64,000 nucleotides of DNA from Owenia fusiformis. Its lineage: Eukaryota > Annelida > Polychaeta > Sabellida > Oweniidae. Made by a program: the position numbers and the translations under genes. The stretch is from NCBI GenBank assembly GCA_903813345.2, contig CAIIXF020000005.1:3170356-3234355 (forward strand), in the 5' to 3' direction. Below are positions 1-64,000 of this stretch, piece after piece; position 1 is the first letter of the stretch; every line of letters begins with the position of its first letter. The notes beneath the pieces were generated by a model. That model was given only the letters and a program-made list of their open reading frames with translations. It searched no databases and was not told the origin of the DNA.

Positions 1-1604
1 ATAATTTCTTTTACATGTATTTCACTGGAGACCTTTTTGCTACCTATTAATGCATAAATAATGCCACTGCACAACACAAACACCTCAAGTATTGTGATTA
101 TTGATACTCCAATGAATATACCAAGAACTCCCCCGATTTCTGAAATCATCGAAACCAATGAGAAATCTTCTTCCTCGATGGTGTATTTTGTCTCAAGGTC
201 TTTAAAATACACATTTACACGAAGGAAATTAGCTCTCAGTTTATCTCCCCAATTCTTTGAAACATTCATAAATTCAAAGTAGTTAACACAGTGCACACCG
301 ATCTTGTCGTGAAATTCCTCATACATAGTCAAATCATAGTAATTTGGACTGTGAACAAAGCCGCTACAGTAGAAATCTAACTCTGAGCCCCTCATTGGCC
401 ATTCGGATTGTGATGTTTCCACATTGTAAGTTGAATACGAACAGCTATATTCACATTCACAGCCAACCATAGATGCAGAAACATCCGACCACAGATATTT
501 TTCCATCTGACATTTGAATCGAGCAATGTCCTCTTTGAGAACCGTTACATTTGCTTCTGTTATATTTAACCATTCTTTCGTGTTGAATTTGCCACAAGCT
601 TGCATTTTAGCATCTCTGGTGTCATTTAAATCAACAGGGAGTAAATCTTTCCAACATCCACATTGTTTTTCAATCATTTTCTCCATGCATTTTCTTTTGC
701 ATGTGTTTCTAGTGTACTTGAAATCAGTTGAGTGTAATGTGGTATGATCAGCACATTCTCCCCAAGGTCGTTTCATTAGTTCCCTTTTGTTCACAGATAG
801 TGCAACATTGATCAAGTGCCCAGGCTCAACATCGAATCCTTCATTGTCAGGGTCTGGTAGTGTTCCTTTTTCATGTATTATCACCCTTGCTCCAGCTGCT
901 GCGGTCACAGCACGATTTGGATCATAATTGGCGTATGTGTAATCTGTGTGTTCAAGGTACAGAGTGAGAGAAAGACCATTTTGAGCCCCACTCTCAGCTA
1001 TCATCGGATTTGTCAGATTGACATCCTTACCATTGAAGGTATAACAATTCTTATATTCGTGGTGAACAAGCTTCGTGAAGTCTTCCTCTGTACATTGATT
1101 TCCTTGGTAGAGACAATGTGGCACCAGATTTTGAATTTCATGACTGATAGCTGATATTTCATTAACACCCATGTTTTCATAAAATCCTCTGTTTGATTTT
1201 GCCAGTAGAAGTATTCCATGCAAAATCTCTATTGTTTCATTGGTCATTTGCATGAGTATTCCAAAGTGGGTGGAAGTTGATGTTAAAAATGTATTTTGAA
1301 GTACAAACCCGCTCTCCGGGTCAGAGAATGTTTCCATCGTCTTCTTAGGAGAGTAGCCATATAACGGACAAATTGTGACAGATGGAAATGCAATGTCTAC
1401 ACCTGCTCTCAACTCCACTCTGTCCTTAGTTTCAAACTTTGCATACCTTTGTATAACAGTTGTTACCCATGCAATTGCAGCTATGGTTGATCCAAGTGTG
1501 ATAGCTACCCATAATAACTTGCCAAACTTGCTGTTTGTCCGACCAATCATGCCCCATCCATGTCCAGATGTGTTGCTTGTAAACTCATTTACTGTTCGCT
1601 TCAT
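1..1604 (-). CDS. DEG/ENaC-family sodium channel, intronless, 3' end cut by window edge
   Basis: The reverse strand is open from an ATG at 1604 to the left edge (534 codons and 2 bases) with no intron. The product is a paralogue of the complete channel at 7057-8730 and matches it throughout: an N-terminal SGHGWGM (the HG gating motif of the ASC/DEG/ENaC superfamily), a first membrane segment, a large extracellular region with clustered cysteines including CKRKCMEKMIEKQCGCW, and a second membrane segment with GGVLGIFIGVS, whose G-x-S is the selectivity-filter position of the family. Such channels are trimeric, amiloride-type sodium channels of the plasma membrane; some invertebrate members are gated by peptides, acid or touch. 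The ligand here cannot be told. No disabling change was seen in the visible part. The cytoplasmic C-terminal tail continues outside the window. Confidence 0.9.
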   Translation of the reverse strand, partial: MKRTVNEFTSNTSGHGWGMIGRTNSKFGKLLWVAITLGSTIAAIAWVTTVIQRYAKFETKDRVELRAGVDIAFPSVTICPLYGYSPKKTMETFSDPESGFVLQNTFLTSTSTHFGILMQMTNETIEILHGILLLAKSNRGFYENMGVNEISAISHEIQNLVPHCLYQGNQCTEEDFTKLVHHEYKNCYTFNGKDVNLTNPMIAESGAQNGLSLTLYLEHTDYTYANYDPNRAVTAAAGARVIIHEKGTLPDPDNEGFDVEPGHLINVALSVNKRELMKRPWGECADHTTLHSTDFKYTRNTCKRKCMEKMIEKQCGCWKDLLPVDLNDTRDAKMQACGKFNTKEWLNITEANVTVLKEDIARFKCQMEKYLWSDVSASMVGCECEYSCSYSTYNVETSQSEWPMRGSELDFYCSGFVHSPNYYDLTMYEEFHDKIGVHCVNYFEFMNVSKNWGDKLRANFLRVNVYFKDLETKYTIEEEDFSLVSMISEIGGVLGIFIGVSIITILEVFVLCSGIIYALIGSKKVSSEIHVKEI

Positions 1605-1619
1605 TGTTGTTTTTTAGTC

Positions 1620-2060
1620 ACTTAAATTACTATATAACCATTTTCATCCATTTTTAATTTTAATTTTCAAAATTTCTCCTTCCTAATAATTATCATTTAT
1701 TTGTTTCAATTCTCATTATTATTCGTTTTGTGGTGAAATCCCATTCTCCCTGAAGTACAAATACTCTCTTCTTTCCCCAGTTCATTTAATAGTTAACTCT
1801 TATATCTAAAATTAAGTATGCCCATATTGACTATTGTAAGTATCAAGTCAAAACAAGCGTATATACCTAAAATTACTCAAGCAATAAAGTAAAATGTCAA
1901 TAAATTTCATTGACTCCTATATTCAGATTTTCCTGCTCACTTTCATTTCTGTTCAATATGAATGGATTGAGAAACAAGTAATTACTCTCTATATATTTCC
2001 TTTCACTTCCAGGGGAGGTTATTCCAATAATGTTAAGCAACTCTTTAAAGGAACACTGCC
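1620..2060. other. AT-rich upstream region of the first channel gene
   Basis: This is the 5' flank of the minus-strand channel gene ending at 1604. It is AT-rich, with no convincing exon, RNA gene or recognisable promoter motif. Confidence 0.4.
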
Positions 2061-3400
2061 TTTTTAGCTCACATGGTGAGCTTTTGCAATCGCTCACTTG
2101 TCCGTCTATCTGTGCGTCCGTGCGTGCGTCCGTCCGTCAACAATAGTGGCACGTTTTAAAACCTCTGTCGATAGGATTCCCATTTTAAGTTATTTTTGTT
2201 CAACATCAATACAGGAAACTCCCCTCTGACTCCTGGTTCAAAAGCTCGCCTATTTTCAAGATGACCGCCATTTTTCTCTCGTGAAATTCACTTTTGACCC
2301 ATTTCCTAGCTTTATAAATAATTTGTAAAAATCCATGTCAATGTAAAGAGTAGTTATATGAAATAATTTTGTTACAAAAAATCGGCAAAGAATTATATCC
2401 ATTTTTTTTTATTTCAGCCATTTTAGTTAACATTGATTTGTCCATCTGTCTCGCGAAATCCACTTTTGGACCATTTGTGTTAAAACCTCTGTCTATAGGA
2501 TTCCTGTTTTGAGTTATTTCTGTTCAACATCAATACAGAAAACTCCTCTATGACTCCTGGTTCAAAAGCTCGCCTATTTTCAAAATGGTCGCCATTTTTG
2601 TCTCACGAAATTCACTTTTGACCCATTTTCTAGCTTTACAATTAATTTCAGGTGTCCTGCATTGTAAAAATCCATGTCAATGTAAAGAGTAGTTGTATAA
2701 AATAATTTTGTTACAAAAAATCGGCAAAGAATTATATCCGTTTTTTTTTTCAGCCATTTTAGTTAACATTGATTTATCCATCTGTCTCAAAAAATCCACT
2801 TTTTGACCATTTGCCTTAAACCCTCTGTTGATAGGATTCCCGTTTTAAGTTAATTTTGTTCAACATCAATACAAAAAAACTCCTATGACTCTTGGTTCAA
2901 AACTTGCCTATTTTCAAAATGGTCACCATTCTTGTTTCGCGAAATTCACTTTTTGCCCATTTCCTAGCTTCACAAATAATTTCAGCTGTCCTGCATTGTA
3001 AAAAGCCATGTCACTGTAAAGAGTAGTTGTATGAAATAATTTTGTTACAAAAAATCGGCAAAATATTATATCTGTTGTTTTTTCCAGCCATTTTAGTTAA
3101 CATTGATTTGTCCATCTGTCTCACAAAATCTTCTTTTGGACCATTTGCTTAAAACCTCTGTCGATAGGATTCCAGTTTCAAGTTTATCACCAATACCAAA
3201 AACTCCCCTATGACTCCTGGTTCAAAAGCTTGCCTGATTTCAAAGTGGTCACCATTCTTGTCTCGCGAAATTCAGTCAGTCCAAAATAGTGGCAAATGGC
3301 TTGAAATAATTTTGTTACAAAAAATCAGCAAACAATTATATCAGTTTTTTTAAAATTTTCTGTCAGCATGTGAGCCCAGTACCCACGGTACTAATTTTTT
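2061..3400. repeat. Invertebrate interspersed repeat with ~330-bp internal tandem units
   Basis: It begins with a short palindrome, AGCTCACATGGTGAGCT, followed by a CGTCCGTCCGTC-type tract, a signature of a repeat family common in marine invertebrates. The body holds four tandem units. The landmark 'CTCTGT..ATAGGATTCC' recurs near 2162, 2488, 2822 and 3155, giving a period of about 326-334 bp. Each unit has the same order of motifs (atcaatacaggaaactcc, gactcctggttcaaaagc, tcggcaaagaattatatc). It ends near 'gtgagcccagtacccacgg'. No coding potential was seen. Confidence 0.75.
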
Positions 3401-3404
3401 GTAG

Positions 3405-4795
3405 ATTTTTGTAGACTTTGTGTTACTCCCTATATTTAAAAACATCTAAACATAAGTGGCAGAAGCAGAATTGATTTTTACATTTATTTCTATAGTTTTG
3501 TATTTAATGAGTTGTTGACACTCCATTTCTTGCATTTGCTGCCAAGGCAACTTATTGTATTGTGTAATTAACTTAATGTGTATTGATTTTACCATATTAA
3601 AGATTCATGATTTCTAAAATGTGCAATTAAGATATTCAAATAATATTTTTTTTATTTCTTTAAGGCTAAGATGAGTGACTGAAAAAGTGGACTCAGTTTT
3701 CAATTCTCTTGAATTTTGACATTTCTTTTTCAAAAATTTGCTTCCAATATTATTACAGTCTTTACTCTGACTTTAAATGAGTAATATTCATATTCTTTTG
3801 TCCGTTTGTCTAAATTTCACTGGGGCAACATTATTTAGGAATTTGTTTTTCCTAAAAAGCAATTATTTGGTACTTTCTGTTGAATGGCTTGAACTTGATG
3901 GCTTACAACTTGACGGTTATTCACACTATAGAAAGTAAGTGTAAGTATTCCATTTCTTAAAAAACACTTTTTATACTATCTTTTAGCATTGTCTCTATGT
4001 AATGTAAAATCGGTTTATCAAGTTGCTATTCATTTTAATGATATATCCAGATACATTAATTAAGAATAGATGTCAGAAGAGAAGCAAACATTTCAGCCAA
4101 TGTAATACAAAGTATCAGATCTGAATGATCAAGATGGTTCTTCATTTCACCACTTGGCTATTCTGGGGGGGGGGTACCATTTTTACAACCATTTACTTAG
4201 AAACATGTAAATGTATCACTTAATTATATTTGTGTACTCTTTATTTTTCATATTGATGATTTATGCTACAGGTATGGAGAAGGCCAACACTAGATTTATT
4301 CTAAACTCAACAAACAAAAAGAAGGCTTTAGACAATATTTTGACCATGTAGCTGAATATTATTGTGATATGGCAGTAATGTGTATCATGAAGGTATACTA
4401 GTATCATGATATTGGCTGCAGAAGATGGGTTGTTCTTTTCCTATGTGAAATAAATCCAGATTGCTTCATAAAGGTAAACATTTCATAATATTTATTACTC
4501 GTACATACTGAATATTTTGTGTGCTACTTTTAATATTTTTTACCAGCATAATCAAAATTACTTTATATGTACAGACACTAAAATTAATATTCTTTTTTTC
4601 ACAATTTTTTTAAAATATTTATTTCAGAGAAAAAACATGTTAAAGCAATTACAATGCAGTAAGTCTTGGACGACCCGCTCTAACTTTGCTATTTTCTAAT
4701 ATAATTACATGAAACTTTCAGATAATAAAGATCGCATCTTAACAACTTTGTGTTTAAGTTTCAACAGAAAATAATATAATTTAGCTACTTTTCTA
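3405..4795. other. Intergenic AT-rich DNA, nothing recognised
   Basis: This stretch is AT-rich with stop codons in all frames and a short G run near 4166. I looked for the missing 5' exons of FANCI on the plus strand here and saw none. Confidence 0.4.
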
Positions 4796-4799
4796 AATA

Positions 4800-5625
4800 T
4801 TTTTTGATACCGGTCCCTACCACCCGGAACGGTATTTAGATATAGCAAATCACGTCACAACTGTTATAAAATGGCAAATACTTTAGGTTTGGCTGCACAA
4901 CCTAACACCAGTCATGATATGATAGAATTTCCGATTTTCAATCTGAGTGTCATCTGCCATCATCATCTTCACATATTAAGACCTACTTTTCAACATATTT
5001 TCCACGAATTTGAACACATTTTTCATACCGCTTTACCAATGAATGAAGACATTTATAAAACCACCATTGCTTATGTGATACAAATGCTGCTGGAGTGCCA
5101 CTTTAAACCTCATCCAATGAGTAAGAAATTCATTTTCTTTCAACCCTCCTTTCAAATTGGAGAAAAGGAAGAAAATCACACGGAGCCATATCTAGACTGT
5201 ATCGTGCATATGGTAGCTGCTCAAGGTCAATAATAGTGAAAATATCTTGTTGTATTCTTTGTTCCACTTTGATTTCTGTCATTATCTGCATTTCAATAGC
5301 CATCTTGCATCTTGAGGGTTGATTTTCTGATGTCATTTTCTTAGAATTTGACATATACGGCCATTGTCATATGTGACATTATAATTAAAACACAATTAAT
5401 TGGTTGCATGGTAACAAAGGAAGTAAACTAACATGGTTTAACATTCAAAATTCAAAGAAAGATAGTGGTCAAGACTTGCAAAACAAGTGAAATGACGGCA
5501 ACATTTAAGGCTGAAAGTTGCCATGTGCGAATACCATTCCGGGTGGCAGGGTCTCTATATTAAGAACTATCTAGAAAACCCCATAAAATATATGTCCAAC
5601 ACTTTTGGATCACCCCTTCGTATAT
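4800..5625 (-). mobile_element. Mariner-like DNA transposon remnant
   Basis: On the minus strand 5354-4990 encodes mariner-transposase C-terminal motifs: YSLDMAPCDFLPF corresponds to the family's Y-S-P-D-L-A-P-C-D-F block with its third catalytic aspartate, and RYEKCVQIRGKYVEK matches the W.RYEKCI...G.Y.E segment near the C terminus. The reading frame is broken between them and the N-terminal catalytic part is missing, so it is a dead remnant. Inverted motifs CCCTACCACCCGGAACGG (about 4814) and a near-complementary partner (about 5530) flank the coding remnant. A mariner-like end (GGGGTGATCCAAAAGT on the minus strand) lies near 5610. The left outer boundary is uncertain. Confidence 0.75.
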
Positions 5626-5629
5626 ACAA

Positions 5630-7050
5630 TTAATATATATATATAATATAATATATACATGGCATTTAAAAAGGAAAAATTTGATACTTTTAGTCTAATT
5701 CAGATTCCTTGATTTTCCACTTGTCACCTCTGCCTACTCGTTTCTCTATACTATTCATTATCTCTCTCACAGTTTTTACAAAACAAGACATAATCCATTT
5801 GAATTTTACTTTACATTGTCTAGATGCTACTGAAGTATTAAACCTGTGTATCTACATGTAGTTCACATCATGAAATCCATTATGATATACACTGCATATA
5901 TTATCTAGTTATTTGGCTTATTTTCAGAAGTTGGAATCACCAAATCCATATCCTATTAGAAGAGGTGGAAAGGATAATGAAAAGCAATGATGTCAACCAT
6001 GCCATAGTATCTGTTAAAAACTTGGGCTGAAATGAAGATTAAATTTTCTCATATGACTAACAAAGACACAGCCATCTTTACCCCATGCAAGATATTGCCA
6101 TCTTTTATACTAAAAAGTCACACTTGCAAGATAAGATTTACTTATGACATCACTGGTTTATAAACATCATCAACATGACAACGGATACACCTTTGCTATG
6201 AGTATCAATGCTCATTCTACAAAAAATAAGCTTTGACATCATAACAATGGAGCTTTTTTGCCACACGTATCTGTGTATTTTCTACAATATTGTTATGACG
6301 TCATAATGATTGAAAGATGAAGTTCTATTGATTTAAAGCTATTTTCACTCAGTTTTATTTTAAAAAGGTGAAAATATGGCATATTACAGAGTCATATGAG
6401 AAAAACTTCCTTGTACTCGTACCTGTGCAAGATCGTCCATTCTTGACTCACTTTGATAATGTTTCTTTATTTTTTATCTCATGTTCGACTCTATAAAGAA
6501 GAATTATCAAAGTTCATCGAGAATGGACAATCTTGCACAGGTACTATACAATTACCCCTAAAGCTGACATAATATTGGATCAGCCAGCTTAATTTGGAGC
6601 CAATGCAAATGAATAAAAAAAATTTATTTGATTTAAGAATACATGTAATGTTATTTTATCTGTTTGAAAGTGCCTTGGTTTTCAAAGTAAGTGAATAAAT
6701 ATGGAAACGTATGAAAGATAATTTAATTTAATTGTTTGTTATCTGTTTAGCCTATGGCTAGTAGAGTAATGTTATCTTATTTTTAAAAAATGTACATGTA
6801 TATGATGTCTTACTTTTAGTGCGTCTGAATGATTACATAAAAGCCATCATTGACATGCACACTTAAAGTTGAATATCAATGCAGACACTTCAGATCAATC
6901 ACAAATTGTTTAATGTGAACTTAATGTAATATATTGATTGGTAGTTTATTAGATGAATGGATTCTTATTATTATCTGAAAGACATTCTATGTATATGGTC
7001 ATTTGCAATACCAAAAGATAAATATGATTTGTCTCATTAAGTGATATTAT
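5630..7050. other. Intergenic DNA with AT repeat and a hairpin
   Basis: There is an AT-rich microsatellite at about 5632-5658. An imperfect inverted repeat has arms at 6419-6460 and 6502-6543 (gtacctgtgcaagat and its complement) and could form a stem of about 40 bp. A minus-strand AATAAA (tttatt, 6945-6950) lies about 110 bases beyond the stop of the channel gene at 7057 and is a plausible polyadenylation signal. No exon was recognised. Confidence 0.45.
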
Positions 7051-7056
7051 AATATG

Positions 7057-8730
7057 TCATTTAAATTGATTATTTTGATAATCAGCAATTTTGCAATCAG
7101 ACAATTTCTCTATATTGGTTTTAGAGACTGACATATTTTCTTTTTCATGTATCTCGTTTGACATCTTTTTTCTTCCAAGTAGTGTATAAATAATACTACT
7201 ACACAACACAAAGACCTCAAGTATTGTAATAAGTGATACTCCAATAAATAAACCAAGAACTCCCCCAATTTCTGATATCATTGAAACCAATGGGAAATTC
7301 TCCTCCTCAATGATGTATTTTGTTTCAGTATCTTTAAAATATACATTTATGCGAAGGAAATTAGCTCTTAATTCATCTCCCCAATTCTTTGAAACATTCT
7401 CAAATTCAAAATGGTCAGAACAGTGCACACCAATCTTGTCGTGAAATTCATCATAAATAGATGAACCATTGTAACCAGTGTCATAAGAAAATCCAATGCA
7501 ATAGAAATCTAACTCTGACCCTTTCATTGGCCATACAGACTGGGATGTTTCAATATTGTATGAAAGATATGTGCAGTTCAATTTACATTCACAACCAACA
7601 ACAGCTTCAGATACTTCTGACCATGAATATTTCTCATTCTGGCATTTAATCCTGGCAATATCCTCCTTCAGAACGGTTACATTTGCTCTTGTTGTTTTAA
7701 GCCACTCTTCTCTATTCATCTTGCCACACGCTTGCAAATCGTCATCTCTAGTGTCATTTAAATCAACAGGGAGTAAATCTTTCCAGCATCCACATTGTTT
7801 TTCAATCATTTTCTCCATGCACTTTCTTTTGCATGTGTTTCTAGTGTACTTGAAATCAGTTGAGTGTAATGTGGTATGATCAGCACATTCACCCCATGGG
7901 GGTTTCATTAGTTCCCGTTTGTCCACAGATAGAGCGACATTGATTAAATGTCCAGGCTCCACATCAAATCCTTTACTGTCAGGGTCTGGCAGTGTCCCCT
8001 TCTCGTGTATTATTACCCGTGCACCAGATGCCACAGTCATTGCTCGACTTTTCTCATAAGTGACACGTGCACCCTCTTTGTGGTCAAGATACAGGGTGAA
8101 AGAAAGGCCACTTTGAGCCCCAACTTCAGTTATTATTGGCTTTGTTAGATTTACATCCTCCCCATTGAAGGTATAACAATTTTTGTATTCATGATGAACC
8201 AGCTTCCTGAAGTCTGCCTCTGTACATTTGCTTTCTTGGTACATACAATATGGTATAAGACTACCAATGTTATGGCCCAGAGAGGATATTTCACTTGGGC
8301 CAAGGTTTTCATAATATCCTCTATTTGTTCTTGCCTGTCCAACAATATTTTCCAAAATTGACTCGTTTGTCATCTGTGTGAGGACTACATGATTAGTATA
8401 TATTGTTTTTAAAAATGAATTTTGGAGCACATAACCACTATTTGGGTCTGTAAGTGTTGCTCTTATTTTCTTGGGAGAGAAGCCATATAATAAACACACT
8501 GTGACAGATTGGAATACAATGTCTTCATCTGCTCTCAACTCCACTCTGTCCTTAGTTTCAAACTTTGCATATGTTTGTACAATGGTCAATACCCATATAA
8601 TTGCAGCTATGGTTGACCCTAGTGTGATAGCTACCCATAATAACTTGCCAAGCTTGCTATTTGTACAGCCAACCATACCCCATCCATGTCCAGAGGTGTT
8701 GCTTGTAAACTCGTTCACTATTCGCTTCAT
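7057..8730 (-). CDS. DEG/ENaC-family sodium channel, complete and intronless
   Basis: A single 557-codon open frame, typical length for the ASC/DEG/ENaC superfamily. Visible order: short cytoplasmic N terminus with the HG gating motif at residues 15-16; first membrane helix about 30-50; an extracellular domain with many NxS/T sites and conserved cysteine blocks (PWGECADHTT, CKRKCMEKMIEKQCGCW, GCECKLNC); second membrane helix about 489-518 with GGVLGLFIGVS, placing G-V-S at about 497-499 in the selectivity filter; a hydrophilic tail of about 39 residues. The start matches that of the paralogue at 1604 (both open MKR.VNEFTSNTSGHGWGM). The pair are same-strand tandem duplicates about 5.4 kb apart. 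Lack of introns suggests retroposition of an ancestor before the tandem duplication, an inference. Gating stimulus is unknown. Confidence 0.93.
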   Translation of the reverse strand: MKRIVNEFTSNTSGHGWGMVGCTNSKLGKLLWVAITLGSTIAAIIWVLTIVQTYAKFETKDRVELRADEDIVFQSVTVCLLYGFSPKKIRATLTDPNSGYVLQNSFLKTIYTNHVVLTQMTNESILENIVGQARTNRGYYENLGPSEISSLGHNIGSLIPYCMYQESKCTEADFRKLVHHEYKNCYTFNGEDVNLTKPIITEVGAQSGLSFTLYLDHKEGARVTYEKSRAMTVASGARVIIHEKGTLPDPDSKGFDVEPGHLINVALSVDKRELMKPPWGECADHTTLHSTDFKYTRNTCKRKCMEKMIEKQCGCWKDLLPVDLNDTRDDDLQACGKMNREEWLKTTRANVTVLKEDIARIKCQNEKYSWSEVSEAVVGCECKLNCTYLSYNIETSQSVWPMKGSELDFYCIGFSYDTGYNGSSIYDEFHDKIGVHCSDHFEFENVSKNWGDELRANFLRINVYFKDTETKYIIEEENFPLVSMISEIGGVLGLFIGVSLITILEVFVLCSSIIYTLLGRKKMSNEIHEKENMSVSKTNIEKLSDCKIADYQNNQFK

Positions 8731-8759
8731 TTTTTATTTAAATCAGCCTCATTTAAATT

Positions 8760-10371
8760 GAGTTGAATATGTCGTTTTAGTTGATAGGTTAATTGTCTGT
8801 GTTAACATCATTGTGTATGAATGCTTTTCTTGAACTTTTGAGTTCCTTCGACTCTCACTTCCATAGATAGTCTGTTAGATTGAGACTGGACATTCAACTT
8901 TCTCTTTTCTATGTGTCTCCATTGGTCTCAATAAAGAAAATGTACAGCATTGTGTGCATATTTTGATTTAACTTATATGAGCATATTTGCATTAATCATA
9001 TGTACAAAATGGATAAAATGAAGAAAATGTGTTACGTTCACCTGTTAATTGATACCATCTAACAAGTTTGGCAGACTTTAATGACAATTAGGAAACTATT
9101 TGCTTACTCCTTAGTTACTATATTTTAGTGTTTGCACTAGTTATAGACAATCTAATAATGTCATAATGCCCAGAAGGTGTATAAGTGACTTTGCTAATAG
9201 CTTAATTGCACAATCAGCCTTCAATACCCATGCGGGAACACTGTGTCAGTAATTAGACATCATGATTAAAATATGACATGTATTCCCATGGTTTACATAA
9301 ATAAGTAATTAAAAAGTCATAAACATCATTTAAAGCAAGTTATCCAATCATGTTATTTGGGAATATGTCTGTGAAAAGGAACTTATATGAATAATCATCC
9401 CGATGATCTTAATATTCCTAGAATTATTTGATATAGGAAGTATCTACATATATCTAGATTGCTAGGAGAGAAATTAAATGTTTTTCATAAAAAAATTCAA
9501 TATGGTATCTGTGGCTTTTGATTAAATAATTTTTTGTATGATGAGAAGCACATTTCCTTGAAATGCTACAACCTCTTATTTCTTTTATCTCAGATCTGTT
9601 TTTAGTTTTCTTTCTGATTAATCCTCTTTATTGAAATTTCTGCAGTCTATCACCAAAGTCATAAGTGGTTTTGATATAACAATATAAGATTGGCCAACTT
9701 GCATGTAATTGATATTTGTGAGACGTCGTGTACAAGTGTCATTTGCTTATTAATGCACAAATCAATAAGCATTAATTCTATTTCATTGTTTTCATTGATT
9801 ATTGTGTCAACAAGAAGTACAAGAAAAGCAAGAATATATTTTATAATTCTACAAATGCAATGTCTAATATCAGAAATTGTGTTGGATCATGACATTTAAT
9901 CAAAGCACATCGAGATTTTAACTTAACAACTTAAAACCTGCTTCATTTGAAAAACCACCCAATCCAATTGCCAAATTAATAATTCTTCTGAAGGAATTAT
10001 TTGTAATCAGTTTTGATCCAATTAAATATAAAATTATCGAAAACAGTGCAGAATAATCTTGATACCAAATGAACATTTATCATTTCAAAATGCATCTACG
10101 CTTTGTTTTAATTTCTTGATAAAGTACCTGTTAATGTGCTTGAGTCATTGATCTGCTCTAGATATTTAAGCAAGATAATGCAGCACACTCCTCGTTGTCT
10201 AAGATCTCCTAAAAGTTAACTTGGCCTAGCCTAGGCCCTGATACATAATTTGCAAAGGAATTTAGAATCAATCAGTGACATTCAGATCATGGCTTTGTTT
10301 AGTACACCAGTCATAAGGAAAACAAACCCCAACTATCCCAAATCATAATCTAACATATTATATTATTTCAG
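8760..10371. other. AT-rich DNA upstream of the first visible FANCI exon
   Basis: No open frame here resembles the N-terminal part of FANCI and no other gene was recognised. It is either the 5' flank of the channel gene at 7057-8730, the tail of a long FANCI intron, or both. The first recognisable FANCI exon begins at 10372 after a ttatttcag acceptor. Confidence 0.5.
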
Positions 10372-13300
10372 GGCTGATGAGATGGAGCTCTCAGAAGGTA
10401 ACCATAGTGATGCATTACAACATACGGAGGGCACTGTCATCTTACACATTACATTTGCTATAAAACAGGACCAAGATCTGGGCAAAGAGTTTCTGAAGTA
10501 CATAAAGGTATTGTTATGTTCTCTATCAACTGAGTCTGACAAAACCACAGTATTTCAATAACAATTACAGGCACAACAAATACAGAGTTTTATTCTTGTG
10601 TTACCTAAGTCATTAGTTTTACAATTAATTGAACAATATTCTTGCAGGAATGCTAGCACTTTGTTTGCTCACATATATAATTCATATTATATCCTGATAG
10701 TCTATGATAATGATACATGTAAATAATCTATGTTTTGCTTTGTTTTTGTCTTTCAGGCTTGTCACCAGAGTAGTCCTGAATCTGCCCTAGCTCCGTTCAA
10801 CATAGCTCTGTGCCTCTCTATTGCCAAAATGCACAGATTTCAAGAACAGGTACACTTCTAATTTGCTTTGAACAGTCACACAACTAATTTTTATTTTACA
10901 CATGATAATCATTACAAGTATGGTTCCTACATGTATAGTTCTATGTAAATTTTGATTTATATCAATACCTTGCCATTCATTCATTCAAGGTTAAACTTTA
11001 TTTTAACTCATACCTCACTTTCCAAAAAAAAGTCAAGAAATTTTTAATTCCTAATTTAATCTGATATTATAATGATTTACTGATCAAAACTATAGGTGAA
11101 TAAGCTGAATAAATATTCCTTGATGATCAAGATCCTAAATTCTATGAGCAAATTTCGAATTTTGTGGCAGACTTATAGTAATATGAAGTGTTTAAACAAG
11201 CTTTATATTTTTGCAGATATTTGATTTTCTAAAAAGTGCCATATTAAAGAGCTATAAGGACCTGGAGAAACAGACTGACAGCACATTTATCTCTTTGATG
11301 TTCCCAAAGCTGTCTAACACCGGAGGTCTAGTCATGGATACTGTTCAGAACAGGTAGGGGGACTTATGATGGATACAGGTCAAAATAAGAAGGAGTTAAA
11401 TTCATTGATACTGTTCAGAACAGATAGGGGGTCTAATAGTGGATACAGTTCAGGAAGGGGGTGTATTCATGGATACTATTCAGAACATGTGTGGGTCTAG
11501 TCATGGATACAGCTTAAAGTAATAAAGGGGTATATATATTGATACTGTTCAGAATAGGTATGGGTATATTAATGGATACTGTTCAGAACAGTTAGGCATC
11601 TAGTCATGGATACTGTTCAGAACATGTAGAGGGTCTAGTCATGGATACTGTTCAGAAAAGGTGGGGGGGTCAAGTGATGGATACTGTTCAAAACAGGAAG
11701 GAGGTCTAGTCTTGGATACTGTTCAAAACAGGTAGGGGGTCTAGTCATGGATACAGCTCAAAATAACAAGGGGGTATATTCATGGACACTATTCAGAACA
11801 GGTAGGGGGTCTAGTCATGGATACAGCTCAAAATAACAAGGGGGTATATTCATGGACACTATTCAGAACAGGTAGGGGGTCTAGTAATGGATACTGTTCA
11901 GAACAGGTAGGGGTCTAATCATGGATACTGTTCAGAACAAGTAGGGGTCTAGTTAGGGATACATTCAGAATAGGAAGGGGTCCATTCAGAACATTTTGAA
12001 AATAATGTCCTTGGTGTTTTGTTGCTTAATTGGTAAATATCAAAACTTTAATTATGATACCATTTACAGTAACACAGCACATGTATGTAAATCTGTTAAT
12101 ACAGTATTTTGTATCTTTCCTTTATAGCGTGCATGGTTGGGATGACGTGACACAGGGATTGGTCGAGCTAGGATTTGTGTTGATGGATGCCTTTGGTCCA
12201 AGAGCTGTGTTTGGAAAGATAGAACTTGTCCTACCAGGAAGCCTCACACCAAGCCAACATGCATGTAACCTGGGCTCAAAGCTACTTTTACAAACATTTA
12301 AGGTAAGTTTACATGCATGTAACTTAATGTCAAAGCTGCTTTTACAAACATTTAAGGTAAGTTTACATGCGTGTAACCTGGGCTCAAAGTTGCTATTACA
12401 AACATTTAAGGTAAGTTTACATGCATGTAACTTAAGGTCAAAGCTGCTTTTACAAACATTTAAGGTAAGTTTACATGCATGTAACTTGGATTCAAAGCTG
12501 CTCTTACAAACATTCAAGGTAAGTTTACATGCATGTAACTTGGATTCAAAGCTGCTTTTACAAACATTTAAGGTAAGTTTACATGCGTGTAACTTAAGGT
12601 CAAAGCTGCTTTTACAAACATTTAAGGTAAGTTTACATGCATGTAACTTGGGCTCAAAGCTGCTTTTACAAACATTTAAGGTAAGTTTACATGCATGTAA
12701 CCTGGGCTCAAAGCTTCTTTAACAAACATTTAAGGTAAGTTTACATTCATGTAACTTGGGCTCAAAACTGCTTTTACAAACACTTAAGGTAAGTTTACAT
12801 TCATGTAACTTGGGCTCAAAGCTGCTTTTACAAACATTTAAGGTAAGTTTACATGCATGTAACTTGGGCTCAAAGCTGCTTTTACAAACATTTAAGGTAA
12901 GTTTACATGCATGTAACTTGGGCTCAAAGCTGCTTTTACAAACATTTAAGGTAAGTTTACATGTATGTAACTTGGGCTCAAAGCTGCTCTTACAAACATT
13001 TAAGGTAAGTTTACATGCATGTAACTTGGGCTCAAAGCTGCTTTTACAAACATTTAAGGTAAGTTTACATGCATGTAACTTGGGTTCAAAGCTGCTTTTA
13101 CAAACATTTAAGGTAAGTTTACATGCATGTAACCTGGGTTCAAAGCTGCTTTTACAAACATTTAAGGTAAGTTTACATGCATGTAACCTGGGTTCAAAGC
13201 TGCTTTTACAATCATTTAAGGTAAGTTTACATGCATGTAACTTGGATTCAAAGCTGCTCTTACAAACATTCAAGGTAAGTTTACATGCATGTAACTTGGA

Positions 13301-16300
13301 TTCAAAGCTGCTTTTACAAACATTCAAGGTAAGTTTACATGCATGTAACCTGGGTTCAAAGTTGCTTTTACAAACATTCAAGGTAAGTTTACATGCATGT
13401 AACCTGGGTTCAAAGTTGCTTTTACAAACATTTAAGGCAAGTTTACATGCATGTAACCTGGGTTCAAAGCTGCTTTTACAAACATTCAAGGTAAGTTTAC
13501 ATCCATGTAACTTGGATTCAAAGCTGCTCTTACAAACATTCAAGGTAAGTTTACATGCATGTAACTTGGATTAAAAGCTGCTCTTACAAACATTCAAGGT
13601 AAGTTTACATGCATGTAACTTGGATTCAAAGCTGCTCTTACAAACATTTAAGGTAAGTTTACATGCATGTAACTTGGATTCAAAGCTGCTCTTACAAACA
13701 TTTAAGGCAAGTTTACATGCATGTAACCTGGGTTCAAAGCTGCTTTTACAATCATTTAAGGTAAGTTTACATGTATGTAACTTGGGCTCAAAGCTGCTTT
13801 TACAAACATTCAAGGTAAGTTTACATGCATGTAACCTGGGTTCAAAGTTGCTTTTACAAACATTTAAGGCAAGTTTACATGCATGTAACCTGGGTTCAAA
13901 GCTGCTTTTACAAACATTCAAGGTAAGTTTACATCCATGTAACTTGGATTCAAAGCTGCTCTTACAAACATTCAAGGTAAGTTTACATGCATGTAACTTG
14001 GATTCAAAGCTGCTCTTACAAACATTTAAGGTAAGTTTACATGCATGTAACTTGGATCAAAGCTGCTCTTACAAACATTTAAGGCAAGTTTACATGCATG
14101 TAACCTGGGTTTAAAGCTGCTTTTACAATCATTTAAGGTAAGTTTACATGCATGTAACTTGGGCTCAAAGCTGCTTTTACAAACATTCAAGGTAAGTTAA
14201 CATGCATGTAACCTGGGTTCAAAGTTGCTTTTACAAACATTTAAGGTAAGTTTACATGCATGTAACCTGGGTTCAAAGCTGCTTTTACAATCATTTAAGG
14301 TAAGTTTACATGCATGTAACTTGGGCTCAAAGCTGCTTTTACAAACATTCAAGGTAAGTTAACATGCATGTAACCTGGGTTCAAAGTTGCTTTTACAAAC
14401 ATTTAAGGCAAGTTTACATGCATGTAACCTGGGTTCCAAGCTGCTTTTACAAACATTCATGGTAAGTTTACATGCATGTAACCTTGACTCATTCCCATTC
14501 ACATTCCATTATTATAATTCCCTGTTTAACAAAATATTTGTTCTTTATTGTTCTAGGTTCATAATCTTGTGCGTAGTGAAATCCTGGAACAGCTGCTGAA
14601 CAGAATTGTTACCAAGACAACAGCCCCTGTATTCCACTATATAGGTACATTTAATAATAAATTCCATATGTTATTACTGGCTACATGTCCATCAGATATT
14701 CTAACTGTATTATTTGTATTTTGTGGAAATATAAAGCAGTATATATCAATCTTTTAATTAAATTGTAAAGCATTATAATTCTTTTATCTGCAGCCCATAT
14801 TTTCTATTGTATTGCACCCTGTGTATTGCAAGATGTTTTATAATATTTTTATATTTCAGAGTTATTGGAGAGCATTGTTAAGTTTTCACCTCACAGTGTC
14901 CTAGATGGACTTAACAAAGTGAGAGAGCTGTTGGATTACCTTGCCTTACTCCCCCCTGCCTCAGCTCTGGCTATATTGAAGTCACTACAACCCCTGGTTA
15001 ACATTAGTACATCTCTAAGAGACTCTCTCAATATGATCCTAAGAAAGGCTATGTTTTCTAGGTAGGTTCCATTGTGTATTATAATTCGTCCATACTGTAA
15101 TGGGATGTATTGCATATCTTTCAGGTCTTGGCTATTATTGTAAGATTCATTTGGTTGTATCTTAATTACATTTGAAATTTGATATTTAGTTTAAATCAAT
15201 ATTGCATTATTTAAGTATTAAATTAATAGATTACCCATCTCAATCATCAAACACTAGTTTAGCTGTACAAGACAATTTGATTGCGATATCTTTTTAGGCA
15301 GTTAGATTCACGTAAGATAGCCGTTGGTGGTTTCCTTCAACTGTTAAAGCACTCTAAGACCCTCACTGCTTTCTCATCTAGCCAAACAAGCAGCCAGTCA
15401 TTCTCTTCTAGTCAATCCACTGCCAGCCAGGTGAGGTTCTAGCTGCTCATTTATGTGAGCAGTTGTTTATAATGTAAATACATAGCAAAGCACAACTTTG
15501 GTACACTTAGGTGTGTAATGCCTTACCTGGTTTGTATCAAAGTGTTACACTTTTTTAATTTCAACCAGGTTGTGACATTTTGTCATGTTAATGTCTTGTC
15601 AACCCTGTACTATATTTAAGATTTCTAAAGTATGTGTAATGGTTACTCAAGGTGCTGGTAGACATTCACCAGAACACAACCCTAGGAAGTAAACAGCTTG
15701 TCAGCCTAGAGATTGTAGGAAGCCTTCGGAGATGTTTGACACAGCAAGCTGATGTGAGGCTGTCTCTATACCAGGTAATCAGATGGGCTAGCATATTTAA
15801 AATAACATCTTGAATATCATTCAAAATAGGGTGGAAACAATGAAGTTTTTGCAAAGGAATTCAAAAAAATAACATCCTTTTACTTGTATCAGGCATACAT
15901 TGTAAGAATTCATAACAGTACTACTAGGTGGAAAATGTAATTTACATTAAAAACATTCTAGGGACTATGTGACACCCTACAGAAGAATCCAGTGCTTGGG
16001 GAACCTATACTTCAGATGCTCAAGGCTCAGATGAAGGTCTACTACAAAAGTGTTGAGGATGTTGTCCCTCCTGTAGACTTGGAGAAATGTATAACAGCAC
16101 AGGGGGACCAGATCATCCTGGTTGAACCTCTGGTGAGTAGGGGACAGGCCTATAGTCAGGGGATCTATATGGAACACTATTTTTATTACATTGTCTGAAC
16201 ATTTTATGATGAAATGGACAACTTGAATGTCACAAAGATTATGCTCATCACAAGCTCATTGGCTTAAGTGATTTTATGTTCATATTGTATATACAATATT

Positions 16301-18359
16301 ACAGTGTATGGATAAAGCATGTGTTACTGTAAGGGGTTACAACTATTGTACAGTAGCAAAGGTTCAATAAATTGTTGCATGGTCTATCTTAGTGTTACTT
16401 TAATATTGTGTTACATTTCTAGACTCACCTAATGTACGCCATGCAACAGTGTGTGATACTATTTACTATCATATTGTGTTACATTTCTAGGCTCGCCAAG
16501 TGTACGTCATGCAACAGTGTGTGTTACTATTTACTATGATATTGAGTTACATTTCTAGGCTCGCCAAGTGTACATCATGCAACAGTGTGTGTTACTATTT
16601 ACTATAATATTGTGTCACATTTCTAGGCTCACCTAATGTACATCATGCAACAGTGTGTGTTACTATTTAGTATAATATTGTGTTACATTTCTAGGCTCAC
16701 CTAGTGTACGTCATGCAACAGTGTGTGTTACTATTTACTATAATATTGTGTTACATTTCTAGACTCACCAAGTGGTTGTCATGCAACAGTGTGTGTTACT
16801 TTTTACTATAATATTGTGTTACATTTCTAGGCTCACCTAGTGTACGCCATGCAGCAGTGTGTGATACTATTTACTATAATATTGTGTTACATTTCTAGGC
16901 TCACCTTGTGTACGCCATGCAGCAGTGTGTGTTACTATTTACTATCACATTGTGTTACATTTCTAGGCTCACCAAGTGGTTGTCATGCAACAGTGTGTGT
17001 TACTTTTTACTATAATATTGTGTTACATTTCTAGGCTCACCTAGTGTACGCCATGCAACAGTGTGTGTTACTATGTACTATAATATTGTGTTACATATTT
17101 AGGCTCACCTAGTGTACGCCATGCAATAGTGTGTGTTACTGTTTACTATAATATTGTGTTACATTTCTAGGCTCACCTAGTGTACGCCATGCAACAGTGT
17201 GTGTTACTATGTACTATGATATTGTGTTACATTTCTAGGCTCACCTAGTGTATGCCATGCAACAGTGTGTGTTACTATTTACTATAATATTGTGTTACAT
17301 ATTTAGGCTCACCTAGTTTACGCCATGCAACAGTGTGTGTTACTATTTACTATAATATTGTGTTACATATTTAGGCTCACCTAGTGTATGCCATGCAACA
17401 GTGTGTGTTACTATGTACTATAATATTGTGTTACATATTAAGGCTCACCTAGTGTACGCCATGCAACAGTGTGTGTTACATGTTGAGGATAATGATACAG
17501 ATGTCTATAATGACATCAATGATATGCTGGATTCGCTATCTAGACGGATGATTAAAAGTGAACTTGAAGACTTTGAACTGGTAGGTGAACTCGCATAGAA
17601 TTTAATATTGTTGTATTATGGGCAATAGGCTAAACAAATCATGATATTATAACTTTTAAGGAACAGAGTCTAATCTTTTACAAAGCTAGCCTTTTACAAA
17701 AAGAAAAGTGAAGAGAGGACAATCCTCCATGAGATTCAATAATTTGACCTCTCCACTTAGCATATTTTTCTTTCTTTTAGGATAAATCAGCAGACTTCTC
17801 CTTGAACACAGGTGTTGGTGTCAAAAATACAATATTCGCCATCTTAGTCCTGGGCTTGCTAGAGTCACTATGTCAGTATAATTTCTATGTGGAGGGACAT
17901 AGGTAAGAATATAAAATAATAAATTGGTTAAAAATATATATATATTATACAGTGTATAAATCTTTTGCCTAGTTTTGCATTATGCATATACTGCTTTGAC
18001 GAACTGCTATAATGTTGTTTAAAGGGACATATAATATACCAATTGTAAATATTACCTCTCATTAAGCCTTAGTATTATTACAGTGCGACACAAAACATAG
18101 CACACTCTAAAACAATTATAAGGTAAATTCAGTATTGTGTTAAAAATAATCAGCATTTTGAATTACATTACAGTACTATTTCATGATGTGTTTCATGTAC
18201 CTATAGCACTGAAAGATTCCAGCAGATTGTCGACTTATTTGCCAACTATCAAAGATTGATCCGTCTTACCAAAGAGAAAGAGAAAAAATCTTCAGGAAAA
18301 TCACCAACCAGTCTACTCTCAATGAAGTTTGTTATTGGAGCTCTGACTGGAATGTGCAA
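10372..18359 (+). CDS. FANCI: Fanconi anaemia group I protein, first 12 visible exons (5' end missing)
   Basis: FANCI pairs with FANCD2; the clamp is monoubiquitinated on DNA to start interstrand-crosslink repair in the nucleus. Exons by splice consensus and frame: 10372-10507, 10757-10849, 11217-11353, 12128-12302, 14557-14644, 14860-15061, 15298-15430, 15652-15774, 15962-16132, 17443-17580, 17781-17902, 18207-18359. Blocks matching human FANCI include [60 protein letters not shown]-like [13 protein letters not shown], and SLLSMKFV. The lysine in LDSRK is the counterpart of the ubiquitinated human K523. It is followed by a serine-rich stretch with four SQ/TQ sites, the counterpart of the ATR-phosphorylated cluster. 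About 250 N-terminal residues are not in view. Junctions at 11353, 12302 and 17443 are embedded in tandem arrays (see findings). The gene continues at 38161. Confidence 0.96.
11323..11990 (+). repeat. Tandem array A: 35-bp unit made of the FANCI exon end plus its 5' splice site
   Basis: The last ~29 bases of the exon ending at 11353 (ggtctagtcatggatactg...cagaacag) plus about 6 intronic bases (gtaggg) are repeated about 18 times through the following intron, with degeneration. A 70-bp double unit is repeated exactly around 11743-11880. Many copies keep cagaacag/gtaggg, a usable donor. The unit is not a multiple of three, so only the first donor keeps the frame simply. Confidence 0.9.
12258..14486 (+). 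repeat. Tandem array B: ~41 x 54-bp unit made of a FANCI exon end plus its 5' splice site
   Basis: The last 45 bases of the exon ending at 12302 plus the next 9 intronic bases (gtaagttta) form a 54-bp unit repeated about 41 times with little divergence. Each unit carries AAG/GTAAGT, a near-perfect U1 site; several carry GCAAGT instead. The length is 18 codons and both strands stay open over long stretches: [18 protein letters not shown] repeats on the plus strand and [18 protein letters not shown] on the minus. Breaks in the plus frame include a stop at about 12719 and a one-base loss near 14056. The next FANCI exon starts at 14557. Confidence 0.95.
16383..17478 (+). repeat. Tandem array C: 68-bp unit made of a 3' splice site plus a FANCI exon start, 16 acceptors
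   Basis: Acceptors occur at an exact 68-bp spacing with exon starts from 16423, 16491, 16559 and so on to the real one at 17443. Each unit has about 32 intronic bases (tttactataatattg..., ttacatttctag) and about 36 exonic bases (gctcacctagtgtacgcc, atgcaacag). Copies differ by a few substitutions and no indel was needed to keep the spacing. 68 is not a multiple of three, so only the last acceptor reads directly into [11 protein letters not shown] and the rest of FANCI. Confidence 0.95.
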
Positions 18360-18399
18360 GTAAGTTCAACTTATTTTACCATAGAGTACTTTTATTGCA

Positions 18400-20000
18400 A
18401 CTAAAAAAAGTTGCGATGTTGTTGTCAGAGTCTCACTTTTCTTGTCATTACAATTCCACGAAAACCACTTCATAGATTTACATCAAAGTTCATGCATGTT
18501 ACATTGTTATAAGTTCTAGAGCTGATTAACTTTTCAGTGGCCATCTTGGAATTTTTTGATAAATCTTGTCATTGTGAATCCAGGAAAACCACTCAGTGGA
18601 TTTATTTCAAATTTCTACACATGTTACATGGTAAGAAGTTCTAGAGCATATTAACTTTTCAGCAGTTATCTTGCATTCTGGCAGCCATTTTGGAAGTTTT
18701 AGATACATCTTGTCATAGTGATTCCAGGAAAACCATTTAACAGATTTACTTCAAATTTTTACACATTTTGATGACCATTTTGGAAGTTTTTAGATAAATC
18801 TTGTCATCGCAATTCCATGAAAATCACTTAATGGATTTTTACATGGTTATAAGTTCTACAGCTGATTGACTTTTCGATGGCCATCTTGCTTTCTGGGTCA
18901 ACAAGCCCACACTGTTATGTTTTAGGTACAATATTGTTCACCCTGTGCCTTGTTGTAATTTTATTACCCAATGAACGAAGTTCAATTCGGATTAAGTGAA
19001 GAAAATAACTGAAACACTGTAGCGAATGGATTTTTCTTCATATTCAATGAAATGTTGAATTTTGGTTAATGGTTTCAGGCAGAAATCTTTTTCAAGATGG
19101 CTGCCACTTTTAAAATGGCTGGAAATCTAAATTTTTCTGAACAAAGCTATCAGTATTGCTATTTAAAATTTTGGTTGATTATCTATTTCACATGTATAGA
19201 TTATTCTGAAGTATGACTTTGTTATTGATGAAAAGCATTTTACAGTAGATTGTAAATATTACATCATTTTTCTGATTCATGTCTCAGAAAAACAAAAATT
19301 ACCACCTGCTTTTGTAATATACAGTAATTTGTAGTATGTCTACATCTTACTCAAAAGTTTTTTAGAGAGTAGACCACAATTATTGTATTGTTTTTCTGTG
19401 CCTTAGAGACATCAAACCTCTACAGAAGAAAACATGTTCACGATGGCCATCGATCTTAAAATGGTTGCCATTTTTCATGAAGAAATAGGATTTGGGGAAT
19501 AAGACCTCTGTTGAACCTTGTTTTAAATTGGACCTCTGCTGAATAAGAAATTTAAGAAAGCCGAAGAATTGAAAATTGCCAACTTTTATGAAAAGATACT
19601 TAGAATATTTGTTATCAGATTCAGACTAAACTTGAAAGGCTATTTTGTCGTATAGGGGAAAAGGATCTCTGTTAGAGAAGAAATTTTTGAAATGGCTGCT
19701 CAATTCAAAATGGCTTCAACTTAATATTTTTGTCAGAAATATGATTTTGATAACTTGTATTTTAGTTGGCATATTTGTCTCAATTTATATTTTATTTTGG
19801 TCTAATTTTTATAGGGTCGTGTCTTTTTTGAAAAGGAACAATCTGTTTCAGAAACAATTTTAAATATGGCTGTTTAATTCAAATGGCCATCACTTTTTTT
19901 CATATAAAATAAAATTTTGATATCTCAAATACCAGTTGTCAGGTTTGGTTTTGATTTCATGTGTTTATGATTTGTTTGTGTTATTTCTTACCCTGGAGAG
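18400..20000. repeat. Degenerate ~150-bp tandem/interspersed repeats in the long FANCI intron
   Basis: Recurring phrases (cttgtcat..caattcca.gaaaaccac, ttcaaatt.ctacacatgtta, aagttctagagctgatta, aaaatggc.gccatttt) mark a degenerate family related to the repeats at 30690-33150. No coding capacity was recognised. Confidence 0.6.
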
Positions 20001-20389
20001 TTGCTGTTTTCTAGTTATTTTTTATTCTATTTGATGATGTATTGCACTTCTTTCCAAATTCAAAACATCTTCACTTGATTAATGGAGAGCCCATGTTAAC
20101 TGAGGAAGTTATTACCCTGACTTTATGATTGAATATTGCATTTTTCTTTCTGACCCTGTACATACAATAGGTAAAGGGTTAACCTGGGCCACTGTTAATT
20201 TAGACACAGCTTGAATTTATCAAAAAATCCTACTTATGTGGTTAACAGCATGACAGTTTTTTATTAATGTTATTACTTTTTTTACATGGTGGACATTTTC
20301 TCAAACTTTGATTCAAGCTTCATTCGAGCTGAAATGTCATTGACCATTAGTATATGGGAAAGTATACCTGCTGGGACATGGTTACATAC

Positions 20390-20551
20390 ATAAACAAAGC
20401 CTAATATAATGAGTGTATACCATAAAGGGCAAACAGAATGTCCTAATAAAATGAGTGTGTATACCATAAAGGGCAAACAGAATGTCCTAATATAATGAGT
20501 GTGTAAACCATAAAGGACAAACAGAATGTTCTAATATAATGAGTGTGTATA
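20390..20551. repeat. ~44-bp tandem repeat, left part of an interrupted array
   Basis: The unit 'accataaagggcaaacag'/'aatgtcctaatataatgag'/'tgtgtat' recurs about four times. The same unit resumes at 22382, so an insertion split one array. Confidence 0.85.
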
Positions 20552-22381
20552 CCCTTATAAAAAATTCAACCTTGAAAGTCCGAATTTAAACCGTTTCCAC
20601 CAATCATTGAATAATGATTGTTTCAACTACCAAGATCAAAGGGAAAACCATTGTACGATGATAAGCAACCATTGTGTTCAACCAAGCGAAGTCAACTCTT
20701 TTTCAATGAATGCGCAACCGTTTCTATACAATGATTGTAATCTGAAACCATTGTAAACTGCAACCATTTCACATTGAAATGTAAATGGTTGCAATTTGTT
20801 TTGTTCAATGATTACATAGTTCAACCCCTGCAACCATCCTGAATTAGTATCGTTCCAAAAAATTATCATTTTACCTGAATTAAAATTATCTTTAAGTAAG
20901 GATTCTGCAAGCATACATGCATGTTTATTATAGTAAATAACTTAATTCATGTTAATATGTTTCTTTCTCCAGTACGAATTTAGGAATGCAATACCAGACT
21001 AATTTTCCACTCAATGGCATATGATAATTTATGTTCTCTGTCATTTACATTATTTACACAAATTAAAAGTACCATATTTAGTGTTTATTTCCCTTTATCA
21101 GATATTGCCAAAATGATGTTAATTCTGAAAAGAATTGAGCAAAATTCCAAGGAACATCTTAAGATTTCCTTTAAACTTAACAAAATCACAAGATGAGACA
21201 CAATGGTTTTTGTTCATGATCAGACTGATGATCAAACAATACCTACTACATGTACATATTGATATTCTCATGGGTTTAGGCAAATCAGACTGCTTGAAAA
21301 GCCAATTAAAATGGTTGAACAGCTAATTAAAACGGTTGAACAGCTAATTAAAACGGTTGAACAGCTAATTAAAATGCTTGACCAGAAATAGGGTTCATAT
21401 TCCTAGTTTCTGTTATATTTATTTTCATATTGTGTTATACTATATATATTTTTTTATTCTCTATTTCATGCAGAGGGGGGAGGAAAATATGGGAAATTTT
21501 CTTTGGCAAATTATTTATCATGTTCTGTGTATGGAATAATTATATTACATAGGATGCTTCCTTTATAGCAGAATCTAATCAAATCTCTCTGTTATAAGGT
21601 TTGTTTTGCCTTGCCGAATTATTTTTGTTTTGTTTATGGATTAATGGATTAATAAAGTTTCTTTAGACACATCCTTCAAAGCAGACTCTAAAGATGACTG
21701 AGTCTTTCTGTAATCAGAATTTTTTAAGTTATGCTTATTGACTTAATTATTTAAAACACATCCTGTAATGTCTGATTGCATTTTCTCTATCAAATCAAAA
21801 ATATCAAATCAATAAACAGATTATTTTCTGATTGAAGGATTTCTTCCTTCCAGACAGATCTTCCCTCCTTTATAATTGTGATAATTACTCAGGTGAAGGT
21901 GAAGTATAAGTGTCTGAATTTGTAAAATTCAAGACTTGACCCAATCAAAATTATTTCAAATGTTTTTGCAATAAAATTGGTTCAATATCTTTTCATTCAC
22001 AAGACAAGTTTACTAAACTATTTCAATACTTTAAATATCTTTTTGATCAAAAAAATTTAAATTCTGACATGTATGCATGAATGAAATTTGAAATATATAT
22101 TTTAAAGAGCAATATAATTATTTTATGTTGTATTGAGATAATATTGCCATAGGTTTAAAGGGTTGCGTTCGTTTGAAACGGTTGCAAGAAATTCAATCAA
22201 AATTGTCAAGCGTTTACAATGTTTACATATGATTGAAACATTTTCAATGAGTTTACAACCAAAATTGTAATGGTTGCATTGTAACGGTTGGCATGGTTGC
22301 ATAAATGATCGGATCAATGATTGTACAAGGATTGTGCAACGGTTTAAATTCGGACTTTCAAGGTTGAATTTTTTATAAGGG
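20552..22381. mobile_element. Non-autonomous TIR DNA transposon inserted in the ~44-bp array
   Basis: The ends are inverted copies: CCCTTATAAAAAATTCAACC at 20552 and its reverse complement ending at 22381, continuing inward through a block ending at AAACCG. The target-site duplication appears to be TA. The interior (1.83 kb) holds many caatgattg/caaccattg motifs and a short tandem run (cggttgaacagctaattaaaa) near 21310-21380, and no transposase. Superfamily is not certain; the TA duplication fits Tc1/mariner-like mobilisation. Confidence 0.8.
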
Positions 22382-22625
22382 TACCATAAAGGGCAAACAG
22401 AATGTCCTAATATAATGAGTGTATACCATAAAGGGCAAACAGAATGTCCTAATAAAATGAGTGTATACCATAAAGGGCAAACAGAATGTCCTAATATAAT
22501 GAGTGTGTAAACCATAAAGGACAAACAGAATGTTCTAATATAATGAGTGTATACCATAAAGGGCAAACGGAATGTCCTAATATAATGAGTGTGTATACCA
22601 TAAAGGGCAAACAGAATGTCCTTCC
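22382..22625. repeat. ~44-bp tandem repeat, right part of the interrupted array
   Basis: About five further copies of the unit described at 20390, directly after the right end of the inserted element. Confidence 0.85.
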
Positions 22626-23164
22626 AAATAATCTGAAATGTAGATCTGGTTATATTATGACAATTTTTTATAAAATTAATAAGAAAGTAATATTGTAAAA
22701 AGTGCCTGTAATATATACAGATATATACATGTAGTCATTACTGTTCAATATGAAAAAAGAGCTACAAATAATTAATGAAATATATTTTTTACATATGAGA
22801 GAATAAAAAGATTTTTTCAAGTCAATTTTTTCTCCCATATTAACTTTGGTGTATAAATCTTTGTAACCTATTTTCATAAAATTTTAGAATTTCAATCAAT
22901 AGATACATGTAAATACAGTAATTGTTGTTGCAAGCACATCTGGCCTAGCTTGTATTCACGAATGCAACTAATGCCTGTCGGCTATCGGATTAACCTAATA
23001 TTTCATGACTAACGAATTTAGATATGAATGGAATAGTGGCAGGTACAATTTATATTTAGATAAGTTGCCCATAAAATAGCAGGTAAATCGGACCGCTGTT
23101 ATAAGTTGCATTTGCAAATACAAGCTTAATTTTTGTCACACTGTTGGTGGTATCATTAAAATGA

Positions 23165-23430
23165 CAACATAATTGTACCAGTGAGCATTATTGGAGTCCC
23201 ACTTTTTTGTCATCAAAACGTCAGGAAAACCACAAATCAGTTTTTCCTCCGTTTGTACATATGTTGATAAGTATTCAAATTATTCAAGGAAACCTTTTAT
23301 TGGATTTTTCTTCAAATTGTGCATATATGTACTTCAAAGTTATGTAAAGTGTGTTTCTCATTCAAATACGAAATTCTCAATCATTTTTTTATCAGTTACC
23401 TATTGGATGGATATGCCAATGTTCACCTTG
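23165..23430. repeat. Interspersed repeat fragment
   Basis: It shares phrases with the repeats at 18400-20000 (cttttttgtcatcaaaacgtc, aggaaaaccac, ttcaaattgtgcatatatg). It is non-coding and adjacent to the 3' end of the transporter pseudogene. Confidence 0.5.
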
Positions 23431-23432
23431 CC

Positions 23433-24594
23433 TTATAGTCTTTGAGTTGTGGAAATTTTAAAAGTCTTATATCTCAAAGCCACATCTTTGCTTAGAGGTA
23501 GCACAATCTCCTGTAATGTTGTTTGTTTGTCTGTATTTTTATCAAGACAGATTTGTTGAACAGGTATGAGGAAGATACTGAAAATAACCAAACAACAACC
23601 TAGTAGCTCTAAAATATTGGAATGCCCGCTGTAGCTACTTTTGAAGATGGTTTACTGTAGAAGTATTCCTTGGACTATATTGAAAGTGAAGATAATAGTA
23701 GCAATTGAAGCTGGTAACAATTTCATGGTGATGATGTATCCAATATTGTAGCCAATACTCCCGACTGTGAAGCCAATGATACATAAGACATCATGGAGGT
23801 TATTTGGTCTCTTAAAGCCTTCAAAACATGTTCCTACAGCTGTGAAGGATATCCCGACAGCACTCATACTGAAAAACATTTCTGGAGATGAGGTGGTTTT
23901 CTTGATTAAAATGCTTGTAGAAATTGCCATTGCGCTCACATTTATTAAATCGATGAAGGCAATAATATATCCTTGCCAAATTGGTGGAATGCTTTCTGGT
24001 ACAATATGTGTGCCAATGATTAAGTTTGTAGTGCCATATGTAGTTTGATCTTCAGTTATTGAAGATGAATTCAATGTCCAAAATGGTTGTAACAATATAC
24101 TGGATTGCATGTATTTGAAAATCAGATTAGGTTGAGTCACAGATATGATTCCAGCTATACTGGTAACAACTGCACATATTTTGATTAGGTTTAGTGATTC
24201 CTTGAGAAATATCCGAGAAAGGATAACAACTAGTACAAGTCTTCCTGAGCTCATAATGCTGAAGATGCTTCCCATACCAGCCATGGTGCGCAGTCCAGCC
24301 ACCAACATGACTACAGCACTTGTGTATAGTGCACTGTTTATTAAACTAAAAATATTAGGCCTGCATGTATCTTGTATTCTTAAAGCGTTTGCATTTTGTC
24401 CTTGAGTTTTAATCAACCATATTGAAGCAATGAAAAGATGTGGAATCATCCTGAGAAATACCAGTTGAAAGTTCCCAATATCTCTATCACTGATCTACTG
24501 TACACATAATCCACCAAATGTTAGAGATGTAGAGGACAATATCCCTGTTAGAACACCAAGCAATCTCACTCTGTTCTCGGCATCATTGTGACAT
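23433..24594 (-). pseudogene. SLC35G/EamA-like transporter pseudogene
   Basis: Colinear with the intact paralogues at 24977-26197 and 34579-35799, from a decayed start near 24594 to a stop at 23433. Three lesions are visible against them. A two-base loss just after the ATG shifts the frame (paralogues read MSYND). A TAG replaces a glutamine in the GLCVQQLSDRD segment near 24498. A TAA replaces the tyrosine in the LLQYTIF segment near 23655. The longest surviving frame (24449-23652) keeps the signature RTMAGMGSIFSIMSSGRLVLVVIL and later membrane segments. It is more diverged than the other two copies and so probably the oldest duplicate. Confidence 0.85.
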
Positions 24595-24976
24595 ATTATT
24601 ATTTTCTCAATGTTAATTTCAAGTTGTTTCACCAGGTGTTATTTGTCTATTATAATGTGATTGCAATTTTTCTTGTCTTGTTTTAATTGTTTGAGCTCAC
24701 ATGGGGATATTATGCACATACACTTTATTTTTAGGATACACATATGTAATTTCTGTATATGCAAGCAGAAGTGTCAAAATGTTTCATTTTAGTTTCACAA
24801 AACTGCTATTTGTTGTACACAGTAATATGCACATTTATTTTTGCAATCACAATTTTCAACGTCTTTTCAGTTTGAGAGATACTGGCAATTTCTGTGATGA
24901 AAGGGATTGACTAAAATTCAGACTGGAAGTCTAAACAGGCCAGCTTTGGATTTAAGTAATATGTTAACCCATACTT

Positions 24977-26197
24977 TTAGTATTTCGATTTGTAAAGTTG
25001 TGGAAATTCAAAAGTCTTAGATTTTGTCAAAACCATGTCTTTGTTTGTACGTATCATAACCTGTTGTAATGTTGCTTTTTTGTGTTTATTATTCTCATCT
25101 AGACAAATGTTTTGAACAGGTATCAATAGAATACTGATAATAACCAAACAACATCCTAGTATCTCTAATATATTGGCATGTCCACTGTAGCTACTTTTGA
25201 AGATGGTATACTGTAAGATTACTCCAAGGACAATAGTGAATGTGAAGAGAATAGAAGCTAGTGATGCTGGTATAAGTTTCATTGTTATTATATAACCAAT
25301 ATTGTAGCCAATGCTACCGACTGTGAAGCCAATGATACATAAGACATCATGGAGGTTTTTTGGTGTCTTGAAGCCTTCAAAGCATATCCCTATGCCAGTG
25401 AGAAACATCCCAACAGCACTCATACTGAAAAACATTTCTGGAGACGATGTGGTTTTCTTAATCAATGTACTAGTAGTTATTGTCATTATGCTCACATTAA
25501 CTGCATCTATAAACACAATTATGTATCCCTGCCAAATTGGTGGAATACTTTCTGGTACATCGGTAGTACCATTGCTTGAGTTTAGAGTGTCAATGCTTGA
25601 GTTTGTAGGACAGATGTTGGTAGTACCAATGGTTGTGGTGCTAGTGTTTGTAATGTGGTCATCTATTTTTGAAGCACTATCTGTCCACAATCGTCGTAAC
25701 AAAACACTGGATTTAACATATTGGAAAATCAGATCAGGTTGTGTCACAGATATGATCCCAGCTATACTGATAATAACTGTAAATAATTTGATAAAGTTGA
25801 TCCTTTCCTTGAGAAATATTCGAGCAAGAATAACAACTAGTACCAGTCTGCCTGAATTCATTATGCTGTAGATGCTTCCCATACCAGCCATAGTGCGCAG
25901 TCCAACCACCAAAAGCAACACTGAGACTGTATACATCACACTATTTATTAAATTAAAGACATTATCTTCAACCTTTGAATATGTTATATTCTTTTCTCCT
26001 TGCATTTTAATCAACCATATTGAAGCAATAAAGAGATGAGGAATCATCCTGAGAAAGACCAGTTGAAAGTTCCCAATATCTCTATCACTGAGCTGCTGTA
26101 CACATAATCCACCAAATGTTAGAGATGTAGATGCCAGTATTCCTGTTAGAACACCTAGCAACCTCACTTGGTTCTTGTTGGAATCATTGTACGACAT
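24977..26197 (-). CDS. SLC35G/EamA-like drug/metabolite transporter superfamily protein
   Basis: A 406-residue multi-pass protein of about ten membrane helices, arranged as two EamA-like halves. The first half holds LTFGGLCVQQLSDRDIGNF and RTMAGMGSIYSIMNSGRLVL followed by ARIFLKERINFIK, which parallels the (A)ARIFLKE segment of SLC35G1-type proteins. A loop rich in Asn/Ser/Thr (NTSTTTIGTTNICPTNSS) precedes the second half (PPIWQGYIIVFID, FTVGSIGYNIGYIITMKL). The open frame extends upstream to 26401, but the start MSYNDSNKNQVRLLG at 26197 is chosen because the paralogue begins there. It lies intronless and antisense inside the 19.8-kb FANCI intron. Substrate is unknown; family members move nucleotide sugars or small metabolites. 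Confidence 0.88.
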   Translation of the reverse strand: MSYNDSNKNQVRLLGVLTGILASTSLTFGGLCVQQLSDRDIGNFQLVFLRMIPHLFIASIWLIKMQGEKNITYSKVEDNVFNLINSVMYTVSVLLLVVGLRTMAGMGSIYSIMNSGRLVLVVILARIFLKERINFIKLFTVIISIAGIISVTQPDLIFQYVKSSVLLRRLWTDSASKIDDHITNTSTTTIGTTNICPTNSSIDTLNSSNGTTDVPESIPPIWQGYIIVFIDAVNVSIMTITTSTLIKKTTSSPEMFFSMSAVGMFLTGIGICFEGFKTPKNLHDVLCIIGFTVGSIGYNIGYIITMKLIPASLASILFTFTIVLGVILQYTIFKSSYSGHANILEILGCCLVIISILLIPVQNICLDENNKHKKATLQQVMIRTNKDMVLTKSKTFEFPQLYKSKY

Positions 26198-27724
26198 TAT
26201 AATTATTTTCTCAATGTAAATTCTATTTGTTTCACTGCTTGTAATGTCTACTATAAATGAAATTGTAATTTTTATTTTCTTCATTTGATTTTTTTTACAA
26301 TGTGATATTTGGCATGGTATACACTTTATATTTGGCATATGCATGTAATTTCTGTATATGCAAGCAGACATGCCAGAAAGTTTGGGATATATTTCTGGCA
26401 ACAGATTTGTGGATGGACGTTAGGGTGGTCCAAAATATGGCGAAAAACCAACTTTGTTTCAGATCATCTTCCTCATTTCACTTACTGTTGTCCATGACCT
26501 AAAACACCTGCACACCAAATTTTAAGACCCAAATCACATGGGAAATTTACCCACGCTTCGACTGGAAATTCGGTTATTTCATGATTTTTTGCTTTTTTCG
26601 ATAAATTGTCATCTCCCTTTTCCTGGTATAATATGTTTCTATTTTTTCATAATAAACATTTTTGTAGGACTCTTTATTACTTCATAATACTAGGACCCAT
26701 ACACCAGATGTTGAGACCCAAATCCCATGGGAAATTTACCCACGCTTCGACTGAAAAATTGGGTTATTTCATGATTTTTTGCTATTTTCGATAGATTGCC
26801 ATCTCCATTTTCCTGGTATAAAATGGTAGATGTCTTTTCATAATAAATATTTTTGGATGACTCTTTATTACTTCATAATACTTAGGAACCCATACATCAA
26901 ACTTTGAGACCCAAATCTCATGGGAAATTTACCTACGCTTCGACTGAAAAATTGGGTTATTTCATATACAATACAATACATCTCTATTTTCCTGGTATTA
27001 TATGTTTCTATTTTTTATAATAAATATTTTGGGAGGACTCTTTATTACTTCATAATACGAGGAACCCATACCCCAAATATGCACCAAATTTTGAGACCCT
27101 GGCCCCATGAGAAATTAATTCATGCTTCAACCAAAAATTTGTGACTTTCTGCGAATTTTCTCCTATTTTCAATAGATCAACATTAATCTTATATTTAGTT
27201 TTTAAACATTTTAGGAGGACATTAATACGTTCTTAATACTAGGAACCCAAACATTTAATATGTACCAAATGTTTAGACCTGAAGCCCATGGGAAATTCAC
27301 GTTTGCTTTGATCATATACTTTTGATTTTTGTCCTTTAGAGCACCATATCATTGTTGTGTGATGTGCAATTTGTAATAAATTGTATTACACGTTGTCTTA
27401 ATTATCCTGTTTGGCCTTACATACGTTACATCGTGAAAGATGGTTATATAGTACTTGAAGGTAATTCCTTATTTTCAGTTTTAATGGCTTCCTAATTGGA
27501 GCCCCGTGTTTTTTCAGGAACACATAACTCATTCCATTCAGATGCACAAACAGTATATAAACATAGCACATAGTACATTATAGAAAATTACTAACCATCA
27601 ACTAATAATCTAAATACATATTTGAACTCAGTGTAAAATTGAAAGAGCTGACCAAGTATGGAATGAGTTCCAGAAATAACATTGGACTCCACTTAAAATT
27701 TCTGAACATACAGAATTACCTTAA

Positions 27725-27922
27725 GTGTTTCTCATTGCTCTTCCTATCTTCTACATTGTGTACTTTCAGGGCATGAACATTTTCAGAGAAATGACAAAGC
27801 TCAGTGGAAGCTCGAATCCCTTGAAGATTTGGTACAGGCTTACTGGTTACAACAGAGACCATGCCATTGATACGTACATTGATCAATCAAAAAATCATTT
27901 CTCCAAAGAAAATCAGATTTGA
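27725..27922 (+). other. Unassigned short open frame in the foldback element core
   Basis: Between the palindromic arms a 65-codon frame ends in a stop at 27922; from 27770 it reads GMNIFREMTKLSGSSNPLK and continues hydrophilic to KENQI. A 'tttcag' precedes it, so it could be a terminal exon or a captured host fragment. I do not recognise the family. It could equally be chance. Confidence 0.3.
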
Positions 27923-28768
27923 TGTTTGACCTTACCCTGCAAAGATGTGAGAAAGAATATAACATCTCACACAAATCCAAACAAAGTCCTGTGATGTATC
28001 CCTACTGAAACCAACAAACCAAATCTTCAAGGCATTTGAGTTGCTGTCGAGTCATCACTTCTTAATATTAACCACAGTATATAAATGTACAAGTAAAAGA
28101 TCCTAAATTTTCCCCAAACTACTGAATTTGTCGCCTTTCAATAAGACTTAAAGTCTTGATATTTAGGTGTTTTTTTGGATTAAGAAGGAATTACCATAAT
28201 GTTTATTAACATATTATGCCCCTAAAACATCATAAGCTATCATAAGCACCGATTTTCAGTCAAAGCATGGGTAACGTTCACATTGGATTTGGGTCTCAAA
28301 ATTTGGTGGATATTTGTTGTATGGGTTTTTAGTATTAGAAAGTAATAAAGAGTCCTCAAAAATGTTTATTATAAAAACATATCATACCAGGAAAATGGAG
28401 ACAGCAATTTATTGAAAATCGGAAAAAATGTGAAAATCACAATTTTTCAGTCAAACCATGGGTAAATTTCCCATGGGATTTGGGTCTCAAAATTTGGTGT
28501 ATGGGTTCCTAGTATTATGAAGTAATAAAGAGTCATCCAAAAATATTTATTATGAAAAAATAGAAACATATTATACCAGGAAAATGGAGACAGTAATCTA
28601 TTGAAAATCGGACAAAACTGTGAAAATCACAATTTTTCAGTCAAAGCATGGGTAAATTTCACATGGGATTTGGGTCTCAAAATTTGGTGTTTGGGCTCCT
28701 AGTATTATAAGTAATAAAGAGTCCTACAAAAATGTTTATTATGAAAAAATAGAAACATTTTATACCAG

Positions 28769-30473
28769 TGTAATTGGGCGAGTGGAAGGCCCGTGGGTGG
28801 CAATAAAATGTAACAGTAGATGTAGTTAAAATGTTCTCTAAAATATCTATTTGAAATACTCTGTGTATAACAGTCACAAAACTCTAGGCAACACTAACAA
28901 GTAAAGACAACACCCCAACTCAGTTACATGTGAGTGAAGGCTATTATATTGAATACAAAAACAGTGCGAAACAATCACACCATGAAAAGCTAAAAAACTG
29001 GTTTAAACAAAGGAAGCTAAAGTAGAAAGTATACAAAAGAATTGAAGACATTGGAATTAAATATTTGAAACACTGGTTTAAAGTAATGAAGGGACCTGTT
29101 AAAATGACATGGATGGGGATTGGTCAATATGAATAGAAGAAATATGAACAATGGAAAATGACCATGTTACATCCACGCGGACACGTCCTAATGCGTCCCG
29201 CATTAAGCCTTACTCGGCCACAAAATATGGAAAATATAAAACTTCACTTTTTTGAACAGTTTACAACATCTTTTAGTATGCCCTGGAGACTTGCAGAACC
29301 AACAGGTTATCATCGAATAGTAATCCACATTCTTCATTATTGTATTAAATCCAAAATCAACAGTTTCTCAACACTTTTGCTGCTATCTTATCGATATTGC
29401 CTACGCCACTGTCGCTATTTGTGCCTACCCCACTCCTGGTACCACTTACATATGAGATTATAAATACCAATGCTTACTGTCCATCATGAAAACACATTTT
29501 GAGAGGAGTTTTCAAAAAAGTCCCTGATCACTAAATACTTCATCTTTGAATGATGAATGTAGTATTGCACCAATTGGATATTTTCTTGAATTGGAAGGTG
29601 TTCACATCTAAACAACGTTCATCAGGTTCCTGACCGATATTCTGACAGTTTCATTCAAAAATTTGAATTAAGAATTCACACATAGTGAACTCTAAATACC
29701 AAATGAATAGTGGAAGTAATTCGAGATCAAAGACTAGTGAATTGATATCCTAGTGGATTTAACATACAGAGAGCGTCCATCAGTACATATATTGCACATT
29801 GGATTAGAAAATAACCAACTGGTGCCGTTAATGTCCTACCTGGATTTCCATTGGATCTTAATGTAGATAAAATGCCATCAAACGGATCAAAACTATTATT
29901 GGATACCTAATTGCCGTAATGGCTTATGAGTGGGTTTGATGCTAGATTATAACGAACTTTACTATATCCAGATGTTGAGAAGTTACAAATAGAAATGCAG
30001 GAATTATTTGGGAATTGCTATTTTCTGCATCAGAGGATACACACGTGAGAAACCCCACTCCTGGTACCAATGTAATTGGGCGAGTGGAAGGCCCGTGGGT
30101 GGCAATAAAATGTAACAGTAGATGTAGTTAAAATGTTCTCTAAAATATCTATTTGAAATACTCTGTGTATAACAGTCACAAAACTCTAGGCAACACTAAC
30201 AAGTAAAGACAACACCCCAACTCAGTTACATGTGAGTGAAGGCTATTATATTGAATACAAAAACAGTGCGAAACAATCACACCATGAAAAGCTAAAAAAC
30301 TGGTTTAAACAAAGGAAGCTAAAGTAGAAAGTATACAAAAGAATTGAAGACATTGGAATTAAATATTTGAAACACTGGTTTAAAGTAATGAAGGGACCTG
30401 TTAAAATGACATGGATGGGGATTGGTCAATATGAATAGAAGAAATATAAACAATGGAAAATGACCATGTTACA
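28769..30473 (+). mobile_element. Short non-autonomous LTR element (TRIM-like), young, inserted in the foldback element
   Basis: Two direct repeats of 403 bp lie at 28769-29171 and 30071-30473. Each starts TGTAATTGGG and ends CATGTTACA, the canonical TG...CA of LTRs. I noticed one base difference between them, so insertion was recent. CCAG flanks both sides (28765-28768 and 30474-30477), a 4-bp target duplication. The internal part is only about 900 bp and encodes no recognisable gag, protease or polymerase, so it depends on a partner element. Strand is nominal. Confidence 0.88.
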
Positions 30474-30689
30474 CCAGGAAAAAGGAGATGGCAATTTATC
30501 GAAAAAAGCAAAAAATCATGAAATAACCGAATTTTTCAGTCGAAGCGTGGGTAAATTTCCCATGGGATTTGGGTCTCAAAATTTGGTGTGCAGGTGTTTT
30601 AGGTCATGGACAACAGTAAGTCAAATGAGGAAGATGATCCGAAAGAAAGTTGTTTTTTTCGCCATATTTTGGACCACCGGACGTTGACC

Positions 30690-33150
30690 CTTTGAAATGC
30701 CTATGGACTTTGAGACTGGATTTTGTTTATCCCACATCATTTGAGACTGATTATTTTGTTCGAGGGGGATATAGAAAAGCCATCCGTTTGTGTGTCCGGG
30801 CAATAACTCAAATACCGGTTGACGGATTTCATTCAAATTTTATAGGTTTATGCATTATGGGTGTAGAACCTCTGCTCGAGAAGGAATTTTCAATATATGG
30901 TCGCTTAATTCAAAATGGTGGTTATTTTTCGGTAAAAATATAATCTTTGATAACTCAAATACTAGTGGATGGATTTGGTTAAAATTTATATGCTGTTGCC
31001 TGGGTACAAAGAGCCTTGCTCAAGAAAACATTTTCAAGATGGCCACCATATTATAAAATGGCGGCTATTTTTCGTAAATAAACATTATCTTTGATAACTC
31101 AGATACCGTTGAATGGATTTGGTTCAAATTTTACATGCTCGTGGTGTTATAGCATGACGGTTACGTCAAGGCGATTTGCAAAATTTTGTAACGATAACAA
31201 AAAATGGCGGATGGGAAAGACAGCATGCCCTCTTTCTCGCCTGTAGGCAAGATTCACAGATAAGATTTCCTTTTCAACTAGTTCCATTCGGTGACATATA
31301 TATGGATGGGTATAAAGACTGGGTCAAATCTGCCAGGTTGTTTACTAGAAGCGGAATATATAATAAGCTGTAAACTTACCGACTGAGAGTCCAAGTTCAT
31401 ATTTTTTAGTCCATTCTCGTGATTTCTCAGTAATTGTGCCTCAGAGCTACTCAAACTATTAACAGTAAGTAAACTGTGTATAAATAAGCAATAAAATGAC
31501 AAATCCAGAAAAGGGAGGTGGTCATATTGTAAATAATAATGTTTCAAACGCAATGTCGTTAGATGACTCACGTATGAATTCTATGGACGTTAATGTATTG
31601 TATAAGATGTACATTAGATATTTAGCAGACGGTTAGGTGCATGTACATCTTTCAAGTTAAGGTTGCTAGTTCTGAAAGCCTCTTTCCATGTAATTGTTAT
31701 AATGGGTAAGAAATAGAATATTGAATTGCTTATTGTTGTTTTCAGGACTCGCAAGAGACGCTCTTGTTTGAGCCTCTATAGGGCAAGGAAAAAATTGTGT
31801 CTTGCTTTATTTATGGAACCAATTTAAGTCAAAAAGATAGCAATGAAGAGGCAAAAGAAGAATTAGCATCAAGCACTGATGAATATGACAAAATTAATAA
31901 CAATGAATCTGGGATACATATTTGAACGAGGTTCGCGTAACCGTCAATCAATTTTTTGCGTAACCGCAACTTAAAAATACAATATTATGGCTTAAGTAGA
32001 ACATATTAGGTGGTTCCCAATGCTCAATTGGCTTTTTATGATCGTATCTAGGTTACATCTATATAACCTGAGGTCATGAGGCAATGTAGACCTTGCCCTA
32101 ACGACAAAAATAAACAAATTACTAAATTTTGTGTAGTTTTGAATTTCAAACTCAACAGTTTTTCGCTTATTTCATGTTATCCCCAGGCATTAATTTGCAA
32201 AGAATACATTCAAAATATACATTACTAAATGCATCACCGAATTCGATGCCTACAAAAATCGTTCATCCTTTCATTGATACACAGTAGAAGAAAATAATGC
32301 ACCAACCTTAGTTTTCTGTTCCATCGCGGCCATTTTATTTGATAAATCAGTGATCATAGTCGTCTAATCTCGTTTTCAGAGGTGTCGTAACCGTCATGCT
32401 ATAACACTGTGATGCTGATGCCTAGGGACATAGGAGCTCTGCTCGAGAAGGGATTTTCAAGATGGCAGCTAAATTTCAAAATGGCCACCATTTTTCATAA
32501 AAGAACGTAACCTTTGATAACTCAAATAACAGTTGACGGATTTGGTTCAAATTCTATATGCTGATGCCAAGAGACAAAGAAGTTCTGCTCAAGAAGACAT
32601 TTTCAAAATGGCCACTGAATTTAAAAATGGCTGCCATTTTTCGTAAAAAAACATAATAATTGATAACTCAAATACCAGTGGATGGATTCAAAGGCGTCAG
32701 CTGAATTTCAAAATGGCTGACATTTTTCATAAATAAAGGTATTCTTTGATAACTCAAATACCATTGGACGGATTTACTTCAAATTCTATATACTGATGCC
32801 TAGAGATAAACGAGCTCTGCTTGAGAAGAAATTTTCAAGGTCGCTGCTATTTATCGAGATCTCTGCCATTTTTCATTAAACATGTAATGTAATCCTTGAT
32901 AACTCAAGTACCAGTTGACGGATTTGAATTAAATTGTATATGCTGATGCCTTGGGACATAGGAGCTCTGCTAAACAAGAAATCAAAACATTACAGCTGAA
33001 TTTCAAAATGGCAACCATGTTTCATAAAAACATAATCTTTGATAATTCAAATACCAGAAGATGGATTTGGCTCAAATTTTATATGGCCACTATTTATCAA
33101 AACATGTTTTGTTTGGTGGGATTTGCTACTCCGTGGAGTTGCTGTTTTTC
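30690..33150. repeat. Invertebrate interspersed repeat with ~170-bp tandem units
   Basis: Units repeat the order: taactcaaataccagttgac, ggatttggttcaaattttat, atgctgatgcctaggg, gagctctgctcgagaag, ttttcaagatggc.gctgaa, tttcaaaatggccaccattt, ttcataaaaacataatcttt. About eight degenerate copies are visible, interrupted at 31140-32411 by another element. Related degenerate copies lie at 18400-20000. It is non-coding. Confidence 0.75.
31140..32411. mobile_element. Non-autonomous TIR DNA transposon, ~1.27 kb
   Basis: A 22-bp inverted repeat starts at 31144 (GTGTTATAGCATGACGGTTA...) and its perfect complement ends at 32407. Short ATGCT copies at 31135-31139 and 32412-32416 may be the target duplication, which would put the outer ends at 31140 and 32411. 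Sub-terminal copies of 'cgtaaccg' occur inside (about 31935-31965). Internal open frames are short and unrecognised. It splits a unit of the surrounding tandem repeat. Confidence 0.8.
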
Positions 33151-33179
33151 TAGTTGCTGTATGTTTTATGAATACTAGT

Positions 33180-34015
33180 ATCTACAACTATTTTTGATGT
33201 TTTGACTATTGGCTAACAATTTTCAATTTATTCTTCAACATGTATTGTAATGACCTAAGTATGAATTCTTTTCACATTAGATTGTGAATTGTTCTGTAAC
33301 AATTTTTGGTATTTTACCGTTGGAATTTGTGCTTACATATTCATAATGCAAAACTACTACTAGTATTTGTATAAGTCTGAATTCTAATTTTTTGGCATCA
33401 CTGTTTTCATAGTCTTCTCAGTTCTAGAGATATTGGCAATTTCTCAAAACAATAAGTTCAATTTTGTTAATACATCCAGCACTTTGATACATATAGCTTC
33501 AAAATAGTGATCAGTTGCTTAAGGAGTGAGTCTTCTAAAAATTATAGCTCTAGGAGTTGGTATTTCTGGTGTTGACCCTACCTTACTTTTGACAAGACAT
33601 TTCTTTTCACACATAAAGTTGTTTGCTACATTTTTGATTTTACAAAGTTGATTTCAGAAAGAGTTATTTTAATCTCTTTCGAAAATATGATTTTTTTGCC
33701 ATTTGAATATTTAGATCCACTGCATTTGTAAAACACATCATTTTGTCATCTTCATTGGACAAATTTTGAGTAAAGTTGCATTTTTTAACACATTTTGTAT
33801 CATACTATACAGGTTTTATAACATTTATGAATGAGACATTGATATTGCCTAGTTATTTCTATAATGAAATACAGTATCCTAATTTGACCAAATGTGCACT
33901 GTAAATAGCTGTGTACCATGGTACCAATTTAAACAGATCCCATTTTAAATGTCCCAGTGTAATAATTGTTTTAGTCTTTGTTACAATTTAAGTACGGTAA
34001 TACATAAATATTTGT
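33180..34015. other. Intronic AT-rich DNA, nothing recognised
   Basis: It lies between repeat DNA and the transporter fragment. No exon, RNA gene or repeat boundary could be supported. Confidence 0.35.
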
Positions 34016-34095
34016 TAACAACAATAATAAGATTTTATTAGTACTGATGCCCTTTTAGGGCCAAACATACATCGGATATAAAATATTATGAGAGA

Positions 34096-34371
34096 GAATA
34101 TTCCTACAGCACTAGTGTTTGTAATATGGTCATCAATTCTTGAAATACTATCTGTCCACAAGTGGTAACAAAACCCTTGATGGAGAGAGTGTATACATTG
34201 CACTATTTTTTAGATTAAATACGTTATTTCTAATCTCCAAATTTGTTATCTATTTTTCTCCTTGTGCTTTAATCAACCATATTGAAGCTATAAAAAGATG
34301 TGGAATCATTCTGAGAAAGACCAGTCGAAGTCGAAAGTTCCCAATATCTCTATCACTGAGCTGTTGGTCAG
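34096..34371 (-). pseudogene. Fragment of an SLC35G/EamA-like transporter gene
   Basis: Two pieces of the neighbouring gene are joined with the intervening membrane region missing: DDHITNTSA from the central loop (about 34100-34140) and the N-terminal part QLSDRDIGNF...LVFLRMIPHLFIASIWLIKAQG (about 34260-34371). It lies just downstream of the intact copy at 34579-35799 on the same strand and is best read as a truncated tandem duplicate. Confidence 0.8.
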
Positions 34372-34575
34372 GTCTGTAGCCAGGATTTGCAAAGGGGGTA
34401 CAATTTTTGTTAAATTCCAGTGGGGTTCGCTTTTGACAATTTTGGCCCAAAAATAGCCCAAATTACTTGAAAAGTGCTCAGAATGGTGAAAACTGCATGA
34501 TTGTGAAAGAATTTTTAGCCAAAGGGGTTCGAACTCCCAAACTCCCTCTGGAATACAGAAATACCTTAACACATA
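34372..34575. repeat. 'gtagccaggattt' interspersed repeat fragment
   Basis: It opens with gtctgtagccaggatttgc and carries 'ggggttcg' and 'aactccc' phrases, like the elements with cgtagccag ends at 60245-61512. It is inserted between the transporter fragment and the intact gene. Confidence 0.5.
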
Positions 34576-34578
34576 GTT

Positions 34579-35799
34579 TTATTCATTCGATTTGTAAAGT
34601 TGTGGAAATTCAAAAGTCTTAGATTTTGTCAAAACCACGTCTTTGTTTGTACGTATCATAACCTGTTGTAATGTTGCTTTTTTGTGTTTATTATTCTCAT
34701 CTAGACAAATGTTTTGAACAGGTATCAATAGAATACTGATAATAACCAAACAACATCCTAGTATCTCTAATATATTGGCATGTCCACTGTAGCTACTATG
34801 GAAGATGGTATACTGTAAGATTACTCCAAGGACAATAGTGAATGTGAAGAGAATAGAAGCAAGTGATGCTGGTATTAGTTTCATTGTTATTATATATCCA
34901 ATATTGTAGCCAATGCTCCCGACTGTGAAGCCAATGATACATAAGACATCATGGAGGTTTTTTGGTGTCTTGAAGCCTTCAAAGCATATCCCTATGCCAG
35001 TGAGAAATATCCCAACAGCACTCATATTGAAAAACATCTCTGGAGACGATGTGGTTTTCTTAATCAATGTACTAGTACTTATTGTCAATATGCTAACATT
35101 GACTGCATCTATAAACACAATTATGTATCCCTGCCAAATTGGTGGAATACTTTCTGGTACATTGGTAGTACCATTGCTTGAGTTTAGAGTGCTTATACTT
35201 GAGTTTGTAGGACAGATATTGGTAGTGCCAATGGTTGTAGCGCTAGTATTTGTAATGTGGTCATCGATTCCTGAAGCACTTTCTGTCCACAATCGTCGTA
35301 ACAAAACACTAGATTTAACATATTTGAAAATCAGATCAGGTTGAGTCACAGATATGATCCCAGCTATACTGATAATAACTGTAAATAATTTGATAAAGTT
35401 GATCCTTTCCTTGAGAAATATTCGAGCAAGAATAACAACTAGTACCAGTCTGCCTGAATTCATTATGCTGTAGATGCTTCCCATACCAGCCATGGTGCGC
35501 AGTCCAGCCACCAAAAGGAACACTGAGAATGTATACAGTACACTATTTATTAAATTGAAGACACCATTTTGAATCTCCAAATGTGTTATCTTATTTTTTT
35601 CATTTTGTTTCTTAATCAGCCATATTGAAGCAATGAAAAGATGTGGAATCATCCTGAGAAATACCAGTTGAAAGTTCCCAATATCTCTATCACTGAGCTG
35701 CTGTACACATAATCCACCAAATGTTAGAGATGTAGATGACAGTAGTCCTGTTAGAACACCTAGCAATTTCACTCTGTTCTCAGCATCATTGTAAGACAT
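34579..35799 (-). CDS. SLC35G/EamA-like drug/metabolite transporter superfamily protein, second intact copy
   Basis: A 406-residue product with the same length, helix pattern and central Asn/Ser/Thr-rich loop as the gene at 24977-26197, from which it differs at few positions: mostly the N-terminal residues (MSYNDAENRVKLLG), the segment after WLIK, and scattered substitutions. The shared C-terminal block (LLIPVQNICLDENNKHKKA) is identical. Such closeness implies a recent duplication or gene conversion; the two copies are about 8.4 kb apart with the foldback element between them. The ATG at 35799 is taken as the start because an in-frame alternative upstream is absent. It is intronless and antisense within the FANCI intron. 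Substrate is unknown. Confidence 0.9.
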   Translation of the reverse strand: MSYNDAENRVKLLGVLTGLLSSTSLTFGGLCVQQLSDRDIGNFQLVFLRMIPHLFIASIWLIKKQNEKNKITHLEIQNGVFNLINSVLYTFSVFLLVAGLRTMAGMGSIYSIMNSGRLVLVVILARIFLKERINFIKLFTVIISIAGIISVTQPDLIFKYVKSSVLLRRLWTESASGIDDHITNTSATTIGTTNICPTNSSISTLNSSNGTTNVPESIPPIWQGYIIVFIDAVNVSILTISTSTLIKKTTSSPEMFFNMSAVGIFLTGIGICFEGFKTPKNLHDVLCIIGFTVGSIGYNIGYIITMKLIPASLASILFTFTIVLGVILQYTIFHSSYSGHANILEILGCCLVIISILLIPVQNICLDENNKHKKATLQQVMIRTNKDVVLTKSKTFEFPQLYKSNE

Positions 35800-37560
35800 T
35801 ATTATAAGATATTATCCGGCTCTCGAGTCACAGCTGCATCTATTCCATACTAGATTTTTATGCTGACATTTTTTGGTTATCCAATGAATAAATTTTGGTA
35901 GAGATGTAGCGAAGCCAGTCAGTCAGTCTGTCTGTCCGTCTAGGCAGACTCAAATACTAGTGAGCTAATTTGCATTTTGTTTGGTAGAATGGTGTCCATT
36001 GGTAGACATTTTACACATTTTCAATTTTGAATATCAAAATCATTCAATGATTCAATTATAATTGAATGATGTATGAAATTTTGGTAGAGTATATCAACAT
36101 CATTATTGTCTCCATAAAATCACCAAAGTATATCTTAATGATATTCAAACCTGAGGTTATTAAGAGTATATGGAGATTACAAATATTCTGTTGTGCTTCT
36201 GATGTGTGACAATAAGAATACAAAATGGTTGTCCAAATGCAGGAAATGGCACTAATTTTTGAGATTTCATTCAAAATACCATCTTCTATATTCATGGTGT
36301 GTCATGCCTGAGAGGATCTTGAAGATCTTCATGAAACCAATCAAAAGTTTCCAAATATTTGTTTCACCAGCAGTCAAACGAGGTGTATTCAAGATGCCAA
36401 AATACAAAATATTCAAATACATGTATTTATGATTGTAATGTATTTAGATAGAATGATTAGTGGAAATATATTTTATTTTTGGTATTTGCTACACTGTGGA
36501 GCTTCTGCCTCTACCTACTGGGCTGTTTCATGGCCAACAGAAAAAATTTTTTTGTACATTTTATTGTTTATTCAAGGTTGCGATTTTATTTGAATGGGTT
36601 TTGTAATGCATCATGTCCTTCTTTCATAGTCTGCGCAATAAATCTTCATGATATTCAAAAAAATGAATAAAATCGTAGTTTCAGTGCATTTTGGTGCAGT
36701 TCAACCGAATAAAAGCTGTTCTTCATGTTGACTTTTATGCATACCAAGCGTTAAGGTCAATTCTATACACTCGTTGGCCTGGGGAGTAATAAACAATAAT
36801 GTTTGTAAATTTAAAGGCCCCATATAAAGTTAAAACTACTTTGGCTTATCCTGACTAATGTTATCAAAATGGACTAGGTGAAAATGTTCAAGTTAATAAT
36901 GATTTGATTTTGAAAGAATTTTTATTTGAAAAATTGTAAATTCACTTCAAATGAAATTTTAGTTGTCACACACATACATTGTTGAGCAATAATTTAACAC
37001 ATAACAAACATCCTCACCCATTTTATGTTGAAAAGAAAATTGGTTTTAAAATGAATTGATGTTTTTTGGATGAAAAACATAAGTGAAATGCATGAAAAAA
37101 CTCTCCCAATTCATTCGACAAACAACTCCCCCTCATTTTGTGTCAACTGAAGATACCAACTTTTTACTGGTATAGTAATAGGTAATAGTTAAAAGTTATT
37201 TGAAATACCCTTTTCCATAATCACTGTTGTTAAAAAAGAGGAAATACATTTTTGGATGTACATGTATCTTAATTTTTGTCCAAATTTAATGATTTTGGCA
37301 TCAATTGAAGATTGGGCATATCAGATGAGATATTAATAAAGATGTAGGCTCATTTGCATTTGTATTTTGACATAGCTAATTTTGGCCTGTTTTTTGTATC
37401 TATAATTTAATAATGGTATAATGATCATCACAGGATATTCTACTTTAAATTGTACAAAGTATACAAAAAATCTGTTCAAATGGCATACCATATATTTCAT
37501 AATTGAAATAATAAGTATTGTTTATATCAACCCATTCAATTGATTGGATGTCCTATACAT
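35800..37560. other. Intronic AT-rich DNA with a short CTGTCTGTCCGTC-type repeat
   Basis: A tract with gtcagtcagtctgtctgtcc near 35915 recalls the opening of the 2061-3400 repeat. The remainder, to the start of array D, shows no supported gene. Confidence 0.4.
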
Positions 37561-37568
37561 ACTGATAT

Positions 37569-38240
37569 TACATCTTCTCACTGTTTGTTACATGTATGTT
37601 ATTCTATATTTCCAGTGATGAAATGCCAGACAGAAAAGAGAGTCTTGCTCTCCTCCGTAACAGCCCTGACTTCACCCACCATCTTCTCAGTGTATATTAC
37701 ATGTATGTTATTCTATATTTTCAGTGATGAAATGCCAGACAGACAAGAGAGTCTTGCTATCCTTCGTTACAGCCCTGACTTCACCCACCATCTTCTCAGT
37801 GAATATTATATGTATGTTATTCTATATTTTCAGTGATGAAATGCCAGACAGACAAGAGAGTCTTGCTATCCTCCGCAACAGCCCTGACTTCACCCATCAT
37901 CTTCTCAGTGTATATTACATTTATGTTATTCTATATTTTCAGTGATGAAATGCCAGACAGACAAGAGAGTCTTGCTATCCTTCGTTACAGCCCTGACTTC
38001 ACCCACCATCTTCTCAGTGTATATTACATGTATGTTATTCTATATTTCCAGTGATGAAATGCCAGACAGACAAGAGAGTCTTGCTATCCTCCGTAACAGC
38101 CCTGACTTCACCCACCATCTTCTCAGTGTATATTACATGTATGTTATTCTATATTTTCAGTGATGAAATGCCAGACAGACAAGAGAGTCTTGCTATCCTC
38201 CGTAACAGTCCTGACTTCACCCACCATCTTCTCAGTGTAG
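37569..38240 (+). repeat. Tandem array D: 109-bp unit made of a 3' splice site plus a FANCI exon start, 6 acceptors
   Basis: Exon starts recur at exact 109-bp steps: 37616, 37725, 37834, 37943, 38052 and the real one at 38161. Each unit has about 30 intronic bases (tattacatgtatgttattc, tatattttcag) and about 79 exonic bases encoding [19 protein letters not shown] and onward to HHLLSV. A partial seventh copy starts near 37569. Copies differ at only a few sites. 109 is not a multiple of three, so only the last acceptor reads on into FANCI. Confidence 0.95.
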
Positions 38241-41200
38241 GTGTGCAGAAACTACAGCAGATCTCGGATAAAGGGACACCGGATGAAGCAGAGGATGTAA
38301 CGCATAAGAAACTACTGGAGTATGTTACAACATTGGCCAGGTAAGGTGGGAATTATTGTTTGATTATGTCATCAACACAAATGGTGACATATTGTTATAA
38401 TCTCCAACTTTTTTTGTGTCGGTGGTTGGTGTTTGACGCATTATGTTCAGCATCTGTAACAAATGGTAGGTGGTGAAATAACTTGCATTAATTTATCAGG
38501 TTGTAACACTCTGTCATGCTAATACTTTGTCTCATGCTTCAGCCAAGTTATTTCCTGGATTATAATCTTCTGATAGTTAGTCAGATTTAGATAGTTGGAA
38601 AATCTCAGATGTATTTCTTCCAACCTGATTTTCTAGACTTTTTTTTTTTTTTTTTTATTTATTTCATGATAATATAACAATGGAATGTAAAACTAAAGTT
38701 ACCCAAAACATTAATTACATTTTTTCTTTGTAATTTGAAGTACATTTTTCCAGTAGTTTGATGCATTCCCTTATTTCACTTATCTTTTCATTTCAAACTA
38801 TGCCCTTATAAATGTTTCCACATTTTTAAAGGATTCTACTGAAGGAATACACAAATGTAACTGACAATGCAGACTCGCACCTGAATGCACTAAGTAAGCC
38901 TGCTCTGCTGCTCTGTGTGGAGGGACTGTATTACGCAATCAACATTGTAAAAACACGCTTCACAGACAGTCTTCAGACATTCCTCATTAAACTAGGTACA
39001 GTAACCTGTAAATGTATCTGTAAAAATTTTCATGGGGATGCGCATTAGTAGTATGTGATGTTCCAGATGGTACTATTTCTCAAGTAGCAGTTGTGGGAAG
39101 TGAAGGTTTGTTGTCTTGTTATATTTCACAATGTGACCTTGTTACATTTCAGACCCTGTGACTACACCAGATAAGACCAATGTTCTCTCAGATGTAGATA
39201 CTATACATAGGTTCATTAAGAAACTACAAGTAAGTTAACATGTCACCACCAGAAGTGTTAAAGTTTTCATCTTTTTTGTGGATGGCAGTTGGTGTTCGGC
39301 ATTCGTTGTTTGGTGGTCAGCACCTGTAACAAATGGCAGGTGCTGACATTTTGCATGTTAATGCCTTGTCTATGATATTTACTGCATGTAAGCTCAAAGG
39401 CCCATGAAGAGGTGGCATGTTGTTATTGCTTTACCAGGTTGTAACTTGTGATGACTTGTTTTTGTGTTTTTTTTTCAAATGAATATCAAGAAGTAAATAT
39501 ACAATTGTGACTCTTATTGTTAAATGTGGTAAATTTTTCAAGTATGGAATATTTTGTCAACAGTATAATGGCAACTTATGAAATACTGGGTATTTGAATT
39601 TAAAGCAAATGTGTTTCTAGCGCATGGTGATGAGTGTGTTGACCAGTGAAGATAGGCCATCAAAGGAAGCCTCAATGTTACTAGAAACTATAGCAAAGCT
39701 GGGTAAAGCACTACCCTCAGTGAGTCCCCAACATGATCAACTCCTCACTTGGACTAGTAATCTATGCAAGGAGCAAACACCAGGTATGTTGCCATTTCAG
39801 GAAGGTTCTTTTCTTCATAATCATTTTATTGTGTCACCATTAGTCATTTTTGGATGATGTTCAGCAGTCGGTGTTTGGTGGCTGATGGTCAGGAGTCAGT
39901 GTTTGTAGCAAATGGCAGTTGGTGACATTTTGCATGTTAATGCCTTATGAATGTTATGCCTCTATTGATCCATATGTCTGTCAGTTCATCTGTCTGTTCA
40001 TCCAGGCAATAACACAAATAATGTTGGCCTGATATTGTTTATTGTATATTATATGGGATAAGTTACAAAAACTAGTGCAATACTACAAATGGAGATTAGA
40101 ATGCTGCACCTGCAAAATCATGTTTATAAGAGCATAGTTCCATAATTGTGTGATTGTTTCTTGAGAATGTCCCATCTTCATTTAATCCATTATCTAAAAT
40201 ACAGTCCATAACATCTTTATATTTATTCAGCTGGGCTTTCATGCCATCATCAAATGGATCAGTTTCAGTGTCATGTTTGCGTTTGTAATGTTTCCTGTGG
40301 AAATTCCCCTCTGCGTTACAAACAACACAATTGACGACATTATCAGATACATCAATTTTGAAGAATTTAGCCAATTTTCTTAGTTCCCTTTCCAAATTTG
40401 TTTTCATGTCTTCATATTTGATCACAAGAAGGTCTTCTATTGTCCGACCATTCAAAAACAACTGGATATATGTTGCATAGAAATTGTACCAGTAATTAGC
40501 TGCCCATTGTTTTCCATAAAAGAAAAATTCCCATTGTGATTTGTATTTTGTGAAAAGGTTATCAGGAAGATATGTTGCTGCTAAGCTGTCTATTTGTCCA
40601 TGTTCTTGCATATATTCACGTTTGAACTCTGACATCATCGCCTCAAATGGATTCCTTATAATCAGTACTGCCCTTGTGAAGCTTATATTGGATTTTGCTG
40701 GACTTTCATGGGTTTTAATTACTATCACAGAGTTATCCCGTCGCGATTCCCCCATAAAGCCCCCTCTTTTTAGAGCATTAGCATCATATATGCTACCAGT
40801 ATATACACCAGTTAGTTGTTCTATAAGGTGACGAGTCCAGGTATTCCCGCTACCAGGGTAACTGGCGAGGGCTGTCAGAGGCTGGAACCAACCAAACTCC
40901 ACCTTCCTGCATACATTACTAAACCTGAATTCCCCAGTGGTTAGGTTATAGCACTTCATTGTGTCTTGTGGTACTGTGAAGGCCTCTACCTTTTTCATCA
41001 ATAGAGCCGTTTCGTATAAATTTGACCTTTCTTCATTGTTGATTTCATCCAGTTCGTCAAACAGCTTCTTTCCAGCGATACTTGGATTACGATCCAAAAT
41101 GTTCTGTATCCCGATTTTTTTGTTTAACACATAATTGTTATATTGAGATTTTGCCATGCCATATTTTGGAAGAGGCGTGGACGGGTTCTTAACTTCATGT

Positions 41201-44200
41201 TCATTAGAACTTGTGTCCATAGTACTTTCGAGGTTGAAGAAGAATTTCAAGTCACCCAGGAAAGTGACAGTTGTTACCAGGCAACATAACCAAATAATCA
41301 ATAAACATAAATTACACTTCATATAGCATCTTACAAACATGTTTATATTTATCAAATCTAGAAATCATCCGTCTACATATGGTCTCATCACTTCTATACT
41401 CTGTCTTAGAATTTCAGAATCATTTTGACAGGTTTACAGTGTTCCTCTTTTTAATTGTACATTTACTTTGTATGATCCTTGCCTTCGATTCACTTGGGCT
41501 TGATTCATTTACCTAATGGTAATGTTGAAGATACAAATAAAGGGTTATTGTTAATGTTCTCGGAGTAGCTGTTGTGTTACCATACCTGGGGACACTATTA
41601 AGATAATAAATTGTTATGGCTGCTTTAACAGAAAAACTGGACGCATATAAAACAGGAATTAACGACAAGGGGTTGTTTTTACTGACCTATTGATTTTATG
41701 TCACCACCACAATGTTGAAATATTGTTATAATAGTCTTCAACTTTTTGGGGGGTGTCTGTAACAAATGGCAGGTGGTGACATTTGGAATGTGAATTGCAG
41801 TTGTTAAAATCATGGTTTCCTATAAATTTGCCACTTGATTTCATTTATCTGCCTGGAGCACATTAAAACATCATTGCTTTCCACTGGTTACCAATTATTC
41901 ACCCTTTTTATATCCGACATTGTGAACAATTTGTTACTTGTAGATGACAATGGTTTAATCAAGGTGCTAGTCAGTCTGTTGATTCAGTTGACATCCAGAC
42001 ACAAATGTTGCCTGTCTTTACTACGAGACATTGGACGAGATCTTCATAGCCTGCTAGGGGATATTGATCAGGTAAACATAGAGAGAAAAATGTGTAAAGT
42101 GGAACACCTAGAAATGGAACACCTCTGATAATGGAACACTTTTCAGAGTCCAACTGACTTAATGTTAAATAAACATCTATAAGTAAAACACCTCTCAAGT
42201 GGCACACTTTTAAAGGTACCAAAGGTGTTCCACTTAGACATGTTTTACTGTATTCTATTTCTGTAAACTTTTGAATTATTTGAATATTATTTTACTTAAC
42301 TTCAGATTTAACTACCTATTTATGTATATAATGTCGACATTATTATATTTATATTAGATCACAGATACCATAAGCTATGGCAGAATATTTCTATAAGTCC
42401 ACCCATAAATGTCATAATACACATAACAGAACAAATCACTGATATGTCTGAGCTGAACATTTTAGGAGATAGAGCTGGAAGTAAGTGGTCATTATCGTGT
42501 TGTAACTGCCAAGAGTTGCACCACTGTATTCCCACTTGTGCTACTCTCCCTAGACAAACAGCTGGATAACACTGAATGGGCAGTCAACCGAATCAAGGCA
42601 GAGGCTTCGGCTTTAGAGTCACAAAATCAAGGTAAATTACACATTTAGGTTGTTCTGTGCCTTTGTTGGTCATCTTAATTCCACTGTTTACGTTAACACG
42701 ATTTTTATGTCACCACCAATTTTTATGAACTGTGTTGGGGTCTGTAACAAATGGCAGGTGGTGACATTTTTCATGTTAATGCCTTGTTCATTGTTTATTG
42801 TCCATCCAGTTATAATTAATGTTTTAATTTGTAACCTTCTAATCCAAGATAAATTACTTGTGTGAACTGTAAATTGTCTCAAAACTTTATAAGTTGCAGA
42901 TTTGCTATTTATTATAAAATATTGTTGGCCAATGAATGATGTTCTCTGGAGCACTCTATGTAGAGAGATTGAGATTGATTGAAGCTTTTATTTTGTAGAC
43001 ACAGACTTGACACAATTAGAAACATCACGTGAGACTGCGGAGAAGCAAATATGTGTGCGCCTTGGTCTAGTGATCAATGTAATACATGAACTTATCCAGA
43101 GTGCAGTGCCTCCAGGACACATTACAGACCATCTTCTAAAGTGTATCACCAAGCTGTACAATACGATAACACTGCTTGTAAAATATGTGAGTATATAGAG
43201 TATCACCAAGTTTTATGATGCAAATACACTGTTGTAAATTTTTGAGTATGTCACCAAGTTGCATGATCGCACTGTTTGTAAAATATTTGATATACACAAA
43301 GTTGTATGGTGTGTAAAGCACCAAGTTCTATGATCCAACTATCTGTAGGTCTATTCCACCAGAAAGTCTAAATTCATGATCCCATTGCTGTTTCAGTATA
43401 TAGGACTATTCCACCAAAAAGTCTAATTTCATAATTTTATTGTTGTTTCAGTATATAAGTCTCTACCACCAGAAAGTTGGTCACATGCCTGGCAAGTTTG
43501 AGAGGTTGGTGAAATGCTCTGGTACATTGCTTACACAGTATGTCTACTCGGTGATCATATATCTACAGGTATTTATAAGATTAAATTATTATCTTTCATA
43601 GCGTTCTATTATATTATATTTAATACAAGTATCTATGATATCTCCATTGAAACCTGTAAAGTGGAACACCTCTAGAAGTGGAACACCTCTTAGTGGAACA
43701 CTTTTCAGAATTCAAAGACCAAATGACTTAATGGTGATGAACCTCTATAAGTGAAACACCTCCCAAGTGGAACACATTTTAAAGATACCAAAGGTGATCC
43801 ACTTAGACGGGTTTTACTGTGTATTATTTTATGACAAATTATTGACTTCATTATTGTAGCAAAGACAACCTGAGCCCATGCAGCAGACAGGAGCTGTGAA
43901 AAAACTTGAGAAGAAATCTGCCAATGGACAAGGGGTCAAAGGAAAGGTATACTCTCTAGTTTGCATTATCATAAAGAGATAAGACACATAAATAAGATAT
44001 AATGTAATGTATTATTATCCATGAAGTGACATTATGACTCAGAAAGGCAAACATCCGATTAGCAGTATTCATTCACTTATTTAACATATTATGTTGTAGA
44101 TTATAATTGTTTGCAGTTCATATATAAATGTATTTCAACTATTTTAACTAACTAGAAGTAAATAAATATAAACAATACAAAAAATGAAGTTGTGACATTT

Positions 44201-45928
44201 TCCGTAGTTAACATATGTATCATATGATTCTAACTGCACCACAATGTTGTTTCAGAATAAAGTTCTGAAAGAATCCCGCCTGATCCCCAATGTCATATTT
44301 AGTATAGAACAATATGAACGCTTCCTCATTCAGCTTTCCAACAAGTCCAAGGTAAGATAACAGCTTATCATGTAATGTGTAGTCTTTAATACCAGAACAG
44401 AATTATGTTCAAAATTAATGAAAACAAAGTTTAAAAAATTCTAAAAATTCCACAATTCATCATATCCTAGAAATTACATTTACCTGACTGCTAAGGGATC
44501 CTGTAATGAATTAAATGATAGAATATAAACAATTATTAAATCACTATCTAGCTAGCAACAGTATGATTGGTCAAAACCGGGTCACATGTCGTGGGATATC
44601 TGGCGATATTCAATGGCAATGCTAATCAGATAAGACAACCGTGAGATATCTAGCGATATCCCACGCTCCCGGGAATTTTCAAAGAATTTGTTTTCGTTCA
44701 GTTTAAATAATTTAGTTCAGTGTATGTCAAAATGGCAGACGAACCGAGTAGAATATATGTATTTCAATGTTAACCTATGACTTAATAATATTAGGGATGT
44801 TTAGCTAGACAGTGATATAATAAAACAAATATTTCACTCTATTTTCGGTGAATACCTGTAGCACTTTCACAAGGTGATATTCCACTTGCCCTTCGGGCTT
44901 CGTGGAATATCACTTGTGAAAGATGTACAGGTATTCACCTCAATAGAGTGAAATATTTGTTCAGTATATAAATATTGCAATCATCTACAGATGATGACAT
45001 TTTGTCATGTTTATGCCTATAAACAAGTTAAAGGGGTTAAATGATGCAAGTTATGCTTTACTTGTAACATACTCTATTGTTTTATGGTTTAATGATACTT
45101 AGAATTGATATGCATGTTTTTCAGATTAATTTAATGGAAAATATTAAAGTGAGTACATCCCGTGATTTCCGTATCAACACTGCCAGCCTTCAGATGGCTC
45201 TGTCTAATCAGTCAGATTCTGATGACAGTGAAGGAAGCGGTGATGAAAATGATGAAGTAAGTCTATGATGACGCAAAAACAAATTTTCAAATTACTGTAA
45301 TTTAATCCTTCTTTTTAAAACTGATTGGAATTTAGGCAAAGTACATTTTTGTTTCTGGCCCTCAAGAGAAACATTTCCAGGCCATTTTTCCCATACTTGA
45401 ACATATTTTAGGTTCATGAACAGCTTTGGCAAATTTTAACAATGGGCAATATCCATTGTCCCAGCCTTGCACTCCCATCTACTAAGCATTTTCAGAAACC
45501 TCAGGAAATTTTTCTATAATTGGAAGTTTTATGTTCATTAAAGAATATAAATACTGTATATGTTCCTTTATTCAATATGATATTCATGTACCTGAGACCC
45601 CCAAGAAGATATAAATGGAATCCTGTAAAGTGGAACACCTCTAGAAGAGGAACACCCCTGTAAGTGGAACACTTTTCAGAGTCCCAAGAACAACTGACTC
45701 AATGAACCTCTACAAGTGGAACACCTCACCTTGAAACACTTTTTTTAAAGGTACCCAAGGTGTTCCACATGGACAGGTTTTACTGTATATCAGAATGTCC
45801 TTAATCTACATAGTATCATCTGTACATGTTTGATATATACAAATGTTTTAATCTTATTTCAGGAAAATGAGAAAGACCAACATCCCCCACCAAGCAAGAA
45901 ACAAAAACTAAAAATGGCCAAAAAGTAG
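38161..45928 (+). CDS. FANCI: Fanconi anaemia group I protein, last 12 exons to the stop
   Basis: Continues the gene from the exon ending 18359; the junction reads [14 protein letters not shown], as in human LFRDSIQSHQESL. Exons: 38161-38340, 38832-38995, 39153-39229, 39621-39783, 41944-42071, 42466-42631, 42999-43186, 43452-43568, 43860-43946, 44256-44351, 45125-45256, 45863-45928 (stop TAG). Matches to human FANCI include [71 protein letters not shown] and STSRDFRI. An acidic [14 protein letters not shown] stretch and a basic C-terminal [10 protein letters not shown] follow, like the acidic run and nuclear-localisation tail of the human protein. The 24 exons sum to 3235 bases, about 1078 codons, close to the human length from residue 257 on. 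Candidate AATAAA signals are at 46278, 46499 and 46565. Confidence 0.96.
38380..38540. repeat. Dispersed 'gtcaccacc...ggtggtgac' intronic repeat (several copies)
   Basis: A short repeat with ends close to TGTCACCACC and GGTGGTGACATTTTGCATG and a core 'gtctgtaacaaatggcaggt' appears, more or less complete, near 38365-38540, 39238-39370, 39830-39955, 41698-41800, 42705-42790 and 46850-47030. Inverted ends suggest a MITE-like family that has settled repeatedly in the 3' FANCI introns. Confidence 0.65.
40096..41355 (-). CDS. WSCD-type Golgi sulfotransferase, intronless, nested in a FANCI intron
   Basis: A 419-residue type II membrane protein: a short N terminus, one membrane anchor at about residues 13-34 ([20 protein letters not shown]), a stem, then a sulfotransferase domain. 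The 5'-phosphosulfate loop is SYPGSGNTW (165-173) and the 3'-phosphate block is [17 protein letters not shown] (about 228-244), both closely resembling WSCD1/WSCD2 (ASFPGAGNTWARHLIE, LLIRNPYRSLVAEF). Later WSCD-like blocks are [20 protein letters not shown] and AEGNFHRK. The WSC domains of vertebrate WSCD proteins are absent; the stem is short. The family uses PAPS in the Golgi lumen, and vertebrate members have been assigned to sialic-acid sulfation; the acceptor here is unknown. It lies antisense between FANCI exons 39783 and 41944. Met1, Met6 or Met12 could start. Confidence 0.9.
   Translation of the reverse strand: MININMFVRCYMKCNLCLLIIWLCCLVTTVTFLGDLKFFFNLESTMDTSSNEHEVKNPSTPLPKYGMAKSQYNNYVLNKKIGIQNILDRNPSIAGKKLFDELDEINNEERSNLYETALLMKKVEAFTVPQDTMKCYNLTTGEFRFSNVCRKVEFGWFQPLTALASYPGSGNTWTRHLIEQLTGVYTGSIYDANALKRGGFMGESRRDNSVIVIKTHESPAKSNISFTRAVLIIRNPFEAMMSEFKREYMQEHGQIDSLAATYLPDNLFTKYKSQWEFFFYGKQWAANYWYNFYATYIQLFLNGRTIEDLLVIKYEDMKTNLERELRKLAKFFKIDVSDNVVNCVVCNAEGNFHRKHYKRKHDTETDPFDDGMKAQLNKYKDVMDCILDNGLNEDGTFSRNNHTIMELCSYKHDFAGAAF
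42090..42250. repeat. Dispersed 'aagtggaacacct' repeat, copy 1 of 3
   Basis: A ~160-bp sequence with outer inverted motifs (gtaaagtggaacacct and aggtgttccacttagac) and internal 'caactgacttaatg'. Further copies lie at about 43650-43820 and 45615-45790, all in 3' FANCI introns. It is a MITE-like family. Confidence 0.75.
43142..43345 (+). repeat. Decayed array E: FANCI exon end plus 5' splice site, ~3 degenerate copies
   Basis: The end of the exon finishing at 43186 (gtatcaccaagctgtac...cactgcttgtaaaatat, then gtgagtatat) recurs in the intron as 'gagtatcaccaagttttatg', 'gtatgtcaccaagttgcatg' and 'caccaagttctatgatccaac', each followed by ctgtttgtaaa-like sequence. Units are about 50-55 bp and strongly diverged. 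Confidence 0.8.
43346..43481 (+). repeat. Decayed array F: 3' splice site plus FANCI exon start, ~2 extra copies
   Basis: The real junction (ttgttgtttcag / tatataagtctctaccacca gaaagt at 43452) is preceded by 'ttgctgtttcagtatatagg ...ttccaccaaaaagtctaa' and, further left, 'ctgtaggtctattccaccag aaagtctaa'. The unit is about 57 bp. Confidence 0.8.
43650..43820. repeat. Dispersed 'aagtggaacacct' repeat, copy 2 of 3
   Basis: Same family and end motifs as at 42090; it ends in 'ccacttagacgggttttact'. Confidence 0.75.
44825..44960. repeat. Long hairpin in a FANCI intron
   Basis: Arms of about 60 bp (acaaatatttcactctatt... and its complement ending 44960) flank a short loop (ttgcccttcgggcttcg). There are few mismatches. 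A related-looking segment with 'gggatatctggcgatat' and 'gagatatctagcgatatccc' lies just upstream at 44594-44668. It is probably a foldback repeat. Confidence 0.75.
45615..45790. repeat. Dispersed 'aagtggaacacct' repeat, copy 3 of 3
   Basis: Same family as at 42090, in the last FANCI intron, ending 'ccacatggacaggttttact'. Confidence 0.75.
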
Positions 45929-46509
45929 TAAAGAAGTGTCTGTTTAGTGATGAAACAGAATCTCAAGATAACTGGACAAATGTAGGCACGATTCAGTCTG
46001 AACTGCTATAACTCTAAGCTCTTCCATTCAGCTACTGTTTTCTAAATCAGTACATTCTGATTTCTCAATGATTTCCCAATTGGATGAACGTTGAAAGTTT
46101 TTTTTCTTATACTTGGGAATTTTAAGAAATCTATTGAAAATTAACCCTTTAATTTGATGACGAGTAGGTATGGTATGCTTTAGCGAAAACTTTGTACCTC
46201 TAACCCACTTAGGAGGAAAGTTAAAGCTGGTTAAAGTTACTGAAATGCCCACATTGTCAGTAGTTTTGACTTGAAACAATAAACGCCCAATGTTCTAGTA
46301 TATAGAATATGAATTTCTTCAGTATAGTTACAATTCACTCTTGTAATTCTATAGCCTAACCAGTTATGGGTTAATATTCTATGACTATTCCAGATACCTC
46401 TGGAAATGTTTACATTCGTACATGTAGTATAGCTATATTGTGTATAATCATCATTCATACTTAAATATAACCATAACATATTTGTAGATTTTAGTGAGAA
46501 TAAAAGACC

Positions 46510-47265
46510 CAATAATCATAACTGTAATTGTGAAATATTTTTACAAATTCGATATTATATTTCAAATAAATTAAATATAAAAACTATAATTTATAACAGT
46601 CTGTTCTTAATGTCAAAGATATACGCTGCCCGTTCAATGGATAAGTTTAATTTTGGCTCTCATGGTCGGCCTATGGAATCGCCCACTCTGACTAAGCTAA
46701 TATGTTCCAAAAAATGTGGACCAATTTTTGACAAGTTATTTTCTTAGTAATAGATCAACTGAATTGACTAAAGGTTCATACAGACGTAGTCCAATGGCAA
46801 TCATCAACAAGTCTTCACTTTTTTAGGACACCCTGTATTTCTAATTTTTTAAACATAATATTGTTATATTCTCCATCTTTTTTCTGGATGCCTCTCGGCG
46901 TCTGTAACAATTTAATTTGCGTTCGGCGTCTGTAACAATTTGCGTTCGGCGCCTGTAACAAGTTGCGATCGGCGTCTTTAATAATTTGCAATTACTTCGA
47001 AGGAGGTGACATTTTGTAATGTTAATTTATTAACCCTATTCTCGTTTTCATCATGTCAGCATGAACATTAGATTTGATGAATGTCTAGATCACAGTTGTC
47101 ATACTTACAACATAATCGTAAAAAAAGCGTTTGTGGGCATATACTCATTAAGTTGAGGCATATGACTGGCATCAAGAGGACCAATCTAATGCTATAAGAT
47201 ATGATACCAATACATTTGGACGAAGAGCATTGAGGCCAATTAACTCGAACTTAGATATTAACAAG
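46510..47265. other. Intergenic region between FANCI and the CHST-like gene
   Basis: Beyond the FANCI polyadenylation candidates it holds one mariner-type end (acaccctgta at 46829-46838), a run of the 'gtctgtaacaa' repeat with 'gcgttcggcg' tandem phrases (46880-46985), and no recognised exon. Confidence 0.45.
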
Positions 47266-47269
47266 AATT

Positions 47270-48984
47270 ATGAAACTGGCAAAGTTAAAGGAACTTTCTA
47301 AACTTATATTAATTATAATAATCATAATTATTTTTGGAATGTGTACAGATCAGGTATGAATTATAAGAAAATATATATTCGACTGTTTTGGTACATCTTT
47401 TTTTGCTAAATGAACTCTTCTACATTGTTTTCATACAGATTATCCTTGTTAAAAGTACTTGTACATGCGTAACTGTAGGTATATTCTATATATTGATACA
47501 AGAAGACAATACAGATTCAATGCAGGATATCCATGATGATGTCTATCGACTGGTCGGATTTCTAAAGGACGATAGATGAAGATCTGGTGGACGGGTAGAG
47601 TAACGGAGATTTGGAGCCCGTTGGTCAAGACGGGTTGCCCTTTCAACTTTTGAAGTTACTCACATTGCTATGAAGCCGAGAAATCGATTTTTTGAAGTAG
47701 ACTTTTTCATATTGGTCTAATGTTTTACAGGCTGACCAAACTTTATCTAATCCTAATCTGTTATGTTTCAATATTTTTAAATATTAAGATACATTATGCT
47801 GTGCATTTCTACTTCAGTTGTTACTAGAACGCTTTAAACATCACAATCTCAACAGACCACCATCTCATGTTGCAGTACCATCTATGAACCAACGTATAGA
47901 TGACTTGGAAAATATCGGTAGTAAATACTTTACAAAACCAAGAAACCTTCAAACCATATGCAGCAAATCAAATGTGGCGTTGAGTGCTAATTTTACTGAT
48001 AATATGCTGGTAGACGAGAAGCATAAGTTACTCTACTGCTACGTGCCGAAGGTTGGCTGCACAACTTGGAAGCAATTATTCAAAACTTTGTCTACTGGGT
48101 CAAGAAAGCGTATGACGTTTTATAATCGTTCACAACAGGAATATATTCTTAAATCTTATTATAAATTCATTTTCGTTAGAGAACCATTTGAGAGATTAGT
48201 TTCTGCCTATATAGATAAGTTTTATACCCCTAACCCCAAATTCTGGGATTCGTGGGGTAGACAGATAATCAAACAATTTCGTAACAATTCAAATGTAACT
48301 TCAAACCCATGTGGGCATGATGTGACGTTTGAAGAGTTTCTCTCATATTCGTTCTCCAGCATTAAAAAGTCGAACATCAGTGGAGGTAATGAACATTGGG
48401 TGACAATCCAGCAATTGTGCAATCCGTGTGGCGTTGGGTATGACTATATTGGGCATCTAGAAACCATGCAACAGGACACGGAAGTGATACTACAACGAGC
48501 AAATGTCAGTCACTTAATAGCTCAACATAATTCAACAATGAATAAAATCAGACAAAACCTTCACTTCGATGAAAAAGACTTGAAAAGATCGGGAAATTGC
48601 TTAGATATCAAAGATGCCCTTCAACGCATAATTGACTCTTTGATTTACAAAGATTTTATCCCACCAAATTCCCCGATATCAGATTATACAAAAAGTATTA
48701 TACGTAGCGCCTCTAACATAACTGACAATGGACTAAGAAATTCCTGCATCGCAAAAGAATTTTATTCTGAATTGGACGATATTTTAAAACTGGCATGGGA
48801 AAAAAAGCTCAAGCCCCCAACGTCACTTCATGAATCAAATAGGGATCATAGTTTAATCAAGTTTCAAAAATACATCACTAAAAGACAGATTAGTCGCAGA
48901 TATATAAAACAACTTTTGGAATATTTTTATCTGGATTTTGAAGCATTTGGATATGACACTAGTTTCTACCGTAATTATATGTAA
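47270..48984 (+). CDS. Carbohydrate sulfotransferase of the CHST8-14 (sulfotransferase 2) type, two exons
   Basis: Exon 1 (47270-47353) encodes a 28-residue start with a membrane anchor, MKLAKLKELSKLILIIIIII, ending at a cag/gtatga donor. Exon 2 (47818-48984) opens after a 'tctacttcag' acceptor in the same phase. Together they give about 416 residues, the usual size and type II topology of Golgi enzymes that sulfate chondroitin, dermatan or GalNAc-bearing glycans with PAPS. The 5'-phosphosulfate motif is PKVGCTTWK (about 105-113), the 3'-phosphate motif FIFVREPFERLVSAY (about 145-159), and NEHW...LCNPC...YDYIGHLETM matches the C-terminal family block. A stretch of about 90 extra residues separates that block from the final YLDFEAFGY motif. 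The acceptor is unknown. Exon 1 is inferred from phase, splice site and the anchor. Confidence 0.88.
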
Positions 48985-48999
48985 ATTCTGTAATATCTT

Positions 49000-49700
49000 C
49001 AAATTATTAAATGGTCTAACGCAGATCGAATGAGCCTTTGCATATATATTTATGTGGAAAAGTTAGACACGTGATATTAGACACCTGGTATAAAGTGATA
49101 AAGTGATGAATGACCAAATACATTTAAAACCAAATTACCAGGCTGACCTGCTCAAGGTTACGGTTATCTTCGCAGATTTTCTGGAAAATGTGAGAATTTT
49201 TGCAATTTTCAAACTCTTCCTAAGAACAAGTTTGAGAAAAGAAGTGCCATTTTAAGAACGATTTGACAAGATTTTTTCAAGGATTGTGAAAAACCACTGA
49301 TCCAAAATATCTGAAATTTTCAGAAAATATACAGGGTGAGCCAAAAAGGTACTAAGTAACCCAAATAAATCTTAATAAATAAATCATCTGGTATGGGCTT
49401 TAATTCATATTTGTACAATCGAACCTTGTTCAATGTTTTTAATTTGCAAGAGAGATATTTAGGGATGTTTCAGAGAAAATTCAAAAAAAATCCCAATGAC
49501 CTTTTCCGTGCTTCTTTCAAAGGACTAAAATTCCATTCCAACATGTTTAGTGTTCCTATTTGCATTACCACAATGACTCTGGTTAGATAAATGATAAATG
49601 CAACGAAAAAAATGAGAGAAAATCCAACCGAAAGAAGTAAGTCAAATTATGTGCTTCCACCGTGGTGCTTCCTGGTTTCGGCCATCTTGGGAGTTAAGAT
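49000..49700. other. Intergenic DNA with one mariner-type end
   Basis: A mariner-like terminus, tacagggtgagccaaaaagg, begins at about 49330 with no matching inverted partner found nearby. Nothing else could be supported. Confidence 0.45.
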
Positions 49701-49711
49701 TCACCTTAAGT

Positions 49712-52700
49712 TTATCGACAAATCACTCCAGATACCTTTCGACCGCTGCAGTCTTTCCATTCAAAATACATTTTATCATATATATAATCGGATGTGTCAA
49801 AACAGCTGGGGTAAATCAGCGCAGAAAAATCGTTATTGTCATAATTGAAATTGCACTGACCAATGTGACGCTCGTTTCCAGTACATTGCACATCATCAAT
49901 GAATGATAACTCGTTCTTCCAAGTAATTGGAACTTTTCTTTCATATGTTGAAACGTTTCCATGTGGTAGACCGAGCTGTTGACAAATGACCTTAGCTCCT
50001 TTCGTATCCCAAGTTGAGGAGCATATTTTTCTCCACGCGCCATCAACATAAATCTCAACTAGTCCGGAGTTCGCCGTTTTACCACTTTTCAGTCGAACGT
50101 CAACCTCATCGCATATAACACTTGCCCTTGTTGCATCAGGGCATGATGCATTGTCACCATAGTTGAATGAACAGTCAGCGAGATTGTACTCATCACCATT
50201 ACAAATAACATCACTCATATAAATATTGATACTCGGTGTACGGTTTGTAGCATCATCAAACTGGTAGTCTTCATAACAGGGATACTTGGAGAATGTATCA
50301 ATTGCAGCATCCTTTGGATCAAATCCTGATGATATATCAAAGCAAAATGATTAAAAAGAAATTATATTATTGTGCTCGTAATTTAAATAGGAATAAACCT
50401 AGGCAATATATTGAATACATCACCTTGCTGTCGGCATGCAACTTTCGCTTCGCTGTTGCTCCATCCAGTACCACAAATATAGAATTTCTCATATGAAGTT
50501 TTATTTGGAACATCAATCATGAGAACTCCATCTGACAGGGCATAGTGCCTATAGTCAAGAAGACCTCCTTCAAAGTCGACGAAATCGGTTAATTCTGAAA
50601 AAGCATATGATTTCAAGATAGAGAATCCTTGTGTGGAAAATGTACGCTGTTAATTTAATCCTTGTTCATGGTAAAAAATGATGTCCGAAATGAGTCAAAA
50701 TTTCCCCCACGTCCCTTTTTGGTCTTGTCTTGTTTTTTGCGATGATGGTGAATCAAAAGTGGGAGACGGGAGGAGTCTTGCGATGTTGCTTATATTTAGG
50801 ACTAGTTGTACTATTAATAAAAGGTTATTTTCTAATTTTTGTTTTTAAATACTTTTGATCACTTCAATATTTGATTAAAGGAACAAACTGTTCTTTATTT
50901 TGACATAGCATTACCCAGTTACCTGGTTCTTGGTCAAAGCATGAAATGAAGTACATATTGTAATCTTCACAATGCGCTCTTTTAGCATCACACATGTGTA
51001 GGGCATCATATTCCTCACATACCAGTGAAATGCCTTTGGTTATTCGACCTTGTTCTTGTTTTTGGATAAATGAACCATATGTTCCAACTCTACTGTACTT
51101 ATACCCCAGTCTAAGGCACGTCAACTCTGCTATTCTCTTACTTTGGCGTGAGTAGATGGACTCTTTTTTACCAATGCAAACTTTGTGCCATGTTTTCTTA
51201 TACCATACTTCAAGTTGACCAGTAGTATTGGTATGCCCTCCAACTAATCGAGGCCTCATCGATGTGTCAACGCATGATAACTGTATCCCGTTTGCTCCAC
51301 ACTCTAATGCGCGTTCCTTATGCCAAGCACTTGCACTCCCGTACAGCGCCGTCCATATAGTGAAGGGACATTTTCTCAGACTTTTCTCGGTTCCTTTGCA
51401 GTTTATGTTAGTTATAATTTGTCTGTTGTAGTCCATATAGTTATATATTTTATATGATTTAAGAGTGAAGCCAAAGTGAGCTTTAAATCCCAATTGTTTG
51501 CAAACAACCTGAGAAGCCCCTGTTGTCCAGTTGGTGCCACAAACAGGGAACCATTCACCCAAACTGTCTTTCACTTGGAGTTGGCCAGACGAACCATCTT
51601 TTAAACGAAGCTGACTATTTGGTTTCGGATCTAATAGAAAATTAAATTCAATCAGTAGAGCAATTCAATATTAAAATCCAAGGCAAGGTGGGACATCTAT
51701 AGACTTAACATTGTGTGGGACTTCATGGGGCTTCATGGGACTTTTGATCATGTGATGTGTGAGGTGGCTTGGGTCAAAATGGCCGCGGCAAAACATTCAA
51801 GACTAAATGACATCATTTCTATGGGACTTGATGGGGCATGGTGTAACTCGATGGGGCAAAGTTAACGAAGTTCCATGGGACTTTTTGGGACTCGATGGGG
51901 CAAGTGGGACCTTTCCCTATTGGTGTATGTTACATGGGGTGTAATAATTCATAACAATTAATGGTAAGGATAAGTTGACGAAATTTGGATTACAACGACA
52001 AATTTGATGATTGCTAATCATTATATACTAGTATGATGTTTAAAAAGTCAATTTTATATTGAACTACTACTTTTAGTATAATGAATATCTAATATCATGC
52101 TTACCACTGAATAATACACTTTTACATGAGACCCAGGCTTCCAAATTTTCGTCATGTTCAGAGCATTTTCCAATTGATTTCAAACATTGACCTTGATCGA
52201 AGTAGGGGGTACAACTCACGAAGTGAATATCTAGTGTGTTTTTGTTCTTTGGCAAAATCGGAACACTGTCTACAGGTTGAGCAAATTTCCACTTCATGCC
52301 AAGCTTCTGACAAACCGCCACTGCGCTCTTTGGATTAAGTTTTCGGCAAATGGAATGCCATATTCCATTATGTAAGACTTCTATTCTGCCTACTTTGGAT
52401 CTGGGCTCATTTTCAACTAATCGTAATTTGAATTTACACGTGACATGTAGGTCGTTTCCCTTGAGGTAAACTCTTATACGATTGTAACTGTCAGACTTTT
52501 GTAAAGAGCCCTGACCGCAATCCCTTATTCTTATTTCATTGCCTAATAAAATGCATGGATAATTTGGATATACTCGCCAATTCATAGTCGCCAATAAAGT
52601 ACTTGAGTAGGTTATACATTTTGTTGTTATTGATTTATGAAACAATGAGAATTATCTAGATTTAGAGTCGCATTATTGATAAAAAAATTTCTTGATTTAA

Positions 52701-55093
52701 TTACTTACCCGTGCAGTTATAGAATTTTTTAAATATTGGCGATTTTCTTGTATAATCCTCTGGGGGTAGCATTTTAAAGGCATTATTTGGGTTGAAGCCC
52801 AATTGTTTACACACGACTTTATAAAGGTCTTCTGTTGTTATTCGACTCACTCCTCCCCAGTATCCGTAGTTCATGATTTCCACTTTTCCACTATAACCAC
52901 TTTTGCCAATGATTCGAAGTTCTGTTGCAATCTCTAAAGTTCATTGATATAAAATGAAATTTCAAGTTTGATATAGTTTTAATGGCAATGTATGTCCAAC
53001 TGTTCATGGTATTTTACTACTTTTGGCCAAACTGTTCAATTCAATAGGCTGATAGGAATTGTGAATTGAAAGCTAGAACAAGACCTGCGTAGAGTTCTAC
53101 ATGTTTACCCTTTCAAGAATTGGTGAAACAAAATGAAAGTAAAGACATTATAGAGCAAATCTTGAAGCTAGCAGCTACGGAGCACGGATATTAAAAAACT
53201 GTAATACCCATACTCAGTAGCTTCCACAGTCCCCTGCCAGGGGCTTTATGTTATGTAAATCTCAGTGTTATTTGAAGTTCAATGTTCTTCTTGATCTAAA
53301 TTTTCTTCATCAATCGTTACATGTGTGTGATGTTGTGTTACCTGTTTGAGGTCTGCGACATACCAGGCTTGCATATTCTCCGTTCACACATTCGGCACTC
53401 CCAGTGATTTGCAATCCATCCCAGAGGTGTGAATTACTAGCGATATAAATTGTATACGTATCTTGACCGCCTTGTGCTGTAACGTCGAAATCAAATGACC
53501 AAAGCGTTGTATTCATTCGCGAGAGAGGTCCAAACGCATTCAATACTACACGGTAAGCATTCTGTGGAGTAAATCCAGCCATCTCACAAAGGGTGTTTAT
53601 GATGAAGTCATGATGGTACCAAAGGTATGTGTCATAAGACCAATTATAGCAAACAGGTCTCCACGCTCCTTTATAGAATATCTCCAGTCTTCCTGATGTT
53701 CTTATAGGACCTCCGACTAGTCTTATTCGGGGCTTGCAAACAGCCACTGCATCCCCTGGCAACTGTATGGTATAAAAAAGGGTCAGGTTCTCGTGTAATA
53801 TTAAACATTGAAAATACTTTTTTTCATTATTTTCCCAATAGTTTTTTACCAAATAAATTGTCGCAATATTTTTACTGACTACCAACTTCCACAGTGGCCT
53901 TTTGGATCCCCTCTCATTCATGAAATACACATTTAGCGCAATGAATAAAAAATGGATAAAAGAATTACTGAGTCGAAAATCGATAACATAACGGAGGCAA
54001 AATTAACCCCAAAAATATAGAGCTTGAACCTTTCCCATCATATTCTTTGATTTGCATTGCTCGTCTTCTCCTATAACATGTTTGCAATCCTTCAAAGAAT
54101 CTTCACTTCCGTTGCAGTTTACATTTGTTAGGGAGTATGCTTGATTACGTCTTCCATCTAAAAGAATAAAGACATTATTGCAATTGCTACATCAACACAC
54201 ATTAATTCGTAATCATTTTATGTGCCATACTTAAAACATATAGGTTAAAATGTTTTAATATTTTAGGTGCTAGTTAATAGAGAGCATGTGTATTGTATAT
54301 ATATATAATACGAATATGTAATAAATAATCTATATATATATTTATTTATTTTCATTTAATCGCATCTGAAACACGTTTTTGTGTCATTACATCAACGGTG
54401 GTTCTTATCGTATGTCACTGTTAAATGCTAAATGCCGACTACGTATTTAAAAGCTGACTGCGTCGTGCTGGTATATTGTAAATCAACTGGGAACATTAAA
54501 GTATTTATTCATGCAATTTTCTATGATATTTTTTAGAATTGCCAAAGTGAGCTAGTTGTTGTCTTACACCATGTAAAACCAACAATAGCGTTCAAGTTCC
54601 TATCATGGAATCCTAGTTGTCTGCACACAACCCTAACATCTTTCACGTCCCATCCAGGCTTGCATATTCCTCCCCATGTACCGTTCAAATAAACTTCAAC
54701 CCGTCCTTCATTCTTGTTTCCACCAGTTAATCTTACGTCATAGTCCTTGTTCACGATCTTACCTGAAACTAGAAAATAGTCTCCTCCTCATATCCTCATA
54801 TATGCGTGGGGTTAAGTCATTGTCAAAGCCGAAGAGATTATATTCTAATATCGTAAATTTCCTTATTATCTTAGCATCAAATATGAAGATTAACGTGGTA
54901 AGATACATTGCATTAACCATTCTGAAAAGGCTAGGATATATTGGTATTTGCCACTGTGCAGTGGTTGTCATAGTAACTTGAAAATGGGTACAGCAGAGCA
55001 CCCAAAACAGCTATATATTATTGTGCTGATGTAAAACTTACCTCTAATTTCAATCATGCACAGTGATGATAACATAAAATACACGGATTTCAT
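49712..55093 (-). CDS. Secreted multi-domain SRCR protein, nine exons
   Basis: Exons on the minus strand: 55093-55042 (leader [17 protein letters not shown]), 54762-54568, 54157-54030, 53762-53342, 52933-52709, about 52600-52105 (5' boundary unresolved), 51630-50923, 50594-50424, 50325-49712 (stop). Nearly all internal junctions are phase 1, as usual in modular extracellular proteins. The ~1000-residue product shows about eight scavenger-receptor cysteine-rich domains, e.g. [90 protein letters not shown] and [30 protein letters not shown], ending SGVICR and a stop. There is no membrane segment after the last domain, so it is probably secreted. SRCR proteins bind polyanions or microbes in innate immunity; ligand unknown. 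Confidence 0.88.
51690..51950. repeat. 'gggacttgatggggca' dispersed repeat in an SRCR intron
   Basis: Phrases gggacttcatggggcttcat, gggacttgatggggcatgg and gggactcgatggggcaagtg recur within 250 bp, together with 'caaaatggccgcggcaaaac'. It is non-coding. Confidence 0.55.
54290..54355. repeat. AT-rich microsatellite
   Basis: Runs of tatata and atttattta in the intron between the second and third SRCR exons. Confidence 0.7.
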
Positions 55094-55677
55094 GTTTACT
55101 GAACTTATCGAAGTAGCTGTTCGTGGAGATGTGTGCATCATGTATTATTTTTATTATCAATATAGATACACCTGTTCCACATAGTGATTTGTGGTATTTT
55201 TTATTGTCATTTCATGTCTCGCGATCTTTATATAATTGTTGATATCAACATATTGACGATTTGGATCTTACTTATTACTTATTATACACCGTGATTATAA
55301 TTTGAAACGAAAGAAAATGGTAACTGTGCGAGAAATAAAATGGCCCCCAATTTAAAATTTTGGGAACCAAAACTGAAAAATAGATAGGCCCTGAATGTTA
55401 AAAACTAAAGCCCAGCAGCATTTCAGAGGGTGAAAGTTTCGTTTGAATAAATCGTGTTTTGTGGGAAAATATGAAAGACCTGTTATTTGCGCTAAGTACA
55501 AGCTAATAGAAGATTCTGGCAACGGTTTTAGTACATCTTTAACATTTGGCTCGATATAGCATCTAGCATCCTATGATTCTTTACAAAGCTTAATGTCATG
55601 ACCTGGTGTGCATCGTCTCTACTTGCTCTCTATTAAAAATAAATTGAGTTTAATGTGAGTTTGAAAGATGTCGCTAG
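55094..55677. promoter_or_regulatory. 5' flank of the minus-strand SRCR gene
   Basis: Upstream in-frame ATGs (at about 55141) extend the leader frame but would spoil the signal peptide, so 55093 is preferred. No TATA box or other element can be supported with confidence. Confidence 0.3.
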
Positions 55678-55688
55678 CAGTCGAGATG

Positions 55689-56179
55689 GCTTTGTATTAA
55701 AAAACCTCCTACCTCATACCCACCTACCCACCTACGTGGAACATGATACAGTCATTGAAGGGTTCAATTTTAAAGATTATTAAATCCCAAAATAGCTCAA
55801 ATTATTAACATTTCTACAATTCCGGCTTTATTATATGACTAGACAGATCCATAAATAAAGGCATATGGATGCCGCTTTACGGTTGTCGACCCGAGGGCGC
55901 CCCAGGGGAATAAATAACTAACGACCGCGAGCATAGGTTTAACAAGCCAGATAAAGAAATTGAAAGAAATTATACTAAACTCGATGCCCCGAGTGGGAAT
56001 CGAATCCAGCTGGGATGTAGTAGCAACTTGCTATCAAGGGTCCTTACAAATGCATCTATAATTCATCATACCTAAGATTTAATAAACTAAGATTTTTATA
56101 ATTGAACCCTTTAAAGACTGTATCATGTCCCACGTACGTGGGTAGGTGGGTATGAGGTAGGAGGTTTTTTATACAAAGC
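55689..56179. mobile_element. Non-autonomous TIR element (MITE) with an 11-bp target duplication
   Basis: CAGTCGAGATG occurs at 55678-55688 and again at 56180-56190, a perfect 11-bp duplication. The ends GCTTTGTATTAAAAAACCTC and the inverse ...GGAGGTTTTTTATACAAAGC are inverted repeats that extend inward for about 100 bp (cctcatacccacctacccac, tgatacagtc, gggttcaattttaaagat). The duplication length and long TIRs fit a MULE-like family. No transposase. A tRNA-like segment lies at 55981-56045. Confidence 0.88.
55981..56045 (-). other. tRNA-like (B-box) segment inside the MITE
   Basis: On the minus strand GGATTCGATTCCCACTCGGG resembles the T-arm/B-box and acceptor of a tRNA, preceded by ttgctactacatcccagc. 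The 5' half lacks a convincing A box or cloverleaf, so it is a tRNA-derived fossil or SINE piece, not a functional tRNA. Confidence 0.5.
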
Positions 56180-56678
56180 CAGTCGAGATGCCTAAGTCAC
56201 ATGACCTGTGTAATTGACGTGGCCATTTTATTGCAATATTTTTAAAAGCCACACCCACCCACCCAATGGTTAAATTTCTAAGTGTATATGTGTTAAAAGT
56301 TTAAAATGTTTTTGTAAATATGTTATAAGGGCGGTTTTTATGTCTGTATGAATATAAAAATAAAGCATCCGCTCATTTTTAGCCCAACATCTGAGTTGTG
56401 TACATGTTATATTCTAACATTAATGAATTATCATGCTAGCAATATAACATTTAGAACTAAAGGTGAATATCATGTCCATCATGTACAATTACCCTATCAT
56501 CTGGCTTTTAAAATATATTCATCAACAAATAATGAGGTTGGTCAACATTTTAAATCACAAGTAAGATGCTGTGCTTCTTGTTCGACAGCTTCCACTCTGG
56601 TATTTGAAGGTTAGAAAAATATTCAATCACAATTGTTAACGTACGGAGTGTTACATGTAAGAGCCAACTCAATATATA

Positions 56679-57487
56679 CAGGGTGTTCAAAAAACGCAAC
56701 CCAAAGAAATCACTATATCTTGGAATATACGGATGCAATTATGTTCGTTTTTTCAGGAAAGAAAAAAGAGACTGTGTATGTATAGCTCCTGGAGGTATAT
56801 CCAGAATTATGGCAATGTCTATACTTTCTATACATTGTCTATACTTTCTATACTTTCGGTCTCCTTTTTCATACTATCTGCCTTAGTTGGTTAGTTATAA
56901 AACGTGATGCCTTAGACACCCGGCCGCTCAAAAGACATTTCTAATGATTAGAATTGGAAAGATACAAAAACGCAGTCAGGGGTGACTGCCACAGCAATAA
57001 AACAGAATAACTTTCTAATCATAGTGTTTTAGCACTTCAAATTTGGCACAAATCATCATCATTCAAAGTATGGTAAATCTGTAGAGTGAAATCAAAATCA
57101 CTTTACAGTTATGGTCGAAATGCATTCAAAATGCAGTCAAACGCCCTGGTTCAGGCATACTTAAGAAGGCATTTTGACCATGACTGTAAAGTCCCTGGAG
57201 TGATTTTGATGAGGATAATTTGTGCCAAATCTGAAGTGTCAAATCACTATGGTTAGAAAGTTATTCAGTTTTATTGCTGTGGTAGTCACCTTTGACTGCG
57301 GTTTTTGTATCTTCCTAATACTAATGTATTTTGAGCAGGTGTCCAAGGCTTCATGTTTTACTAGTAAATAACTACAGGAACTCTACATACACAGTCTCTT
57401 CTTTCTTTCCTGAAAAAATTAGTGCAATTGAATAAGCATTTTCCAAGATATAGCGATTTCTTTGGGTTGCGTTTTTTTAACACCCTG
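56679..57487. mobile_element. Mariner-type palindromic MITE, 809 bp
   Basis: It starts CAGGGTGTTCAAAAAACGCA and ends with the complement (...AACACCCTG), flanked by TA on both sides, the mariner target. Complementarity continues inward (cccaaagaaatcactatatc, ttggaa; agactgtgtatgta; gcagtcaggggtgactgcca; ttggcacaaat) to a centre near 57140, so the element is almost one imperfect palindrome. No transposase is encoded. Confidence 0.88.
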
Positions 57488-57635
57488 TATTTACTATTCG
57501 TTAAACATGACTGTAAAACATGAAATCGTGATAATAAAGATACCACATAATCAGCATGTATAACAGGTGTATTTTCATGCCCATCTCACGGGCAAAAATC
57601 TTAAAGACTTGGCTGCTTCGACAAATTGATCAAGC

Positions 57636-60600
57636 ATGAGGTGTTTCTATTTCATTTTATCATCACTGTGCATGATTAAAGTTAGAGGTAAGTTATAGAC
57701 GTAGTTTAGTTATTAATAGTAGGTAGTGTTTTGGTTGCGATATTGCTTATATATGATAAATAAAGCCCCGGTCACATTTGCTTTACGGCGGCCGTAGTTT
57801 CACAAATCGATGTAGAACTGAAATCAGCATTGTAATACTTATCCCTATATTTTATCCTGTGTATTTCTCTCGATTTCGGGAAGCTACAGCCGCCGTACGG
57901 ATGCCGTAGATCAAATGTGACTGAGGCATAATACGGGTCTAACTTGTTCAATAATCTATTTTCAAACTTCATATCATTCCGATTTTTCAGACACTGAAAA
58001 CGTGTTCCTGGCCAATTAATCCGAATGTATTAGATCAAATAACTTAAGCTTATTTCATCTGTTCATTTTCAAATTTTTTTTATTTTCTAGCTGGCGTTCC
58101 TTTTCCATGTAAAATAAGTAAAGGCTGTATTACCGTTTACAATATTTCATTTTCTTATTTTTTCTTATTCCAGTTGTTTTTCCAATATCATGCATTGTGT
58201 AAAACCCGACACTTAGATGATTGTTGAGGATATTGTACTAGAATCATTCTGTTAGCCGATCGAAAAGTCAACCATGCGAGCATTTCAATCACGTCGTCTG
58301 TAATTTGTTCCCAAGGCCTTGTCCCAAGATCGTGTTCTCTAAAAGAAGGCTAGGTTATTTAGAAAAACACTTTTTATTCGGCAGAATTAACGCATTGTAC
58401 GGGGATAATTGACAGTAAATAACTCAAATGTTGAGTTTGCCACATGATAAAACAATTGAAAAGAAAATATAAGTAAATGAAATGTTGCAAACAAATTAAA
58501 ACAATATAATGACTACCAATCAATTTGAAAATGAGGGGCATCAAGAAAATAAGAGGTTTCTTTGTAATAAGGTAAAGAAAACAAGGGGAAATGAACAGAT
58601 ATATTCCAAGGAAACAAAATACAAGAAACAAAAAATGTTGCCTGAGTAAAGGTACAGATGGGTGATTAATCAAATCAGGAGCAACATTAGATTGCAAGTA
58701 TTAGCTCAACATCTTATCGATTCCTAGAACTCATTTAATTTAGGGATCCCGGCATTTAACTTAATTTTTAGGGGAAAACGAAAACTACGATGTTCGATTG
58801 GTTGGCGGAGATGAGAATGAAGGACGTGTGTCGGTTTACTTAAATGGGAAATGGGGATTCGTGTGCCACGATGATGCCTGGGATGTTAATGATGGGAGAG
58901 TTGTATGTAGACAGCTCGGATTTGACCTTAAAAATAGCATCCCTGTAGTTGTCAAATCGGGTAAATTACTTTTTGATTATATTATTTAATTGGTTGTGTC
59001 ATATTGGCATTAATGGCCAAGACTTACATTAAAATTGAAATGACATATTTTAGTCAATTTAAACACAATATTTCATCAATTTCCCCTTTATAGTATTGTG
59101 TATGTATGTGACTGAAAGGGGCTGTTTATTGCTTTTGCCCATATTCTTATTAAACTCCAGATTGAAAGTCTCGAGTCTTTTGCTTTTGCCTGTGTTGTTT
59201 CTCTTTTTTTTATTTGCTCGAAAATAGGAAGTCTATTGCTTTTGCCAGTTTTTTTCTTTTCCTTGTCATCAAGCAGCAAGGAGAGCTTACTTTAGCTACT
59301 TACATGGTTCGTTATGGAATGTGCCTGGGATAATATGAAAATAAGGTCAATTTTTATCTAGGTCAAATGTCAATACGTATGTCAAATTTTATATTTTCAA
59401 CACTTTACCAATTATCTTTGTCGTTATTCATTATTTTTCTATGAGCTTTTGTAGTCAAGAAACAGACATTTCGAGAATGTGTCATCATTTTATTGGGCCT
59501 ACTACCAATGTGGACTGGATCTAGCTCGGGATCTGCGAATTTTATTCAGTTATCACGAATCTAAATCAAAGTCGATATGATGATATCCACATGTTAAGTC
59601 AATGGTGCCGGAGATACAAAAAATCAGTGATAGTGTACAACAGAAGAGGACCTATTAACCTAAAGTTATATAATTTAAATTATATCATTATAGCGAAGGA
59701 TGTTGTTTTCTTGGCATCAAATGTGTTTGAATCTCAGTACCAATACAACTATGATCTCACATTAGGATTCGTCAACTATGTTTCAATCCCAATTTGAATA
59801 TGAGATCAGAATTATATTAGTAATGCGATTCGAACACATTTGCTGCAGGGAAATCAAAATTATATAATGCAGGCCCGTAGCCCCCCCCCCCCTTGATATC
59901 TCCCTAAAAAATGTGGACCTACCTTTTTGCGGTCTAATCTCATTAAAAATGATTATTGATGTAGATGTTCGGTAGGTGTACCAACTTTTTTGCGATCTTG
60001 ATCGGATATTCTGGTTCCGCAAGCCATAGTTCCGCTACTTCGCCTATTTTCGGTTTTAATCGTTAATTTCCGTAAGCCGCCATACAGTTTGATTGAAAAT
60101 TTTTGGATTGGAAAATTTGTACATGTTTTGAGTATTTTCAAGCATCCTAGATGTGATTCAGCTATTTATACGATGTAAGAATGAAGTTTAAGGCATAACC
60201 ATTGTTCCGGCACCAAAAATGGTGTTGAGGATGCGATAATTCCAGGTTCGTAGCCAGGGGGGCTCTGGGGGCTCGTCCGGGCCCCCCTGATATCTCCTAA
60301 AAATGTGGACCTACCTTTTTGCTTCCTTGAAGAAAAACTTGCTATTCCCCACATTAACTGGGCAATTAAGATTAAAAAACTGGCATTACTGTGCTTTGTT
60401 TTGTTAAATATAGCCTTCTGGCATGCCCCCCCCCCCCTAGGATGGGCCCGGAAAAAAATGTTGGCCCAAAAATGTTCTAGGGCCTCTTTAGTGGGCCTTT
60501 TTGGGCATTACTTGACCTTTTTGGCTTGCCTTATTTTTTCAATTTGAGGCTAAATTTTCAAAAAACGGGCCATATATCTTCAAAATGTAGGCCCAAATTT

Positions 60601-62702
60601 TGGGTCTAGGGCCCTAAAAGGTTTTCCGCGCCGCCATAGGATGGACCCAGAAAAAATGTTGGCCCAAAAATATTGTAGGGCCTCTTTAGTGGGCCTCTTT
60701 TGGCATTACTTGACCTTTTCGGGCTTTATTTTTTTCAATTTAAAGCCAATTTTTCAAAAAACGGGCCATAAATTTTCAGAATTTTCGCCAGAATTTTGGT
60801 TTTAGGGCTCTAAGAATTATACGCGCGGCCCTAGGATGGGCCTAGAAAAAAATGTTGGGACAATAATATTGTAGGGCCTCTTTAGTTGGCCTTTTCTTGA
60901 CCTTTTAACTCGACCTTTTTGGGCGTTATTTTTCAATTTTAGGCCAAATTTTCGAAAAATGGGCTATAAATTTTCAAAACTTGGGTTCTTGGGCCTTAAA
61001 AGGTTTTCTGCGCTGCCATAGGATGAGCCCAGAAAAAAATGTTGGCCCAAAAATATTGTAGGGCCTTTTTAGTCGGCCTTTTTGGGCATTACTTGACCTT
61101 TTTGGCGTGCCTTATTTTTTCAATTCTAGGCCAAATCTAAAAAAAATTTCTGCGCTGCCCTAGGACATGTAGGATGGGCCCAGAAAAAATGTTGGCCAAA
61201 AAATATTGTAGGGCCTCTTTAGTGGGCATTAGTTAACCTTTTTGGGTCTTATTTTATCTATGTTAGGCCAAATTTTCAAAAAACGTGCCATAGATTTTCT
61301 AATTTTAGGTTCAAATTTTGGCTTTAGGGCCCTAAAAAGTTTCCGCGCAAGCACAGATATTTTTTTCTGACTTGAAGTGTGCCCCCCCCTTTTTAGCTTC
61401 CAGATCTGCCACTGTCCTTTACAATACAAAGGGGCTTGGTTTAGCATGGGGAATTTTTTTTTGGGGGGGGGGTTGCGGGCCCCCCCCCCCCCTTACAAAA
61501 AGCTGGCTACGGGCATGTAATGATATAAGTTACCATATTGTGATTCATATTAGGATTCAAACTGGGATTGAAACAGATTTGGTGAATCCTAATATGAGAA
61601 AATATTTGTAATGGTATTGAGATTCGGACACATTTGCTGCAAAGATATAAGTAACCATACTGAGATTCATATTAGGATTCAAATTGACATTCAAACAGAA
61701 GTTACGAATCCCAATAGGAGATCATATTTGTATTGGCATTGAGATTCAAGCTCGCATCTTGCTGGTGAGGTTGAATCACAATCCCATTACCAATATGCAG
61801 CCAACTTTACCCACTTGGTCAAATCTATGTTTTCTTATTTTTGCAATTCCGACACTACTTTAGCAATTTAGCTTTTTTACATCTATACAATACAGATATG
61901 AGATGAGTGTCTGCTGTTTATTGAAAGTATAACCAATTCCCTTGAGAATGCGCTATATATTATCTCAGCTCCCAACTTCATCTTGAAACACATTCTCAAT
62001 TTCCTTAGAATATAAGATCACCATTTTTACTAAAAGGATTTGTTATTTTCCGGAGTAAATTAAACCAAGTACTATGGAATGGTTTGTATTGTATTGTAAA
62101 ATTTTATTATTAAAGTGTCATTGGTTATATAACAAATACATGTATAAAACAATTACATCACATATAAAATATCACTAAAATGTACAATTAACCCAAGACC
62201 GTTAACGGCCTATAGGACACCGGGGACATTACCTCAACAGGTGATGTTCCCTAATCTTCAGCATGTGGCCACAGGCTTTTGCCACGTATATAGAAATCTT
62301 ATCATTGGACATAAATGTATAGAATTTATCATTGTCAGAAAATTCCTGAAAACCTGGAATTTTATTTGCAACTTTGAAAACAAATCATTTCTGGAATTGG
62401 AGTAAAATTGACATTTTAACAAAAATGCTGTTCATCCTCTATGGCATTGACATTACAAAGAGTGTATAATGTATGTGTATACATAACACCATAAACAGAT
62501 GTCTTCTCTATGCGTTATTACAGTTTTATGATTATATTTGATTGAACTAATCAAATTACACAACTTTTTAGGGGTAGATCCCCACTACAAAAACTACCGT
62601 GGTGTTACACACCTCGCAAATTTAGACTGCGATGGAAGTGAAAGCTCTATAAAGGAATGCAAACATACTACTGGGCGTGCCCATTGCCACCGAGCGAAAA
62701 AG
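57636..62702 (+). CDS. SRCR-domain gene, divergent paralogue, 3' part beyond the window
   Basis: Exons: 57636-57687 (leader [17 protein letters not shown]), 58772-58960, 62572-62702. The leader exon has the same length (52 bases), phase and near-identical sequence as that of the minus-strand SRCR gene ([17 protein letters not shown]). The next two exons encode one SRCR domain split in the middle: [44 protein letters not shown], then the second half with [19 protein letters not shown] and AHCHRAKK before a gtgagg donor. This matches the split of the first domain in the other gene. Splice phases agree (1, 1, 0). No further exon was recognised up to 64000, so the remaining domains lie to the right or the gene is truncated. 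Confidence 0.82.
59080..60240. other. SRCR intron with short repeats
   Basis: This intronic stretch includes 'ttgcttttgcc' recurring near 59129, 59178 and 59238, a fragment of the 'cccgtagcccccc' repeat at about 59873-59935, and 'gattcgaacacatttgctgca' phrases that recur at about 61620. No exon was recognised. Confidence 0.4.
60245..61512. repeat. 'cgtagccag' element with ~190-bp tandem core
   Basis: It opens 'ggttcgtagccaggggggct' and closes with the inverted 'agctggctacgggc', both next to runs of C or G. The core repeats 'gg.cc.gaaaaaaatgttggcc', 'attgtagggcctctttagt', 'gggcattacttgaccttttt' at about 60443, 60641, 60836, 61023 and 61174. It is non-coding. A fragment of the same kind lies at 34372-34575. 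Confidence 0.7.
61540..61800. repeat. Short degenerate tandem repeat
   Basis: Phrases 'gattcatattaggattcaaa' and 'cacatttgctgcaaagatat' recur at about 100-bp steps and are also seen near 59760-59850, on the other side of the inserted element. Confidence 0.5.
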
Positions 62703-64000
62703 GTGAGGTACTTGCCTCTTGAAATGGTCTCTCGGTAGATTGATTCTATAAAATAGGTTAGGAGTAACAAGTGCATTACATTCGTATTGTAGACACATGA
62801 AGGAATGGACGAAATTAAAGACCCCATGCAAAGCTTGAAAATATGTTTTTATCATTCGTTTACCATTTTCCACGATTTAGATTTTTAAACCGATATTCAA
62901 GGTGGGTATCGATAGTCGATACGCTTGTATCGTGCCTAATATCCTAGATGCGAGTAGAAATAATCTCGATTTACGTCATTAAAAATTCAAAATTCAGTCA
63001 AATTGATGTCATATTTGGAATCTACATGTAAAATTACATCTGGAAACATGGTTTTGAAAAGAGTTTATCAACTTTGAAAATTTAATTTTCTTTGAAGATG
63101 TGACTTCAAGGTCGGGGAGATTCCCCATAGCCCCCATGTTGTAAAATCACAAAAGTGGAAATATCTTTTCTTGTGTCGGGCAGATAATATTTAGAGGTTA
63201 TGTCACTATGACGTGAAATATGCCTGAGTTCTCCCAATATAGGCCGACCTTGGGAGGCTCTATATTTGGGCAAGAACGAAGGCATATTTCACGTCATAGT
63301 GACATAACTGATGTATTACATGCCTTTGTTCCCATGGTTACTTTGTATCAATGACGTGACGTCATGATATTATCATGGTTATTAAAGAAATCTAATATCA
63401 AAACGAGGTAAGCGGGCTATATCGGGGTAATCGGGCAATATCGGTGGATATAGCTCGCTAACTTTCCCATTGACTTCCATACAAATGCTTCGCTAGGTAT
63501 GTAATACTTTCTTTTACTGGACATTTTAATTTGTATAACTATCAGATACATAAGTGTAATATGAAAAGTGAACCACTAAAACTGATGAATATTCAAGTTT
63601 AAGGGAATTTTGTAATACCCTGCCATGTTATTTCCCCCGAATCAGCCACCTGGTGGCGAAACTGGTAACTACCTACTCGCATCTGAGTAACGCTCGAGGG
63701 TAGAGGTTCTATGTAAGCAGTCACGACACTTAGAGCATTTTCCCATTTAGGACACCCATGGAAATTCTCCTTGTGTCCACTACAAATTTGGGAATTCTCA
63801 TTACATACACTCAAACTTTATTTCTACATTTCACATGCAAGCCACATCAATTCATATGTAGTTTCCTCTTGTGTAATTCCACGAACACTATGACACACCA
63901 TTTGTCTCTAAGCTCAATGTCCAACATGTGTCAGGTACCTATACACATCGTGACCGATGCAAGCAGTCACGAAAATTCAACAAATCTCGTCCACATCAGT
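62703..64000. other. Right-edge DNA with a hairpin, no gene recognised
   Basis: Arms at 63197-63224 (gttatgtcactatgacgtga...) and 63281-63308 are inverted copies and could form a 28-bp stem. No SRCR exon or other gene could be supported to 64000. Confidence 0.45.

What the first reader, a model, noticed from the sequence alone, without database searches (positions are those of the whole stretch)
11323..43481. Six FANCI exon-intron junctions have each become a tandem array whose unit is the splice junction itself
In one gene, three exon ends (at 11353, 12302 and 43186) and three exon starts (17443, 38161, 43452) are each repeated in the adjoining intron with the splice site included. Donor-side units keep about 6-10 intronic bases, roughly the U1 footprint; acceptor-side units keep about 30, enough for a branch region, pyrimidine tract and AG. 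The arrays differ in sequence and unit length (35, 54, ~53, 68, 109, ~57 bp), so they arose independently. Inference: only duplications that carry a full splice signal are tolerated, since the extra copy is then absorbed into the intron, and FANCI in this lineage has been unusually prone to them. I know of no described case of junction minisatellites recurring within one gene.
Basis: partly seen in the sequence, partly recalled or inferred. Interest (0 to 1): 0.93.

Follow-up and report, generated by a model that had tools for sequence, protein, structure and literature searches.

The report
Splice junctions repeated inside one gene
In one animal DNA-repair gene, six exon-intron borders have each been copied over and over into the neighbouring intron, probably harmlessly because the cell can still splice at the original border; single examples of the kind are known, but six in one gene is unusual.

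Summary
The window holds 24 exons of FANCI in one open frame (10372-45928), and six of its 47 splice junctions are repeated in tandem into the adjoining intron, at exactly the stated coordinates. Their similarity scores lie 10-55 s.d. above shuffled introns; the other 41 lie at 3.8 or below. The protein aligns without a gap to solved FANCI chains across all five introns concerned, so the exon-proximal copy should be the working splice site. The units are unrelated and differ in length (35-109 bp) and divergence, which points to separate events of different age. Intron 19 (265 bp) is almost wholly built of copies of its own two junctions.

Best explanation: ordinary local tandem duplication, tolerated because a copy that carries its splice signal becomes intron, then minisatellite expansion. 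No clear sign that the copies' splice sites are maintained. An excess of arrays at junctions is suggestive only: P 0.0009-0.002 if each array is one event, but P 0.11-0.19 per position over the window.

"FANCI unusually prone" is untestable: no genome is held. The kind is not new (IFI6 splice-donor minisatellite; potato junction-spanning duplication); six in one gene was not found in the listings seen.

The parts
10372..45928 (+). FANCI gene, 24 exons modelled; stop codon at 45926-45928; exons for about the first 267 residues were not located
   Evidence: One open frame through 24 exons, 23 introns all GT..AG; Pfam FANCI_HD1, S2, HD2, S3, S4; query residues 12-1066 aligned to residues 268-1328 of PDB chain 7ay1_A
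11325..11994 (+). Array A1: 35-bp unit, 19 full copies plus a truncated one; unit = last 29 nt of exon 3 + first 6 nt of intron 3
   Evidence: TRF; z 20.8 at donor 11353; copy table; mean pairwise identity 0.75, GT kept in 10 of 19 copies
12257..14483 (+). Array A2: 54-bp unit, 41 copies plus a partial one; unit = last 46 nt of exon 4 + first 8 nt of intron 4
   Evidence: TRF; z 24.6 at donor 12302; 36 GT and 5 GC of 41 copies, mean pairwise identity 0.92
16389..17479 (+). Array A3: 68-bp unit, 16 copies; unit = about 35 nt of the end of intron 9 + first 33 nt of exon 10
   Evidence: TRF; z 40.3 at acceptor 17443; AG in 16 of 16 copies, mean pairwise identity 0.90
37571..38239 (+). Array A4: 109-bp unit, 6.1 copies; unit = 30-45 nt of the end of intron 12 + 64-79 nt of exon 13 (15-nt ambiguity)
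   Evidence: TRF; z 54.7 at acceptor 38161; AG in 6 of 6 copies, mean pairwise identity 0.95
43139..43347 (+). Array A5: degraded ~53-bp unit; last ~45 nt of exon 19 + ~7-12 nt of intron 19; intronic copies 43197-43249 and 43251-43294, a further degraded one at 43318-43347, weak one at 43295-43317
   Evidence: z 10.1 at donor 43186; alignments; 43318-43347 against the neighbouring copy p 0.0005, but against the exon end p 0.17; 43295-43317 p 0.009 and 0.15
43346..43477 (+). Array A6: 55-bp unit, 2.4 copies; unit = about 29 nt of the end of intron 19 + first 26 nt of exon 20
   Evidence: TRF; z 16.2 at acceptor 43452; alignment
43187..43451 (+). Intron 19 (265 bp), nearly all of it copies of its own donor junction (A5) followed directly by copies of its own acceptor junction (A6)
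   Evidence: the assignment of 43295-43347 is the weak part

Best explanation
These are junction minisatellites. Shown: at six FANCI junctions a stretch spanning the splice site (exon end + 5' splice site, or end of intron + 3' splice site + exon start) is repeated head to tail into the intron (only the intron side was scanned; the ungapped protein alignment speaks against copies kept in the exons). Inferred: each array began as one ordinary local tandem duplication. Because the copied stretch carried the splice signal, splicing at the exon-proximal copy left the mRNA unchanged and turned the new copy into intron, so selection did not remove it. Unequal exchange or slippage then expanded some arrays (up to 41 copies) while others decayed; intron 19 became almost wholly junction copies. 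The extra copies are most likely near-neutral decoys, at the cost of some mis-splicing (mostly premature stops, and in array A2 possibly in-frame insertions of 18 residues or multiples of it).
For: Repeats span the splice site at exactly 6 of 47 junctions, with a clear gap in score to the rest. The FANCI alignment has no gap at any of the five introns concerned, so the exon-proximal copy is the conserved exon border. Predicted use of other copies: A1 9 of 9 GT-bearing intronic copies, A3 15 of 15 and A4 5 of 5 give a premature stop; A2 33 of 40 do, 7 of 40 give open in-frame insertions. Units unrelated and of different divergence (mean pairwise identity A1-A4 0.75, 0.92, 0.90, 0.95). Splice dinucleotides of the copies are no better kept than the rest in A1 (mismatch 0.33 against 0.16) and A2 (0.06 against 0.05); A3 and A4 show 0 mismatches, too few copies to decide. 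In A2 a run of units recurs further on in the same order (7 unit pairs differing at 0-3 of 54 positions), as unequal exchange would leave.
Against: If tolerance were the only filter, about 1.5 junction arrays would be expected among the 13-19 counted in this gene, not six (P 0.0009-0.002, post hoc). The donor units keep only 6, 8 and ~9 intronic nt, near the minimum; P about 0.004 if the junction fell at random in the unit (post hoc, n=3). A3's exon-proximal acceptor is the weakest of its 16 copies by a crude matrix (0.2 against 2.3-7.2), so why it should be chosen is not explained. A2's copies show an excess of synonymous variants (p 0.010, one of four arrays tested), not expected of plain intron. 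No RNA data.
Confidence: 0.72

Rival explanations
1. Splice junctions of this gene are mutational targets: a transcription- or splicing-coupled process (for example breaks or re-priming at R-loop or U1-bound positions) makes tandem duplications preferentially at junctions.
For: Six junction arrays against about 1.5 expected by placement; junction arrays have more copies and are longer than the 13 other TRF clusters of the gene (one-sided p 0.014 and 0.011); within the shorter FANCI introns only 5 and 6 of 316 grid positions reach score 40, which predicts under one of 47 (P 0.0001-0.0003); donor units end 6-12 nt into the intron.
Against: Per-position grid control over the window: 184 of 2618 (7.0%) donor-like and 217 of 2618 (8.3%) acceptor-like positions outside the six arrays and FANCI exons reach score 40, i.e. 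3.3-3.9 expected of 47 against 6 seen, P 0.11-0.19 (the grid always searches 600 bp, junctions only their intron, so the grid is the more lenient). The grid hits fall in few clusters, mostly in the 20-kb intron and outside the gene. No shared sequence between units. The window was picked because it looked odd.
Confidence: 0.15
2. The arrays are maintained for a function: tunable mis-splicing into unproductive mRNA, in-frame isoforms from A2, or extra U1 sites that guard a long transcript against premature cleavage.
For: A2 has 36 GT and 5 GC donors in 41 copies; 7 of its 40 extra donors leave the frame open; its intronic copies show 13 synonymous to 12 non-synonymous variants against a neutral synonymous share of 0.27 (p 0.010, one of four arrays tested).
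Against: Splice dinucleotides are not conserved above the unit average in A1 and A2; A1 has lost GT in 9 of 18 intronic copies; synonymous shares in A1, A3 and A4 are not significant (p 0.52, 0.53, 0.13); I see no function that donor and acceptor arrays would share.
Confidence: 0.07
3. Assembly artefact: copy number inflated or copies falsely joined.
For: No reads can be examined here; tandem arrays are hard to assemble.
Against: Copies carry many different point variants and, in A2, nested block structure, which an assembler would not invent; six arrays of unrelated unit and different divergence.
Confidence: 0.04

Closest known systems
IFI6 (6-16) splice-donor minisatellite, human (Turri, Cuin and Porter 1995: title in two reference lists and one citing sentence seen; the paper itself is not held)
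   Same: [quoted passage not shown] two downstream repeat units are used as donors, giving three mRNA species (citing sentence)
   Different: One array, donor side (that it overlaps the exon end, with a short unit of about 12 bp, is recalled); here six arrays, donor and acceptor sides, longer units, most copies giving a premature stop if used
Junction-crossing tandem duplication in a potato RNA-dependent RNA polymerase gene (PMC4974935; abstract and Results section read)
   Same: A tandem duplication across an intron-exon boundary whose copy inherits branch site, pyrimidine tract and 3' splice site
   Different: Two copies, and it created a new intron; here up to 41 copies, absorbed into the existing intron
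[quoted passage not shown]
   Same: Tandem duplication is made tolerable by splicing signals inside the duplicated segment
   Different: The model makes a new intron from an exonic AGGT segment; here existing introns lengthen. Intron 19 is the only one that might be such a case

Membership tests
Splice-junction minisatellite (IFI6-like) | Short tandem repeat array that overlaps an exon-intron junction | tested here: met
   Six arrays, alignments span the junction
Splice-junction minisatellite (IFI6-like) | Repeat units carry usable splice sites | tested here: inconclusive
   Splice dinucleotide present in A2 41 of 41 (5 of them GC), A3 16 of 16, A4 6 of 6, but A1 only 10 of 19; use cannot be seen without RNA
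Splice-junction minisatellite (IFI6-like) | More than one repeat unit used as splice site in mRNA | not testable with these tools
   No transcripts held
[quoted passage not shown]
[quoted passage not shown]
   Introns 3, 4, 9 and 12 keep 139, 81, 291 and 19256 bp outside the array bodies, so they look older than their arrays; intron 19 is nearly all copies, but its presence in relatives could not be checked
Introners (mobile introns) | Copies of one element at many intron sites (abstract opening of PMC9860276 seen) | tested here: not met
   The six units are mutually unrelated within this gene (15 comparisons); other genes not held

The most novel reading that the evidence does not exclude
Splice junctions of this gene, perhaps of this genome, are hot spots of tandem duplication tied to transcription or splicing, and introns here grow, and in the case of intron 19 may even have been built, from repeated copies of their own borders.
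Probability: 0.13. Interest if true: 0.85.

Novelty: new variant of a known kind. Interest (0 to 1): 0.52.

Why it matters
It is a natural experiment in splice-site choice: the same gene offers 41 near-identical donors in one intron and 16 acceptors in another, of which only the exon-proximal one gives the conserved protein. It also shows a route of intron growth from the borders inward. If a genome count shows junction arrays above the rate of random placement, it would point to a link between splicing or transcription and local duplication.

Tried and rejected
Whole-genome rate of such arrays: not possible, no genome is held for this window. Relatives: a 143-residue FANCI piece searched in viral contigs, 26 pattern matches, none a relative; no other sequence collection was searched, since the rest open to me hold bacteria, archaea, phages and plasmids. 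Pseudogene: rejected, the frame is open through the 24 modelled exons. One source repeat spread to six places: rejected. Selection keeping splice sites in the copies: no support in A1 and A2, too few copies in A3 and A4. Microhomology as cause: exact matches at the exon-side breakpoints are 0, 0, 4, 15 and 0 bases for A1, A2, A3, A4, A6 (A5 not tested); these, and A2's 14-base partial unit, could as well be truncated copies at the intron-side edge, so undecided. Growth from the exon end: A3 copies are more like the exon copy the nearer they lie (rho -0.77, p 0.0009), A1 the reverse (0.52, p 0.03), A2 and A4 not significant (p 0.58, 0.19): no common rule. Other genes of the window as control: 46990-56815 has no TRF array of score 50 or more and holds open frames on the minus strand of which three matched SRCR domains, but I did not define those exons, so this is a weak control. 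Papers on an earthworm metallothionein and an abalone TSSK gene tell of intronic minisatellites, but the passages seen do not place them on a splice junction.

Overlapping TRF rows were merged (11426, 17268, 22382 with period 86, 32615 and 32698 into their neighbours), the row 43227 went into A5, and the 43-bp array split by an insertion (20400 and 22382) was counted as two.
Full report
What is there. The window is 64,000 bases of A+T-rich DNA (G+C 0.34), from an animal by its genes. Two open frames on the minus strand (3-1613, reaching the window's edge, and 7060-8733) match the amiloride-sensitive sodium channel family; the second has FMRFamide-gated channels as its best solved matches, which suggests a mollusc or annelid (inference; the species is not known to me). 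I built a 24-exon model by hand, 10372-45928, with 23 GT..AG introns; it gives one open frame of 1077 residues and a stop. Pfam finds FANCI_HD1, S2, HD2, S3 and S4, and residues 12-1066 of the protein align with residues 268-1328 of PDB chain 7ay1_A, 'Fanconi anemia group I protein'. Exons for about the first 267 residues were not located; they lie upstream of 10372, in the window or beyond it.

The observation. I compared each of the 47 junctions (donor: 45 exon + 12 intron bases; acceptor: 35 intron + 45 exon bases) with up to 600 bases of adjoining intron, against 200 dinucleotide-preserving shuffles of that intron. Six stand apart: 38161 (z 54.7), 17443 (40.3), 12302 (24.6), 11353 (20.8), 43452 (16.2), 43186 (10.1), none reached by any shuffle and all six alignments spanning the splice site. 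The next is z 3.8, and the remaining 40 are at most 2.3. Only the intron side was scanned.

Anatomy. A1 (donor, 35 bp, 19 copies plus a truncated one), A2 (donor, 54 bp, 41 copies plus a partial one), A3 (acceptor, 68 bp, 16 copies), A4 (acceptor, 109 bp, 6 copies plus a partial one), A5 (donor, ~53 bp, degraded), A6 (acceptor, 55 bp, 2.4 copies). Mean pairwise identities for A1-A4 are 0.75, 0.92, 0.90, 0.95. With gapped columns left out, the A5 exon copy is 0.79 and 0.89 identical to its two clear copies, and the A6 exon copy 0.79 to the next. Of 15 unit-to-unit comparisons, 13 give shuffle fractions of 0.10 or more and two give 0.023 and 0.050, unremarkable among 15. A5 and A6 lie in one intron, number 19, and tile nearly all of its 265 bases. 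The weak part is the middle: 43295-43317 (p 0.009 against a neighbouring copy, 0.15 against the exon end) and 43318-43347, which matches its neighbour (p 0.0005) but not the exon end itself (p 0.17).

Which copy works. The PDB alignment runs without a gap across all five introns, so the exon-proximal copy is the conserved exon border. Predicted effect of using another copy: a premature stop for 9 of 9 GT-bearing intronic A1 copies, 15 of 15 A3 copies, 5 of 5 A4 copies and 33 of 40 A2 copies; for 7 of 40 A2 copies the frame stays open, adding 18-126 residues. A5 and A6 were not tested this way. By a crude matrix trained on the gene's other junctions (20 donors, 21 acceptors), 35 of the 41 A2 donors have the same score, the exon's own included, and A3's exon-proximal acceptor is the weakest of the 16. 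How the exon-proximal site wins is thus not explained by site strength; nearness to the exon's other splice site (exon definition) is my inference.

Are the extra copies under selection? In A1 the GT is lost in 9 of 18 intronic copies, and the dinucleotide mismatch (0.33) exceeds the unit mean (0.16). In A2 it is 0.06 against 0.05. In A3 and A4 no AG is lost, but at the unit means only about 1.7 and 0.3 mismatched bases would be expected. Variants in the exon-derived part are as expected for unconstrained sequence in A1, A3 and A4 (p 0.52, 0.53, 0.13). In A2 synonymous variants are in excess (13 to 12, neutral share 0.27, p 0.010), which could mean repeated re-seeding from the exon or some translation; it is one of four tests.

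Is the position at junctions more than chance? The controls disagree in part. Treating each array as one event placed at random among tolerated positions, 1.57 junction arrays are expected among 19 in the gene (TRF score 50 or more) and 1.45 among 13 (score 100 or more, plus all six), and six or more occur with P 0.002 and 0.0009; leaving out the interior of the 20-kb intron, P is 0.0012. Treating each position alike, 184 and 217 of 2618 grid positions outside the arrays and exons reach a score of 40 (donor-like and acceptor-like), which predicts 3.3-3.9 of 47 junctions, and six or more then has P 0.11-0.19. Within the shorter FANCI introns it is 5 and 6 of 316, which predicts under one (P 0.0001-0.0003). 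All of this is post hoc, since the window was chosen for looking odd. The excess is therefore suggestive, not established. Junction arrays have more copies and are longer than the other 13 TRF clusters of the gene (p 0.014, 0.011).

Mechanism. Shown: the repeats, their span and the intact reading frame. Inferred: single local duplications tolerated because splicing at the exon-proximal copy discards the rest, later expanded by unequal exchange or slippage; in A2 a run of units from 13391 recurs in the same order, one unit shorter, from 13823 (seven unit pairs, 0-3 differences of 54). Not shown: which splice sites are used, and whether the arrays vary between individuals.

What is known. [quoted passage not shown] the paper is not held). 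A potato gene gained an intron by a duplication crossing an intron-exon boundary, with splice signals inherited (abstract and Results read). A review calls tandem genomic duplication a genuine route of intron gain (passages read). Nine library searches listed no paper that I recognised, from title and abstract opening, as describing several junction arrays in one gene. Four of them listed only part of their hits (15 of 24, 20 of 47, 15 of 16, 10 of 17), one search had no hit, and most subscription papers are not in that library. A tenth search, for FANCI in molluscs (10 of 96 listed), gave nothing relevant.

Verdict. Observation confirmed; interpretation partly supported; a new variant of a known kind, worth a genome-wide count.

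Noticed in passing
20400-22622: A 43/44-bp tandem array is split by an insertion of about 1.8 kb whose ends are inverted repeats (38 bases identical), with what looks like a TA target duplication: a DNA transposon-like element that jumped into a minisatellite (read).
   Followed up: partly
23436-26419 and 34582-35811: EamA-type transporter open frames on the minus strand nested in the 20-kb FANCI intron 12: 24980-26419 and 34582-35811 match the family and look closely alike by eye; a third at 23436-24494 is similar by eye only.
   Followed up: partly
40099-41364: Sulfotransferase open frame on the minus strand nested in FANCI intron 16.
   Followed up: no
3-1613 and 7060-8733: Two long sodium-channel open frames (ASC family) on the minus strand, the first reaching the window's edge; the second matches FMRFamide-gated channels best among solved structures.
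   Followed up: partly
42100-42260, 43652-43820, 45628-45790: A dispersed repeat rich in 'GTGGAACACCTC' motifs recurs in three FANCI introns, perhaps a transposable-element fragment (by eye).
   Followed up: no
13391-14199: Array A2 has higher-order structure: a run of units from 13391 recurs in the same order, one unit shorter, from 13823.
   Followed up: yes
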